NCBI RefSeq assembly: GCF_000002985.6
Contig: NC_003280.10
Coordinates: 2,232,001-2,296,000 of the forward strand
DNA length: 64,000 bases
Direction: 5' to 3'
Origin: Caenorhabditis elegans
Taxonomy: Eukaryota > Nematoda > Chromadorea > Rhabditida > Rhabditidae
Shown here: positions 1 to 64,000 of the stretch, in pieces
Numbering within the stretch: position 1 is the first letter of the stretch
How the letters are laid out: every line of letters starts with the position of its first letter
Translations under genes and position numbers: made by a program
Notes under the pieces: generated by a model
Databases searched by the model: none
What the model was told of the DNA's origin: nothing
Seen by the model: only the letters and a program-made list of their open reading frames with translations

Positions 1-43
1 GTTTTTTTTCCTGGTTTTTCCAGAATTTTCAAGCTTAAAATAC

Positions 44-331
44 CTCTTCCAAGCTGAAATTGTGGTGGAATCGGTCGCCAGGCTTCTTCTCGTCGTGGAA
101 ATTGGGGATTTTCCCGCCAAGATTCGCTTCGCCGTTCCTCTCGCCAACGCTCGTCCCTTTTCTCCGTGTCGTAGAATCTCTGGAACAAAAAAATGATTAT
201 TTTCATTGAATTTCCCGTGAAAACTAACCCTTTCTGGCGGCGGATAGCCATTATATCCTGAAAAATGTGAAATTTCGGGGTTTTAATCGGAAAAAATCGA
301 TAATCTCACCATTTCCACCGTGGTTTTGCAT
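44..331 (-). CDS. 5' exons of an Arg/Pro/Gly-rich protein gene (partial)
   Basis: Three exons too short for ORF calling: 331-310 (ATG), 257-229 and 179-44. The splice sites fit in phase: donors GTGAGA, GTTAGT and GTATTT, acceptors TTTTTCAG and TTGTTCCAG. The start is the ATG at 331-329. The encoded product begins MQNHGGNGYNGYPPP and continues with alternating Arg, Glu and Trp residues (DERWREERRSESW), then PIPPQFQLGR. It ends in phase 1, and the next exon lies beyond the window's left edge. The composition suggests a low-complexity RNA-binding or nuclear protein, but I do not recognise it. It is transcribed divergently from cct-3, with about 1.2 kb between start codons. That splicing fits across three short exons with biased codon content is the main support. 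Confidence 0.6.
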
Positions 332-1539
332 GGTTTTTTGAGATCTTAATGTGATTTTTAACACGAATTTCGATAAATTATGCAAAAATCGACAAAAATC
401 AATAGAAATTGCCAATTTTTTCGAGTTTTCGCCGCGAAAGTCAACAGAAAATACCCTTTCGACAGCGCGTAAATATCTCGAAATTAAATCGCACAGCTGA
501 AACGAGTGTTACCGTATTCCGCGGGGTTTTCGGGACCTGTTTTCAGCAATTTCTAGACTTTTAATAAATCTGATTTTTTACAAGCTAACTAATATAATTG
601 TCGTGATAATGATTTTGCAGGAAAACTCCAGAAAAATGCGGCAGAAATGTGTAAAATAAAATTTAACACTGCGGGTCTCGCCACGAAAACATTCAAAAGC
701 ACTGGAAGCCTCTTTTTGAAACGGCGCCATTCGGTTTTCGAGAAGAATTGAAAAATTTCTGGCGGATTTTTGTGAATTTCTTCGATTTTTCGTGTTTTTA
801 TGGGATTTTAGACGTTTTTTCGGCTTTAAATGACCCAAAAACCCTTAAAATTCGGTGTATTTACCCCTGAAATCGAGAAAAATTCCTAGAAAATTTGAAT
901 TTAACGCTAAATTCTTGTTTAAGCGGTTCCTCGCTGAAAATTGGCCAATTTTGATGGTTTTTCAGCTAAATTTCGGATAAAAATCGAAATTTTTTGGATT
1001 TTTAACGACTTTTTTGTGTTTTTTAGCAATTTTCCGCCGATTTTTAGGTAATTTTTCGCTGAAATTCACTGAAAACCCACGGAATTTGAGGGTTTTTAGC
1101 TGAATTTCAGTGATTTTTCGATAAATTTCTCGGTTTTTTTCGCTTGAAATTTGCCAATTTTGATGGTTTTTCAGCTAAATTTCAGATTTTTAACGGTTTT
1201 TTTGTGTTTTTTCAAATTTTTTTGGCTAAAAACTGACTGAATTTCAGACAAAAATCCAAATTTTGTGGATTTTTATACAAATTTCTCGGTTTTTTGAATA
1301 TTTTTATCTGAAAATTAGCCAATTTTTGGGGCTTTTTCAGCTAAATTTCTGTCAAAAATCGGAAATTTTAGCGACTTTTTGGCAATTTTATGGCGTTTTC
1401 TAGCGATTTTTTGATGGAAAAAGCTGAATTTTTGCAATTTTTGCTAGAAAATTTCCAAAAAAATGGCGAAAAAACTCCCGTTTCTTCCATTTTTGCATTT
1501 TCCTCCAGGTGTTCCTTGAAAATTCCCCCAAATTTCCAG
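332..1539. other. Intergenic region between two divergent genes
   Basis: AT-rich sequence with many A and T runs and scattered repeats of the type 'gctgaaaatt'. No gene is visible. It presumably holds the promoters of the minus-strand gene at 331 and of cct-3. No clear TATA box stands out. Confidence 0.5.
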
Positions 1540-1545
1540 CTAAAA
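1530..1545 (+). promoter_or_regulatory. Probable trans-splice acceptor of cct-3
   Basis: The sequence AATTTCCAG ends at 1539, followed by CTAAAA and then the start codon at 1546. A 3' splice site 6 nt before the ATG, with no matching upstream coding exon, is the usual layout for spliced-leader addition in Caenorhabditis. The in-frame ATG at 1390 lies upstream of this acceptor and is not expected to be used. Confidence 0.6.
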
Positions 1546-4500
1546 ATGATGCGCGGAGCCGGACAGCAGCCTATCATTGTGCTCAGCCAGGGTACAAAGC
1601 GTGAGAGTGGCCATCAGGTCCAAATCGGAAATATCAACGCTTGCAAGGTGAGATTTTGGGCTGAAAGTCGATGAAAATCGCAAATTTTTAATTATTTTCA
1701 GACGATCGCCGACGTGATTCGCACAAGTTTGGGCCCTCGGGCCATGCTAAAGATGTTGATGGATCCAATGGGAGGAATTGTCATGACAAATGACGGAAAC
1801 GCCATTTTGAGGTGCTTAGAGGCCTGAAAGTGCAGATTTTGACCGAAAAAAACCGTTTTTCGGCAGATTTTTGAAGAAAAATGGCTGGAAAATCGAATTT
1901 TCCCTGAAAAAAATTGCGAAAATAGCTAGAAAACCGGATTTTAACGCTGAAAATCCGATTTTTCACCGAAAAATGCTGAAAATTCACGATTCTCGGCCAA
2001 ATTTTGGTCTTTTTAGCTGATTTTTGAAGAAAAATGGCTAAAAAATCGGCTTTTCCCCTGTAAAAAATAGCGAAAATAGCTTTAAAAAATCGGATTTTAA
2101 CGCTGAAAATGCAATTTCACGCCGAAATTGTTAAAAATTTCATGTTTTTCTTTCAAATTTTTAGCATTTTCAGCAGATTTTATAATAAAAATGGCTATTT
2201 TCCGCAAAATCTTGGTTTTTTGGCAGAAATCGCACTTAGGTGCCCGAATTTTCTTGATTTTAGGCAAATTTTTATGATTTTTAGGCGAATTTTTTATGAT
2301 TTTCGGCCAAATTTCGACGGTTTTCAGCCGAATTTTCACGATTTTCAACCGAATTTCAATTTTTAGCAGAGAAATCACAAAAAAAAGTTTTAAAAATCTA
2401 ATTTTCTGCGGAAAAAAAAAATGATTTTTTTACTAAAAAAAACTCCAATTTTCGCAGAAAAATCCCAGAGTTCTACAAATAAACTCTAAAAATCTCAATT
2501 GTAACTCAAAATTTCCCGATTTTTCTGTAAAAAACTTCAATTTTCACCGAGAAAAGTCATTTTTAACTCAAAATTCCCCAAATTTTCTCAATTTTAACAC
2601 AAAAACCTTCAATTTTCGCAGAGAAATCTCGGATTTCCACAAAAAAAATTCAAAAAATATCAATTTTAGCTCAAAAGTTCCCGATTTTTCCGTGAAAAAC
2701 TCCAATTTACATCGAAAAAAGGCATTTTTAACTCAATTTTCACTCAAAAACCTCCATTTTTTACCGAAAAATCTCAGATTTCCACAAATAAACTTCAAAA
2801 ATCTCAATTTTAATTCAAACTTTACCGATTTTTCCGTAAAAAAAACTCCATTTTTTACCGAAAAAAAAAAATATTTTTTCACTCAGAAACCTCTAATTTT
2901 AATCGAAAAATGACATTTTTTCCGTAAAAAACTCCAATTCTCACCGAAAACAAAGCCATTTGTAACTCAAAATTCTCCAAAATTTTTAACTCAAAAAACC
3001 TCCATTTTTTACAGAGAAAGCACTTAAAAAATTCTAAAAATCTCAAATTTTAAGCGAAATAAGTCAATTTTAACCAAAAAACCTCCTATTTTTTGCAGAG
3101 AAATCCCAGATTTCCACAAAAAAAAACTCTAAAAATCTCAATGTTAACGCAAAATTTCCCGATTTTTCTGTAAAAACCTTCGATTTTCACTGAAAAAAAG
3201 TCATTTTCAACTCAAAAACCTCCAATTTTCGCAAAAAAAAAAAATTTTTAACTCAAAAACCTCCATTTTTTACCGGAAAAAGTGATTTTTCATTCAAATT
3301 TCCTCAATTTTAACTCAAAATTACCCGATTTTGCTCTAAAAATCTCGATTTTCATCGAAAAACGCCATTTTTAACTCAAAATTCCCCTAAATTGCCCAAT
3401 TTTAGCTCAAAATTTACCGATTTTTCTCATTTTTAACTCAAAAACCTCCATTTTTTTTGCAGAGAAATCACCGTAAAACACCCGGCAGCCAAATCAATGA
3501 TCGAAATTGCCCGTACTCAGGACGAGGAAACCGGCGACGGAACCACATCAGTCATCATTTTAGCCGGAGAAGTTATGGCTCACGCTCAAACATATTTGGA
3601 GCAAAAAACTCATCCAACTCTGATTATTAAAGCCTATCGTCAGGCTCTTGAAGATATGATTCAATGGTCTGAGAATAAATTCTCGAAAACTGTCGATATA
3701 ACTGATGATGCGGAGATTGCAAAAGTCGTTAAATCGTGTTTGGGAACGAAAATGATCAGTAAATGGATGGATTTGGCTGTGAATATCTCGATTCAGGCCG
3801 TCAAGACTATTCGTGTTGAGAAGGCCGGTGTCAGAGAGATTGATATCAAGAGGTACTGGAAATTCGGTGGAAATTGGAGAAAAAATGGTGGAATTATGAA
3901 GAAAAGTGGAAAAATGGCCCGAAAAATCGTTGAAAACCACGGAAATTGGCCTAATTTTCGGAAAATTAGGAAGAAAATTCGAAAAATGAGCCGGCAATCA
4001 CTAATTTTGTGAAACTTAGGCTAAAAACACAGAAATTGGCAAAAATTACGAAGAAAATTCGAAAAAAAGCCACAAAATCGTTAATTTAGCCGAAAAAAAT
4101 CACGAAAATTGAAAGAAAAATTTAAAAATTGATAAATTATCGATTTTTCCGTGAAACATGCGAAAATTGTGAAGAAAAATCGAAAAAGGACCGGAAAATT
4201 TAATTTTTTGGCCCAAAACCACGAAATTTAGGAAGAAAAGTCGAAAAATGAGCCGGAAATCACTATTTTTCGGGAAAAATACACGAAAAAAAGACAAAAA
4301 TTAGGCTAAAGCACAGAAATTGAAGGAATTTATGAAGAAAATCGTTAAAACTACGGAAATTGGCTTAATTTTCGAAAAATTACGGAGAAAAATCGAAAAA
4401 TGAGCCGGAAATCGCCAAATTAGCAAAAACTGCCCGAAAAATCGCTAAAAAAAACGGAGATTACGGCTCAACAACTGGAAATTCCCAAAAAAAACCAATA

Positions 4501-7500
4501 TTTTATCGATTTTCCCGTAAAAATTGCCAAATAATCGATATATAATCGATTTTCTCGTTAAAAAAAAGAGAAAAATCGATACATTATCGATTTTTTCTGT
4601 TAAAATTGTCGAAAATCCCTGAAATTTATACGAAAACTCGTCATTTTTTAGATTTTCCGCTGAAAAACCCCCAAAAATCCTCAATTTTCGACTAAAAATT
4701 GTAGAAAATTAACGAAAAATCAGTCGGAAATTGATAATTTCCGGAAAATTCTATAGAAAAATGGCGATTTTTTGCAATTTTCCGCTTGAAAACCCATAAA
4801 ATTGCCGGTTTTAACCCAAATTTCCCACTAAAAATCCCAATTTTTCACTTAAAATTGCAGAAAATTAACAAAAAAAAATCGCGATTATTCCAATTTTCAC
4901 TTGAAAAACCCCATAAAAACACCGATTTTAAGCCAAATTTCCCATTAAAAATCCCCAAAATTACCCATTTTTTCCAGATATTGCCGTATCGAAAAGATTC
5001 CAGGAGGCCGTATTGAGGATAGTCAAGTTGTTAAGGGAATTGTCGTTAATAAGGATATTCTCCACGCAAAAATGCGCCGACGCATCGAAAATCCACGTAT
5101 TGTACTGTTGGATTGCAATTTGGAGTACAAAAAGGGAGAATCGCAGGTAGAAATACGCGATTTCTCGGCGAAAAAATGGACTTTTTTGCTCAAAAACTGA
5201 ATTTTTCAGCTTTTTTTGCACTGAAAATGCTGAAAATTGGTTTTTTTGCTGAAAATTCACCGAAAAAAGCTGAAAATATTGCAGAAATCGACGAAAAATG
5301 CCTTTTTTGCTGAAATTTCAGCCAGAAAATTGTTCAGAATCGCAATTTCCTGCCAAAATCGACGTTTTTCGGCGAAAATTGGTAGATTTTGAACCGAAAA
5401 TTGTGAAAAATGGACTTTTTTGCTCAAAAACAGACTTTTTGAGCTTTTTTCACACTGAAAATGGTGGAAAATTGGATTTTCCAGCAGAAAATTCGGAAAT
5501 TTTCAATTTTTGGCGGAAATTTGACGAAAAATATATGAAAAACACCGATTTTTGTCTGAAAAAGTTCAAAAGCCGAAAAATTGGCCAAAAATCTCCAAAA
5601 TCGGACTTTTCTGGCGTTTTTCGTGGAAAAATTGAAATTTTTTTGAAAAATTGAGCAAAAATCGCCGAAAAACCGCTAAAAAAACTGCCGAAATTGGCAA
5701 TTTTGAGCTTAAAAAAACTTGAAAAATGCTCAAAATTACCCAATTTTCACCGGAAATTGAGCTAAAATCGTCGAAAAAGACTGAATTTTCAATTTTTAGC
5801 TGAAAATCTGCCTATTTTCGGCTAAAATTGCTTTAAAAACATTAAAATTCAAATTTTTTGGCTAAAAATACTCAGATTGCCCTTTTTTTTCTCCAAAAAT
5901 GACAAAAAAAAAATCAATCAGAAAAATGCGATTTTTTTTACAAAAATTGGCTTCAAAACGTCTAAATTCTCCCTAATTTTTGCTGCTGAAAATTGTGCAA
6001 AAATCACCGAAAAATGACGATTTTAGGCTGAAAATCTTCAAAAAAAGCTCAAAATTCCCCACTTTTCACCGGAAAAAGACGAAAAAAGCTCCAAATTTAT
6101 CGATTTTTTGCAGACTTCCCTAGAAATCATGCGTGAAGAGGACATTTCGGCGATTTTGGAGCAAGAAGAGCAAGCAATTCGCAAGCAATGCGATGAAATT
6201 ATCAAGTTGAAGCCGGATCTCGTGTTCACCGAAAAAGGAATTTCCGATTTGGCGCAACATTTCCTACTTAAAGCCGGAATTACATGCTTGAGACGTCTCA
6301 AAAAGACTGATAACAACCGATTGGCTCGTGTCTGTGGAGCCCGTGTTGTACATGATACTTCAGATTTAAGAGATGAAGATGTTGGAACTAAAGCCCAACT
6401 TTTTGAAGTTGTTAAAATTGCTGATGAGTATTATACTTATGTTACGGCTGAAACTACGACCGCTTGTACTGTTGTACTTCGTGGACCATCAAAGGATGTC
6501 ATTAATGAGGTAGAAGTTTACGATTTTTGATGGAAAATTTGATTTTCCCGCGAAAAATTGATCTACAGCGAGATTTGGAGTGAAAAATTGAGATTTTTGA
6601 CCCTAAAATTCTCATTTTCGAGGTTTTTCACTAGAAAAAGTACTCGAAACTTGAATTTTTGAATTATTTTACCTAAAATGTAGAAATTGACGATTTTTGA
6701 TGGAAAATTTGATTTTCCCGCGAAAAATTGATCTACAGCGAGATTTGGAGTGAAACATCGAGATTTTTCGTCATTTTTCATTAGAAAAGTGCTCAAAACG
6801 AATTTTTAATGATTTTTGCACGAAAATCGGATTTTCCCGCGAAAAATTGATCTACAGCGGGTTTTGGAGTGAAATTTCTAGATTTTTGACCCAAAATCCG
6901 CGAATTTTCCATAATTTTGACTCGAATAGTGATTTAAGGGGGAAATTTAGGATTTTCCCGCGAAAAATTGACCTACATCGAGTTTTGGAGTGAAAAATTG
7001 AGATCTTTTCACCTAAAAATGCGTATTTTCGAAGTTTTTCAGTAGAAAAGGATTCGAAAATTGATTTTTTCGATTTTTCCAAGAAATTGCCGATTTCTAA
7101 CTGGAAAATTTGGTTTTTCCTGCGAAAAATTGATCAATATCGAGTTTCGGAGTGAAAAATTGAGATTTTTCGTCATTTTTCACTAGAAAAAGTGCTCGAC
7201 ATTTGAATTTTTGATGATTTCTGCACGAAAAATTGGGCTAAAGCCCAACTTTTTGAAGTTGTTAAAATTGCTGATGAGTATTATACTTATGTTACGGCTG
7301 AAACTACCACTGCTTGTACTGTTGTACTTCGTGGACCATCAAAGGATGTCATTAATGAGGTAGAAATTTACGATTTTTGATGGAAAATTTGATTTTCCCG
7401 CGAAAAATTGATCTACAGCGAGATTTGGAGTGAAAAATTGAGATTTTTGACCCTAAAATTCTCATTTTCGAGGTTTTTCACTAGAAAAAGTACTCGAAAC

Positions 7501-10500
7501 TTGAATTTTTGAATTATTTTACCTAAAATGTAGAAATTGACGATTTTTGATGGAAATTCTGATTTTCCCGCGAAAAATTGACCTACATCGAGTTTTGGAG
7601 TGAAAAATCGAAATTTTTTACCTAAAAATGCGTATTTTCGAAGTTTTTTCACTAGAAAAAGTACTCGAAACTTGAATTTTTGAATTATTTTACCTAAAAT
7701 GTAGAAATTGACGATGTTTGATAAAAATTCTGATTTTCCCGCGAAAAATTGATCTACGTCGAGTTTTGGAGTGAAAAATCGAGATTTTTCGTTGTTTTTC
7801 ACTAGAAAAGTGCTCGAAATTGAATTTTTGATGAAAAATATTTTATTTTTCACGAAAAATTGATAAAAATCAGAGGAAAACCCATTTTTTCAGTCAAAAA
7901 ACTGGAAAACCCCAATTTTTAGACGAAAAATCGTATTTTCGATCGAAAATCAACAGAAATTTCGATTTTCCGTTCAAAAAATAGCTGAAATTTCATATTT
8001 TGAACTGGAAAATGCTCAATTTTCACTCAAAACATCCCAAAAAATACAGTTTTCAGCCTAAAAAGTTCGAAGAAACTGAATTTTAGGCTTAAAAACTGCG
8101 ATTTATAGCCAAAAAATTGAGGTTTTCTCCAATTTTTTACTCAAAACATTCCAAAAAATGCAATTTTCAGCCCGAAAAGTCCAGATTTTCACTCAAAATT
8201 CTGTTTTCAAATCGAAAAAATCGCCAAATCAGCTCAAAAATTCGAATTTTAGAGTCAAAATCTTACGAAAAATCCCATTTTCAAGTCGAAAAAGCCCGAA
8301 AATTCCCGATTTTCCCCTCAAAAACCTCCAAAAATCCATTAATTTTTGTAATTTTCCAGGTCGAACGTAATCTCCAAGACTCTCTTCACGTCGTCCGTAA
8401 CATTATGATCAATCCAAAGCTTGTACCAGGTGGCGGAGCTCTTGAAATGGCTTTGAGCCGTGAAATTGAACAACAAGGAGCCAAAATGGACGGAGTTAAG
8501 AAATGGCCGTATAAGGCGATTGGATTGGCTCTTGAAGTGATTCCACGGACATTAATTCAGAATTGTGGAGGTTCTACAATTCGAAAAATGACCGAATTGC
8601 GTGCGATTCACGCTCAAAACGCTGAAAATTGGACTTTTGGAGTCGACGGAACCTCGGGAGACTTGGTACGGCGCTTTGTTGCCGAAAATTCCGTGAAATT
8701 CGAGAAAATTGGCTCAAAAACTGAAAAATTCCGTAAAAATCCGGGAAAATTGACCTAAAAATTAGCGAAATTCATCGAAAATCGAATTTTTATTGAAAAA
8801 TTTCAAATTTTCAGCAAAAAATATCGAAAACTATAAATTTTCCATTTGAAGAAAAAATCGATTTTTCACTGGAATTCCCATAAAATTTGAATTTTTCGAT
8901 GAATTTTGCGATTTTCGAGCTCAAAATCGAGTTCCCCGCGAAATTTCAGTCGGAAAATCGAAAACTAGAGGTTTCTAGCTCAATTTTGAAATTTCCGGGG
9001 GTACGGTAGCGCCAAAAGTACGCAAACACAGACTACAGTCCCCCCAAAACACTCGATTTCACGCGATTTTCGAATTTTGAGCTGAAAATTTAAGATTAGA
9101 CTAAGAAAATGGCGCTGAAAACGAATTTTATAATAAAAATGCACAGAAATTATTCGGAGCTCTCAAAAAATGAGCAAATTTTCAGAAAACCTTGAATTTT
9201 AACCCGAAAATTTGAAAATTGCAATTTTCTATAAGAAAAATCTGGAAATGGCTCAATATCACTTTTTTACATCAAAAATTTTGGAAAATTCTGGTTAAAA
9301 CTAGCCAAAATCGATTTTTATCACCAAAAAGTCTAGAAAATCCTGATTTTTATGGAATTTGTCGATTTTCCATATAAAATTCGAATTCCCTGCAAAATTG
9401 CAGGCAGAAAATCGAAATCTAGAGGTTTCTAGCTCAATTTTGAAATTTCCCGGGTTACGGTAGCGCCAAAAGTACGCAAACACCGACTACAGTACCCCCA
9501 AAACACCCGATTTTACGCAATTTTCGAATTTTGAGCTGAAAATTGAGTTTTAGACTAAGAAAATGGCGGGGAATTCGAATTTGAACAAAAAAACTCCGGG
9601 AAAAATCTCTGAAAAGCTCAAAATGCACCAAAAATGCTCATTTTCTTGCAGGTTGACATGAACAAACTGGAAATCTGGGACCCACTGGCCGTCCGTATTC
9701 AAGTTCTCAAAACAGCCATCGAAACATCGGTAAGGACGACGAGGAAAATCGGATTTTTCGCGAAATTTTGACGAAAAAAGCGGAAAATTCGCGGCTTTTC
9801 GCCCGGAAAAATGGATTTTTCCGTTAATTTTGCCGAATTTCAGCTGAGAATTACAAAAAATTCGAATTTTTCACTCAAAAAATCGATAAAAATATGGAAA
9901 ACTACGGAAAATTTGAGTTTTCGCCGGAAAAAACGGAAAATTTGGCGGAAAAATCCAATTTTTTGTGGAAAAAAAGCGATATTTGACTCAAAAAATCGAA
10001 ATTTTTCCGAAAATTTTCAAAGATTTCGCTTTAAAAAATTTAAATTTAGCGGAAATTTTCAATTTTTGACTCAAAAAATTGAAATTTTGACGAAAAAAGC
10101 GGAAAATTCGCGGCTTTTCGCCCGGAAAAATGGATTTTTCCGTTAATTTTGCCGAATTATACCTGAAAATTGCAAAATTGACGGAAAATTTTCAATTTTT
10201 CAATGAAAAAACTGAAAATTTTGAATTTTTTGGTCAAAAAAATCGAAATTTGGCTGAAATGTTGAACTTTTGGTGAAAAAATCGGAAATTTTAATAAAAA
10301 TTCGATTTTTTCACTCAAAAAATTGATAAAAAAACTATGGAAAACTACTGAAAATTTGAATTTTTCACATAAAAACCCAAATTTTGGCGGAAATTTCAAA
10401 GATTTCGTCTTAAAAAATTAAAATTTAGCGGAAATTTTGAATTTTTGACTCAAAAAAAATCGATTTTTCCACTAAAATCTCCCAATTTTTGCAGGTTATG

Positions 10501-10578
10501 CTTCTCCGTATCGACGATATTGTTTCGGGAACAAAGAAGGCTGTCGGAGGCGAAAAACAGGAAATGATGCCACAATAA
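1546..10578 (+). CDS. cct-3: CCT-3, gamma subunit of the TRiC/CCT cytosolic chaperonin
   Basis: Eight coding exons: 1546-1647, 1702-1811, 3463-3852, 4978-5146, 6114-6509, 8360-8665, 9652-9729 and 10495-10578 (TAA). They join in phase to 544 aa, the normal length for this subunit. Group II chaperonin signatures are present: [18 protein letters not shown] near the N-terminus, MTNDGNAIL, the ATP-site motif [13 protein letters not shown] in exon 3, and [13 protein letters not shown] in exon 6. The protein is one of eight paralogous subunits of the double-ring ATP-dependent folding machine for actin, tubulin and other cytosolic clients. The tandem ATGATG start follows a trans-splice acceptor. Introns 2 (1812-3462), 3, 4, 5 and 7 are large and filled with AT-rich tandem repeats; intron 5 contains a decayed copy of part of exon 5. 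Downstream, a TOG gene lies 1.08 kb away on the same strand. Confidence 0.97.
1812..3462. repeat. AT-rich degenerate tandem repeats in cct-3 intron 2
   Basis: Diverged repeats of units such as 'aactcaaaaacctccatttt' and 'cgatttttccgtaaaaaac' fill the intron, with periodic CTCAAA and CGAAAAA spacers. No gene is seen; ORFs here are products of the repeat composition. Confidence 0.6.
6510..7860 (+). repeat. ~170-bp tandem repeat array in cct-3 intron 5
   Basis: Units contain 'gattttcccgcgaaaaattg', then 'atctacagcgagatttggag', then a block with 'cactagaaaaagtactcgaa'. At least seven copies occur between 6510 and 7830. Copies around 6530-6700 and 7380-7550 are nearly identical over about 170 bp, showing that a block including the end of exon 5 was duplicated. 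Confidence 0.75.
7236..7359 (+). pseudogene. Duplicated 3' part of cct-3 exon 5 inside intron 5
   Basis: This repeats the last ~120 bp of exon 5 (about 6386-6509) almost exactly. It encodes the same segment from [15 protein letters not shown] to the exon end, and the following donor-like GAG/GTAGAA is kept. The upstream side joins repeat sequence, with no 3' splice acceptor next to it ('aattgggctaaagcc'). It therefore cannot be used as a clean alternative exon. Two or three silent-type differences separate the copies (for example ACTACGACC against ACTACCACT), so the duplication is recent or converted. Confidence 0.85.
8930..9560 (+). repeat. Two copies of the dispersed ~200-bp MITE (cct-3 intron 6)
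   Basis: Copies at about 8930-9140 and 9370-9570. The shared core reads 'tacggtagcgccaaaagtac', then 'gcaaacaccgactacagtac'. It is flanked by 'gaggtttctagctcaatttt' on the left and 'cgaattttgagctgaaaatt' plus 'agactaagaaaatggcg' on the right. The ends are AT-rich, with 'gaattcgaatt'-like inverted sequence. No coding capacity. Confidence 0.85.
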
Positions 10579-11654
10579 ATCCCTTTTTTCTTCATTTTTT
10601 CATTATTTTTTCCCTTTTTTGTGAGAATTTTTGGACTTTTTTGAGTGAAAATTTGACGAAAATCGGTTGAAAAGTGCGATTTTTTGAGCTAAAATTCATA
10701 TTTTCACAGAAAATTCGAATTTTCACCATTTTTTGGTTTGAAAAATGTGATTTTTTTGAATTTTAAGCCGATTTTTAGCCTAAAAACTCCGAATTTCTTC
10801 CTGAAAAGTGCATTTTTTGGCTCTAATTTTGAATTTTCACAGATTTTTCGGCTTAAATTTGCTCCAAAAATCTATTTTTCTGGGCTTTAAGCTAATTTTT
10901 TGCCTAAAATTAGCTTTAAAAATGCGATTTTTACCTCGAAAACATGATTTTAAACCATTTTTCGGCTCCAAAATTCCAAATTTTTCCACAAAAAACTCTG
11001 AAAAATGCAAATTTTCCCCTAAAAATCGGATTTTTAGCCATTTTTCGGCTCAAAAATTTCTCCAAAATTCCCGAATTTCACCGAAAAATCTGATTTTTCC
11101 CCAATTTTCTCTTTAAAAAACTCTGAAAAATGCGTTTTTTTGGCTCGAAAATTCGATTTTTTACCATTTTTCGGCTCAAAAATATGCTCCAAAATCCTAT
11201 TTTCGCCCCGACAAATCCTCAAAAATGCTAAATTTCCCCAAAATTCACAATTTTAAGCCAATTTTCCTCCAAAAAAAAAAATGGATTTTTGACTTAAAAA
11301 TTCGATTTTCAGTCATTTTGTTCTGAAAAAATCCAATTTTTCCTTTAAAAAATCCCTTTAATCGCCCCATCTAAGTTCTCCCATTCAATCCGATCTTTTC
11401 CGTGTTATTTTCCCATTAAATTTCAGCTTTTTCCCCGTTTTTGTTTGCTTTTTCCCGCTTTTTTCCAATTTTTTTTGTAATAATTTGTTTGTTTTTGCCG
11501 CGACACACGTTTCTCTATAAATTTGCCCCCCCCGTTTTTTGAGCCATTTTGAGCATTTTAGGCCCCAAAAATCCACGTTTTTTCGTATTTTTTATTGATT
11601 TTTATCCATTTTTTTGGACCCATTTTCAGATTAATTTTCAGCTGAAAAATTCAG
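10579..11654. other. Intergenic region between cct-3 and the TOG gene
   Basis: AT-rich, with many diverged 'gctcaaaaat' and 'tgaaaaatgc' repeats. No gene is seen. Acceptor-like TTTTCAG sites at 11629 and 11641, and AATTCAG directly before the ATG at 11655, are candidates for trans-splicing. Confidence 0.5.
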
Positions 11655-14600
11655 ATGGACGAATGGCAATTTTTGGATGAAGTTGATGTGCTCGCGAAAT
11701 GGCCTGCGGAGCACAAAAAAGCCGTGCTCGAGCCCGGAGCCAAATGGAAGGAGAGGAAGGAAGGATTGGAGGTGCTCTGGAGAGATGGAAAATTTGGATT
11801 TTTGGCTGAAAATTTGAATTTCCCGGTCAAAAACGAGCGGAAATTCAAATTTTATCCTCAATTTTGACCGAAAAGATAATTTTTCAGTGAAAAAATTGAT
11901 TTTTTTTGCGAAAAATCTAGGAATTTTCCAATTTTTCTCGCAGAAAATCGCATTTTTTAGCTGAAATTTCGAAATTTTTGCTAAAAAATGCGATTTTCTG
12001 CGAGAAAATTGGAAAATTTCTAGATTTTGAGCAAAAAAACCGTCTTTTTGGTCAAAATTGAGTATAAAATTTGAATTTCCGCTCGTTTTTGACCGGGAAA
12101 TTCAAAATTTCAGGCCAAAAATTTCTCTAAAAGCCCCTAAACAAGCAATTTTCAGCCGGAAAAAGTCTGAAAATTATCGATTTTTCGCTTAAAATCCGAA
12201 AAATCAGCCAAAATATTGATTTTTCGACGAAAAAACACGATAAATTTGGGATTTTTCGTAAAAAAATCCAATTTTCAGTGGAAAAAGCCTGAAAAATGTC
12301 GAAAATTTCTCTAAAAATCAATTTTTGAGCCAAAAAAAGTCTGAAAATGCCTATTTTTCACTTAAAAACTTGCTAAAAATCCGAAAAAAACGCCGAAATT
12401 CTGGGATTTTTCCTTTAAATCCCATTTTTATGCCGAAAAATGGCCAAAATATCCGATTTTCAGCCCAAAACTAACCCAAAAATGCTTAAAATTCCCAAAT
12501 TTCCAGCCGGAAACCTGAAAAATCCAATTCTCGTTTGAAAAATTATCTAAAATACCGATTTTTCATTGAAAAAACGCCAAAAATCTAGAAATTTTCCAAT
12601 TTTTCCCGATGAAAATCGAATTTTAAGCTGAAATTTCAAGAAAAATTCAATTTTTAGCCGAAACATCTCGAAATTGCATAAAAAATGCCATTTCCAACTC
12701 GAAAAATCGACGGAAATTCCGAATTTTTCGCCAAAAAATGCTGAGAATATAGATTTTCTGCCCAAAATTGACCTAGAAATGACTCAAATTTTAAAATTTA
12801 CCCCCAAAAACCTGGAAAATCTCGAAAATTTTGAATTTTCCACCTAAAATCTCCCGGAAAATCCCATTTTAAAGTCAAAAAATGTGAAGAAAATCCGAAA
12901 AAATTTGTTTTTTCACGAAAAAAACTCAATTTTCGAGTCGAAAAACTAAGAAAACCCCAATTTTTAGCCGAAAAACGCTGAAAAATGCCCGAATTTAACT
13001 TAAAAATTCACTTTTTCGATTGAAAAATCGATTTTCAACCCCAAAAACGGCCTGAAAACTCGAGTTTGTGGCCTAAAAATCGCCAAAAAGCCCGATTTTT
13101 CACTCAAAAGCCCAATATTTCAGGCTCTAAACACTCAAATTGAGCAAAATCCGCGGCTCTCGACCTCCACAATGACAATTTACGGCGAATTAATGGATGA
13201 ATTGAGAAAAATATTGGATCGGGAATCGAATATTGTTGTAGTTACGACAGCAATTCGTACTGTCGAACTATTGGCTCGGGGAATACGGCAACGATTTGCT
13301 GGATTTATTGGAATGGTACTGGAAATTTGGTGGAAAATGAGCCGAAAATCGTGAAAATTGGCCGGAAATTGACTGAAAATCGTGAAAATTCGGTGGAAAA
13401 TGGCCTAAAAGTGCCAAAAATCGATTTATTGGCGAAAATCGGGCCCAAAAAGGCTAAAATTTGGCCAAAAACGACCCAAAAATCGTGAAATTTCGATTTT
13501 TTGCCTTATAATGGCTTGAAAACCTGAAAATTCGGCAAAAAAATAAGCAAAAAGTGCTGAAAATTGCCGAAAAATATGCCAAAAAATGGCAATTTCAAAC
13601 GAAAAAGTTGAAAAAATCGTGAAAAATTGATTTTTAAATGCAAAATTCCTATTATTGAGTATGAAATTCGAATTTCCCGCCATTTTCTTAGTCTAAAACC
13701 CAATTTTCAGCTCAAAATTCGAAAATTGCGTAAAATCGGGTGTTTTGGAGGTACTGTAGTCGGTGTTTGCGTACTTTTGGCGCTACCGTAACCCGGGAAA
13801 TTTCAAAATTGAGCTAGAAACCTCTCGTTTTCGGGTTTCAGGCTGAAATTTCGCGAGGAATTCGAATTTAAACTCGAAAATGGCCAAAAACCACCAAAAA
13901 TTGTGAAATTTCTGATATTTTTGCGGAAAATTAGCCAAAATTTGCCGAAAATGAGCTAACAGAGCTGAAATTCGACCGCAAAACTAATTTAGTGCCAAAA
14001 TTTCGAAAATCACGAGTTTTCAGCCTATTTTTCAGCCAAAAACTGATGAATTTATGTGAAAAATGGTTGAAAATGCCGGAAATTTGGCGAAATTCGTGAA
14101 ATTCGACGGAAAATTAGCAAAAATTGACGAATTTCAGTAGGACTTTGAAAAAACTTTAAAATTTTGCGATTTTCATTAAAAAATGGTGAAAAATTGAGTT
14201 TTAAGTTGAAATTTCCAATTTTTCAGTAAAAAATTCGAATTTCTCACCATTTATTAAGTATAAAACCCAATTTTCAGCTCAAAATTCGAAAATCGCGTAA
14301 AATCGGGTGTTTTTGGGGTACTGTAGTCGGTGTTTGCGTACTTTTGGCGCTACCGTACCCCTAGAAAATTCAAAATTGAGCTAGAAACTTCTAGTTTTCG
14401 ATTTTCCGTCTCAAATTTCGCGAGGAATCCGAATTTGGCATTAAAAATTCGAAATTTTCATTTTTTTAATATTCCAGGTAGTGCCATTTCTGATCAAACG
14501 TGCCAAGGATAAGAAGAAGAACGTGAGAGATGCGATTTTGGCGGCAATGGGTGCTGTGGCTGATACGGTACGGCGGAATTTTGGCAAAAAATTCGAAAAA

Positions 14601-17600
14601 AATTGGATTTCTGCGCGAAAATCCGGGAAATTTTGATAAAAATCTGACTTTTCTGGAATTTTTTAGTGAAAAATCCAATTTTTTCGCTGAAAAATCTATA
14701 AAAATGACCCAAAAATCGGTTTTTTCAGCTGAAAATCTGGAAAATTACGCTAAAAAATCGATAAAAACCGCAATTTTCTCAGATTTTCCGTATTTTCAGA
14801 CAACTTCCGAGCGTCTCCAAAAGGATCTTATCGATTGGTTCGGAATTCCGTCTCCAGAGTCAAAAAAGACACTTTTACACTTTCTTTACGCATATTTCTG
14901 CCGCCAATGCACACCGGATATCCAATTTATTAAGACGATCGCTCCGTTGATTGTTAAGGTGTTGAATTTCATTGGAAAAACTGAAAATTTCCCAATTCTG
15001 AGTTCAAATTCGAATTCCCCGCCAAATTTCAGTCGGAAAATCAAAAACTAGAGGTTTCTAGCTCAATTTTGAGTTTTCGAGGGTTACGGTAGCGCCAAAA
15101 GTACGCAAACACAGACTACAGTACCACAAAAACACCCGATTTTACGCGATTTTCGATTTTCGAGCTGAAATTTTAAGATTAGACTAATTAAATGGCGGGG
15201 AGCTCGAATTTGATGTTAAAAATCAGCGAAAATTATTTTGAGATATCGAAAATTGGAAAAAATTCCTAAAATTTAACAAAACTCTCAAAATTTTGCGATT
15301 TCGAGCTCAAATTCGAATTCCCTGCAAAATTTCAGTGAGAAACCCGAAGCTAGAGCTCTCTAGCTCAATTTTGAAATTTCCCGGGTTACTGTAGCTTCGA
15401 AAGTACGCAAACACCGACTACAGTACCCCCGAAACACAGAATTTCACGCGATTTTCGAATTTTGAGCTGAAAATTTGGGTTTAGACTAAGAAAATGGCGA
15501 GGAATTCGAATTTCATAATAAAAATGCACATAAATTATTCGGAGCTCTCAAAAAATGAGCAAATTTTCAGAAAACCTTGAATTTTAACCCAAAAATTTGA
15601 AAATTACAATTTTCTATAAGAAAAATCGGGAAATAAATGGAAAAAACAGATTTTCCACTTTTCACATCACAAATTTTGGAAAATTCTGGTTAAAACTAGC
15701 CAAAATCGATTTTTCACTTTAAAAAGTCTAAGAAACCCAGATTTTTCTTGAATTTGTCGATTTTCGAGCTCAAAATCGAATTCCCCCCGAAATTTCAGTC
15801 GGAAACTCGAAAACTAGGCATTTCTAGCTCAATTTTGGAATTTCCCGGATTACTGTAGCGCCAAAAGTACGCAAACACCGACTACAGTACCCCCGAAACA
15901 CCCGATTTGACGCGATTTTCGAATTTTGAGCTGAAATTTCATGGTTAGACTAACTAAATGGCGGGAAATTCGAATTTCATAGTGAAAATTCACAGAAATT
16001 ATTTTGAGCTCTGAAAATGAGCAAATTATCTACATAAAGAGCTCAAAAATCTGAATATTTGGATTTTTCTGTAGCAATTCCAAAAAATGGCAGAAAAAAC
16101 TAATTTTCAGCTCGATATCACTTTTTCATATGAAAAATTCCGGTTAAAACATTTTTTCAGCATAAATAAGTTAGAAAACCCCCGATTTTTCTGGAATTTT
16201 CCGATTTGCGAACTCAAATTCGAATTCCCTGCGAAATTTGAGTCGAAAAATTGAAAACTTGAGGTTTCTAGCTCAATTTTGAGTTTTCGAGGGTTACTGT
16301 AGCGCCAAAAGTACGCAAACACCGACTACAGTACCCCCGAAAACACCCGATTTCACGTGATTTTCGAATTTTGAGCTGAAAATTTGGGTTTAGACTAAGA
16401 AAATGGCGAGGAATTCGAATTTCATAATAAAAATGCACAGAAATTATTCGGAGCCCTCAAAAAATGAGCAAATTTTCAGAAAACCTCGAATTTTAACCCA
16501 AAAATTTTGAAAATAGCAATATTCTATAAGAAAAATCTGGAAATGGGTGGAAAAGACAGATTTTTCACTTTTCACATCACAAATTTTGGAAAATTCTGGC
16601 AAAAACTAGCTAAAACCGATTTTTATCACCAAAAAAGTCTGGAAACCCCCGATTTTTATGGAATTTGTCGATTTTCGTGATGAAATTCGAATTCCCCGCC
16701 AAATTTCAGCCTGAAAATTGAAAACTAGAGGTTTCTATCTCAATTTTGAAATTTCGAGGGTTACTGTAGCGCCAAAAGTACGCAAACACCGACTACAGTA
16801 CCCCGAAAACACCCGATTTCACGTGATTTTCGAATTTTGAGCTGAAAATTTAGGATTAGACTAATTAAATGGCGGGGAATTCGAATTTGATGATTAAAAC
16901 GCTGAGAAAAATTTCTGAAATACTCAAAAAACCTCCAAAAGTAGATTTTTGCCCGAAAAATTCGAATTTTACCCTAAAAAATCGATTTTTTCCAGGCTTC
17001 ATCCGAAAGTGACGTCACAGTCCGCGACAAGGCGTGCCAGGCGCTAGGCTCCATCAAACGCCTAATAGGCGACACAATCACCGCCTTCATCGGCCCAATC
17101 TCCACAGAAACGGCGAAAATCGAAAAAATCAATCAATACCAGCAAGAAGCCGCTGAGGAATTCAAAAAATTCCAGGAAACTCAGCCAAAAGCCGGCGGTG
17201 ATGGTGGAGCTGAAAATTCGGCGGAAAATTTGGATGAAAATCAAGAAAATTCGCCGGAAAAAGCTGAAAAACCACAAGTTTTAGACGCGTGGGAGCTCCT
17301 GGAGCCGGAAGATTGCTCCAAAAAAATCGATAAATCTGTGGAAACTCAATTAATCGATAAAAATTGGAAAGAACGGCTCGCCGGCGCTGAAAATGTGAAA
17401 AAATCGATGGAAAACGCGGGGAGAATTGAAATTTCCGAACGATTAACGGAAATTTCGAAGCTTTTAATGAAAATTGTCGAAAAAGATGTGAATGTTAATG
17501 TCGGCGCGATTTCCGCGCAAATTTTGGCGGAAATTGCGAAAAAATCGAGATTTTCGTTTGCCCCGCTCGCTCTGAGAGCATTTCCCGTGGTTTTTGACAA

Positions 17601-20600
17601 GTTGAAGGATAAAAAGGCGATTTTGAGAGATGCGTTGGTGGAGTTTTGTGATGAAGCAGCGAATACGGTGGGTTTTCGTGTCGAAAATCGGTTTCCCCGC
17701 GAAATTTGAGTCGGAAAATCGAAAAGTAGAGGTTTCTAGCTCAATTTTGAAATTTCCCGGGTTACGGTAGCGCCGAAAGTACGCAAACACCGACTACAAA
17801 ACACCCGATCTTACGCGATTTTCGATTTTCGAGCTGAAAATTTGGGTTTAGACTAAGATAATGGCGAGGAATTCGAATTTTCACTCAAAAATTGAAATTT
17901 TGCACTTGAAAATTATTTTTTTCACCATTTGTTTTAATTGAAAATCGCTAATTTTGAATTTTTCGACTGAAATTGGTCAATTTTCTTTCATTTTCCGTCG
18001 AATTTCATAAATTTTGCCAAATTTCCAGCGTTTTCAACCATTTTTCACATAAATTTTCAGTTTTTGGACATTTTTTTCCGAATTTTCTCGATTTTTGGCT
18101 AAAAAATAGGCCAAAATTTGTGAAATTTTGGTAAAACAATTTTACACCCATATTTGGTGATTTTTGACCGAATTTTACGTAAAAAATTTGGAAAACTTGT
18201 ACCAAAACTCAAATTTTCACAAATTCTGGCTCCCTGGCCCGTTTGATCAGAAATGGGATCATCTGGAACATAACAATTGAAAATTTCGGATTTTCAATGC
18301 CAAATTCGGATTCCCCGCAAAATTTGAGTCGGAAAATCGAAAACTAGAGGTTTCTAGCTCAATTTTGAAATTTTACGGGTTACTGTAGCGCCAAAAGTAC
18401 GCAAACATCGACTACAGTACCCCCAAAACACCCGATTTCACGGGATTTTCGAATTTTGAGCTGAAAATTCACAGATATACTAAATAAATGGCGTAGAATC
18501 CAAATTTCGCATTAAAAAACCCCGAAATTTTTTTCTAAACCTTTGAAAAATCCAAAAAAATCAATTTTTTCAGACCCCCCTGTCCGCCTACTCAGAAGCT
18601 GTCATCACTGCATTGAGCAACAAGAATCCACAGGCTCGACAGCAAACTGCTCTATTTTTGAGCCGATTTTTCGCGAAAAACGACCCCAAAACCGTGGAGA
18701 CGGAGGCGGTGAAGCAGCTCGCCGAGCACATTTTGAAGGTTTGAATTCGCCGAATTTCAATTTTCTGACCGAAATTCGAATTCTCCGTAAAATTTCCGAC
18801 TTTTTGAGACCCATATCGACTATATTCGGTTAAAAACCAAGTTTTTAGCGATTTTTGGTATGCGTTGCGGTCGCGTCGCGGTCGAAAGTTGAAAATCTTC
18901 AAAATCAAGCGATTTTCGCCAACTTTTCAGTGTTTTAGGTCAGAAAAACAATTTTAGACCATAAATTTGAATTCCCCGTAAAAGTTTCGACTTTTTGACA
19001 CGCGTTGCGGTCGCGTCGCGGTCCAAATTCGAAAATCTTCAAAATCAACCGATTTTTGTCAACTTTTCTGTTTTTCCGGTCAGAATAACAGTTTTTCGAC
19101 CAAAAATTCGAATTCGCCGTAAAATTTTCGACTTTTTGGCACGCGTCGCGGTCGAAATTTGAAAATCTTCAAAATGAACCGATTTTCGCCATTTTTTCAC
19201 TATTTCAGATTAAAAAACGCTAGTAAAATCGAATTTTCAGACATCCAACGACGCTGACAAAGAAGTACGCGAGGCGGCCCTTCGAATTGTTGCCGCCGTG
19301 CAAAAATGCCTTGGAGAAGGTGTGGCGAAGCGTCTGTTGGCTGAAGTTTATGATGATAAGCTTAAAGCGGAAAAGGTAGAGGAAAATTGCGAAAAATAGC
19401 TCAAAAAGGTCCAAAATTGCTGGAACATTCTAATTTTTCAAAAAAAAAAAACACCGAAAAACTCAATTTTTCAGCTAAAAAACGCTGAAAAATGATCCAA
19501 AAATGAGCAAATCCATGAAAAACTGCAAAAACCCAATTTTTTGAGCCCTAAAAATTCAGAAAATGCCGAATTTCAGCCAAATTTGAGCTGAAAATGCTCC
19601 AGAAATTTCAATTTTCGAGAAAATTCAATTTTTCCAGCTTCCCCCGCTTATCGAAGAGCTCGAGAAGGAATTCGGGAGCTCGGCGAGCCCTGAGATGCTC
19701 CGTCTCGCCAAACACTACAAAATCGGCGCCTCCAGCACCTCTGCTCCACCGAAAACCACGGCCGCCGGAGCCCCAAAACGTCCATCTTCTGCAGTTGCTC
19801 CGCGACGAGCTCCGCCAGCTTCAGCTGCTCCAACTCGCCGAGCCCCATCTCCAAAAGCTCCGGTGGTGGCTCCGACTCGAAGAGCTCCGTCGCCAAAAGC
19901 TCCAGTGGCTTCGGTGGCTCCTGTGAAGCCAAAGCCTTTCGTGGCGAGACCCGCGCCGAGTTTTGGGAAGCCCAGAGCTGCAGTTGCACCCGCTAGAGCT
20001 CCGCAAATCACGCAGAGAGGTAAAAAATCGAATTCCCTGCAAAATTTCAATCAGAAACCGAAAAACTAGAAGTTTCTAGCTCAATTTTTAAATTTCGTGG
20101 AGTACGGTAGCACCGAAAGTACGCAAACACCGACTACAGTACCCCGGAAACACCCGATTTTACGCGATTTTCGAATTTTGAGCTGAAAATTCAGGGATAA
20201 GCTAAGAAAATAGTGGAGAATTCGAATTTGACATCAGAAATCAGCGAAAGTTATTTTGAGATATCGAAAAGTAGCGAAAATTTCGAGAAATCCAACAAAA
20301 ATGTCAAAATTTCCGATTTTTGAGATAAAAATCGAATTCCTCGCGAAATTTCAGTGGGAAACTTGAAAACTAGAGCTCTCTAGCTCAATTTTTAAATTTC
20401 CCGGGTTACTGTAGCGCCAAAAGCACGCAAACACCGACTACAGTAACCCGAAACACCGGATTTTACGGGATTTTCGAATTTTGAGCTGAAAATTGAGTTT
20501 TAGATTGAATAAATTGCGGGGAATTCGAATTTGACCTTAAAAATACGCAGAAATGATTTTGAACCACATAAAAATTACAAAAACTCTGAAAGTCGAAAAT

Positions 20601-21960
20601 CTGCAAATATTTTCGAAATTTAGAGCTCAGATTTGAGTTCTCCGCAAAATTTCAGCCGCAAACCCGAAAACTAGAAGCTTCTAGCTGAATTTTGAAAATT
20701 CTCGGGTTACTGTAGCGCCAAAAGTACGCAAACACCGACTACAGTACCCCCGAAACACCAAATTTCACGCGATTTTCGAATTTTGAGCTGAAAATTTGGG
20801 GTTAGACTAAATAAATAGTGTAGAATTTGAGTTTGACATTAAAAATGCGCAGAAATTATTTTGAACCACATAAAAATGACTAAAATCTCTAAAATCGAAA
20901 ATTTTCATTCATTTTCGAAATTTCGAGCTCAAATTTGAGTTCTACGCAAAATTTCAGTGCGAAATCCGAAAACTAGAGGTTTCTAGCTCAAATTTGAAAT
21001 TTCCCGGGTTACGGTAGCGCCAAAAGTACGCAAACACCGGCTACAGTACCCCCGAAACACCCGATTTTACGCGATTTTCGAATTTTGGGCTGAAAATTTG
21101 GGGTTAGACTAAGAAAATGGCGAGGAATTCAAATTTTATAATGAAAACTGGAAATTTTCAGCGCCAGCAGCCACCCGGCCATCCACGTCAGCAATCCGCG
21201 TGACCCCGATAGCTCCAAATGTGGTCAGAAATGGTGCTCCGACGACGGCTCAACAGGCTCCACGGAAACCAATTGGAATCGCTCGACCACAGACTTCAAG
21301 TGGAATTGCTGCTCCGGGAGCTCCGAGATCGAGAATCGGTAAAAATTTGGCCTGAAATTTGGCCTGAAAATGGCCTGAAAAAGCCTGAAATTAGCTTGAA
21401 AAAAGCTTGAAATTAGCCTAAAAAGCCTGAATTTTGCCTTAAAAAGCCTGAAAAAAGCCTAAAATAGTCTGAAATTTGCCTGTAAAAACCTGAAATTTTC
21501 ATGAAAAAAGCTTGAAATTAGCCTGAAAAAGCGTGAAATTTTGCCTGAAAAATCCTGAAAATGGCCTGAAAAAACCTAAAATTTCGCCTGAAAAGCCTGG
21601 AAAAAGTGGCTTGAAAAAAACCAGCTAAGCCCCAAACTGGCCTTAATTTTGCCTGAAAAAAGCCTGAAGTTTCCTGAGAAGCCCGAAAAGCCTAAAAATG
21701 GCCTGAAGTTTGCCTACATGGCCTAAACGAACAGCCTGAAGTTTGCCTGAAAAGCCTGAAAAAAGCCTGAAAAGCCTAAAAGAAAAAATCTAAAATTTTC
21801 AGCAATGCCCACCACAAGCTCCTCATCACTGGCTCGCCGTCCCGGCTCGGCGTCCTCCTCAGTGCCACGTGTCCCCACAGGTGCTGCCTCGATGACGTCA
21901 TCATCTCGCATTCGACCACCGTCCCGCCCTGGATCCCGTCCAGGGTCTCGCAACGAATAA
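11655..21960 (+). CDS. Short XMAP215-type TOG-domain microtubule protein
   Basis: Ten exons joining in phase to 748 aa: 11655-11771, 13124-13315, 14478-14567, 14800-14958, 16996-17667, 18574-18738, 19241-19375, 19638-20019, 21162-21338 and 21803-21960 (TAA). The product opens MDEWQFLDEVDVLAKWP and KWKERKEGLE, the typical W-x-x-RxE(A/G)L start of a TOG domain. HEAT-like repeats follow to about residue 230. An acidic linker comes next (residues ~240-270), then a second TOG-like array (NWKERLAGAENVKK to about residue 480). The C-terminal ~250 residues are Pro/Ala/Ser/Arg-rich and basic, with repeats such as RRAPSPKAP, and probably bind microtubules. XMAP215/Stu2/ZYG-9 proteins bind tubulin through TOG domains and promote plus-end growth. 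This one has two arrays rather than ZYG-9's three, so I infer a paralog or divergent ortholog. Confidence 0.88.
13660..14420 (-). repeat. Two inverted-orientation MITE copies (TOG intron 2)
   Basis: Copies at about 13660-13870 and 14220-14430 carry the reverse complement of the core seen at 9009 ('tactgtagtcggtgtttgcg' then 'tacttttggcgctaccgta'). All other copies in the 9-22.6 kb stretch are in plus orientation. Confidence 0.85.
15000..16890 (+). repeat. Array of five MITE copies filling TOG intron 4
   Basis: Cores near 15094, 15388, 15857, 16302 and 16769, spaced 290-470 bp. Sequences between copies also repeat ('aaattattcggagctctcaa' at ~9137, 15533 and 16440). The array therefore grew by duplication of MITE plus neighbouring sequence, not only by independent insertion. 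Confidence 0.85.
17690..18500 (+). repeat. Two MITE copies in TOG intron 5
   Basis: Copies at about 17690-17870 and 18295-18500. The first lies directly after the donor of exon 5 and lacks the 'agtaccccc' part of the core. Confidence 0.8.
18840..19200 (+). repeat. Three GC-rich tandem units in TOG intron 6
   Basis: Units near 18850, 18998 and 19140 contain 'gcgttgcggtcgcgtcgcgg' or a shorter form. Each is followed by 'gaaaatcttcaaaat' and a 'cgatttt(c/t)gccaa' block, with a period of about 145 bp. They stand out against the AT-rich intron. Confidence 0.75.
20030..21135 (+). repeat. Four MITE copies in TOG intron 8
   Basis: Copies with cores near 20109, 20415, 20714 and 21017, spaced about 300 bp. 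They are separated by related 'gaaattattttgaaccacat' segments, again indicating block duplication. Confidence 0.85.
21339..21802 (+). repeat. GCCTGAAA short-period repeat, TOG intron 9
   Basis: The intron is almost wholly made of 'gcctgaaa(a)' and 'gcctgaaatt' variants, more than 30 times. No coding content. Confidence 0.8.
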
Positions 21961-23204
21961 TTTTTTTTTTTTGAAATTTATTTATTTATTATGTGAATAT
22001 GTTGAAAATTTTCACTTTTCCTTGACATTCCTCCCTTTTAATTCCAAAAAAATTTGGTTTTTCCCTCATTTTCCAGGCTTTTTTCGGAGAAAAATTTGCT
22101 GAAATTCGAGTTTTAGGCCTAATTTTCTGAATTTTTTGGCCTAAACCCCCTTTTTTCACTAAAATTCGAATTTTAAGCCAATTTTTTGGCCTAAAAGCCT
22201 GATTTTACACTGAAATTCCAATTTTTAGCCCTAATTTCCGTCTAAAAATCTCCTCCCAACATGTATTATGGCATAATTTTGCTCTTCCCCCGGACCCCGT
22301 GTATTTCATTTATTTATTTAAATTAATTTTTTTTTCCATTTTTATTTATGAGTGAAATTTTAAATTATTTTTCTGTTTAATTAAAACATCCACAAAATTT
22401 CAGTCGGTAAATCGAAAACTAGAGAGAGCCCTCTAGCACAATTTTGAAATTTCTAGGGTTACGGTAGCGCCAAAAGTACGCAAACACCGACTACAGTACC
22501 CCCGAAACACCCGATTTTACGGGATTTTTGAATTTTGAGCTGAAAATTCATGGATTGACTAAGAAAATGGCGCTGAATCCGAATTTAATGGTTAAAATTC
22601 ACGAAAACTATTTTAAAATTCTTAAAAATTCAATTTTTTTTTGAAGAAATTCAAGTTTTGCAATCGGTTTGAAATCGGTGCATAGGAAAACAAGTTCGCT
22701 GACTGGAAATGAAACAGGGTTACTGTATGATTACTGTAGTTTAGAACTGTAGGGGATACTCTAGGAGTACTGTACCCCTACAGTAATCCCATAGTACCAT
22801 TGCAGTAATCCTACAGTATCCCTATACTGCTAAACTACAGTAACTCTTGAGTAATCCTACAGTACCTGCCACATTTCTAAAACTACAGTAACCCTACAGT
22901 ACTGTTACAGTAATCATACAGTATCACTATATTTCTTAAACTACAGTAATCCCTACAGTACCCTTACAGTACTCCTACAGTACCCTTACAGTTTTAAACG
23001 CAGAAATTAATGAAAATGTATAATTTAATTTTAAATTGATGGCGTGTAAATGATCTTTGAAAAAAGAATAAATATCCGTATGACCTCCCGTGTCATTATT
23101 TTCCACATCCTTATCTCGTCAATTTGATCAGTTTGGAAATCAATCAATAATCAGTTCCAACTTTACCCCGACCATCAGAACGACGATTTTCCGGAGCAGA
23201 TTCT
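21961..23204. repeat. Intergenic region with one MITE and ACTGTAG minisatellite
   Basis: After the TOG stop comes an AT-rich 3' flank. One MITE copy (about 22390-22580, core at 22466) follows. At 22725-22995 lies a minisatellite of 'ctacagtaatc', 'ctacagtaccc' and 'ttactgtag' words with both orientations mixed. The last ~200 bp ('ggcgtgtaaatgatctttga' at 23040 onward) begins the left arm of the large inverted duplication and is shared with 33880-33700. Confidence 0.75.
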
Positions 23205-26200
23205 ATGAGGCAAAGGAAAGAAAAATATTGCGCAATGGGTGAGTTATTCAGTTAATCGATCTTAGGCTTTTTGAGGCCTTCTGGAGGCCTTCTGGCCAGC
23301 TTTTGGCCAACTTTTTGCTAATTTCGTTATTTTTCAGACTGGCGTATAGTTCTCATCCTAACTGTATTGGCAATTATACCGTGCATTTATGGATTTAATT
23401 CTATCGGTGAGTAAAGTAAAGTACCTATTCATTAAATAATTCTAATTTTTTCAGAAACAATTTCATCTACTACTGATCGAATGTCACCGCATCGAGTTGA
23501 TCGACAAACCACTGGTTAGTCACTGGGAAAATTCGCCTGAAAATCGTGAAAATCTGGAGTAGGCCTTCCATGTAGGCGTTAAAATGCCTACCTGCCTGCC
23601 TGACATTAAGGCGACCTCCGCCTGCCTGCCTCTCGTCTTTGTCTTAATCTTAATATGATTTTCAACAACAAAGTGATATAGGCGAAAAGCCGGCAGCTTT
23701 CAGGCAGGCCCTGAAACCGCGCCTGCCTACCATGAAAGCATTAGATTGCAGCAAGACTGTATAAAGCTATACATTTACACTAAGCTTGTGGCTATAAAAC
23801 TAGACGGCCGGTTTCAGGCGTACTAGATTTTGACAGTCTATGGTAGGCAGGTAGGCTTCTATGGTAGGCAGGCGCCTGCCTGAAACTTGCCGACATTCCG
23901 CCTTATTTTTGCATTTTTACTTGAATTTTCAAGTTTCTAATCTTCTCAATTCTATCATTTTGATAAAAATCAAATTAAGAAATGACAGAAAAAGTTCACG
24001 TAGGCAGAGGCAGGCGGAGGTCGCCTTAAGGTCAGGCAGGCGTTTCAATGCCTACATGGAAGCCCTAGTTGAAAGTCGGTCTGAGGCCTGATTGCAAGCG
24101 CCTAGTTAGCTAGGCCTTGATGCTCCTGGAACTTCACTGCCTAGTACCGTTGTTAAGGTGTTAATACCACTTGATATCAGCCCGGTAGGGTTAGTAGCTG
24201 CGTCATAGCCTAGGTACCACTAGCCTATAATCTTGCAGCTCTTACAAACAAAATTACTAATTTAAACAATTTTCAGATGACCCACTTGGTTTCTCAATCA
24301 ACCGTATGCAAAAGATCTCCCGTATCGTCAACAGTATCTACTTGACAGCGGAATTAACTGCTGGAACTGCAAATACTTATGACTTGATTGCGGAATTCTT
24401 CAATTTTGGACCCGATTCTTACAACAAATTGCAATCGATTGATATGAAAGAGCTGAAATCAGGACTCGAGGAAATTGTGAGCATCCACTCTGAGTTGACG
24501 TACACTGATATTGACAAGAGAGCTGAACAACGATTCCGGCATTTGATTGAGATAAGGAAAGAAGTTGAGGGTGTTGGAAGCTTGGAAGATATTAAAGATG
24601 CACAAGCTAACTACAAAAGTGAATTGGAGACGTTCAAAAAGACGACATTCGACACAGCCGGCATTGAAGAATTCCAAAATGCTGTGAAAAACTTTATTGG
24701 AGCAGCAGCAGATGTGGAGAAGTATTCGAACCTTGAGAAACTAACTGATGTGGATATAATGTACGCTCGACCGCTTATCTATACTTTGAAAACATCTATC
24801 GAAAACCTTGCAAAATCATATTCCAGTATAAATAGTTTTGACGATTTTGAGAAGATAAGGAACCCGAGTGAATTCGTCGATCCAATTTCAAAAATTGTTT
24901 CTGGCTATAAGAAGTATAATGCTAGTCGGACTACAATCGAGAGAGATGGGAATTTTGCTAAAGGAATGCAGTCTAATGCGAACAATATGAAACGACTGGA
25001 AAACGTGGCATCTGTGTTTGAAGGTTTAGGATCATTTGTCAAAAATCTGCAAGCTGTCATTGACGTTCGTCAGACTATGCATCTTCCTAAATACACTGTT
25101 GGATTCATTGATGGAACTTTTGATCCGAAGAAGGTTGTGACTGATCTGGAAGATGACTGGGTTCAAAGTGTTACACATGAGATGGATTTGAACAGAACTA
25201 TCAATTTATTGCTTCCAATTGGTGATCATGTATCTGCAATCGAAGCATCATTCCTATCAAGTTCCTCAAAACAATCGAAGTTCTTCACAGGCTTCAAAAG
25301 TTCAGAGACTGAAGTTTCCCCGGTCGACGGCAGCATTGATAGCATTATATCAACAAGCAAAAAGGTTAGTGAGTGTATCATAGCTCCTCTGACATATCTT
25401 GAGAGTATAAAAGAAGTTGAAATACTTCTTCAAGCCATTGAATCCTTGAAGAAAACAGTTGATACACTTGTCGGGACTAAAGAGCTCGTGAACTGGGTGA
25501 AGACGAACGATGTTGTCTTGAAAGAGGTGGAAGCTTTATGCTCATACACTGATGAAGAAAAAAAAGATTTTGAAAGTTCAGTTCCCATCAAACTGAAAGG
25601 CTTGAAGTCTTCGGAAAACTATACCTCGCTCATAAAAACACTGAATCAATCGTCTCTTTTTGCTGACGCTGTGTTTTCCGAAAAGTTGTCAACCACGGGC
25701 CAAGAAACTGCATATATACTTGGAGGACTTCAGTCTTTGGATGCTTTCTACAATTCGGCGACCGACCACATTGCTTTTTTTGATTGCTTGCTGAATGTTG
25801 CCTATTATGATTTGATTCCACTTGCAATTGATACGCTCAACAAGGTTCGGAAGATGGATGTGCAGCCGATTCGAGACGGAATTGATGTTGTCAATGATCT
25901 ATTCAATGTTTCCAATCAACTTGACGAACTGAAAACAAAGCTCCGCGAGCTGAATGATCCTAATTTTTCAATCGCAGAAACTCCGTTGTCGAATCCTTCC
26001 CTTCATACTACAACAATTGGATTGTCGGTGAGAGGTGTCATTAGGATGAAAGACGAGATCGATCATAGATCAGATTTTGATGTGGTGATTGAGAATGCTG
26101 AGATGGTAGATCAAGAGATGAAGAACACTGGAAAAAAGGCGATCAATATGGTGGAGTTTGGTTCACGGCTGAAGAAGTTGAAGTCAGAGTTGGAGGGATG

Positions 26201-29099
26201 GAAGAGTAACATCACAGTCGGAGGAGCTCATCGCATTCGACGAAGTACACCATCACTTGCAGACTATGCACACATCTTTCAAAATGCTCTGAAAGTCGGT
26301 GGAGTTGATGATGATCTGAAGAAGTTGATGGATGCAGTTAAGGATTTTGAGAAGACTGGTAAAGATGCTGCAACGAAGGTTAAACTGAAGGAAGTGATCG
26401 CATCACTGAACTCTCTGAACTCCATTGGTCTGCAACTTTCTAGCTTCGCGACTCCATTCACTGCAATTGGACAGTCGTTTTCTGCACTTGATGCATTCTT
26501 TGTCAGCAACGGAAAAATCATCACTACACCTGCTCCGATTGTTTCCAGTTCTGGTGCTTCTCAAGAAGGACAGAAAAGTGCTGGCGGATCGATGACTTTG
26601 CAGCCATCTCAGACAGTGTCAGTAACAACTACTGAAGAACCTATGTAAGTTCAATTATAGCTTGACATTTCAAAAAGTATTTCTTTCAGGGACGAGTCAA
26701 CAAATTTGATGATATTCATTGGAATCGGATGTGGAATTGTCCTGGTGTCAGCGTTGATTGTTGCGGTGGTTTGCTTTTACAAAAGGAATAAGATTGCAAA
26801 TGATGATATGGAGCAGGGTACCAAGATTGAGAAGGAGAAGATAGCCAGGGAACTTGCTGCTCAGGAAGCACAAAACATAGAAGCAGAAAAGAAAAAAAAG
26901 GAGATAAAGGATCTGGAAGCAAAAGTTGATTATGAAAAGCAGAAAGGAGAAAAGATCAAGGAAGAAGCTGAAAAGGAGATCCAGGATCATCGGAAGAAGG
27001 TAGAAGATGATAAACTTCCAAAGTTTTACGGTTGGTTTGAAATTTAACAAGTATCATCGTCTAAAATCACTTCTTTTCAGACATTCGCTCTCCCACAATT
27101 GAAGATGCAACGGCGCTCGTGAGTTTCTTGTACAAGTTATTGAACGATTTCATGAAAGAGGAAGGAGACAAGGGTGCGACGAATAATGGAAAATTGCCGC
27201 TGAAAGCCATGTATCAGTTTTGCAAAAGCATTCTTCGCATCGCCAACTTGGCGCCAAATAATGCAATTGTGGAGAGTGAGAAGTATTCGGAACAGGACAG
27301 GTGAGATATTATCTTAATAACTTTAGTTTCAACAAGCTGGTATTGCAGGTATTCGGACGTCTTATGCGGTATGGACAACCGCATTTTGATTGATGAGGAC
27401 GTATGTAGGAGATGTTACTTCAAGGATCAGTACATCAATGCAAACTATCTGGAATTGCCCAACGGAAATCGTATGATTCTGACTCAGGCTCCCATGTCGA
27501 GAACGGAACATTTTAAACCGGAAAAGGATAAGAAAAGGAAAAATTTATATAGTCTGTCAGACGAGGAAGAAGAAATTAGTTACTTGGTCCAAACAGTTGA
27601 CAAGTTCTACCAGACGATTGTTCAGACTGGTACCGAAGTTGTTGCGATGCTCTGTGACTTTAATGAAGAAGGTTGGCTCTAAAACATGATGCATTGAGAA
27701 TACATATTCCAAATTTCAGGTGTTGAGAAGTGTAGCTCTTATTTTCCGCTGGAAAAAGATGGCAAACAAAAGTTTCACAATGTGAACGTTTGTACGACGA
27801 ATGTGCAGCATCCGAGTGCGGACGTTGTGTTGCGGACTCTTGTGATCACTAGCTATCTCGGGTAAATCCTGACCGTACTTCCAAGCAAATAGTCTATTTT
27901 CTAGCGAAAAGAAAAAAACTCACACAGTGAAGCACTACTCCTACAAGGGATGGATTGAGAAGAACGCACCGGAGTTGCCGAGGGAGATCTTGAACATCTT
28001 CAGAGTTGCCAGAAACTCGAAATCTCTTGTTGTGCACTGCTCGAATGGAATTGGACGTTCTGCAGCGTTTGTTTGTGAGTCTTTTTTTGAAGGTCTAGTA
28101 CAGGGGTGTGCGGCAAATTTGGCGAATTTGCCGTTTGCCGAGCTCGGCAAATTTCGAAATTTGCCGCACACGTCAAAAAATTGACAGTGCAATTTTGACT
28201 AAAACTATTGATTTTTTTAGCCAAAAATTTAGTAAAATGACACAAAATTGAGCTATTTTGATGCTTAAACAGACATACTACGCGGAACTTATTCAGAAAC
28301 CAGATGTGTGTTCAGAATTCAGTAGTTTTGGTGCTCCAAAAAACATAAAAAAAATATCAAAATTTTCCAAGTTTGTTAAGCACGGCAAATTTTGAGATTT
28401 GCCGCACACTCCTGGTCTAGTACCGTTAACGAGTTCATCATTGCTTCAACTAGGGCTCACAAATCGGATGTCCGGAGTCTCGCCTCTTTGAGCATTTTTC
28501 AGCGTGGGAGCTATGCTATCACTTTGTTCCAGTCAACTTTGAAATTTGTGATTTTTCAGTCGCTGAGTTCGTCTACCAAAAGATGATTCGTAGTCTGGAC
28601 ACAACTTCCACCGTGAATCTGGATTTCTTGTCATTGCTTACCGAGCTGAGACATTCAAGACCCAGAGCCATCCACACGCCGATGCAATTGGCTTTTTCCA
28701 TTATGATGGTACTGGATTTTGTGATGAATGTAAGTCTTGGATTGATTTTTAAAACCTTAAATAAAAGTTTCAATTCAGAATTTTCCGAAAGGAGAGATGG
28801 AAGCCAAGTATCAAGAGATCAGAAAGTCTTATTTGCATGCTCGTCAGATGATGCATAAGGATTTGGAATTTGACGGTTCTGACGGTAAAACTGTTGATAT
28901 CGCTCTTGACGAGGATGGTCATGGGATTCCGGAGAAAAAGGGTAAAAAGAAGACGAACAAGAAGGCTGCCCAACAAGCATCGGTGAAAAAGGATGAGAAG
29001 AGCAAGAAGAAGAGCAAGAAGGACAGCAAGAAAGGATCAAAGATGGACATGAAGACAGCCGAAGAGGGGATGAAATCATTGCAAAAGAAGGCTGCTTAA
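23205..29099 (+). CDS. Transmembrane protein with WSN ectodomain and intracellular tyrosine-phosphatase domain
   Basis: Eleven exons joining in phase to 1405 aa: 23205-23238, 23338-23406, 23455-23514, 24277-26644, 26690-27030, 27081-27300, 27349-27671, 27720-27861, 27905-28074, 28560-28729 and 28779-29099. Exon 2 encodes a hydrophobic N-terminal segment (WRIVLILTVLAIIPCIYGF), a signal peptide or anchor. Exon 4 begins with a nematode WSN domain (DPLGFSINRMQKISRIVNSIYL) and continues as a ~780-aa helical ectodomain. Exon 5 has a second TM (IFIGIGCGIVLVSALIVAVV) and a charged juxtamembrane coiled coil. Exons 6-10 form a single PTP domain: DQYINANYLE, ILTQAPMSRTEHF and the signature VVHCSNGIGRSAAF with intact Cys and Arg. 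The expected WPD loop reads WIE, so the general-acid Asp appears to be Glu, which would weaken catalysis. The C-terminus is Lys-rich. Ligand and substrate cannot be inferred. Confidence 0.9.
23560..24085. repeat. AGGCAGGCGG-type repeat in WSN-PTP intron 3
   Basis: Inverted arrangement of 'gccttccatgtaggc' and 'cctgcctgcctgac' words at the left (23560-23640) and 'ggcaggcggaggtcgcctta' at the right (~24010-24060). It looks like a non-autonomous inverted-repeat element. A shorter relative occupies the matching intron of the inverted copy (33025-33270). Confidence 0.7.
28101..28414. mobile_element. hAT-type MITE with 8-bp target duplication
   Basis: A 314-bp element with termini CAGGGGTGTGCGGCAAAT and ATTTGCCGCACACTCCTG (inverse complements with one mismatch). 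It is flanked by the perfect 8-bp direct repeat GTCTAGTA at 28093-28100 and 28415-28422. CAGGG-type ends with 8-bp duplications are typical of hAT elements. It is inserted in the intron between the exon with the phosphatase signature and the next exon, and has no coding capacity. Confidence 0.88.
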
Positions 29100-29284
29100 G
29101 ACTACTCGTGTTGTATAGAAGATTTCCAATGACGGAAATTTGAAATGTGAATGAATTTTTTGATGAAATCCTTGTTTTCCCCAATTTTCAGTTCCTATTC
29201 AAACGCGCTCCACCGATCACACAAATTCAGAGCAAACCATTTTGCACTGGAAAAGATGGAAACATGCATAGAAAAATCAAATTT

Positions 29285-30015
29285 CATAAGACTGCGTTAG
29301 TCTATTACTGTAGAATTACTCAAGGGTTACTGTAGTTTAGAACTGTAGCGTTACTGTGTGATTACGGTTGATACTGTAAGAATACTGTGAGATTACTGTA
29401 GAATTACTTAAGGGTTACTGTAGCTTAGACATATAGTGGTACTGTAGGATTACTGTTAGATACTGTAGGGATACTGAGAGATTACTGTATAATTACTTAA
29501 GGGTTACTGTAGCTGAGACATATAGTGGTACTGTAGGGTTACTGTAAGGGTACTGTACGATTACTGTGGGGTCACAGTTTCGTGTGGTGTATGATTACTG
29601 TGTGTTTACTGTTGGATACTGTAGGGGCATTGTAGGATTAATGTAGAATTATTTAAGGGTTAATGTAGTTTAGAACTGTTGTGGTACTGTAGGAGTACTG
29701 TAGGGGTACTGTACGAGTAGTGTAGGACTACTGGTCACTGTAGGTGTGCTGCATGATTACAGTAAGTTACAGTAAGATTACTCAAGAGTTACTGTAGTTT
29801 AGAAGAAAAAACAAAGATTTCATCAAGAATTTATTATCATGACATTCAGGCTGTGGACATATTTTATCAAATGTTGTAAGTTCAAGTATCAGTAAGCTGC
29901 TGATAAGCAGTCTCAAGCATCCTTCTTCTTCCTTTACAGTACTCCTACAGTACCTATACATGTTCAAACTACAGTATCCCTTGAGTAATTCTACAGTAAT
30001 CCTACAGTACTTTAA
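29285..30015. repeat. ACTGTAG minisatellite at the centre of the inverted duplication
   Basis: Irregular tandem words 'ttactgtagaattac', 'ggttactgtagttta' and 'gtactgtaggattac' fill 29285-29800. They recur in the opposite orientation ('ctacagtaatcc') near 29935-30010. The same word family occurs at 22725-22995. The short section 29805-29935 between them is unique. Confidence 0.85.
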
Positions 30016-30196
30016 TATTTATACAGTGTTTTTCATGTTTCGTCTTTTCCAGTGCAATATGGTTCGCTCTTAATTTGTGTGTTCGATGGAGAAATTCAAA
30101 CTGAAAACTAATTGGGGAAAACAAGGATTTCATCAATAAATTTATTCAAATTTCAAATTTCCGTCATTGGAAATCTTCTATACAACACGAGTAATT

Positions 30197-33100
30197 TTAA
30201 GCAGCCTGAGCAGCAAGTTCCTTGGCTTTTTTCTCCTCCTTATCCTTGTTAGCCTTTTCCATAGCATCGTTTGCTTCTTTATCCATTTCTCTCTTCTTTT
30301 TTTGGCTTTTGTAAAAGCAAACCACCACAAAAATCAACGCTGACACCAGGACAATTCCACATCCGATTCCAATGAACATTATCAAATTTGTTGACTCGTG
30401 CCTGAAAGAAATACTTTTTAATATGCCAAGCTATAATTGAACTTACATAGGTTCTGCAGTAGTTGTACCAGATACATTCTGATATGGCTGCACAGTCATC
30501 GATCCGCCAGAAGCTTTCTGTCCTCCTTGAGAAGCGTCAGAACTAGAAACAATCGGAGCAGTTGTAGTGATGATCTTTCGATTGCTGACAAAGAATGCAT
30601 CAAGTTCAGTAAACGACTGCCCAATTGCAATAAATGGAGTGGCAAAGCTAGAAAGTTGCAGACCAATGGAGTCCAGAGAGCTGAGAGATGCTTTCACCTC
30701 CTTCAGTTTGACCTTCGTTGCACCATCTGTCACACTATTCTCGAGATCCTCAACTGCATCCATCAACTTCTTCAGATCATCATCAACTCCACCGACTTTC
30801 AAAGCATTTTGAAAGATGTGTGCATAGTCTGCAAGTGATGTCGTGCTTCGTCGAATGCGATGTGGTCCTCCGACTGTGATGTTACTCTTCCAAATCTCCA
30901 ACTCTGTCTTCAACTTCTTCAGTCGTGCTCCAAACTCCACCATATTAATTGCCTTCTTTCCAGTCTTTTTCATCTCTTGATCCACCATCTCAGCATTCTC
31001 AATCACCATATCAAAATCTGATCCATGAGCAATCTCGTCTTTCATCCTTCCAATACCTCTAACCGACAGTCCAATTGCTGTAGTATGAAGGGAAGGATTC
31101 GACAACGGAGTTTCTGCGATTGAAAAGTTAGGATCTTTCAGCTCACCCAGCTTCGTTTTCAGTTCTGCAAGTTGACTTGATACATTGAACAGATCATTGA
31201 CAACATCAATTCCATCTCGAATCGGCTGAACATCCATCTTCCGAACCTTGTTGAGTGTAGCAATGGCGAGGGGAATCAAATCATAATCGGCAACATTCAG
31301 CAAACATTCGAAGAAAGTCATGTGATTGGTCACCGAAGAGTAGAAGGCATCCAAAGACTGAAGTCCTTCAATTATGTCTGTAGCTTGTTGGCCCGTGGTT
31401 GTCAACTTTTCGGAAAACTCCGCGTCAGCAAATAGAGACGATTGATTTAATGTTTTCACGAGCAAGGCATAGTTTTTCGATGAGTTCAGGCTTTTCAGTT
31501 TGATGGGAACTGAACTTTTGGGGTTGTTATCTTCTTCTTCAGTAAACGAACATAAAGCTTCTACCTCTTCCAAAACAGCATCATTTGCTTTCACCCAGTT
31601 CACGAGCTCATTAGTTCTAACAAGTGTATCAACTGTCTTCTTCAAGGAATCAATGGTTTGAAGAAGTTTCTCAACTTCTTCCATGTTTTTAATTTTCAAC
31701 AGAGGAATTGTGATGCACTTACTAACTTGCTTACTTGTTCTCAGTATTGAATCAACTTTGCTGACGACCGGGGAAAGTTCAGCCTCTGAACTTTTAAAGC
31801 CTGTGAGGAACTTCGATTGTTTAGATGGACTCAATTTGAAAGATGATTCGATTGCGGAGACGTAATCAGCAACTGGGAGCAATAAACCGATAGTTGTGTT
31901 CAAATCCATCTCATGTGTGACACTTTGAACCCAGTCGTCTTCCAGATCAGCAGCAACCTTCTTCGGATCAAAAGTACCATCGATAAATCCAATAGTGTAT
32001 TTATGAGGATGCTTAGTCCCGCGAGCATCGATGACATCTTGCAGATTCTTGACAAATGATCCTAACCTTTGAAAAACAGATGTCGCATTTTTCAGTTTTT
32101 TGACATTGTTTTCATTTGCCTGAATCTCTTCGTTAAAATTTTCGTCTTGCACGATTGCAGTCCGGTTAGCATTATACTTCTTGAAGCCTGACACGATTTT
32201 GGAAATTGAATCGACGAATTCACTCGGGTTCCTTATCTTCTCAAAGTTATCGAAATCGTTCACCTTTGAAACTACTTTTTTTTAAAGTACTGATAAACTT
32301 TTTTAAATCGAAAATATCTCCTTGAGCACGACCTCTGTCTCCACCGTCCAGCTCCTTTATGTGTGAATACTTCTCAATATTTGCAGCTGCTCCATTAATG
32401 TTTTTAACTGCACTTAAGACTTCCTCAATGCCGGATGTGTCGAATGTCGCCTTCTTGAACGCCTCCAATTCACTTTTGTAGTTAGCTTGTGCATCTTTAA
32501 TATCTTCCAAGCTTCCAACACCCTCAACTTCTTTCCTTATCTCAATCAAATGCCGGAATCGTTGTTCAGCTCTCTTGTCAATATCAGTGTACGTCAACTC
32601 AGAGTGGATGCTCACAATAGACTCGAGTCCTGATTTCAGCTGCTTCATATCAATCGATTGCAATTGGTTGAAAGAATCGGGTCCAAAATTGAAGAATTCC
32701 GCAATCAGGTCATAAATCTTTGCAGTTCCAGCAGTTAATTCCGTTGCCAAGTAGATACTGTTAACGATACGGGAGATCTTTTGCATAAGGTTGATTGAGA
32801 AGCCAAGTGGGTCATCTGAAAATTGTTCAAATCAGTAATTTTGTTTGTAAGAACGGCAAGATTATAGGCTAGTGGTACCTAGGCTATGACGCAGCTACTA
32901 ACCCTTACGGGCTGATATCAAATGGTTTTAACACCTTAACAACGGTAATAGGCAGTGAAGTTCCAAGAGCATCGAGGCCTAGCTAACTAGGCGCTTGCAA
33001 TCAGGCCTCAGACCGACTTTCAACTAGGGCTTCCATGTAGGCATTGAAACGCCTGCCTGACCTTAAGGCGACCTCCGCCTGCCTCTGCCTACGTCAAAGC

Positions 33101-33695
33101 AAAGAGCATCAAATTGACAGAAATGGGAAGACTAGAAACTCGTGAATTCACTAAAAAATGCACGAAAGAGGCAAAACGTCGGTTGAAAATCAAGTTAAGA
33201 TTTAGGCGAGAGGCAGGCAGAGGTCGCCTTAATGTCAGGCAGGCAGGTAGGCATTTTAACGCCTACGGCCAATTCCAGATTTTCACGATTTTCAGGCGAA
33301 TTGTCACGATTTTCAGGCGAATTTTCTTGATTTTTAGCCGAATTTTCTTGATTTTCAAGCGAATTTTCACGATTTTCAGGCGAATTTTCTCAGTGACTAA
33401 CCAGTGGTTTGACGATCAACTCGATGCGGTGCCATTCGATCAGTAGTAGATAAAATTGTTTCTGAAAAAAATTAGAATTTTTAATGAATAGGTGCTTTAT
33501 TTCACTTACGAATTGATTGTAATCCATAAATTAACGGTATAATTGCCAAAACATTTACGATGATAACTATACGCCAGTCTGGAAAATAACGAAATTAGCA
33601 AAAAGTTGGCCAGAAGGCCTCAAAAAGCCTAACTATAAGCTCGATTATCTGAATAACTCACCCATTGCGCAATATTTTTCTTTCCTTTGCCTCAC
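30197..33695 (-). pseudogene. Inverted WSN gene copy lacking the phosphatase domain
   Basis: Exons mirror the plus-strand gene: 33695-33662 (exon 1), 33578-33510, 33461-33402, 32815-30447 and 30401-30197. Differences: the first start codon is GTG (33695-33693) instead of ATG, although an in-frame ATG at 33665-33663 could still start before the hydrophobic segment. An A8 run near 32277-32285 shifts frame between the WSN domain and the rest of the ectodomain. After the second TM the coding sequence jumps, at 30205/30206, straight to the last two codons and 3' UTR of the full gene, removing the PTP domain. Apart from the frame break the product would be a membrane protein with a ~38-residue tail. 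The long open frame kept on both sides (606 and 179 aa) suggests recent decay, a sequence error, or use of an altered form. Confidence 0.75.
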
Positions 33696-33699
33696 AGAA

Positions 33700-34002
33700 T
33701 CTGCTCGGGAAAATCGTCGTTCTGATGGTCGGGGTAAAGTTGGAACTGATTATTGATTGATTTCCAAACTGATCAAATTGACGAGATAAGGATGTGGAAA
33801 ATAATGACACGGGAGGTCATACGGAATATTCTTCTTTTTTTCAAAGATCATTTACACGCCGGCAATTTAAAATTAAATTATAAATTTTCATGAATTTATT
33901 TTTTTGAATTTGACGTGTTAAATTCGTTGTTTTGAGGTACTGTAGTCGGTGTTTGCGTACTTCTGACACTACCGTAACCCTTGAAATTCAAAAAAACCGA
34001 GC
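33700..34002. repeat. 5' flank of the inverted copy plus a partial MITE
   Basis: 33700-33880 matches the flank left of the plus-strand gene. A partial, divergent MITE core in minus orientation ('tactgtagtcggtgtttgcg') lies at 33939-33980. No gene. Confidence 0.6.
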
Positions 34003-34486
34003 TAGAAATCTCTAGTTTTCGAGTTTCAGTTTCGAATGCCTTTTTTTTCTACAAATTTTTATTGCACTATTTTTTTCGGGCAAGTCGGCAAATTGCCAGA
34101 ATAGAAATTCACGGCAAATTGGCAAATTGGAGTCTTGCACATTTTTTTTGGAACTTTCAGATTTCAATTTTAATCGACAAAGTTTTACGCATTCTATAAA
34201 ATTTTTTCTTTGAATATGTCTAAAGAAAACGGGGTAAAAATTTTCAAAAAGGTACAGTTTTACGGGTTGCCGTCTTATAAAAAATCCCTCTAAACATTTC
34301 CGGCAAATCATGTAAATTGCCGGAATTAAAAACTTCCGGCAAACCGGCAAACTGACAAATTGATGGGACTGCAAATTTCCGGCAAATCATGCAAACCGGA
34401 AATTTGCCGATTTGCCGAAAAATGAGTCAAAATCGATAGAAGATGGACACAAATATCATAAATCATTAACACATTTCATTTATTCG
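34003..34486. repeat. Repeat shared with 62131-62672 (copy 1)
   Basis: 34003-34066 ('gaaatctctagttttcgagt' onward) and 34107-34486 match 62129-62194 and 62291-62672 with only a few differences, including 'gtctaaagaaaacggggtaa' and CGGCAAAT-rich inverted stretches. The unique inserts between the two blocks differ. A conceptual ORF here is shared by both copies but reads only through the repeat. Confidence 0.85.
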
Positions 34487-34810
34487 CAAAAATTTCAACA
34501 CCATATCCTTCAAAATTTCTTCACGCGAACACGGCCTCTCTTCATTTCAAAGAATTAAATAAAATAACGTGATGAACTGTCTCTGCGTCTCTCATGGGCG
34601 AGAGATTGAGTTTTTTGAACCGATTTTGCACTGAAAACGGAAAATTGGCTGTGGTTTCAATGAGACCGAAATCAGCATTTAACGTTGCCTATGAACTCTT
34701 CAATTCGTAAAAATCCAAAATTAGTGGTTTTTTAGAGAAAAGTGATAAAGTCAGGCTGTTAGCTGGTAAATTCTTAAACTTTTCTAACAGAAAATTGTTA
34801 AACAGGTCTT
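34487..34810. other. Unassigned spacer left of DNA transposon
   Basis: I see no gene, RNA or repeat here beyond ordinary AT-rich sequence. Confidence 0.4.
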
Positions 34811-35109
34811 AGTCACGGCAGAGCGACAAAAAATCACTGCTAATCAGCAAAAGCTAGTAAAGCCATAGTTTATCAGCAGAGAACCACTGCTAATTAGCAG
34901 GTCATTGCTAATTAGCTAAAAACCACTGCGAATTAGCAGAAACCCACTGCTAACTAGCAGAACATTGATTATTGATTTTATTTTGTTTTTTCTTCGTCGT
35001 ATTTCACATATTTCATTTTTTTGACCTTTTTTATTGTATTTTTTGTGTGATATGTTATCAATATGTGTTAATTGTTAATTCCAGTGTGTTTTGCAAAGAT
35101 TTGTATCAT

Positions 35110-38100
35110 TCCAGGCTAGAAACGGAGGATTATGGTCAGAAATCCAAGAACAACAGTTTGAAGAATTTTGAATTCAGCACCCCGGAGTCTTCTGATTCAA
35201 AGCGTGACAATAGTTGCGCTAGGTAAATTTTTTAAATGATTTTATTGGGACTAAATAACTACTTTCAGACCCGACGGACAATAATCATGGTTCTCACCAG
35301 CCGGGAAGCAATGGTCCATCAAATTCAAGCACCCAGGCCGATAACTTCGAGACGGAAACAACTGCAGATGAAGAACGACAAAAGGAAGATGGTGTAGAAG
35401 ATGAACTCGAAGACGAAGAAACAACAGGATTCATTGATGAAGACGGGGAAATTCGTTATCCGGTCGATGAAGTGGGAAATTACGAGATCGATCAAGAAGC
35501 AGAAACCGATGAGTCATTTTATTTGGATACTCAACGCGATTCTTCTCTATGCGACGAGCGAAGTCAACTGTGTCGTTCTCTGAGCGATCAAAATCTGAGA
35601 ACAACTTTTTTCCTCATCACTACTACCAACTCGAAAGCAGCCATTTTGAGATATCTACATTTTCACAATGTTTCACAAGATAGCATTCTCAGAAAATTGC
35701 TTCTGAGTGACTCTCATCTAACACTTGTAGAAGTATGTAATTTATGTGCGCTGAATATCGAACTGTAGGTTTATTATAAAACTTAATTTCTGAAATATAT
35801 CATTACAGATGCAAATGTGAAGATATGCAAGAGAAATGCCAACTAATTTTCGGAGATCTCAAGAAATGGCTCGAAGTTATATTGAATAGTTTTGCGAATA
35901 TCATGATGAAGACTAAAACAACTATTTTGGAAGGATATAATAGCTCCAGTCCAATGAATAAGGGTATCTTTAAAAAAAAGCTACTCAGCGAAATGGCAGA
36001 TAATGAAATGTGGATGCACTTCGAGAGTAGCTTCGACGGAATCAAAGTACATAAAAATGGAAAGTAAGTATCTTAGTTTGATGGCTCTAAAAATTTTAAT
36101 TGGTTTTCAGTCAGAACATTTGGCCATATAGTTTACTCAATTTGGATCTCGAAGACGTTCATCGAGCTTCTCCCCAGGCCCTCATTTTAGCAGCGTTATT
36201 CATCGGGTTCAAAAATCCGACAACGAAAATTCATGATAGACTTACACAATGGATTCTGCTCCAAATGGACGAACATGTCTTCTTCTCAGAGGGAGTGGCC
36301 TGGAAAGCGGATCTCACGTGTGCCAATCATGACGATCCAGTGAGATGAAAATTCAGAATTTTGAAAACAAGTGTTTGGTTTCAGGCACGACGAATCGTAT
36401 ACAATCAGTGTGGACTCCGATCATCAGGTTCTTGCAACTTTTGCTTAAACCAGGGAACTGAGTGCAAAATCAATGATGAGTATACAACACGTAAGCATCA
36501 TGAAAACTATTATTAAAAAAATAATCACCTCTTTATAGTACGCGAAAATCTCACCGGATTTCTAAAACAATCCCGATTCCAGAAGGGCTGGGGGGCTCAC
36601 AGGCGTTCACGATTTTCCAAAAAGTGAAATGTTTATTTTTTGGTTATTTTTCAAATTTGAAAACACCATAAGATTTTGGTTTAAATATTGAGTAGAATTA
36701 GAAATTTTGCTCTATTACGATCTACGCCTCATCCCCACTGCGAAGCCTGGCAAATCGCAGATTTGCTATCAACATTATTGAAAACTGTGGGCTGGCTTTA
36801 ATCCTATTCTAAGCCGAGCTGTTATTCACTCAAGCCTAATAACCAGGTTTGAGGGTCGTAGGCCCGAATACTCTTGAAAACTGTGGGCTGGCTTTAATCC
36901 TATTTTAAGCAGAGCAGGATGTAGGCCTGCGACGAGGTTGTTATTTACTCAAACCTAACAACCAGGTTCGAGGGCCGCAGGCCCGAAAACTCTTGGAAAC
37001 TATGGGCTGGATTTAATCCTATTTTATGCAGATCTGTTATTAACCCAACCTAATAACCAGGTTTGAGGGCCGCAGGCCCGAATACTCTTGAAAACTGTGG
37101 GCTGAATTTAATCCTATTTTAAGCAGATCTGTTATTCACCCAACCTAATAACCAGGTTTGAGGGCCGCAGGCCCGAAAACTCTTGAAAACTGTGGGCGGG
37201 CTTTGATCCTATTCCAAGCAGATCTGTTATTCACCCAAACCTAATAACCAGGTTTGAGGGCCGCAGGCCCGAATACTCTTGGAAACTATGGGTTGGCTTT
37301 GATCCTATTCCAAACAGAGCTGTTATTCACTCAAGCCTAATAACCAGGTTTGAGGGCCGTAGGCCCGAATACTCTTGAAAACTGTGGGCTGGATTTAATC
37401 CTATTTTAAGCAGATCTGTTATTAACCCAACCTAATAACCAGGTTTGAGGGCCGCAGGCCTGAATACTCTTGAAAACTGTGGGCTGGTTTTGATCCTATT
37501 CCAAGCAGAGCTGTTATTCACTCAAGCCTAATAATCAGGTTTGAGGGCCGCAGGCCCGAATACTCTTGGAAACTATGGGTTGGCTTTGATCCTATTCCAA
37601 GCAGATCAGACCGTATTCATGAGTTTTCCTTTTTCTTCACCGTTTTTTGTAGTTCACAGTGATGATTGAAGACCCCACTCCCGAATGAATTTCAAGGAGA
37701 TCTCGAATAACCCCATGACAGGTTCGAGGCGAAGCCGAGAACCTGCGCCAGCTACCTTGCTAATATCTTGAAGCGAGTTAACCCTATCCCCATTCCCGAA
37801 GGGCTGGCGGGCCCATAGGCCCGCTAGTCCCAGGAGACTTGACAAATTGGCCAGCCGGTTAGTTTACGATTTACATGGGCGAGCCACATAAAAATCGTTT
37901 TCAGCTCTTCTCGCTGCGGCAATCCAGTTGGACAACGACCAGGTGGACGTTACTCGCCTTCCAAGTGTGGTCAATATGCTGTTCAAGCATCATATCAAAG
38001 TCAGATTGTAGGTTTCTTGTTATTTACTTTAAAAAGACAGCGAATAAAATTTTTCTTTAACTTGAAAAACTATGTTTTCACAAATGTCTTTTTGCAGCGA

Positions 38101-38352
38101 TCATGCCCGTGGTTTGTATCGAACAAAACACGACGGCCAGAATCCACTAAAAATTGTGCTGCCAAAGCGTCCCATCATCGATTGCACACAATTCTACAAG
38201 AGCAGCAAGGATATCGATGAGGAGCAAGTTCCATCAACTTCGAACGTTCAATCATCTTCGAACTCTCTTTCGAAACTTGTTTTTTTTTGTTTTTTTTTCC
38301 ATTTTTCGTTAAATGTTTTTTTCTGTTGTTTTGTCATTTTTTTATTTTCATA
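35110..38352 (+). CDS. Transposase-like protein of the 3.7-kb transposon
   Basis: Probable exons: ~35110-35222, 35269-~35766, 35810-36065, 36111-36340, 36385-36490, 36539-~36600, 37905-38008 and 38098-38352. The N-terminal part is acidic ([15 protein letters not shown]). The central part resembles the DDE region of tnp2-like animal transposases. [15 protein letters not shown] followed by [12 protein letters not shown] fits the first Asp block. [14 protein letters not shown] and [20 protein letters not shown], then a CNFC zinc pair, fit the later D-P-A-R block. The first exon does not join cleanly to the acidic exon in phase, and no in-frame ATG is visible for it. The 5' end is therefore unresolved and the gene may be inactive. 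The C-terminal exons ([13 protein letters not shown] and [13 protein letters not shown]) are open and well spliced. Family assignment is by motif pattern only. Confidence 0.5.
36760..37610 (+). repeat. ~95-bp minisatellite, about eight units
   Basis: The word 'aaccaggtttgagggccg' recurs near 36841, 36961, 37055, 37150, 37247, 37342, 37437 and 37533. Spacing is 94-97 bp (the first 120). Each unit includes 'caggcccgaatactcttg' and 'ctttaatcctatt'. It lies in the last large intron of the transposase-like gene. Confidence 0.9.
37718..37835. repeat. GC-rich inverted-repeat segment shared with 61758-61852
   Basis: Contains 'ggttcgaggcgaagccgaga' and 'gggctggcgggcccataggc'. The inverse complement of the same pair flanks 61758-61852. 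The 36580-36610 segment ('ccagaagggctggggggctc') resembles the outer end, so minisatellite and GC-rich ends may together be one inserted repeat element. Confidence 0.6.
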
Positions 38353-38541
38353 ATAAATCTTGTTGTTTTTTATGGTTTTATAAAAGTTTGGCTCTGCCCA
38401 AAAACAAAACTAGCTAGTAAGAAAGCAACACTACGTAGCAAAACACCACCGCTAATCAGCGGAAAAGCACAATTACTGCGGTTGACTAAGCCGTGACATA
38501 AATGCTAATTAGCAGTGATTTTCTATCGCTCTGCCGTGACT

Positions 38542-38829
38542 CCGGTACATCTCAGAGAGAGGCCGTGTGATATTCATAAACGTCAACTTCCAACTGCCAC
38601 GGCCCTCTTGATGCTCATTTTTATTATAGGAAATGAAAGTCTCTAGATAGCTGTCCAGTGGGAACGTGACACGTGATTCATCATCCAATAAGATTGAACC
38701 GTATTCCAAAACAACCTTTCTGGTCGCAAGCCAAGTATTCAAATAATTCAGCACTTTTCCTTCAACATGCGACATTGCTTCGGATTTCCTCAAAAGCAAT
38801 TTTTTTTCTAAATTTTGGCAATTTGTCAA
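38542..38829 (-). pseudogene. Fragment of an F-box-associated (fbxc-like) gene
   Basis: The minus-strand frame reads LNYLNTWLATRKVVLEYG, then LLDDESRVTFPLD and ISYNKNEHQEGRGSWKLTFM. This aligns by eye with the C-terminal part of the gene at 62693-63973 (FLNRWLEGRRGVG, LDDESQ, FIFYEKNEHRDGKYGSWELV). The intron of that gene is absent here and the N-terminal two-thirds is missing. The right end of the 3.7-kb transposon abuts its 3' side. It is probably a truncated paralog. Confidence 0.6.
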
Positions 38830-39356
38830 AACTTTGACCGGAAACTATGAAAATTTTGCTACAAAAAATCCGCTGTGTTTTTATTTGTTTCTTAAAATAC
38901 TTCAAATTGTCAAAACCATTTGAAAACGTACAAAAATGTTTGAAAGCGGGAAACTAAGCGTATTCAAAAATTTTGAACAAATTACTTGTTCGATCTGTGG
39001 GGGTGATCAAACATATGATTTGATCCAGGGCTGGGCGGCAATTGCCGTTCGGCAAATTGATTTGTCGACAAATTCGGCAAATCGGCAAATTGCCGGTTTG
39101 CCAATTTGCCGGAAATTTCCAATTCCGGCAACTTGCCGGTTTGCCGATTCGCCGGAAATTCTCATTTTCGGCAAATTGCCTATTTGCCGTTTGCCGGATA
39201 TCAGATTTGTCGGAAATGTTTAAAGGGATTTTTTACAAGACGGGAATTCATTTTTTCCGTTTTTTCTCGATAATTTTACAAAATTTGCTAACTTATCAAA
39301 ATAATTATTTTCCGATGTGGATTCCTGCCTGTTCCCTGTTTTTTTCAAAATCTTAT
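38830..39356. repeat. CGGCAAAT-rich repeat and spacer left of the Maverick
   Basis: 39027-39215 is dense in 'cggcaaattgccgg' palindromes and starts CAGGGCTGGGCGGCAA, like the ends of the MITE at 28101. It may be a degraded hAT MITE. The rest is featureless AT-rich sequence. Confidence 0.5.
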
Positions 39357-39362
39357 TTCGGG
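39357..39362. repeat. Left target-site duplication of the Maverick (TTCGGG)
   Basis: TTCGGG directly precedes the left TIR and is repeated exactly at 58922-58927, directly after the right TIR. Six-bp duplications are the rule for Maverick/Polinton integrases. Confidence 0.95.
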
Positions 39363-39864
39363 AGTAGTGATAGAGTGGCTTTTTCACCACCCCGAGGATT
39401 TTTGACCGCAGACGGTCACGAATAGTGTGTGAATCGAGAGATTCAGAGAAAGACGAGAGAGTGAGAGACTTGGTTATAGTAAGAAACTATCGATTTTTTG
39501 GGGTGTTCTTGGTCCTCTCAACCAGGGGACAGTTTTTTAACCAGGATTTTTGTGATTTGGTTGTCGATTTTTGAAAGAGCGTGCGTTTTCGAGAGATTCA
39601 GAAAAAGTCAGACAGAGCTTTTTTCGAAACTATTTTCGAAATTGGGTTACTGTAATAATTCAAATGATTATTATTAATTTCATAACATTATTTCATATTT
39701 TTTGTTTTTCCCCGGACCGGATTCGAACCCAGGACACGATTTACATGAACAGATGGCATCTTTTCCCAAAGCAACAAGAGACGATTTGCATGAATGCAAG
39801 TGTTACCTAGATTGATGAATCATAGGAAGGAGGCCCCGCGCCCCGCCCCTGGGGTTTTCAAGAA
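39363..39864 (+). repeat. Left TIR of the Maverick
   Basis: Matches the inverse complement of 58408-58921 almost throughout, from AGTAGTGATAGAGTGGC to the GC-rich inner edge 'ccccgcccctggggttttca'. The right copy has an extra ~13-bp 'actttttatttcata'-like segment. No gene lies in it. Confidence 0.95.
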
Positions 39865-39894
39865 GTTGAAAATCTGAATGATGATACATTCAAA

Positions 39895-39950
39895 GCTATT
39901 TGAAGTTTTTCGATAAAGGGTTCTCCACCCTTTATCGAAAACTTTAAAGA
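39895..39950. terminator. Perfect hairpin just inside the left TIR
   Basis: TTTTCGATAAAGGGT (39907-39921) pairs perfectly with ACCCTTTATCGAAAA (39927-39941) around a 5-nt loop. It lies about 120 bp beyond the 3' end of the major capsid gene. The flanking 'gctatttgaag' is shared with the hairpin at 58321-58358. A role in 3'-end formation or replication is inference. Confidence 0.6.
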
Positions 39951-40061
39951 GCAAGGCTTCCTTACAAACATGTTTTACATTTTATATTATTTATTCAATT
40001 ACAGACAAGGCCAAGTATTAGTTTTACATGCATTATTCCACAATCAATCAAAAGATAACAA

Positions 40062-41384
40062 TTAAACAATACTGTCAACAATAGGGTTACGCATAAAGTC
40101 TAGGGCAAATATTTGATCAAATTCGGCGTAGACGATGCAGTAGAGACCTCCTGGTGGAGTTTCCTTTTTGAAATTGAGGCGTACGCTAACGTTTGTTTGA
40201 CGAACTAGTTCGAAAAGATTATTATCCTGAGCCACAGGGCTCAACTCGAATCCAAAAATCGTGTATCCTTTAGATCTGAACATTCAAATGTCGATCGAAT
40301 TGCAGCTAAAGTTGTTTCTAGTGTGACCAAGTGTTTCCTGAAGTTGAACGTAGGCCTCCACAAACTTGTTATTCTCAAAGTCTAGATTCATTGGTCGTCC
40401 TGGAATTGTTTGACCGCAATAATCAATGTGAACGTCCTGCACGCCATATGGTTTGAAGTTGAACGGAGTTGTTCCGAATGATCCGTTGTAAGCTTCGCTT
40501 GAAACTAGACCCAGAAAGAGTCGACGAGGCATTTTACTAGTGAACAACGTATTTGCAGGGGCGTCAAACCGCCCTCCATCAATGTAGCAACTGCGAACTT
40601 GTGAGGAAATCATTGGGTATTGGATCATCTTGTGTTCAATGATTGCAGCCTCCAACTCGTTTGACAAACCATCTGTTAGATCAAACTCATTAACAAGAGC
40701 GTAAACATCAGTAACGTTGAATTTGAACTTTTGTTGACCATGATTGTAAGCCTCAATCAAAAATTCACTATTGTTTGGGTATGCAGTTAGCTTCACGTTG
40801 CACGAGTTTAGCAAAACCCGTGGTTGATTCATCAAATCGAGAGAAATGTTCGCGGCAACTTGCGTTGTACCTGTACCACATCGATTAAGGAATCCCTTAC
40901 TTGTCGGAGAGCCAATTTCATCTTCGTGGAAATATCCAGCCGCAGTGAGAGTAGAGTTTTTAATTTCTTTTCCATACATTAGTGCATTCTCAAAATATGC
41001 CTTGTAAGCATAGTTTGAAGAGTTGTGATAAGCCAGTCGCGAGTTGATGTGAAGAGAAAAGTTTTTCACAATAGAGTGAGCTATATTGTTGATTGGGGCG
41101 TAAACCAAACTATCTTTAGTGATGGGATTAGGTATATTCACAATAGCTCCGTTTTGATCGGTAATATTAAAGGTGTAGACTAGATAGGTTCGCTTGAGAT
41201 TGAGATAAGATCTTGAACTGTTGCCCAGTACAAACTCCCAAGGACCTTCGGCTTGAAACGCATTTTTCAAGTTGACAACAGTCCAACGAGAGTTTTGAAT
41301 ACAGGTTTGAGTACCGGGCATTGTGGAAAAATCTAGATCATCAACGATGACGTCATGAGATTTTGGATCCATACGGCCAATCAT
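40062..41384 (-). pseudogene. Maverick major capsid protein, interrupted by an in-frame stop
   Basis: The open frame extends from 41438 (no ATG there) to 40284. The first ATG is at 41384. After an in-frame TGA at 40286-40284 the same frame continues to 40062. The N-terminal part has the usual capsid pattern for this group: DDLDFSTMPGTQTC, then NLKRTYLVYTFNITD, NSRLAYHNSSNYAYKAYFE, FLNRCGTGTTQ and RRLFLGLVSSEAYNG. The 73-residue piece after the stop carries GYTIFGFELSP and VYAEFDQI, normal for the capsid C-terminus, so the stop is a nonsense mutation rather than a gene end. Polinton capsids are double jelly-roll proteins forming an icosahedral shell. The start overlaps the end of the upstream small gene, suggesting one transcript. 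It runs toward the left TIR. Confidence 0.88.
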
Positions 41385-41434
41385 GTTTAGAGAAAGTTGT
41401 TTCGTGATTTGGAAAGCAAATGAGGTTTGATTAC

Positions 41435-41767
41435 TCAAACACTAGTTTCTTTTATGCTTTTTCTTCTCTGACCCGAACCAGAAATTTCTTTAATTTTCTT
41501 AACGGCTACATTTTTCAAGCTTGATTTTAAATCTTTACCTTGAGCCAGTTCAGCGGTTAGTTCTTTCCCAGCACTCAAGACTTGTTTTCCAAAAGAAGAA
41601 TTAATTAGTTTCGGCAAAAGACCCATAGCAGCGCCAATAATGCCACCAAGCCCAGCTCCACGTTGATTTCCACCCCGTTGATGACGCATTCCCATGTAAG
41701 GCCCGTTACCAGGTACATTTCGACGTAATAGCAGTTTGTAATTGATTTTTGAAAGATCGACAGGCAC
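41435..41767 (-). CDS. Small Gly-rich basic Maverick protein next to the capsid gene
   Basis: 110 codons on the minus strand. VDLSKINYKLLLRRNVPGNG, a Gly-rich stretch (HQRGGNQRGAGLGGIIGA), a short hydrophobic helix and a Lys-rich C-terminus (KKIKEISGSGQRRK) match a protein regularly encoded beside the capsid gene in animal Mavericks, sometimes compared with adenovirus core proteins. No ATG is present at the 5' end: the frame opens at a GTG and runs into a minisatellite, so the original start was probably lost. The stop overlaps the capsid frame by 4 nt. Confidence 0.7.
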   Translation of the reverse strand: MPVDLSKINYKLLLRRNVPGNGPYMGMRHQRGGNQRGAGLGGIIGAAMGLLPKLINSSFGKQVLSAGKELTAELAQGKDLKSSLKNVAVKKIKEISGSGQRRKSIKETSV

Positions 41768-41777
41768 TGGCTCGGTA

Positions 41778-42085
41778 AATCGGCCCAGCTTTCCAGGGCA
41801 CTTCCCACAGCTTTCAACAACTACCCGTGGGAAAGCTGTGGAATGTGCCCTGGAGAGCTGTGGGATGTGCCCTGGAAAGCTGTGGAACGCAGATATATTT
41901 TTTCTGCGGTGTGCCGCGGAAAGCTGGCGGTGTGCCCTGGAAAGCTGGTGGTGCGCCCTGGAAAGCTGGCAGTGTGCCCTGGAAAGCTGGCAGTGTGCCC
42001 TGGAAAGCTGGCAGTGTGCCCTGGAAAGCTGGCAGTGTGCCCTGGAAAGCTGGCAGTGTGCCCTGGAAAGCTGGGAGGAAACGTC
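41778..42085. repeat. 20-21-bp minisatellite (CCCTGGAAAGCTGGCAGTGTG)
   Basis: About nine units of 'ccctggaaagctggcagtgt' with variants at the left. The same unit reappears twice at 47540-47578, beside the nested gene pair. All six frames translate into repetitive peptides, which I do not regard as genes. Confidence 0.92.
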
Positions 42086-42318
42086 TCAATTTTGAAAAAA
42101 AAATTATATGGTATCATATTTTTCACTGATCAGAATTCTTATTCATTTTCCGACGTAGAAGAAGCTCTATAACCTGATTGTGCGTAATGAAGGTTGATGA
42201 TCGGTGTAGGACACTGTAGTGGAGTCGAGCTGTGGACTTTCTGATGCTGACGAAGCGAGTTACCTGTAAGCTATTCTTGTATAGTCGCGTGCCCTGCAAG
42301 TTGATAAATACAACATAC

Positions 42319-42790
42319 CGTATTTCCTCTATTAGTTAGGCACCTCTATTAGTTTTGCATCAAAAATCACTAATCGAAAATTAGTTTTGCACTTTCTATT
42401 AGTTTTGCACCTCTAATAGTTTTGCACCTCTATTAGTTTTGCATCTAAAATCACTAATCGAAAATTAGTTTTGCACTCTCTATTAGTTTTGCACCTCTAA
42501 TAGTTTTGCACCACTTAATTTGTTACCTATTTTTAGGAATTTAAAATTTGCATAATAAAATCGTTCTAAAAATTAGGAAAACTCTTACAGACTTGGTATA
42601 ACAAGTAAAAATTGGCAAAATATGAGTACAACTCGGACAATTTTTGTGTATCAGTCGTAAAATTCGCTCATTTTGGTTCATAAGTTATTATTGAAATTGA
42701 TGATATTATGCCATAACTTAATGAAAAACATGAGAAAAAACCTGTTCAAAAATTAGTTTTGCATGCCTTACTAATAGAGGAAATACGGTA
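42319..42790. mobile_element. MITE-like element with TACCGTATTTCCTCTATTAGT ends
   Basis: TACCGTATTTCCTCTATTAGT at the left and its exact inverse complement ACTAATAGAGGAAATACGGTA at the right delimit ~470 bp. The left half repeats 'ctctattagttttgcacctc' words five or six times. No coding capacity; it lies next to the nested gene pair. Confidence 0.85.
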
Positions 42791-42951
42791 TCCGAGGACT
42801 AACCCAGGCGCAGAAACATCGATTTATTGTGAAACAACAAGGAATTCAATACGAACAACAACAAAAATAAATAACGGAACAAAAAATCTGAAATTGATAA
42901 TAACGGTTAACATGGGATTATTGAGAAGAATTTGCCATTTCCGCCGAGTCC

Positions 42952-44640
42952 TTAATATCTTCCGGTTCTTGGGCGTTTCCAAAGAAGGGAGATCGATGAT
43001 AACTAAAAAATTTTGAAATGTAATTGGAATAAAACAATTTTTGCTTACAAGTCCAAGATTTGAGATGGAGTAGCTGAATTGCATTCGGCTTTCGTTTTTT
43101 TGCTCAGCTTTGGAAAGTGGCGTACTTGGTTCCAAGACAGGTGATCCTTGCATGTGTTTCGCTCCTCGCAGTACTTCAAAGTGTTTGTGACAAGATCATA
43201 GTGATAAGCTCTAACGCTTTTTCTGAAAAAAGGCAATTAACTATCATACTATTTATTTTCTCTTTCACTCACAGAGCACGTGAAAACGCCGATTTGAAGA
43301 CCGATTTCGCATTTTCTCTCCCCTCACGTCTTCTCATAATCTCGTCGATGGGCTCAGAACAATCCAGACTTTCCAGAAATCTAAAAAAAAACAATTCATA
43401 TACACACTCAAACAAAGTTTACTTACGGATGAGTTTCATCGATTGTATCTTCAGAACCAACCAGTAGGTCTTTAGGCAAGTAGTAATCGCAAATGTCCCA
43501 GGAGAGCCCTAAACATGGGAAATTAATGTTTTATCACAAAATTGTTCAATTGTGTACCAAACAGTTGATTCATAAACGCCAGGGGAAGATCGGTGAAGTT
43601 TTTGTCGGCTTTTCCACTGGAGTTCGGCCTATATGTGAATTTCCAGACTTTGTACGGAGGATCGAACATCTCAAAATAAGATTGTTTTAAATTTTTTGGG
43701 TTGTGTTATGTATGTACTTACCGTAGCCAGAACAAGAGTGTAGAATTGAGATAATTGTCCTTTAGCAGGTGCTTTGATCAGGCTAATGTTGTTGTAAAGA
43801 ACGGTCAAATCCACCCCTGGAACATGGTCGATGGCATCAGTTTTGTAGCTTCGATGAAGGTGTTCTTTAGTGATTGACTTTAAATCGTACTGAATTCCAG
43901 TTGTTGCCGAAATGGAAGCAATTGACGCTTCAACTTCCAGTACACGTTGCTCATCTGTGCCAATCAACTTAGCCTAAAAAATGTGTCAGTTTTAAAGTAT
44001 TGAAAAGCAGTGAGTTACCATCACAAAATGGCCCATATCCATCCAATTTCTTTGTTCTTCAGTTAAATTTTCTTTTAGTGCTTTGAAGTGTTGAGAGCCA
44101 AGAATAATGGGGCGCAGTGTGACCTTACAGTATTCCTATAAAACAAAAATTAAGGATTTTAAAAAAGTTAAAAGACTCACCTCCAGTTCGACGTCTGTGA
44201 GTGTTTCGTTTTCGTAACCTTGATAAACTGCTTTTCCCATATTTAGTATGCTTCCACATCGAACAGCTTCTTTTAATTGATCTGAAAATAATTGATTCAT
44301 GATTTCCATACTAAATTTTTCATTACCGATGGCAGATAAATTAGAAGCAGGCGGATGACGCTCGAGCCGCTCCGAAATTTTCATTCTTTTCAAATTTGAA
44401 ACGCTTTCCGTAGATCGTGGTGTAAGAGGCTCCAAGACAAGCTTCTTCTTGACTATCTTATTCTGACCAGCTCTTCTCCGAGTGATGCGTGGCGTAGTTG
44501 TTGCATCAACTCCATTTTCCATCATGTCATCGTCAATCTCGTAAGGCGGGAAATCTTCCGGGCGAGGAGGCACACTCATCTAAAAACCATGATTTTATCA
44601 CGACAAATAAGACAAACAAATTTACCTCATTCGGCTCCAT
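42952..44640 (-). CDS. Multi-exon gene of unknown function inside the Maverick (gene B)
   Basis: Probable exons: 44640-44626, 44579-44181, 44135-44019, 43973-43722, 43669-43558, 43508-43427, 43380-43273, 43222-43049 and 43002-42952. Most use standard GT/TTTAG or TTTCAG sites. The N-terminus is MEPNE, then VPPRPEDFPPYEIDDDMMENG and a basic segment (PRITRRRAGQNKIVKKKL). The rest is helical, with no motif I recognise. It starts 150 bp after the stop of gene A on the same strand, so the two may be co-transcribed or belong to one transposon. Intron number is out of keeping with Maverick core genes. Confidence 0.5.
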
Positions 44641-44789
44641 GTTGACGTGAGTGTCTAAGAAATACACTTTGAGATTGGCATGAACTGGAACAAGTACTCA
44701 CGAGATCTAAAACTCGACAAAAATGAAATTAAAACAGGCTGACAGGTGTATACAAAGATAAATATTAGTATTAGTCCTTAACAAAAAAG

Positions 44790-47146
44790 TTAACAACGAG
44801 ACACAAAAAGCTTCTTGAGCAATGTGATCGAATCTTCTTGAGCAATGTGATCGACCAAAAACTGAAATATTCTCGTCGTAAACAATTTTTTCTCGTTTTT
44901 AGAGACTTACGTGTAGTTTCATTGTGTATAATAGCGGAAATGCGTCTTTAACCAATTTCCGAAGAACTGCTGAAACACGTTCGCAAGATTCACAAATGGT
45001 TTCGTCTAGATATTTGTCAGTGATCAATCGAGTCAAAAGCCAGTGTAAGTACACGAGAACTGTCCATTTTTCCCGCCTTTTTACGCAAATAAGCAACGTT
45101 GGGAGACTTTGGTCGTACATCTAAACCATATAATCATAAACCAAAGTTAGTTAGGATCAACACTACTTCTTGAATTTCTCTTCCAGTTTTATGCTTCATA
45201 CTTGTGGGATCCATAAACAGTGATGTGCTCCGTCCACTTGGAATTGATGCTGACACAAGGGCATTCTGAAATATTTCAAAAATTCAGAATGTTTTCGGAA
45301 TAACGAAGCGTACCGCCCACAGCTTTTTCTCTGCCACAGAGATTTTAGCTCCGACGTAATATCCATTAGACAGAAGTTGTTTCAACATGTCCTTCATAGT
45401 TCCTTCCTGTATATTATGAAGCGTATCATATCCGTCATCCCAAGGATATGGCAGTGGTGATGAGAGCAGTCCTGAATAATATCAGAATATATTGTGTTTC
45501 AGTAACTCACAGCTCATTCGCTTCTGTACTTCAAATCTAAAACTTACTTTCTGACATGTAGGACGAAGAATACAGTTTGGAAGAACCCTCTTCGGAAGAC
45601 CAACAAACTTTGCTGCCGTTTTTCGTTCTTGCGCGAATTCCGTACACATCACAACGAGAACATCCAGAATAAGTATTCCAGGCGGGAACTCCATGAATTT
45701 TTTGACTGGCCTGAATACATTTTCCATAACAATTAACATCGGAGATACTGTTTAATTTCAGAAAATAATCAAACTACAGTCCCAATTATTAAAACTTACA
45801 GCCATATCAAGAACGGATTCATATAGTTGTAGTCGTACTCTGTGAGTTACACCGTCCCGAACCACAACGATAGGATTTTCGGTGGTGGCTTCTATTTCCA
45901 AAATCATCCTCTGAAGAAGCGACAACAGGTCTTGCCTCTTGCAATTTGGAGTGAGCATTAACGAAGCAAGCATCACGTTTTGTGGTCTGTGCATTTCATT
46001 ACTGGAGGCATCAGAAACAACGTCATTTGTTGCCAAGAACACAGGCCAAATTTCGCTTCTGAAATAGTCAGATTAATTGGACGATTGATGGAAATTTGAG
46101 CTTGCCTAGAATTTCCACGTTTTGAAAAACCATCCGTGTTTAATGTCAGAAACAAGGTTTTTAAATCAGGATACTTGTTTTCAGATTCCTTTTTTGTGTG
46201 CAAATATTTCGGTGTTTCCGAAATACTCGAGCATAGTGAGGGCTGGGATAGAGCAGAAATCTAAAATTTCTGATTCTGATTGGTCGTTATAGTTTGTCAT
46301 TTTTGATTACCTCAAGTTTCTTGTCTAGAGCTCCACTGTTCAACAAGTCTTTCATTTGAGATCGAATGCTGAATGTAACAATTGTTTTTGATTCGGAAAC
46401 GTTCTTTTGGCACATTGAAAATCGCTGGCATTCGGAGTTTGTGCACAACTTGGAATTATTCAAAGTTGATTGACATACAGCACAAAAACTGTAGAGCCTC
46501 TTGTCATGATCAATCCATAAATCAATTGTATTGAACACTTCATATCTCTGTAAACAATTAATTAAAAAAAAATTTTTTTGATGTATGACTCTCACCTGAA
46601 TACTAGGAAACTTTCGAAGAAGTTTACAAATAGTGAAGATATCAGCAACTAGGGAATGACTTAGTTGGTTGGATGCCACAACTCCGGCAATATAATTCAC
46701 AGCTTCATTTCTATCTAAAGTTATCAATAATTTTTTTTGTAGAAAAAATATTATAAACTAACCAAAAGCATCACATTCATTAAAATTTTTTAAATTTTCG
46801 ATCGATTCCGGAATTTTTTCAACACGATCAGCAAAACCATCACAACTTGACGCCGGTCCTTCTTCTCTTTCATTCCGAATATTTTTTTTGATGAAGCTTT
46901 CTTTGCATGACGACATCAGTGACAATGAGAAGCGCCTCTCTGAAAATTGAATAGATAGTACTTATAAAATTCGAAACTTTACCTGTTGCTTTTGATATAT
47001 CCCATCTGCTTTGTACCGCTTGCAAAACGATATGCTTTCTGTAACAAAAATGGTATTATTGTTGCATCTATCAAAACTCAAAGGTACCTTTTTCTAGTTT
47101 TGCCTCTTACAATTGAATTAATATTTTCCCGATTTGACTTGGTCAT
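44790..47146 (-). CDS. DDE (tnp2-like) transposase-like gene nested in the Maverick (gene A)
   Basis: Probable exons: 47146-47088, 47038-46983, 46939-46763, 46714-46596, 46547-46311, 46260-~46105, 46058-45800, 45747-45511, 45471-45314, 45265-45164, 45120-44911 and 44861-44790. ATG 47146 follows an acceptor-like TTTCAG. Features: a Cys cluster (FCAVCQSTLNNSKLCTNSEC), then TLFLTLNTDGF and EIWPVFLATND, the NTDG...IWP block of animal tnp2-like transposases. NVMLASLMLTPNCKR, RRVRLQ-like and ESVLDMA blocks follow. The C-terminal part has KRREKWTVLVYLHWLLTRLI and DAFPLLYTMKLHFLVDH. The junction between the exon ending near 46105 and 46058 cannot be made in phase with simple splice sites, so the gene may be broken there. 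Assignment is by motif pattern only. Confidence 0.5.
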
Positions 47147-47309
47147 TTCTTCGCCTGAAATTACTTCATTATACGAAAATTATAAACACAAAAAAAATAG
47201 AAATAACAAGAATATCAAAAATACCAAAATAAATTACATAAGTTTGGAGGAATATTAATCATATGTAAATAATTTCAATACAATTTTATTTAAATTCACA
47301 AGAAATTGG

Positions 47310-47339
47310 CACGCGACGCTCTTGTCTAAGCGTCGCGTG
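47310..47339. other. Perfect 11-bp hairpin CACGCGACGCT/AGCGTCGCGTG
   Basis: 11-bp arms at 47310-47320 and 47329-47339 around an 8-nt loop. It is the only GC-rich palindrome in the AT-rich stretch between gene A and the protease. Confidence 0.8.
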
Positions 47340-47374
47340 TTCAAACCGTTCAAAAAGAGCCACAAAATGTGGAG

Positions 47375-47480
47375 AAGTACAGCAGAGTGCAGCAGAGTGC
47401 AGCAGAGTGCAGCAGAGTGCAGCGAAGTACAGCAGTGTGCAGCAGAGTGCAGCAAAGGGCGGCAAGGGGCAGCAAGGGAT
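47375..47480 (+). repeat. 10-bp AGCAGAGTGC minisatellite
   Basis: About ten units of 'agcagagtgc' and variants (agcgaagtac, agcaaagggc). The two CCCTGGAAAGC units shared with 41778-42085 follow at 47540-47578. Confidence 0.9.
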
Positions 47481-47600
47481 GGCGAAGCGCAGCCGAGTGC
47501 AGCCGGGAATGTGTGGAATTTGACTAGAAAAAGACCTAATGTGCCCTAGAAAGCTGGCAATGTGCCCTGGAAAGCCGGCTCGACTTGCCGAGGGAGTCAT

Positions 47601-47607
47601 TATAAAA
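47601..47607 (+). promoter_or_regulatory. TATA box of the Maverick protease gene
   Basis: TATAAAA lies 39 nt before the protease ATG at 47646. Confidence 0.55.
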
Positions 47608-47645
47608 CAAGTTAAAATTCTGCAACTTTAATCCTATTTATACAC

Positions 47646-48098
47646 ATGTTCTCTCATCAAATTTCCGATATTCTTACTAGAGATGTCTACTCGAGAAAAA
47701 CATTTTTAGGTGTTTACAGTGCGGATGAACTTTTAGATATCAAGCCCCCTAGGAAAAAGCAGTGGGGACTCGTCGTGAACACTGATGATGGGGATCAACC
47801 TGGAAGGCACTGGCAAAGCATCTTTGTAAAGAGAAATCATACTTGCTACTTTTACTGCTCGTTAAATGAACCCCCAAATGAAAACATTTTAAAATTTATG
47901 GGCAAGTTTAAGCATGTTGTCTGTAATAAGAGTAAACAACAAAAATCTGACGAAGTAACATGCGGAGGTTTTTGTATTTTTATTCAGTCAATGATGGCTA
48001 GAGGATATTCTTTTGAGACTTTATGTGACATTTTTGAAAGTATTCAAAATGACGATAAGTTTATTCGGGACTATTTAAGGGATACAACTCAAAACTGA
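47646..48098 (+). CDS. Maverick adenain-like cysteine protease
   Basis: 150 aa, intact and intron-free. WGLVVNTDDGDQPGRHWQSI supplies the conserved Asn and active-site His (GRHW), and VTCGGFCIFIQ the catalytic Cys region. The order His before Cys and the length fit the adenovirus-type (C5) maturation protease of Polintons, which cleaves capsid precursors. The ATG at 47646 is the only good start and a TATA box precedes it. It is one of the few undamaged core genes here. Confidence 0.85.
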   Translation: MFSHQISDILTRDVYSRKTFLGVYSADELLDIKPPRKKQWGLVVNTDDGDQPGRHWQSIFVKRNHTCYFYCSLNEPPNENILKFMGKFKHVVCNKSKQQKSDEVTCGGFCIFIQSMMARGYSFETLCDIFESIQNDDKFIRDYLRDTTQN

Positions 48099-48138
48099 TT
48101 CATTCAGTGTTCTTAACCTTGTCCTGAAAGGTTCTAAC

Positions 48139-48580
48139 ATGTCATTCAACTCTTATTGTCGTGACTGCGGAATTCATTTTGCAGACAAAATTTGTAGAAA
48201 TCGTCACACTGAGATTGTTCATTTTGGGCTCCAACCACAAGATCCTGAAATTACCGAAAATTCATTCTATTACATGAACGCTCATGTCCCTCAAGTTCGT
48301 GCCAAAACATGTCCAGTCTGTTTGCTTTATTTCGAATCAATTGATGATTGCATCATTCATGTGAACAAGGTGCATCCAAACAACCAGATGCGATCCCTCT
48401 TCAAACCTACAAGAGAACTTGTAATCAACGAGTGGGAACATTTAGTCGAGAGTGTGTTTCCGGGATCTTTTTATTATGGTGAGTCGCTTTATTTTAAAGT
48501 ATTTTATTAACGTTTAAATTTTTTCAGGTTCGCAACGCATGCAAAGCTCAAGCCCAGAAAGACTGTCTACCGGACGCTGA
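48139..48580 (+). CDS. Small C2H2 zinc-finger protein, Maverick-encoded
   Basis: Starts 40 bp after the protease stop. Exons 48139-48478 and 48528-48580 give 130 aa. Two finger-like units: YCRDCGIHFADKICRNRHTEIVH near the N-terminus (written here as CRDC...H...H) and CPVCLLYFESIDDC with HVNKVH about 70 residues later. The donor GTGAGT and acceptor TTTTTTCAG are standard. The alternative frame of exon 2 is acidic (DADDSDDDNDF), which looks more protein-like but does not fit the phase, so a small frame error is possible. DNA binding is likely; role unknown. Confidence 0.6.
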
Positions 48581-48645
48581 CGACTCTGACGACGATAACG
48601 ACTTTTGTATGTTTTAAAAATTTGTGTGAGAATAAAACATTTTAT

Positions 48646-50699
48646 TTAAATCTTTTTAAAGTGCAATACAATAACAGTGCTTCCCCAATTAAAGTTTATT
48701 GGTTCGGCAAATTCAGACAACAATTCAATCTTTATGGAATCTATAGTGTTATTCATAATAGGAAGATAACGGGGGTGAGGAATAGTATGATGAATCATTT
48801 CACCATACACTCCTTTACAGGGAATTACAGACAGTAGCGAATTTTTAGAATCTCCCACGATAATAGGGTCTACAATATCACAATAAGGTAGATGGTGCTA
48901 ACGTTACCAAAGTAATCAATGTTGCTAGGTGCCAAGCTGGATTCTCTAACAATTGTATCGTGAAATCCAAGAAAATATGCACAAGACTTTTCAAATTCCA
49001 CAAATAAAATGTTTGAATCTAAAAAATCAATGGAAACTCTTCCGTCCTTTTCTTCAAATTGCAGATGTTCTGAAGAGTTTTCAAAATGTGAAACTTTTAT
49101 CCTTGATAGGATTCGTTCAAACGAAAGTTTCAATTCGTCATAAATGTTTCTATCACTTGGCTTTTGGAAAATTTTCAAAGCGACATCATGGTACTCTGAA
49201 GATGCTCGAACTGCTTCCTTTTCAATTGCTTCCGATTCCTTAACTTTTGACACAATCTTGTCCCTTTCCTGCTTTTCAAGCTCGTTTACTTTTTCGATAA
49301 TTTTTTTAGCCTCCTGACTAGCGTAAACCTTTCCAGGTATGTTGACAATCTGTTTAGGATCAATCGTAACTTTTGATTTTTCAGCTTTTGTATCTTTTTT
49401 CGATTTAGCCTCTTCTCTAGCCTTTGCTTTATCCTCTTCCCTGGCTCTTTCGTCTTCTTTGTCTTTAGCTTCCAAAGCTTGTAAACGTTCATGTCTTTCT
49501 TGAGCCTCTCTGTGACGTTCAATGTGTTCACGTTCTTTTTGCGTGGCACGTTCAAGATTTTCCTTCTTCTGCTTTTCCTCTAGTTCACGTTTTTCCTTCT
49601 CCAAAGCTTTAGCTCTTGCCTCAGCTTGCCGATGTCGTTCAATGTGTTCACGACGCTCTTTTTCCACACGTTCAAGATTTTCCTTCTTCTGCTTTTCCTC
49701 TAGTTCACGTTTTTCCTTCTCCAAAGCTTTAGCTCTTGCCTCAGCTTGCCGATGTCGTTCAATGTGTTCACGACGCTCTTTTTCCACACGTTCAAGATTT
49801 TCCTTCTTCTGCTTTTCCTCTTGTTCGCGTTTTTCCTTTTCCAAAGCTTCAGCTCTTGCCTCAGCTTGCCGATGTCGTTCAATGTGATCGCTGCGATCTT
49901 TTTGCGTGGCACGTTCACGATCTTCCTTCTTCATCTTTTCCTCTTGTTCACGTTTTTCCTTTTCCAATGCTTCAGCTTGCTTATGCCGTGCTATGTGAGC
50001 ATCCCGCTCGGCTTTTTGCGCATCACGACGTTTCTCCTCATTTTCCTCCGCCTTTTTTTGTGTCTCAATATATTTTTTCCGTGCTTCATCATGGTATTTT
50101 TGATCGTCTTGCGCATTCTGTTCAGCCTTTTTATGAGTGTCTAGATGCTTCTCACGCTGTTCGTCTTTATCAGTCCGAACCTTTCTAGCAAATTCTTCGG
50201 CCTTTTTATGAGTAGCCAAATGTTTTTCACGTTGTTTATTCTTTTCTTCTTTTTCTCGAGCAATCCTCTCCTCCTCGTCCTTTTTGGCTTTTGCCTCCAG
50301 TTCCCGAACCTTGTTGATGATTACGTCTCTTTCGATTAATGGTTCGGCCGACGATTTTGGTCGCTTTACCTGCTCATTTTCCAAAATCAATGGCGCACCA
50401 CGCTTCATTCGAGGCTTTTGAACACCGTTTAGTGAATTTACCACGTGAGAAAGGTTGTCATACTGTGCCGCAGGAAAGGTGACATTGATTGGTTCTCTAT
50501 TTTTGAAATGAATCCAATAGTTGAGAGGTCGACCAACGTTTACAAACGAATATGGGTAAATAATATCTGTTACCGCTACAGAGTATTCGTCTTTTTCCAA
50601 ATGCAAAACTTGCGGCAGACGCGTAACATAACGAGAAGATGTATTTTCAAATTGAGCATTTTTGACGGAAGACGGTAGAGTTACATAAAAATCGTTCAT
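48646..50699 (-). pseudogene. Maverick minor capsid-type protein with coiled-coil insertion, frameshifted near the 3' end
   Basis: The frame from ATG 50699 is open for 609 codons to 48870. A different frame then continues, 48858-48646. The first ~95 residues match the conserved start of a Polinton structural protein (FENTSSRYVTRLPQV, then YSVAVTDIIYPYSFVNVGRP). About 350 residues of Lys/Glu/Arg-rich coiled coil follow, made of ~35-residue repeats containing EHIERHRQAEAR and KEKRELEEKQKKE. The C-terminal part returns to conserved sequence (SIDFLDSNILFVEFE, CAYFLGFHDTIV). The 48858-48646 frame carries the usual end of this protein (VGDSKNSLLSVIPCKG, PHPRYLPIMNN, FNWGSTVIVLHF), so a one-base shift near 48890 breaks the gene. 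It starts divergently from the glycoprotein gene, 72 bp apart. Confidence 0.8.
49500..49900 (-). repeat. 120-bp tandem repeats in the coiled-coil gene
   Basis: Blocks starting near 49500, 49620, 49740 and 49860 repeat 'tcagcttgccgatgtcgttc' and 'ttccttcttctgcttttcct' with a 120-bp period (40 codons). The two central blocks are identical over more than 100 bp, indicating recent expansion. Confidence 0.9.
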
Positions 50700-50727
50700 G
50701 ACTAGAGCTCACAAGTTACTTGATGTC

Positions 50728-50746
50728 TATTTATAGCTATATAAAG
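50728..50746. promoter_or_regulatory. Back-to-back TATA boxes between divergent Maverick genes
   Basis: TATAAATA on the minus strand (50735-50728) lies 29 nt before the coiled-coil capsid gene's ATG. TATATAAAG on the plus strand (50738-50746) lies 26 nt before the glycoprotein ATG. Both sit within a 72-bp gap. Confidence 0.65.
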
Positions 50747-50771
50747 AACTGAAAACTGCTTTCAATCAAAA

Positions 50772-51545
50772 ATGTTTTTGATTTTACCACTTCTACCACT
50801 ACTACCACTAGCATCAAGTGTCTCTGTTTTCACAAAGACGGTTCCCTCCAGACTATTAGATGGTGATTTGTCAAATTTACCATTTGAAACAAATTTATTT
50901 GTAAACTTTTGCGGATACAATAAGAATGGCGAACCAAACTTGAGATGGTTTTATAAAATGGAAGATTCAATAATTGATGATGGACTACGTGTTCAGGTTG
51001 CCAACGACAAATGCAAATTTGAAATTATTGGTTCGGACGATATGCTAATGCAGTGTGACGGTAGACTTTTTCGCGTACGGGGTAAAACAGTTACACGGTT
51101 TTATGACTATGCAGAACTCTTTGCATTCGATCATGTTCAAAAGCAATTTTATGTTTATCTACACGGGGGCATACGCCATGTTAGGCCTGGAAATTCCACC
51201 ATCACACTAAAATCGATTTCAAATGTTCGCGATTTTAACGTTGTTGACGGAGTTTTCACCGTTTTATTTCAAAATGGTACAATAAAATACAACAACAAGG
51301 TGCTGGCACAGGTGGATCCAAAGTCTTATTCGAGATTACCAATTTATGCTGCTCCAGATTACGTGGCTACTCCTAAACTTGATAAGGAAGATTATTCTAA
51401 TATAATTTCGCTAATATTTTTCATAATTGGATCAATAACCGTCTTGGTGTTGGAACAATGCGGGCGTCAGTCTGCTCGAGTATATCGTCGGAAATCGCAA
51501 GTTTCAATACCACTCGAAGAAGAACAGCCGCATTGCTCACTATAA
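50772..51545 (+). CDS. Maverick type I membrane glycoprotein, unknown family
   Basis: 257 aa, intact. An N-terminal signal peptide (MFLILPLLPLLPLASS) precedes a ~190-residue ectodomain with a few Cys residues and potential N-glycosylation sites (GNST, NGT). A single membrane helix follows (IISLIFFIIGSITVLVLE), then a ~30-residue basic tail. This is the layout of a virion envelope or cell-surface protein. Nematode Mavericks are known to have acquired membrane-fusion glycoproteins; this ORF is much shorter than such fusogens, so it could be a partner, attachment or unrelated protein. I recognise no family. Its stop codon overlaps the TATA box of the ATPase gene. Confidence 0.65.
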   Translation: MFLILPLLPLLPLASSVSVFTKTVPSRLLDGDLSNLPFETNLFVNFCGYNKNGEPNLRWFYKMEDSIIDDGLRVQVANDKCKFEIIGSDDMLMQCDGRLFRVRGKTVTRFYDYAELFAFDHVQKQFYVYLHGGIRHVRPGNSTITLKSISNVRDFNVVDGVFTVLFQNGTIKYNNKVLAQVDPKSYSRLPIYAAPDYVATPKLDKEDYSNIISLIFFIIGSITVLVLEQCGRQSARVYRRKSQVSIPLEEEQPHCSL

Positions 51546-51548
51546 ATA
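51541..51548 (+). promoter_or_regulatory. TATA box of the ATPase gene, overlapping the upstream stop
   Basis: TATAAATA at 51541-51548 includes the glycoprotein stop codon (51543-51545) and lies 33 nt before the ATPase ATG at 51581. Confidence 0.6.
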
Positions 51549-52258
51549 TACTGACATTTTCAATATCACCACACCACACCATGTCCATGTCCATGTCTCG
51601 ATCAAACGGTTCGTCACCACGACTAGGATTTCAATTTCGTTTTCCATCTCAGACTACAATCATTGGCGCCACACAATCTGGTAAAACTACACTATTGAGA
51701 AAAATTTTGGAAAATTGTTCAGAGACGTTTGAAAAGCCAATTGACAATATATTTTGGTTTTATGGCGTAGATACACCCACTCGGCAATTCGTATCGTACA
51801 TTCCTCGCATTTTCCTCGTACATTTAGAAGGAAGTCCGGAATGTACGACAAAACTGTAAGTGTAAAAAGGAGACACGACCAATATACGAGGAACATACGA
51901 CAAGATTAGGAGAAAAACAAAATGTAATGTTGCCGCGCTCATATCTCGTCGCGCATTCATCGCACATTGTGGCTCGCTGTTCTTGCACGTCGTACATTCC
52001 TCGTATGTTTCCAAAGTACCACTGTTGAGAATTGAACTTGCCTGTTTACTGTCCTAGTTGGTTTCTAAATCAAACTTCTTACCTGTTGATCCATGACGGT
52101 CGCGAGATACGAAGTTTATAATTGGTTATTTAAAGAGGATGCGCTCAGCTGGTGAGAGTTTCAGTTCAATCAGATATTATTGTCTGTTTGATTTGAAAAT
52201 GTTGAAGTGTTTCTTGAAGCAGAATATTTATGAAACTTAGTAGAATTATTCACAAGTA

Positions 52259-53318
52259 TTAGGTTGGCAGGAAAGTTCTGTCCTATTTTTCAATCATTTA
52301 TTTCTTGAAGCAAACTCAAACAAAAATCAGTTACATGCTGCATCATGATCAACAATGTACTTCCAACGTTGAGATTACTTGTGGATTCCCTGCCCTAAAA
52401 TCCAGCGGGCAGGATTTCAAAGTATTGCATTAGTGCCACTTTGAGATTTTTTTCTAATTGTGAAGGTTCTACTTTGAAGTACACGAGTCACATCAGAGAA
52501 AAGCCAATAATCACTAGAAGCAATGTCAGGAGAATTTGGTTGCTGATAGAATCATCCATCCATATTTTGCCAGCTCCTGCTTCACTTGTTTTTCAACATG
52601 TGGTTGGGCGTTATTATGTTGGGAATATACTTTCTTATCCCTCAAGGCTGAACGATCGACTGCTTTATTCAAATTCTGTAGTTGTCTTGAGTGGGGTTCT
52701 CCGGTAATAATCTCCCCCTCACAAGTCAGGATGGTAACAGCTCCCAGTTGAGGGGACATCCACTTGCCGATCAAACAGAGAGAATACTTTTTTTCGGGTG
52801 AAGATCGGGTTTCGGGACATCCTGTGGGGCTTCTCCTTCTCCAATCCACAGGGCTTGCCTACCGCCGTGGAGAGTGAGAAGGCTTTATGAAACACCAGTT
52901 CGGCGGTCAAGGATGGAACGGGTCAAATAATGAGCTACTAATCGAGCAATTTCAAGCCATCTGCAAAGGAGACTATGATGAACCCCAAACGTGCTTGCAA
53001 GCTCACTTGTAGTTTTAAATGGATCCGATTCAACACTGGCATTTAGTGCAATCAAATGTAGCTCACACGGTCTTTCAGGGCATTTCTTTTCATTCAAAGA
53101 AAAGTCGCTACTTCCGAAACGATCGAACCATCTTTGTATGATTTTATACGATGGAGAAAAATAAACTTTCATCAAAAGAGTCTTGAATCCTTCATTATGG
53201 TGTTGATTACTGCAGACTTTTTTCCTGCTTATCAATCTCTAGGAGTGAATAAACACCGAAATTGATCTGCAGCCCACAATGACAAAACAAATAGGGCAAA
53301 ACTTTCTTGTCAACCTAA
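52259..53318 (-). mobile_element. Mariner transposon nested in the TIR element
   Basis: The 1060-bp element has TIRs TTAGGTTGGCAGGAAAGTT... and the inverse complement of TTAGGTTGACAAGAAAGTT..., 30 bp with about five mismatches. It is flanked by TA on each side (52257-52258 and 53319-53320), the mariner target duplication. The minus strand encodes transposase fragments. Confidence 0.93.
52526..53235 (-). pseudogene. Degenerate mariner transposase
   Basis: 53235-52885 encodes the helix-turn-helix part (IIQRWFDRFGSSDFSLNEK, LASTFGVHHS). 52849-52526 encodes the catalytic part (VDWRRRSPTGCPE-like, YSQHNNAQPHVEKQVKQEL, KYGWMIL). The frames are shifted between them, and the DNARPH catalytic motif reads NNAQPH, so the second catalytic Asp is lost. 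Inactive. Confidence 0.9.
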
Positions 53319-54045
53319 TATTAGCAAGTATAATTTATCCTATTTCATTCTGTCGAGAAAATAGTTGAAAAAGTTGAAAAATGGTGGAAAATATCCAGTA
53401 AAACGAGCTGCAGAGACCTCAATATACGCACGTTTCAAGCCTTTGTCGTACATTCCTCGTAGGTTCCAGAGGATATACGAGGAATGTACGACTAGCGCCC
53501 ACTATTTGGCTTGAGAGGCGCAACATGCGAGGAATTTACGAGGAAAATGCGAGGAATTTACGATACGAATTGCCGAGCAGTATACCAAGACACTTGCACA
53601 ACTTTCATGCAATCGAAGGATTACCAGACGTTGATCTTTTAAAGCAACACAAACATCAGAATAACATTCTAGTCTGTGACGATTTGATGAACTTTTTTGC
53701 ACGAGATAAAAAATCCCTCCATCTGCTCAACGACTTGTTTTGTCTTTATGCTCATCATCTCAATTGTGCAATTTTCAATTTGGTCCAGTCTGCGTTTACA
53801 CTCCCGCCAATAACCCGAAACAACAGTACCTACATTATTTTGATGCGAAACTTGTCGGACGCCTCTCAAATCAAACACCTACTAATGCAGCAATTTGGAG
53901 ACGTATGGAGAGGAGCCTTCGAAGCATACCAGGATGTAATGTCGAAACCATATCAGGCGCTATTAATTAACAACGACCCATTATCTCTTCCTACTATGCG
54001 TATTTTATCAAACTTTACAAACGAGTATCCTACAGCCAATGTCCC

Positions 54046-54054
54046 TATATAAAT
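54046..54054 (+). promoter_or_regulatory. TATA box overlapping the ATPase stop
   Basis: TATATAAAT at 54046-54054 covers the ATPase stop codon (54050-54052) and lies 35 nt before the next ATG at 54089. Confidence 0.55.
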
Positions 54055-54088
54055 GATTTATAAATTGTATTTGATCTTTTGCTAACAA

Positions 54089-54400
54089 ATGGCTGCCCAT
54101 TTAATTGTTCACACTGATTTCTTGCATTCTGTTTTGAAACGTAATCGTATTGCTATTCGAGATGCTTCGAGCAAAGAAATAAATATTCTAGTTGAAATTG
54201 TGTACAACATGCTTAATTCTAAAAATATTCCGTTAAATCTAGCAGAATATCAAATTTTGCAGCCGATACACGATCAACTAACTACCATTTCACGTACCAA
54301 TGATGTCAACAATGCGAGGAAATTACTATTTAAGCTTTCAAAAAAGCAATTGGCTACGCTTGTTATTCCTTCACTTATTGCAACAAATCTCTGGAAATGA
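54089..54400 (+). CDS. Small conserved Maverick structural-cluster protein
   Basis: 103 aa, mostly helical (LVEIVYNMLNSKNIPLN, then ARKLLFKLSKKQLATLVIPS). Short proteins with this pattern sit directly after the ATPase in many animal Polintons; function unknown. Its TGA overlaps the start of the next gene as ATGA (54397-54400), so the pair is probably translated from one mRNA. Confidence 0.65.
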   Translation: MAAHLIVHTDFLHSVLKRNRIAIRDASSKEINILVEIVYNMLNSKNIPLNLAEYQILQPIHDQLTTISRTNDVNNARKLLFKLSKKQLATLVIPSLIATNLWK

Positions 54401-55452
54401 AGTTGATTCGCAAATATCACATGATACCCTACGAGAATGGGTCTGCATATGAATCTGCCAAGCGTTTTTTATCCGCATCAGATGTTGATCCAACTACAAA
54501 GTGCCGTTTTTACCAAGATGTATTATACCGCATCCGAAACCACCCTGAACTACCAATTGTCACTGACGAATTATTTGATGTTGTTCAAGAAAATTTACAA
54601 CAACAGAATGACAATCAAAAGAGAAATGTGAAGCTAGAGAGACGTAATTTAAAATATGAAGCCATTCCTGAAAAGAGAGAATCATATCAAGAAAAAGATT
54701 ATAGGAATCCTCCTGTTTATAAAGCGGAAAATGAACAATTGTTTGATGACGTGCCGAACCACAATGATGGAATAAATCATTTAAAGCCCCTCAAAAACGT
54801 TTACATCAAAGAAGAGCCCGAGGATGAGGATTATCATATGGAATACGAAAAAATTCCAAAAATAAATATGGAGCAAAATAATGTAAATGAACTTTTTACG
54901 GAACCACAAAAAAATACGCCTGGAAAAATGAAAACGTCCAAAAATGAAAAGAAAGACGGAACTCTCAGTAGACCTAAAAAGAAGAGCGTGGTGAAAGTAG
55001 AAGCAAAAACAGAATCCGATCAAGAGATTGAAGAACCCGATGAAGATATGCAAGCTGCTCCACCGAGGAAACCAGAGGAAAAAACTGAGGAAATCACACC
55101 AGTTTCAATTAAAAAACGATCGTTTCAGCAAGACGCCACAAAGAATCTAAACAAGAGACAAAAGTTTGATCTCAAGAGAGGAAAGAGCATGAATAACGTG
55201 AAACCAAGAAAACTTTATAAAATGCAGCTGGAAGAGGATGAGGAAGATGAAGAGCCGATGGTTGATGAGACGCCACAAAACACTGAGATTTCCATTAAAA
55301 AGAGACCAGTTCAACAGGATTCCACAAAAAACTTAAACAAGAGGCAGAAATTTGATTTGAAAAGAAGAAAGAATATGAGTAGAGTGAGGCCTCCATTTTT
55401 TTTGTTTTTCCAAATTTCGAAGTGTCCTGGCGACCGTAGGTGCGGCGTGTGA
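54397..55452 (+). CDS. Maverick structural-cluster protein with charged repetitive tail
   Basis: 351 aa. The N-terminal ~65 residues (MKLIRKYHMIPYENG, AKRFLSASDVDPTTKCRFYQD, ELPIVTDELFDVV) have the pattern of a short protein common in Polinton morphogenesis clusters. The rest is disordered, acidic and Lys-rich. It contains two copies of a ~33-residue unit with ATKNLNKRQKFDLKRGK and STKNLNKRQKFDLKRRK, separated by an acidic block. The final ~20 codons (RVRPPFFLFFQISKCPG) read antisense into the truncated PolB gene, so the native C-terminus was probably lost in the same deletion. Confidence 0.65.
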   Translation: MKLIRKYHMIPYENGSAYESAKRFLSASDVDPTTKCRFYQDVLYRIRNHPELPIVTDELFDVVQENLQQQNDNQKRNVKLERRNLKYEAIPEKRESYQEKDYRNPPVYKAENEQLFDDVPNHNDGINHLKPLKNVYIKEEPEDEDYHMEYEKIPKINMEQNNVNELFTEPQKNTPGKMKTSKNEKKDGTLSRPKKKSVVKVEAKTESDQEIEEPDEDMQAAPPRKPEEKTEEITPVSIKKRSFQQDATKNLNKRQKFDLKRGKSMNNVKPRKLYKMQLEEDEEDEEPMVDETPQNTEISIKKRPVQQDSTKNLNKRQKFDLKRRKNMSRVRPPFFLFFQISKCPGDRRCGV

Positions 55453-56821
55453 GCATTCGTGAGGACCGTTTATTCTTTGACGACAGATTTTACAAAAAGC
55501 GTTGTCGTGGCATTTGTGTACAGTTTTGGAATATGAATCTTTACGATGTATGAATCCACATTTTTTGCATTTTTCATATCGTTCGCAAAATGACAAGGAT
55601 AGTTTAGACGGCTTTACTAAATGAGATTCATAACATGATTCACTTTGAAACACAATGTTGCATTTTTCACAAATCTTGCCTACTCCATTCTTCTCGCAAT
55701 TGGTGACACCACATCTCCGACATTTGGCCCCGCATGTTTGGTAATGTCGGCGACCAGAGTATTGATTACATTTGAAACAAAATCCGGTATTGACGTAATC
55801 AATCCTCGGTACAAAAAAATCAAAGTGGTTGTCGACATACAGAAGTGGAATGAATCCTTTTGCACCTTTATTTGCTTCAAAAATTTTCGCCGTAGCCTTT
55901 GAACCGCTTTTCAGCCCCCACACACAAATGTTATGCAGATGGTCTGCAATTTTCTGTAAATCATCGAATCCATGTTCTTCGCGGTCGCAATCCAGCCCAA
56001 CAGATGTTGCCAAACTCTTTGCAAGTTGTAGTTGTTTTCCTTTTCGGTGATCCAGACATTTCTGAAAGTAAAAATATAGATGAATCATTTAAAAATTAAA
56101 AAAACTTACGTCTTGTCTCGTCAGGTTTCTAAAATCCTTTGCTTCTTGTCCTTTTGTTTTTGTCGATTTCGAATCATACCAAAGTTTACCAATGACTATT
56201 GCCTTCAAAAGACAATGAGTGAATCCAACAACGTTTGGGTATTTTGACCCGAATAACATTAGCCTATCTTTAGAAATTTCTACTGATCCCTTTCCGCGAA
56301 CTGATTCGTCCTTTGTGAACACTCTCATTGTTAACGTGAATGTTCCATCGTCAACGCATAGTCCCTTCTTTGACTGCATTTGTTCGGCAATTATATTCAT
56401 CAGAGTATATCCGTCGGCCATCTCGTATGTCTGGTGCATTATCCAAAATCCATCATCTTCCTCGTAAGCTTCATGTTTCAGATTCAACCAATATTCCGTA
56501 GTTTCTAGATTACCACCAGCCTTTTGAATCATTGAACGAATGAAAATATCAAACAGCTTTCCAATGTTTTTGTCAAGAGTTTTGTTTCTAGGTAGATTTT
56601 CAAGGTTCCGGAAGCTGAATCGCGTTGGTTTGGTTTTGACAGATTCTTTAGATGCACGTTTCAAATCCACACAATCTTCAAATTTTGTGAATTTTCAAAA
56701 TGCCGTAGTTCCTTGTCCGTTGGAAAAGTCTTGGATGCTGAAAAAAATATATTAAAAACTTTTACAATTAAAAAAACTCACGTTTTGTTTTTACATCCTT
56801 ACCGTCGCTTTTCGTTGCCAT
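55333..56821 (-). pseudogene. N-terminal fragment of Maverick protein-primed DNA polymerase B
   Basis: Exon-like blocks 56821-56782 (ATG), 56737-56110 and 56061-55333. The middle block has TRFSFRNLENLPRNKTLDK and ADGYTLMNIIAEQMQSKKG; the last has CVWGLKSGSKATAKIFEA, FFVPRIDYVNTGFC and a Cys-rich zinc region (CFKCNQYSGRRHYQTCG, CEKCNIVFQSESCYESH). These are the N-terminal features of Polinton PolB. The 3'-5' exonuclease and polymerase domains are absent: the frame ends at 55333 inside the convergent gene. A frame break also lies near 56675-56690. A TATAAATA box (56926-56919, minus strand) precedes the ATG by ~98 nt. Confidence 0.82.
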
Positions 56822-56939
56822 CCTGAATACTTTTTAGATGTGTGAACTTTCGCTTGGGTTTTTACAACCAGTGTGTGGTTGCTCGCAAAAATGATCAACT
56901 TTCTTCACTGTGCTTGGGTATTTATACCACTAGGAAAGT

Positions 56940-57835
56940 GGTTAGGGGCGTGTTTTTGAATGGAAAACCTATAGTACCGCTGGGACCACACCATCTGTCT
57001 CCAATTGTTGCGAAATAGTCTCATTGCGAAATTTGTTTGAAGCTCATTCTATGACCATGAAAATCTTGCTAGAAGCTCCTCCCTTTTTTCTAAATCTCAC
57101 GTCATTTGCGTTTTTGAAACGTTCTCTCGGTCGGGGACACTTGTTTTATGTCTTCATTTTCAAATTTCACTTATCCGGAAATCTAAACTGGTTAGGGGCG
57201 TATTTTTGAATGGAAAACCTATGGTTCCGCTGGGAATATAGATTTTTGTATATTTCTAAAAGATTTTTGTATAAGATTACGACACATCGGATCCTACTCC
57301 CAAATTCTGTAAATCCTTGTTGCAACCAATCTGTATATTTCTAAAGATTTTTGTATAAGATTACGACATCGGCTCCTACTCCCAAATGCTATGTTAACCA
57401 ATTTGCATGAAACATGTAGATTTCTAAAGATTTCGACATCGGCTCCTCTTTGACAGCTGTCATGCGTCGTGCACGTTTTCGCGCATGTCTTCCGAATCAC
57501 TGCCATCTGCTCGATAGAGGGGCGGGTGGTTTCTAGAGTATAAATGGAGCTTCTTTTCGGATTTTCTTTTACTGATACAATTTCACAAGTCTCCTTCCCT
57601 TTTGAATGATCGCCTTTGCCCACTGGGACCTGTCACCAATTGTTGCGAAATAGTCTCATTGCGAAATAGTTTCATTGCGAAATTTGTTGAAGCTCATTCT
57701 ATGACCATGAAAATCTTGCTAGAAGCTCCGCCCTTTTTTCCAAATCTCACGTCATTTGCGTTTTGAAACGTTATCTCGGTCGGTGACACTTGTTTCATGT
57801 CTTCATTTTCAAATTTCACTTATCCGGACCCTAGT
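56940..57835 (+). repeat. Duplicated upstream region of the zinc-ribbon gene
   Basis: 57003-57172 and 57640-57823 share 'attgttgcgaaatagtctca' through 'cttcattttcaaatttcact'. The first copy even contains the ATG and first codons of the downstream gene before diverging. The 45-bp stretch 'ggttaggggcg(t)gtttttgaa' to 'ccgctggga' also occurs twice (56940 and 57189), as does 'aagattacgaca(ca)tcgg' (57272 and 57357). A TATAAAT lies at 57539-57545. Confidence 0.85.
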
Positions 57836-58243
57836 CCCGGAAATGTGTTTTGGAACTTTAACGATAATCCCCAACTCCTTTCACCCCAAAATTTACAATT
57901 TTCACCGTTAGAAAATGTTCCCAATGATCATATTCCTGATATTCATATTCCTATCGATCCCGAACCAGTGTGTGTAAAGAAGAAAAAGAAAAACGTACCA
58001 GCAAAAACGAATACGACCAAATCTGGAAAGCCGCTTGAGAAAAAAGGTAATTTTTAAAAAGTTTTTTTCAATTACTATGAATAATTATTTTTAATTTCAG
58101 ATCCTGAGTTTGCTTTCCGGAAAATGGAACCACTCGTCGCAATAATATTTTGTAAGACTTGTCAGGACGGTGCACAATATGATGGATCAACTTTGAAAAT
58201 TGACGTTTGTAAGAAATGCCGTAAAAAATATTGGAAATTATAA
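57797..58243 (+). CDS. Small zinc-ribbon protein near the right Maverick end
   Basis: Exons 57797-58046 and 58101-58243 join in phase to 130 aa. The N-terminal part is Pro/Asn/Asp-rich (DPSPGNVFWNFNDNPQ, HIPDIHIPIDPEP), followed by a Lys-rich patch (KKKKKNVPAK). The C-terminal 45 residues hold two Cys pairs (FCKTCQDGAQYDG and VCKKCRKKYWK), a compact zinc ribbon. I do not recognise the family; a transcription-factor role is possible. It ends ~80 bp before the hairpin inside the right TIR. Confidence 0.65.
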
Positions 58244-58320
58244 AATTTGATTGTTGTTGTCTTATTAATTTAATCAACTGAATAAATATTTACAAAAAAA
58301 AGTCTTGTTTGAAGAAACCT

Positions 58321-58358
58321 GCTATTTGAAGTTTTCGAAAACGAAAACTTCAAATAGC
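58321..58358. terminator. Perfect 17-bp hairpin just inside the right TIR
   Basis: GCTATTTGAAGTTTTCG (58321-58337) pairs fully with CGAAAACTTCAAATAGC (58342-58358) around an AAAA loop. It shares its outer arm with the left-end hairpin (39895-39941). It is positioned after the last gene running toward the TIR, so 3'-end formation is one possible role. Confidence 0.65.
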
Positions 58359-58407
58359 ACAGGTAACATTAATTGAAGTAACGTTCAAATGTTCAACTTA
58401 AACTCTT

Positions 58408-58921
58408 GAAACCCCCAGGGGCGGGGCGTGGGGGGCCTCCTTCCTATGATTCATCAATCTAGGTAACACTTGCATTCATGCAAATCGTCTCTTGTTGCTT
58501 TGGGAAAAGATGCCATCTGTTCATGTAAATCGTGTCCTGGGTTCGAATCCGGTCCGGGGAAAAACAAAAATTATGAAATAAAAAGTTATGAAATAATGTT
58601 ATGAAATTAATAATAATCATTTGAATTATTACAGAAACCCAATTTCGAAAATAGTTTCGAAAAAAGCTCTGTCTGACTTTCTCTAAATCTCTCGAAAACG
58701 CACGCTATTTCAAAAATCGACAATCAAATCACAAAAATCCTGGTTAAAAAACTGTCCCCTGGTTGAGAGGACCAAGAACACCCCAAAAAATCGATAGTTT
58801 CTTACTATAACCAAGTCTCTCACTCTCTCGTCTTTCTCTGAATCTCTCGATTCACACACTATTCGTGACCGTCTGCGGTCAAAAATCCTCGGGGTGGTGA
58901 AAAAGCCACTCTATCACTACT
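58408..58921 (-). repeat. Right TIR of the Maverick
   Basis: Inverse complement of 39363-39864, ending CTCTATCACTACT at 58921. It contains the 12-bp 'gggttcgaatcc' and 'atgcaaat' words also present in the left copy. Confidence 0.95.
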
Positions 58922-58927
58922 TTCGGG
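58922..58927. repeat. Right target-site duplication of the Maverick (TTCGGG)
   Basis: Exact repeat of 39357-39362. Confidence 0.95.
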
Positions 58928-59026
58928 TTATTGTTGCCACTGGAATATCAATTGGTTTGATGCATACATTAATATCCTGTGATTCGATTGTATAATATTC
59001 TGAAATCTAGTAATTTATTCTTAGCT

Positions 59027-60127
59027 TCAAATGCAATAATAGCTACCTTCATCACAACAATCTTTTGTTTTGTTTAGCAAATCCTCTGCTGCTGTTATAC
59101 ATGCTATTGCGTTGTTCCTTTTCTTTGCCTCAGTTGCTTTACGAACATATTCAGTTAACTTTTGGTGAGATCTTAACAGCGGAGGTAATGCACTATCATT
59201 TTCATCCAAAATTGACTTTGCCACTTCCTTTAATTTGACGAGTGCCTCCTTTTCACGTTCATTAACCATTTCACGAATTCTGGAGTAAAAAGTAGTTATC
59301 TGAAAAAATGTAATACACATTTCAATCGCGTTTTCATAAACACCTAACCTCATTTGCTTTTTGTTGGTAATTATTTCCACCTTCGCGAAACGCAATTTGT
59401 GACATCCTGAGCTTTCGAACATCTTGATCAATCTCGCCTATTGTCTTATTCAAGCGATTTATCCTCCCCTGAAGCAATTCGCGTGATTTTTCCATTTCCG
59501 CAATCAACGATTTTTTCGTATGATGCAAATGAGATAGAGTCGATACACATTTGCGGCACATGTATTTTCCCGATTCGGAACAATCCTCTTCCTTCAAATA
59601 ACTAACACTTTAAGCTCGTAAGGATCAATGAGAAAGTTCTTTGAAAAGCAATTTAAAATTTAATTTCCACAAGTGAGTGGAAAAAAAAAAATTTAATAAA
59701 GTGACCTACCACGCATACGGTTTCCACCAAGTAATCAGGGTGATGTTTGCACTTTTCCAACATTGGCTCCTCTACTTCCTGAAAAAGTCCAATGTGCTTG
59801 AATCAATGAAAAAACTTATTATCTTTATTTACTGTTATCTTAGTGGTTTTTGCGAATAGTTGAATCGCTTGAATCAATGCAAAGTTCTTGTGCAAACTTT
59901 CCATCTTGTTTCCCGGCATATCGGTTGGCTCGCGACAAAATGGGCATACAATTTTGCTATTACCTAACATTTTTTTGATGCAACCTTCACATAACGTGTG
60001 TGAACACTCTGAAATTTTAACTTTACAAAGACCACGCAAAAAATCACTCACTTAGATTTCGCGGAGAGTGATCTCCATCTTCGCTTGAATAGTCGTCATT
60101 ACAGATTTCACATTTTGGCATTGACAT
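59027..60127 (-). CDS. RING-finger/coiled-coil protein (TRIM-like nematode family)
   Basis: Exons: 60127-60052 (ATG), 60008 to about 59837, ~59780-59712, ~59610-59347 and ~59300-59027. Residues 4-45 form a C3HC4 RING (CEIC, then KCSHTLCEGC and CPFC). A Cys/His segment (LEKCKHHPDYLVETVCV and MCRKCVSTLSHLHH) may be a B-box-like zinc site. The remainder is a long coiled coil (SLIAEMEKSRELLQGRINRL, REKEALVKLKEVAKS). RING proteins of this layout are usually E3 ubiquitin ligases; Caenorhabditis has many such genes. The join between the third and fourth exons does not fit phase cleanly, so exon ends there are uncertain. The Maverick inserted only ~100 bp beyond the stop codon. Confidence 0.75.
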
Positions 60128-61018
60128 TTTCAGTTTTGAATTGGTGTGGTTAAGAATGGTGACAGTTACCACTGAAAAACCATTAAATATGCAATTTCTT
60201 CCTCATTCTTAGATATAAATGTCATATTTATGAGGCAGTCCTGTTTCAATGCACCTTTCAAGTAATACTCTAAGAAATTGCTCAAAATCTATTGAGATGA
60301 ATAGCAAACCTCCTGAACTCACGGGATCATTCATATAATTTTGCGAAAAATTTTGATCTACACTTTATCACGCCCTAGTTCAATTCAAAAAATTATGTGG
60401 CTTTAATTAAAAATGAGAAGTATTAGGAATTGTTGGTTTTTTGACATTCTTGCTAAGGACGAGCGGGCTGACATAAAACTCTGTCAACAGCTTGACTTTA
60501 TGGAGCTTGCCAGAAATGTGACCTTCTCTCTGTTTTCTCTTCATTTACATAAATTATTTGATTTTGGACTTTGATTTTGAATGTTTGGAAAAAAGATCAA
60601 CCAAAACTGCTTGAAAGTTTTGATTTCACCAAAAAGCGCTCGAAAAAATAGAAAAAAAAACGATTGAAGTTGAAATCGATAAAGTTATTTCTCACTGTTA
60701 GATAACAATGTAGCGAGCAAACTCTCGTTTTAGATGAAACTAAAACGACAGGAATTCTTATCGCACAGTTTCAACCTAAACTAATTTTTCGATGATTATT
60801 TGCAAATGTTGAATTTCCATGCTCAAATTTGATAGTTGGTAGGTTTGCAATCAGATCCTTTGAGTCAGATGGCGAATGCTCTGAAAATGTTTCACGAAAT
60901 GAATAAAAAATAATGTACACTCAAAAGACACACTAACTTCCAATATCTGAACTATAGCACCATTCCGGAATTTCCAGTTCAATACCAGCTCCATACAAAA
61001 CACCATCGTTCATATCTA
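60128..61018. other. Intergenic stretch upstream of the RING gene
   Basis: Unique-looking AT-rich sequence; I see no gene or repeat that I can support. Confidence 0.4.
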
Positions 61019-61757
61019 TACAGTGCGTGCAACTTCTATAGCGCCCCCTATTTTATCGCGTTTCACGCCATTCTGATTTTTTTCTTGAAAAACTGACAAT
61101 GCCATTCGATTTCAAATGTCAAAAAACCCCTTGTCCAAAATTTTCAAGAAAAAATAACAAAATTTGATGTGACTAGGTCAAAAAATCGTAAAAACGGCCG
61201 TGCAACTTCTATAGCGCCCCTTCTGAATTTTGATATTTTTTCCAACAAAACCACATTTTTTGACATTTCTAGACACAGCAAGATAACAAAACGGAGTCAA
61301 TTTGATTCAGATATCATAGTGATCAATTCTCGGCAGAAATATTATACGTGGAGATTCTTAGGATCCCGCAATTGTCCTGAAACGCTCCATTTTGCGTCAG
61401 AGGCCCATTCTCGGTGGGATCGAGTCCAAAACTGACCAAGATGTTTTGAGACACTCATGGATACATGTTTGAAAGATTTTTTACAAATCGACGGAGTTTT
61501 AGGTTGTATGAAACTTGTACCAGATTGCACTATTTGTCCTTCTTTGTCCAGAAGTGGAATTAAATCAATTAAAACATCATAATTTGTTAACTGGATGAAG
61601 GATCAATACGTCGTGGGACCTCCCTTCTTAACGATAACCTCAAAAAACCTATTCGACATTGAGTTGACCAGATTCTTTATTTTGCTGGCTGGTATTTCTC
61701 TCCAAGCATCCTCAATACCAAGTTTCAGTGCAGCCACATTTGGATATTGTTTTCCAT
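61019..61757 (-). mobile_element. Truncated Tc1-superfamily element
   Basis: It starts TACAGTGCGTGCAACTTCTA, a Tc1/Tc3-like terminal motif. 'cgtgcaacttctatagcgcc' is repeated at 61197. The minus strand at 61757-61603 encodes the C-terminus of a Tc1-type transposase. The other end and the transposase catalytic region are missing: the element stops at a GC-rich repeat at 61758. Confidence 0.7.
61603..61757 (-). pseudogene. C-terminal remnant of a Tc1-family transposase
   Basis: The frame reads YPNVAALKLGIEDAWREIP, then KIKNLVNSMSNRFFEVI, KKGGPTTY and stop. The W-x-x-IP...L-x-x-SM-x-R...V-x-x-x-GG-x-T-x-Y pattern is the characteristic end of Tc1-like transposases. Confidence 0.85.
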
Positions 61758-62130
61758 GACTAGCGGGCCCTGCGGGCCCGCCAGTTGTAGGGGTGTAGGG
61801 CGAGTCCCCTAACCGGGCGTAGGTTCTCGGCTTCGCCTCGAACCTGTTAGAGGGTTCGTGAAAATTTCAGTAGGTCAATGGGAGTCTTCTTGATTTTTGA
61901 GTTCGGTTTGACCAAAAACAGATGCACCCGATGAATCAGTTAAAGCTGAGTTTTGATTGATTGAAGTTTGAGGAGGCTTTATATTAGGGGAGACGTACCC
62001 ATATTTTGTATAAAATCGAGTATTTCTATTTGAATCCCGACTACTCACAAAAAACAAAAAAAAAATTGGCACTTGGTAGAATTGAACCAACTACCAAAAT
62101 TTCTGCAGGCATACGCACTAACCATACTAA
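61758..62130. repeat. GC-rich inverted segment and spacer
   Basis: 61758-61852 contains 'gcgggccctgcgggcccgcc' and 'ggttctcggcttcgcctcga', the inverse of elements at 37718-37835. The remainder to 62130 shows nothing I can assign. Confidence 0.55.
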
Positions 62131-62672
62131 AAATCTCTAGTTTTCGAGTTTCAGTTTCGAATGCCTTTTTTTTCTACAAATTTTTATTGCACAACAAAAA
62201 ACACCAGCTCAAAGGAACAAATTTCGAAATGAAACTTCTCAAAAGTTTTTCAGAAATATTTTATGACGGTTCAAAATTTCCTAAAACCTCGACGGCAAAT
62301 TGGCAAATTGGAGTCTTGCACATTTTTTTTTGGAAATTTCAGATTTCAATTTTAATCGACATAATTTTACGCATTCTATAAAATTTTTTCTTTGAATATG
62401 TCTAAAGAAAACGGGGTAAAAATTTTCAAAAAGGTACAGTTTTACGGGTTGCCGTCTTATAAAAAATCCCTCTAAACATTTCCGGCAAATCATGTAAATT
62501 GCCGGAATTAAAAACTTCCGGCAAACCGGCAAACTGACAAATTGATGGGACTGCAAATTTCCGGCAAATCATGCAAACCGGAAATTTGCCGATTTGCCGA
62601 AAAATGAGTCGAAATCGATAGAAGATGGACACAAATATCATAAATCATTAACACATTTCATTTATTCGCAAA
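62131..62672. repeat. Repeat shared with 34003-34486 (copy 2)
   Basis: Same two blocks as copy 1 in the same orientation. It is separated by an unrelated ~95-bp insert (62195-62290) where copy 1 has ~40 bp. It ends 20 bp before the stop of the F-box-associated gene. Confidence 0.85.
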
Positions 62673-62692
62673 AATCCAGAAATCAATCTCCT

Positions 62693-63973
62693 TTAAAGCT
62701 TCTTCTTGCAAACTGTAAACTTCAAACTGTAAACCAACTCCCAACTGCCATATTTTCCATCTCGATGCTCATTTTTTTCATAGAAAATGAAAGCCTCTGT
62801 AGAGTTGCCCATTGGAAACAAGACACTTGATTCTTGGACTCTGAAATAGGAATTTTGGCATAAATCATTTTTCAGGCCCGGGCTTAGGCTTATGCCTAGG
62901 CTTGGCTTTGGCAAGAACAAAAGGGAAAAAGCACCAAAACCATGTTCCCCAAAACCAAGAAACATCGAAAATTTACTTACTCTTCAGCGCGATCGTCCTT
63001 CTTGATGACTTCCAAAAAAATTCTTGCTTGAGATTCATCATCCAATGCGAACCACCAGCATGTTCCGACACCCCTTCTGCCCTCAAGCCATCTATTCAAA
63101 AAATCCAACAATCCGACTTCCGTAACGCACCTGACGTATTTGATGCAAACGTTTCTTTTCCCAGCTAGCCGAATCAAATTTAAATGGGCATATCTTATGA
63201 TAAGTAATCGTTCGGATTCAAAAAATGAACTTTCGAGGATTTCATGGGTATCATCCTCAATATCCACGGATTCTAAGGGTTCTTTCAAATTTTCGATGAG
63301 TGGATTTATCCATCTAACAAATTCATCAGTGTTCTTCCCCAGTTTCAAGTTTCGGAATTGAAGGTCAAGGGTAGAAGGGATCCGAAGAATCCCTGCACAA
63401 CTTAGCTGGAGCTTTCTGATCCTGATATTCTTCCGATCACCCAGAACTACCTGAAGAAGGTACTTCAGTGCATCGTGAAGCTTCAAGGTATAGCGGAGGG
63501 TTTCACTGTGGTGCTTTCCAACCGTTAACCTGATGTAGAAAGAGATCGGGATTTGAATAACCGTGCCTCGAGGTGCATAAAATCGAAGTGTGTTGATCTG
63601 ATGCATCACAGTTCTTCTTTTGAACCTGTTCCATTCTCTAGCCTTTTCCTCCGCATCTTGAATCTTCTCAATTCGTTCTTGCTCTACTTCAAGCTGCTCT
63701 AGCTCCGAGTTGATTCTAGCCTTCTCCGAGTAATTGAACCTCCCATCAATGAGAACCTCTCCTGGGAGTCGCTCAACAACTTGGGCGTTATCAATTGCTC
63801 CGTAGTGATTAAGATCAAGGGCTGCTCGGGATCCAAGTGAAGTCTCGACTTCCAGTTTGTAGACGGTCTCATTAATTGTAAAGCTATGCTCATTGATTTT
63901 CAGTTCATCGATTTGAAGTGGAATTTTTTGATCGATGAGCTTGATTGTAGGGCATTCCTGGGATAGCTGGATT
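62693..63973 (-). CDS. F-box-associated (fbxc/DUF3557-like) gene, 3' part
   Basis: Two exons: 63973-62981 (after a TTTTAG acceptor) and 62840-62693 (TAA), in phase. The 5' end and any F-box lie beyond the right edge. A coiled stretch (SELEQLEVEQERIEKIQDAEE) precedes a conserved-looking domain: RKLQLSCAGILRIPSTLDLQ, RRVG-type motif in FLNRWLEGRRGVGTCWWFAL, LDDESQARIF, and at the end FIFYEKNEHRDGKYGSWELV. Arrangement and motifs recall the large fbxc family, whose members pair an F-box with this domain and may act as substrate adaptors of SCF ubiquitin ligases. The family name is a judgement by pattern; the coding frame is strong. A fragment of a paralog lies at 38542-38829. Confidence 0.65.
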
Positions 63974-64000
63974 CTAAAATATTTTATTTATAAAATAGGA

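What the first reader, a model, noticed from the sequence alone, without database searches (positions are those of the whole stretch)
39363..58921. Complete-ended 19.6-kb Maverick/Polinton with perfect 6-bp TSD
Seen: ~500-bp TIRs at both ends beginning AGTAGTGATAG, exact TTCGGG duplications outside them, and a full set of Polinton morphogenesis genes between. The boundaries are base-precise. Known: Mavericks are virus-like transposons, and nematode ones have been linked to horizontal gene transfer. This copy is a good dated specimen, since TIR divergence is low while its genes have decayed.
Basis: partly seen in the sequence, partly recalled or inferred. Interest (0 to 1): 0.92.

Follow-up and report, generated by a model that had tools for sequence, protein, structure and literature searches.

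The report
Broken Maverick in a worm chromosome
A virus-like Maverick transposon sits on chromosome II of the worm C. elegans with both ends and a 6-bp duplicated footprint intact, but it has no integrase gene and only the first part of its polymerase gene, and 39% of its length is other transposons sitting inside it, so it can likely no longer move; its capsid-type genes bear marks of selection that likely date from before it landed.

Summary
The window is C. elegans chromosome II, 2,232,001-2,296,000. The TIRs differ at 6 of 471 sites plus a 15-bp gap, and TTCGGG is exact on both sides. The reading needs correction. (1) Only about 11.9 of 19.6 kb is Maverick: 41771-47592 and 51780-53577 are nested transposon-like units, each absent from the matching place in a second copy (chromosome IV), each with a 2-bp duplication. 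(2) No integrase was found, and the polymerase gene stops after its N-terminal part; none of the five TIR-matching loci in this genome has a DNA_pol_B_2 match. (3) The capsid gene has an in-frame stop, the penton gene a frame break, the packaging ATPase a 1.8-kb insert. (4) Against copies on III and IV, 13 of 13 gene-piece comparisons have dN/dS 0.02-0.26 with dS 0.11-0.37, far above the TIR divergence of 0.013: the copies likely diverged while working and broke late. (5) The six TIR differences cluster within 138 bp (P about 0.009), so TIR dating is rough. By-product: the penton carries a charged, repeat-built insert, present in 12 of 12 homologues found yet nearly unalignable between species. 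A defective member of a known kind.

The parts
39357..39362 (.). target-site duplication TTCGGG, left
39363..39863 (+). left terminal inverted repeat
40065..41441 (-). major capsid protein gene (K09F6.5), in-frame stop at 40284-40286; the last 73 codons follow in the same frame
   Evidence: the name rests on weak Pfam matches of single members among 19 homologues and on recall
41438..41770 (-). small protein resembling adenovirus protein VI (label recalled)
   Evidence: 91% to the chromosome IV copy
41771..47592 (.). nested transposon-like unit 1 (5.8 kb), duplication GG, ends CTCGGTAA/CTCGGCAA; the IV copy is uninterrupted here
42308..42792 (.). MITE-like palindromic repeat inside unit 1, matched at 39 other places (only 40 of 278 candidates scored)
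43048..46757 (-). multi-piece gene of unit 1, transposase-like by recalled motifs; collinear homologue at II:2.02 Mb; single copy at DNA level
   Evidence: no convincing Pfam match
47634..48095 (+). cysteine-protease-like gene (label recalled)
   Evidence: 94% to the IV copy, dN/dS 0.13; no Pfam match
48649..50699 (-). penton-like minor capsid gene with a frame break near 48885-48897 (label recalled)
49194..50408 (-). 405-codon charged insert of the penton, with 120-bp tandem repeats at 49547-49977
50772..51542 (+). 257-aa protein with hydrophobic N-terminus and a C-terminal helix that looks membrane-spanning; open frame
51439..51779 (+). packaging ATPase, 5' part with P-loop
51780..53577 (.). 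nested palindromic unit 2 (1.8 kb), duplication CA, ends CTCGGCAA; III and IV copies are uninterrupted here
52259..53318 (-). mariner inside unit 2, TA duplication, ends TTAGGTTG, transposase pieces in separate frames
53578..54049 (+). packaging ATPase, 3' part (sub-threshold Pox_A32 match)
54086..54397 (+). small gene conserved in III and IV copies, role unknown
54334..55391 (+). core-protein-like gene (label recalled); homology to III and IV copies stops at about 55391
55384..56694 (-). N-terminal part of a family B (protein-primed type) DNA polymerase gene, two exons; polymerase domain missing
57797..58404 (+). region with two stretches homologous to the downstream flank of the integrase gene in the III copy
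58404..58921 (-). right terminal inverted repeat
58922..58927 (.). target-site duplication TTCGGG, right

Best explanation
This is a Maverick/Polinton insertion on C. elegans chromosome II with intact TIRs and an exact TTCGGG duplication, likely laid down by a Maverick integrase and likely immobile now because its integrase gene and polymerase domain are missing. Shown: ends, duplication, gene pieces, missing parts, two nested units (one with a MITE-like repeat, one with a mariner), a stop in the capsid gene, a frame break in the penton gene, an insert in the ATPase. Shown: against copies on chromosomes III and IV the gene pieces have dN/dS 0.02-0.26 and dS 0.11-0.37, while the two TIRs of this copy differ by 0.013. 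Inferred: distinct, functioning Maverick lineages existed before these insertions, and each copy is a late landing. Inferred mechanism (from established knowledge of polintons, not tested here): protein-primed copying of a linear DNA keeps the two TIRs alike, integrase joins it at a 6-bp stagger, then nested transposons and small lesions accumulate. Whether integrase and polymerase domain were lost before or after landing is open, and so is whether the nested units came before or after.
For: Ends and duplication. Own-genome search with the TIR: 15 matches that fall at five loci, this one on II and others on III, IV, I and V (8 of 8 candidates scored); the III copy has its own exact AGAGTT duplication and TIRs with 5 differences in 541 sites. 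Integrase with rve and chromo domains in the III and IV copies but no tblastn match of the III integrase in the window at E<=0.01, while it matches the IV copy at 98%. 0 of 150 stop-to-stop pieces of 50 aa or more match rve or DNA_pol_B_2 at E<=0.01. Genome-wide DNA_pol_B_2: 5 matches, 0 in the five TIR-matching loci. The N-terminal polymerase pieces match V:19.42 Mb just upstream of a DNA_pol_B_2 match. Nested units absent from the IV copy, unit 2 also from III. 13 of 13 comparisons of this copy with III or IV have dN/dS under 0.27.
Against: The capsid, protease, penton and core names rest largely on recall; Pfam gave no match for the capsid and protease pieces, and the penton model was too poor to match anything. 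dS differs between genes of one pair (0.11 to 0.37 for II against III), so the copies may be mosaics. The six TIR differences are clustered, so 0.013 may underestimate age if the TIRs were partly homogenised. Nei-Gojobori counts on short pieces are noisy; one III-IV comparison (core gene) has dN/dS 0.49. Unit 1 has no second copy at DNA level, unusual for an active transposon.
Confidence: 0.9

Rival explanations
1. A complete, autonomous Maverick whose 19.6 kb is its natural genome.
For: Both TIRs and the duplication are intact; the length falls in the usual range for the family (recalled).
Against: No integrase, no polymerase domain, 7.6 kb of nested units, three broken genes.
Confidence: 0.02
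2. The genes were kept by the host (domesticated capsid or membrane protein), which explains low dN/dS.
For: The 257-aa membrane-type protein is open in the II, III and IV copies; two capsid-like proteins are annotated in C. elegans.
Against: The capsid, penton and ATPase genes of this copy are broken; low dN/dS is seen in 13 of 13 comparisons spread over 9 gene pieces, as expected of a working element rather than of one retained gene.
Confidence: 0.05
3. Integrase and polymerase domain were already missing when this copy landed, so it was carried in by enzymes of another element.
For: The III copy, complete-ended with its own duplication, shows no match to polymerase, penton or protease; III and IV, whose left flanks differ, share the same arrangement from TIR through integrase over about 5 kb at 96% with no polymerase match.
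Against: In this copy the losses can as well postdate landing; the ancestral position of the polymerase gene is unknown; the IV copy has no right TIR match, so its other end is unseen.
Confidence: 0.25
4. The gene at 43.0-46.8 kb is host cargo captured by the Maverick.
For: At DNA level 43000-47250 has no second match in the genome (1 of 1 candidates scored); at protein level one piece has one other match, II:2.02 Mb, and 9 pieces are collinear there.
Against: It lies within 41771-47592, a unit with inverted ends and a 2-bp duplication that is absent from the IV copy; nested unit 2 has the same ends.
Confidence: 0.05

Closest known systems
Maverick copies on C. elegans III:7,959,266-7,966,577 (F54H12.2 capsid gene) and IV from 14,838,113
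   Same: TIR start, gene order of the shared part, genes alike at 89-94% of DNA in the main blocks
   Different: They keep an integrase; III shows no penton, protease or polymerase match; neither has nested unit 2, and IV does not have unit 1 (that place is deleted in III)
Caenorhabditis polintons/Mavericks in print (C. briggsae polinton 1 in PMC11071308; cargo-carrying Mavericks in the meeting report PMC10680173; passages read)
   Same: Protein-primed polymerase, integrase and capsid genes as a kind
   Different: This copy has lost integrase and polymerase domain; no wosp or krma gene was searched for, and the seven Pfam families matched by the 150 pieces include no protease or kinase
Adintoviruses/Eupolintoviridae (PMC11071296, passages read)
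   Same: Penton with a large insert in the middle of the protein
   Different: Here the insert is a low-complexity, charged, tandem-repeat stretch, not a compact domain; whether it sits in the same loop is untested

Membership tests
Maverick/Polinton | long TIRs beginning AG with 6-bp target duplication | tested here: met
   also in the III copy
Maverick/Polinton | retroviral-type integrase (rve, here with chromo domain) | tested here: not met
   no match in this copy, present in sister copies III and IV; hence filed as a defective derivative by descent, not as a working Maverick
[quoted passage not shown]
   N-terminal part present, polymerase domain not found
Maverick/Polinton | FtsK/A32-type packaging ATPase | tested here: inconclusive
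   only sub-threshold Pfam matches (AAA, FtsK, Pox_A32) in this copy and the sister copies (best Pox_A32 E 0.00033); interrupted here
Maverick/Polinton | double jelly-roll major capsid protein | tested here: inconclusive
   among 19 homologues 1 matches Capsid_N (E 0.0015) and 1 DJR-like domain (E 0.01); no PDB sequence match at E<=1; not folded
Maverick/Polinton | single jelly-roll penton | tested here: inconclusive
   12 homologues with conserved ends, but the model had mean pLDDT 60 and no viral match at E<=0.001
Maverick/Polinton | adenovirus-type cysteine protease | tested here: inconclusive
   frame under selection, no Pfam match (and sister copy); name recalled
CMC/Mirage-type transposon (nested units 1 and 2) | 2-bp target duplication with inverted ends | tested here: met
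   GG and CA, ends CTCGGYAA; that this defines Mirage is recalled
CMC/Mirage-type transposon (nested units 1 and 2) | superfamily transposase domain | tested here: inconclusive
   no transposase match in the unit 1 pieces scanned

The most novel reading that the evidence does not exclude
Nematode Mavericks build virions whose five-fold vertices carry a long charged helical arm, made of tandem repeats and rebuilt afresh in each lineage, which serves as the fast-changing host-contact part of the capsid; the chromosome II and IV copies of C. elegans preserve two versions of it. Support: an insert of 168-370 residues between conserved halves in 12 of 12 homologues found, 19% mean identity there against 67% and 58% on either side, dN/dS 0.25 (0.16-0.38) between the II and IV copies so it is kept as protein, and helices predicted through it (low confidence).
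Probability: 0.25. Interest if true: 0.65.

Novelty: new member of a known kind. Interest (0 to 1): 0.42.

Why it matters
C. elegans is the best-studied worm, and this locus with its sisters on III and IV gives a within-species comparison: capsid-type genes that diverged under selection, then landed and broke at different points. That makes two questions testable: how often working Mavericks reached the C. elegans lineage, and whether polymerase-less derivatives were spread by others. The variable penton insert is a candidate for the part that meets the host.

Tried and rejected
Host cargo in 42-47 kb: judged unlikely, the gene lies in a nested unit, although that unit's gene region is single-copy at DNA level. 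Gene hunting by Pfam: the 150 pieces gave seven weakly matched families, one of them a mariner transposase fragment. Relatives in viral contigs for capsid, membrane-type protein and polymerase piece: none in 3 of 3 scans. Membrane-type protein fold: best model pLDDT 53; many of the 50 Foldseek rows shown are WD40 or hemopexin-like propellers, but 0 of 906 matches reach E<=0.001, so only a hint. Penton fold: 0 of 97 matches at E<=0.001 in the viral library; in the PDB only two weak sequence matches to DDRGK domain-containing protein 1. tRNA gene in the TIR: a Pol III B-box-like GGDTTCGAACC stands in 5 of 5 aligned TIRs (B-box consensus recalled), but ARAGORN and Rfam find no tRNA. Capsid tree of 15 rows, chosen from 32 returned: species interleave in two well-supported pairs, but 7 of 12 inner branches are open, so no claim on transfer. 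Programmed frameshift in the penton: considered because a preprint suggests such sites in some adintovirus pentons (PMC11071296, passages read), judged unlikely since the IV copy has one open frame. PMC10748475 (nematode polintons, seen as a reference in PMC11071308) and PMC1450207 are not held. Searches for K09F6/F54H12/W04A8 gene names (4 papers) and for polinton/Caenorhabditis/penton (20 of 194 listed) showed no title that describes this copy; listings only, and the main nematode papers are not held, so novelty of the copy is not claimed. C. elegans structural-variant paper PMC12239620: searched for Maverick and Polinton, 0 occurrences.
Full report
Where it is. The capsid-like protein at 40287-41441 (-) matches C. 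elegans K09F6.5 at 100% over 88% of the query and F54H12.2 at 99% over 90%.

The ends. TIRs of about 500 bp begin AGTAGTGATAGAGTGGC at 39363 and, inverted, at 58921; TTCGGG is exact on both sides. Over the first 471 aligned bases there are 6 substitutions, at TIR positions 198, 215, 237, 241, 287 and 336, and a 15-bp gap in the same stretch; six random positions fall within 138 bp with P about 0.009. The outer 197 bases are identical. With a mutation rate near 2.7e-9 per site per generation (recalled) 6/471 would be about 2.4 million generations, but the clustering shows that a uniform clock does not describe these TIRs well, so this is only an order of magnitude.

What is inside. Against the chromosome IV copy (L002), window bases 41770 and 47593 are neighbours, and 51779 and 53578 are neighbours. 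So 41771-47592 (5,822 bp) and 51780-53577 (1,798 bp) are insertions, with GG and CA duplicated and the same kind of ends, CTCGGYAA. The first holds a multi-piece gene whose homologue at II:2.02 Mb is collinear (33-56% identity in 9 pieces) and a palindromic repeat matched at 39 other places, a lower bound since 40 of 278 candidates were scored; its other DNA, 43000-47250, has no second match. The second holds a 1,060-bp mariner with TA ends. What is left is 11,939 bp of Maverick.

Genes and lesions. In order from the left: capsid gene with an in-frame stop; a small protein-VI-like gene; protease-like gene; penton-like gene, whose last 79 residues lie in another frame than the first 570; a 257-aa membrane-type protein, open; packaging ATPase split by nested unit 2; a small conserved gene; a core-like gene that breaks off at about 55391; the N-terminal part of a polymerase gene in two exons with GT...AG borders. 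The polymerase label rests on homology to V:19,422,753-19,423,542 (33-36% in pieces), which lies directly upstream of DNA_pol_B_2 matches at V:19,423,921-19,425,654. No rve or DNA_pol_B_2 match was found among 150 pieces of 50 aa or more at E<=0.01. As a control, the same rve model finds integrases in the III and IV copies, whose proteins show rve and chromo domains; tblastn of the III integrase finds the IV copy at 98% and nothing in the window. Where III and IV have integrase between the core gene and the TIR, this copy has the polymerase piece; homology to the III copy resumes with 63 bp at 57797 and more firmly at 58107.

The family in this genome. TIR matches fall at five loci: II (this), III (both TIRs, AGAGTT duplicated exactly, 7.3 kb, TIRs differ at 5 of 541 sites), IV (left TIR only), I (a TIR and the end of a capsid gene), V:18.71 (TIR pieces). 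Of 15 rve matches genome-wide 2 lie in these loci (III, IV); of 5 DNA_pol_B_2 matches none does. So no close copy in this assembly shows a recognisable polymerase domain.

Selection before landing. Nei-Gojobori counts on 17 pairwise comparisons of 9 gene pieces: for the 13 that involve this copy dN/dS is 0.02-0.26 and dS 0.11-0.37; for the 4 between III and IV dN/dS is 0.02-0.49 (0.49 for the core gene) and dS 0.04-0.15. The TIR divergences within copies are 0.013 and 0.009. Inference: most of the divergence between copies arose while the genes were in use, before each copy landed. Against a simple tale: dS varies between genes of one pair, which suggests mosaic ancestry or noise, and the TIRs may have been homogenised.

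The penton insert. A search with residues 1-100 of the penton, admitting proteins of about 220-700 aa, returned 12 proteins at E<=0.01 among 19 candidates, all 12 named as Caenorhabditis. All 12 have an insert (168-370 residues) between conserved halves, and the window has 405; two pairs among the 12 are 98% alike, so there are ten distinct kinds. Mean pairwise identity among the 12 is 67% in the N part, 58% in the C part, 19% in the insert; charged residues make up 23-63% of it against 19-24% of the flanks (13 rows). Between the II and IV copies the insert has dN/dS 0.25 (bootstrap 0.16-0.38), the N part 0.12, the C part 0.10: variable, but kept as protein; codon alignment inside repeats is uncertain. 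The model shows helices through most of residues 122-397 and strands on either side, at low confidence, and matches nothing in the viral library at E<=0.001. A preprint describes DE-loop inserts as typical of most adintovirus pentons (PMC11071296, passages read); whether ours is the same loop is untested.

Compared with the known. Polintons combine integrase, protein-primed polymerase, protease, ATPase and jelly-roll capsid proteins (PMC4028283 and PMC11071308, passages read). Nematode Mavericks with a putative fusogen and cargo genes appear in a meeting report (PMC10680173, passage read). The 257-aa membrane-type protein had two hits in the protein search, one being itself, plus copies on III, IV and a 42% relative on V; whether it is related to that fusogen was not tested.

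Verdict. The object is a defective, internally deleted and twice-invaded Maverick of a known kind; its value is comparative.

Noticed in passing
49194-50408: Penton insert: charged, repeat-built, present in 12 of 12 homologues found but nearly unalignable between species, under purifying selection between the II and IV copies.
   Followed up: yes
39719-39729 and 58540-58550: Pol III B-box-like GGATTCGAACC in the TIRs, kept in 5 of 5 TIRs compared although the TIRs differ widely; no tRNA found.
   Followed up: partly
50772-51542: Open 257-aa membrane-type protein, beta-rich model with propeller-like hints; only one sub-threshold Pfam match.
   Followed up: partly
L001 1021-5966 and L002 731-5695: III and IV copies share an arrangement without polymerase match at different sites, hinting at spread of a polymerase-less derivative.
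   Followed up: partly
L008 545-1998 and 8001-8679: V:19.42 Mb holds two inverted copies of a divergent polymerase N-terminal part about 6 kb apart.
   Followed up: no
23995-26865 and 30205-33097: Inverted duplication of 2.9 kb at 85% identity in the host flank, with long open frames on both arms.
   Followed up: no
57008-57179 and 57659-57828: Direct repeat of about 170 bp, 95% alike, between the polymerase piece and the region homologous to the integrase flank.
   Followed up: no
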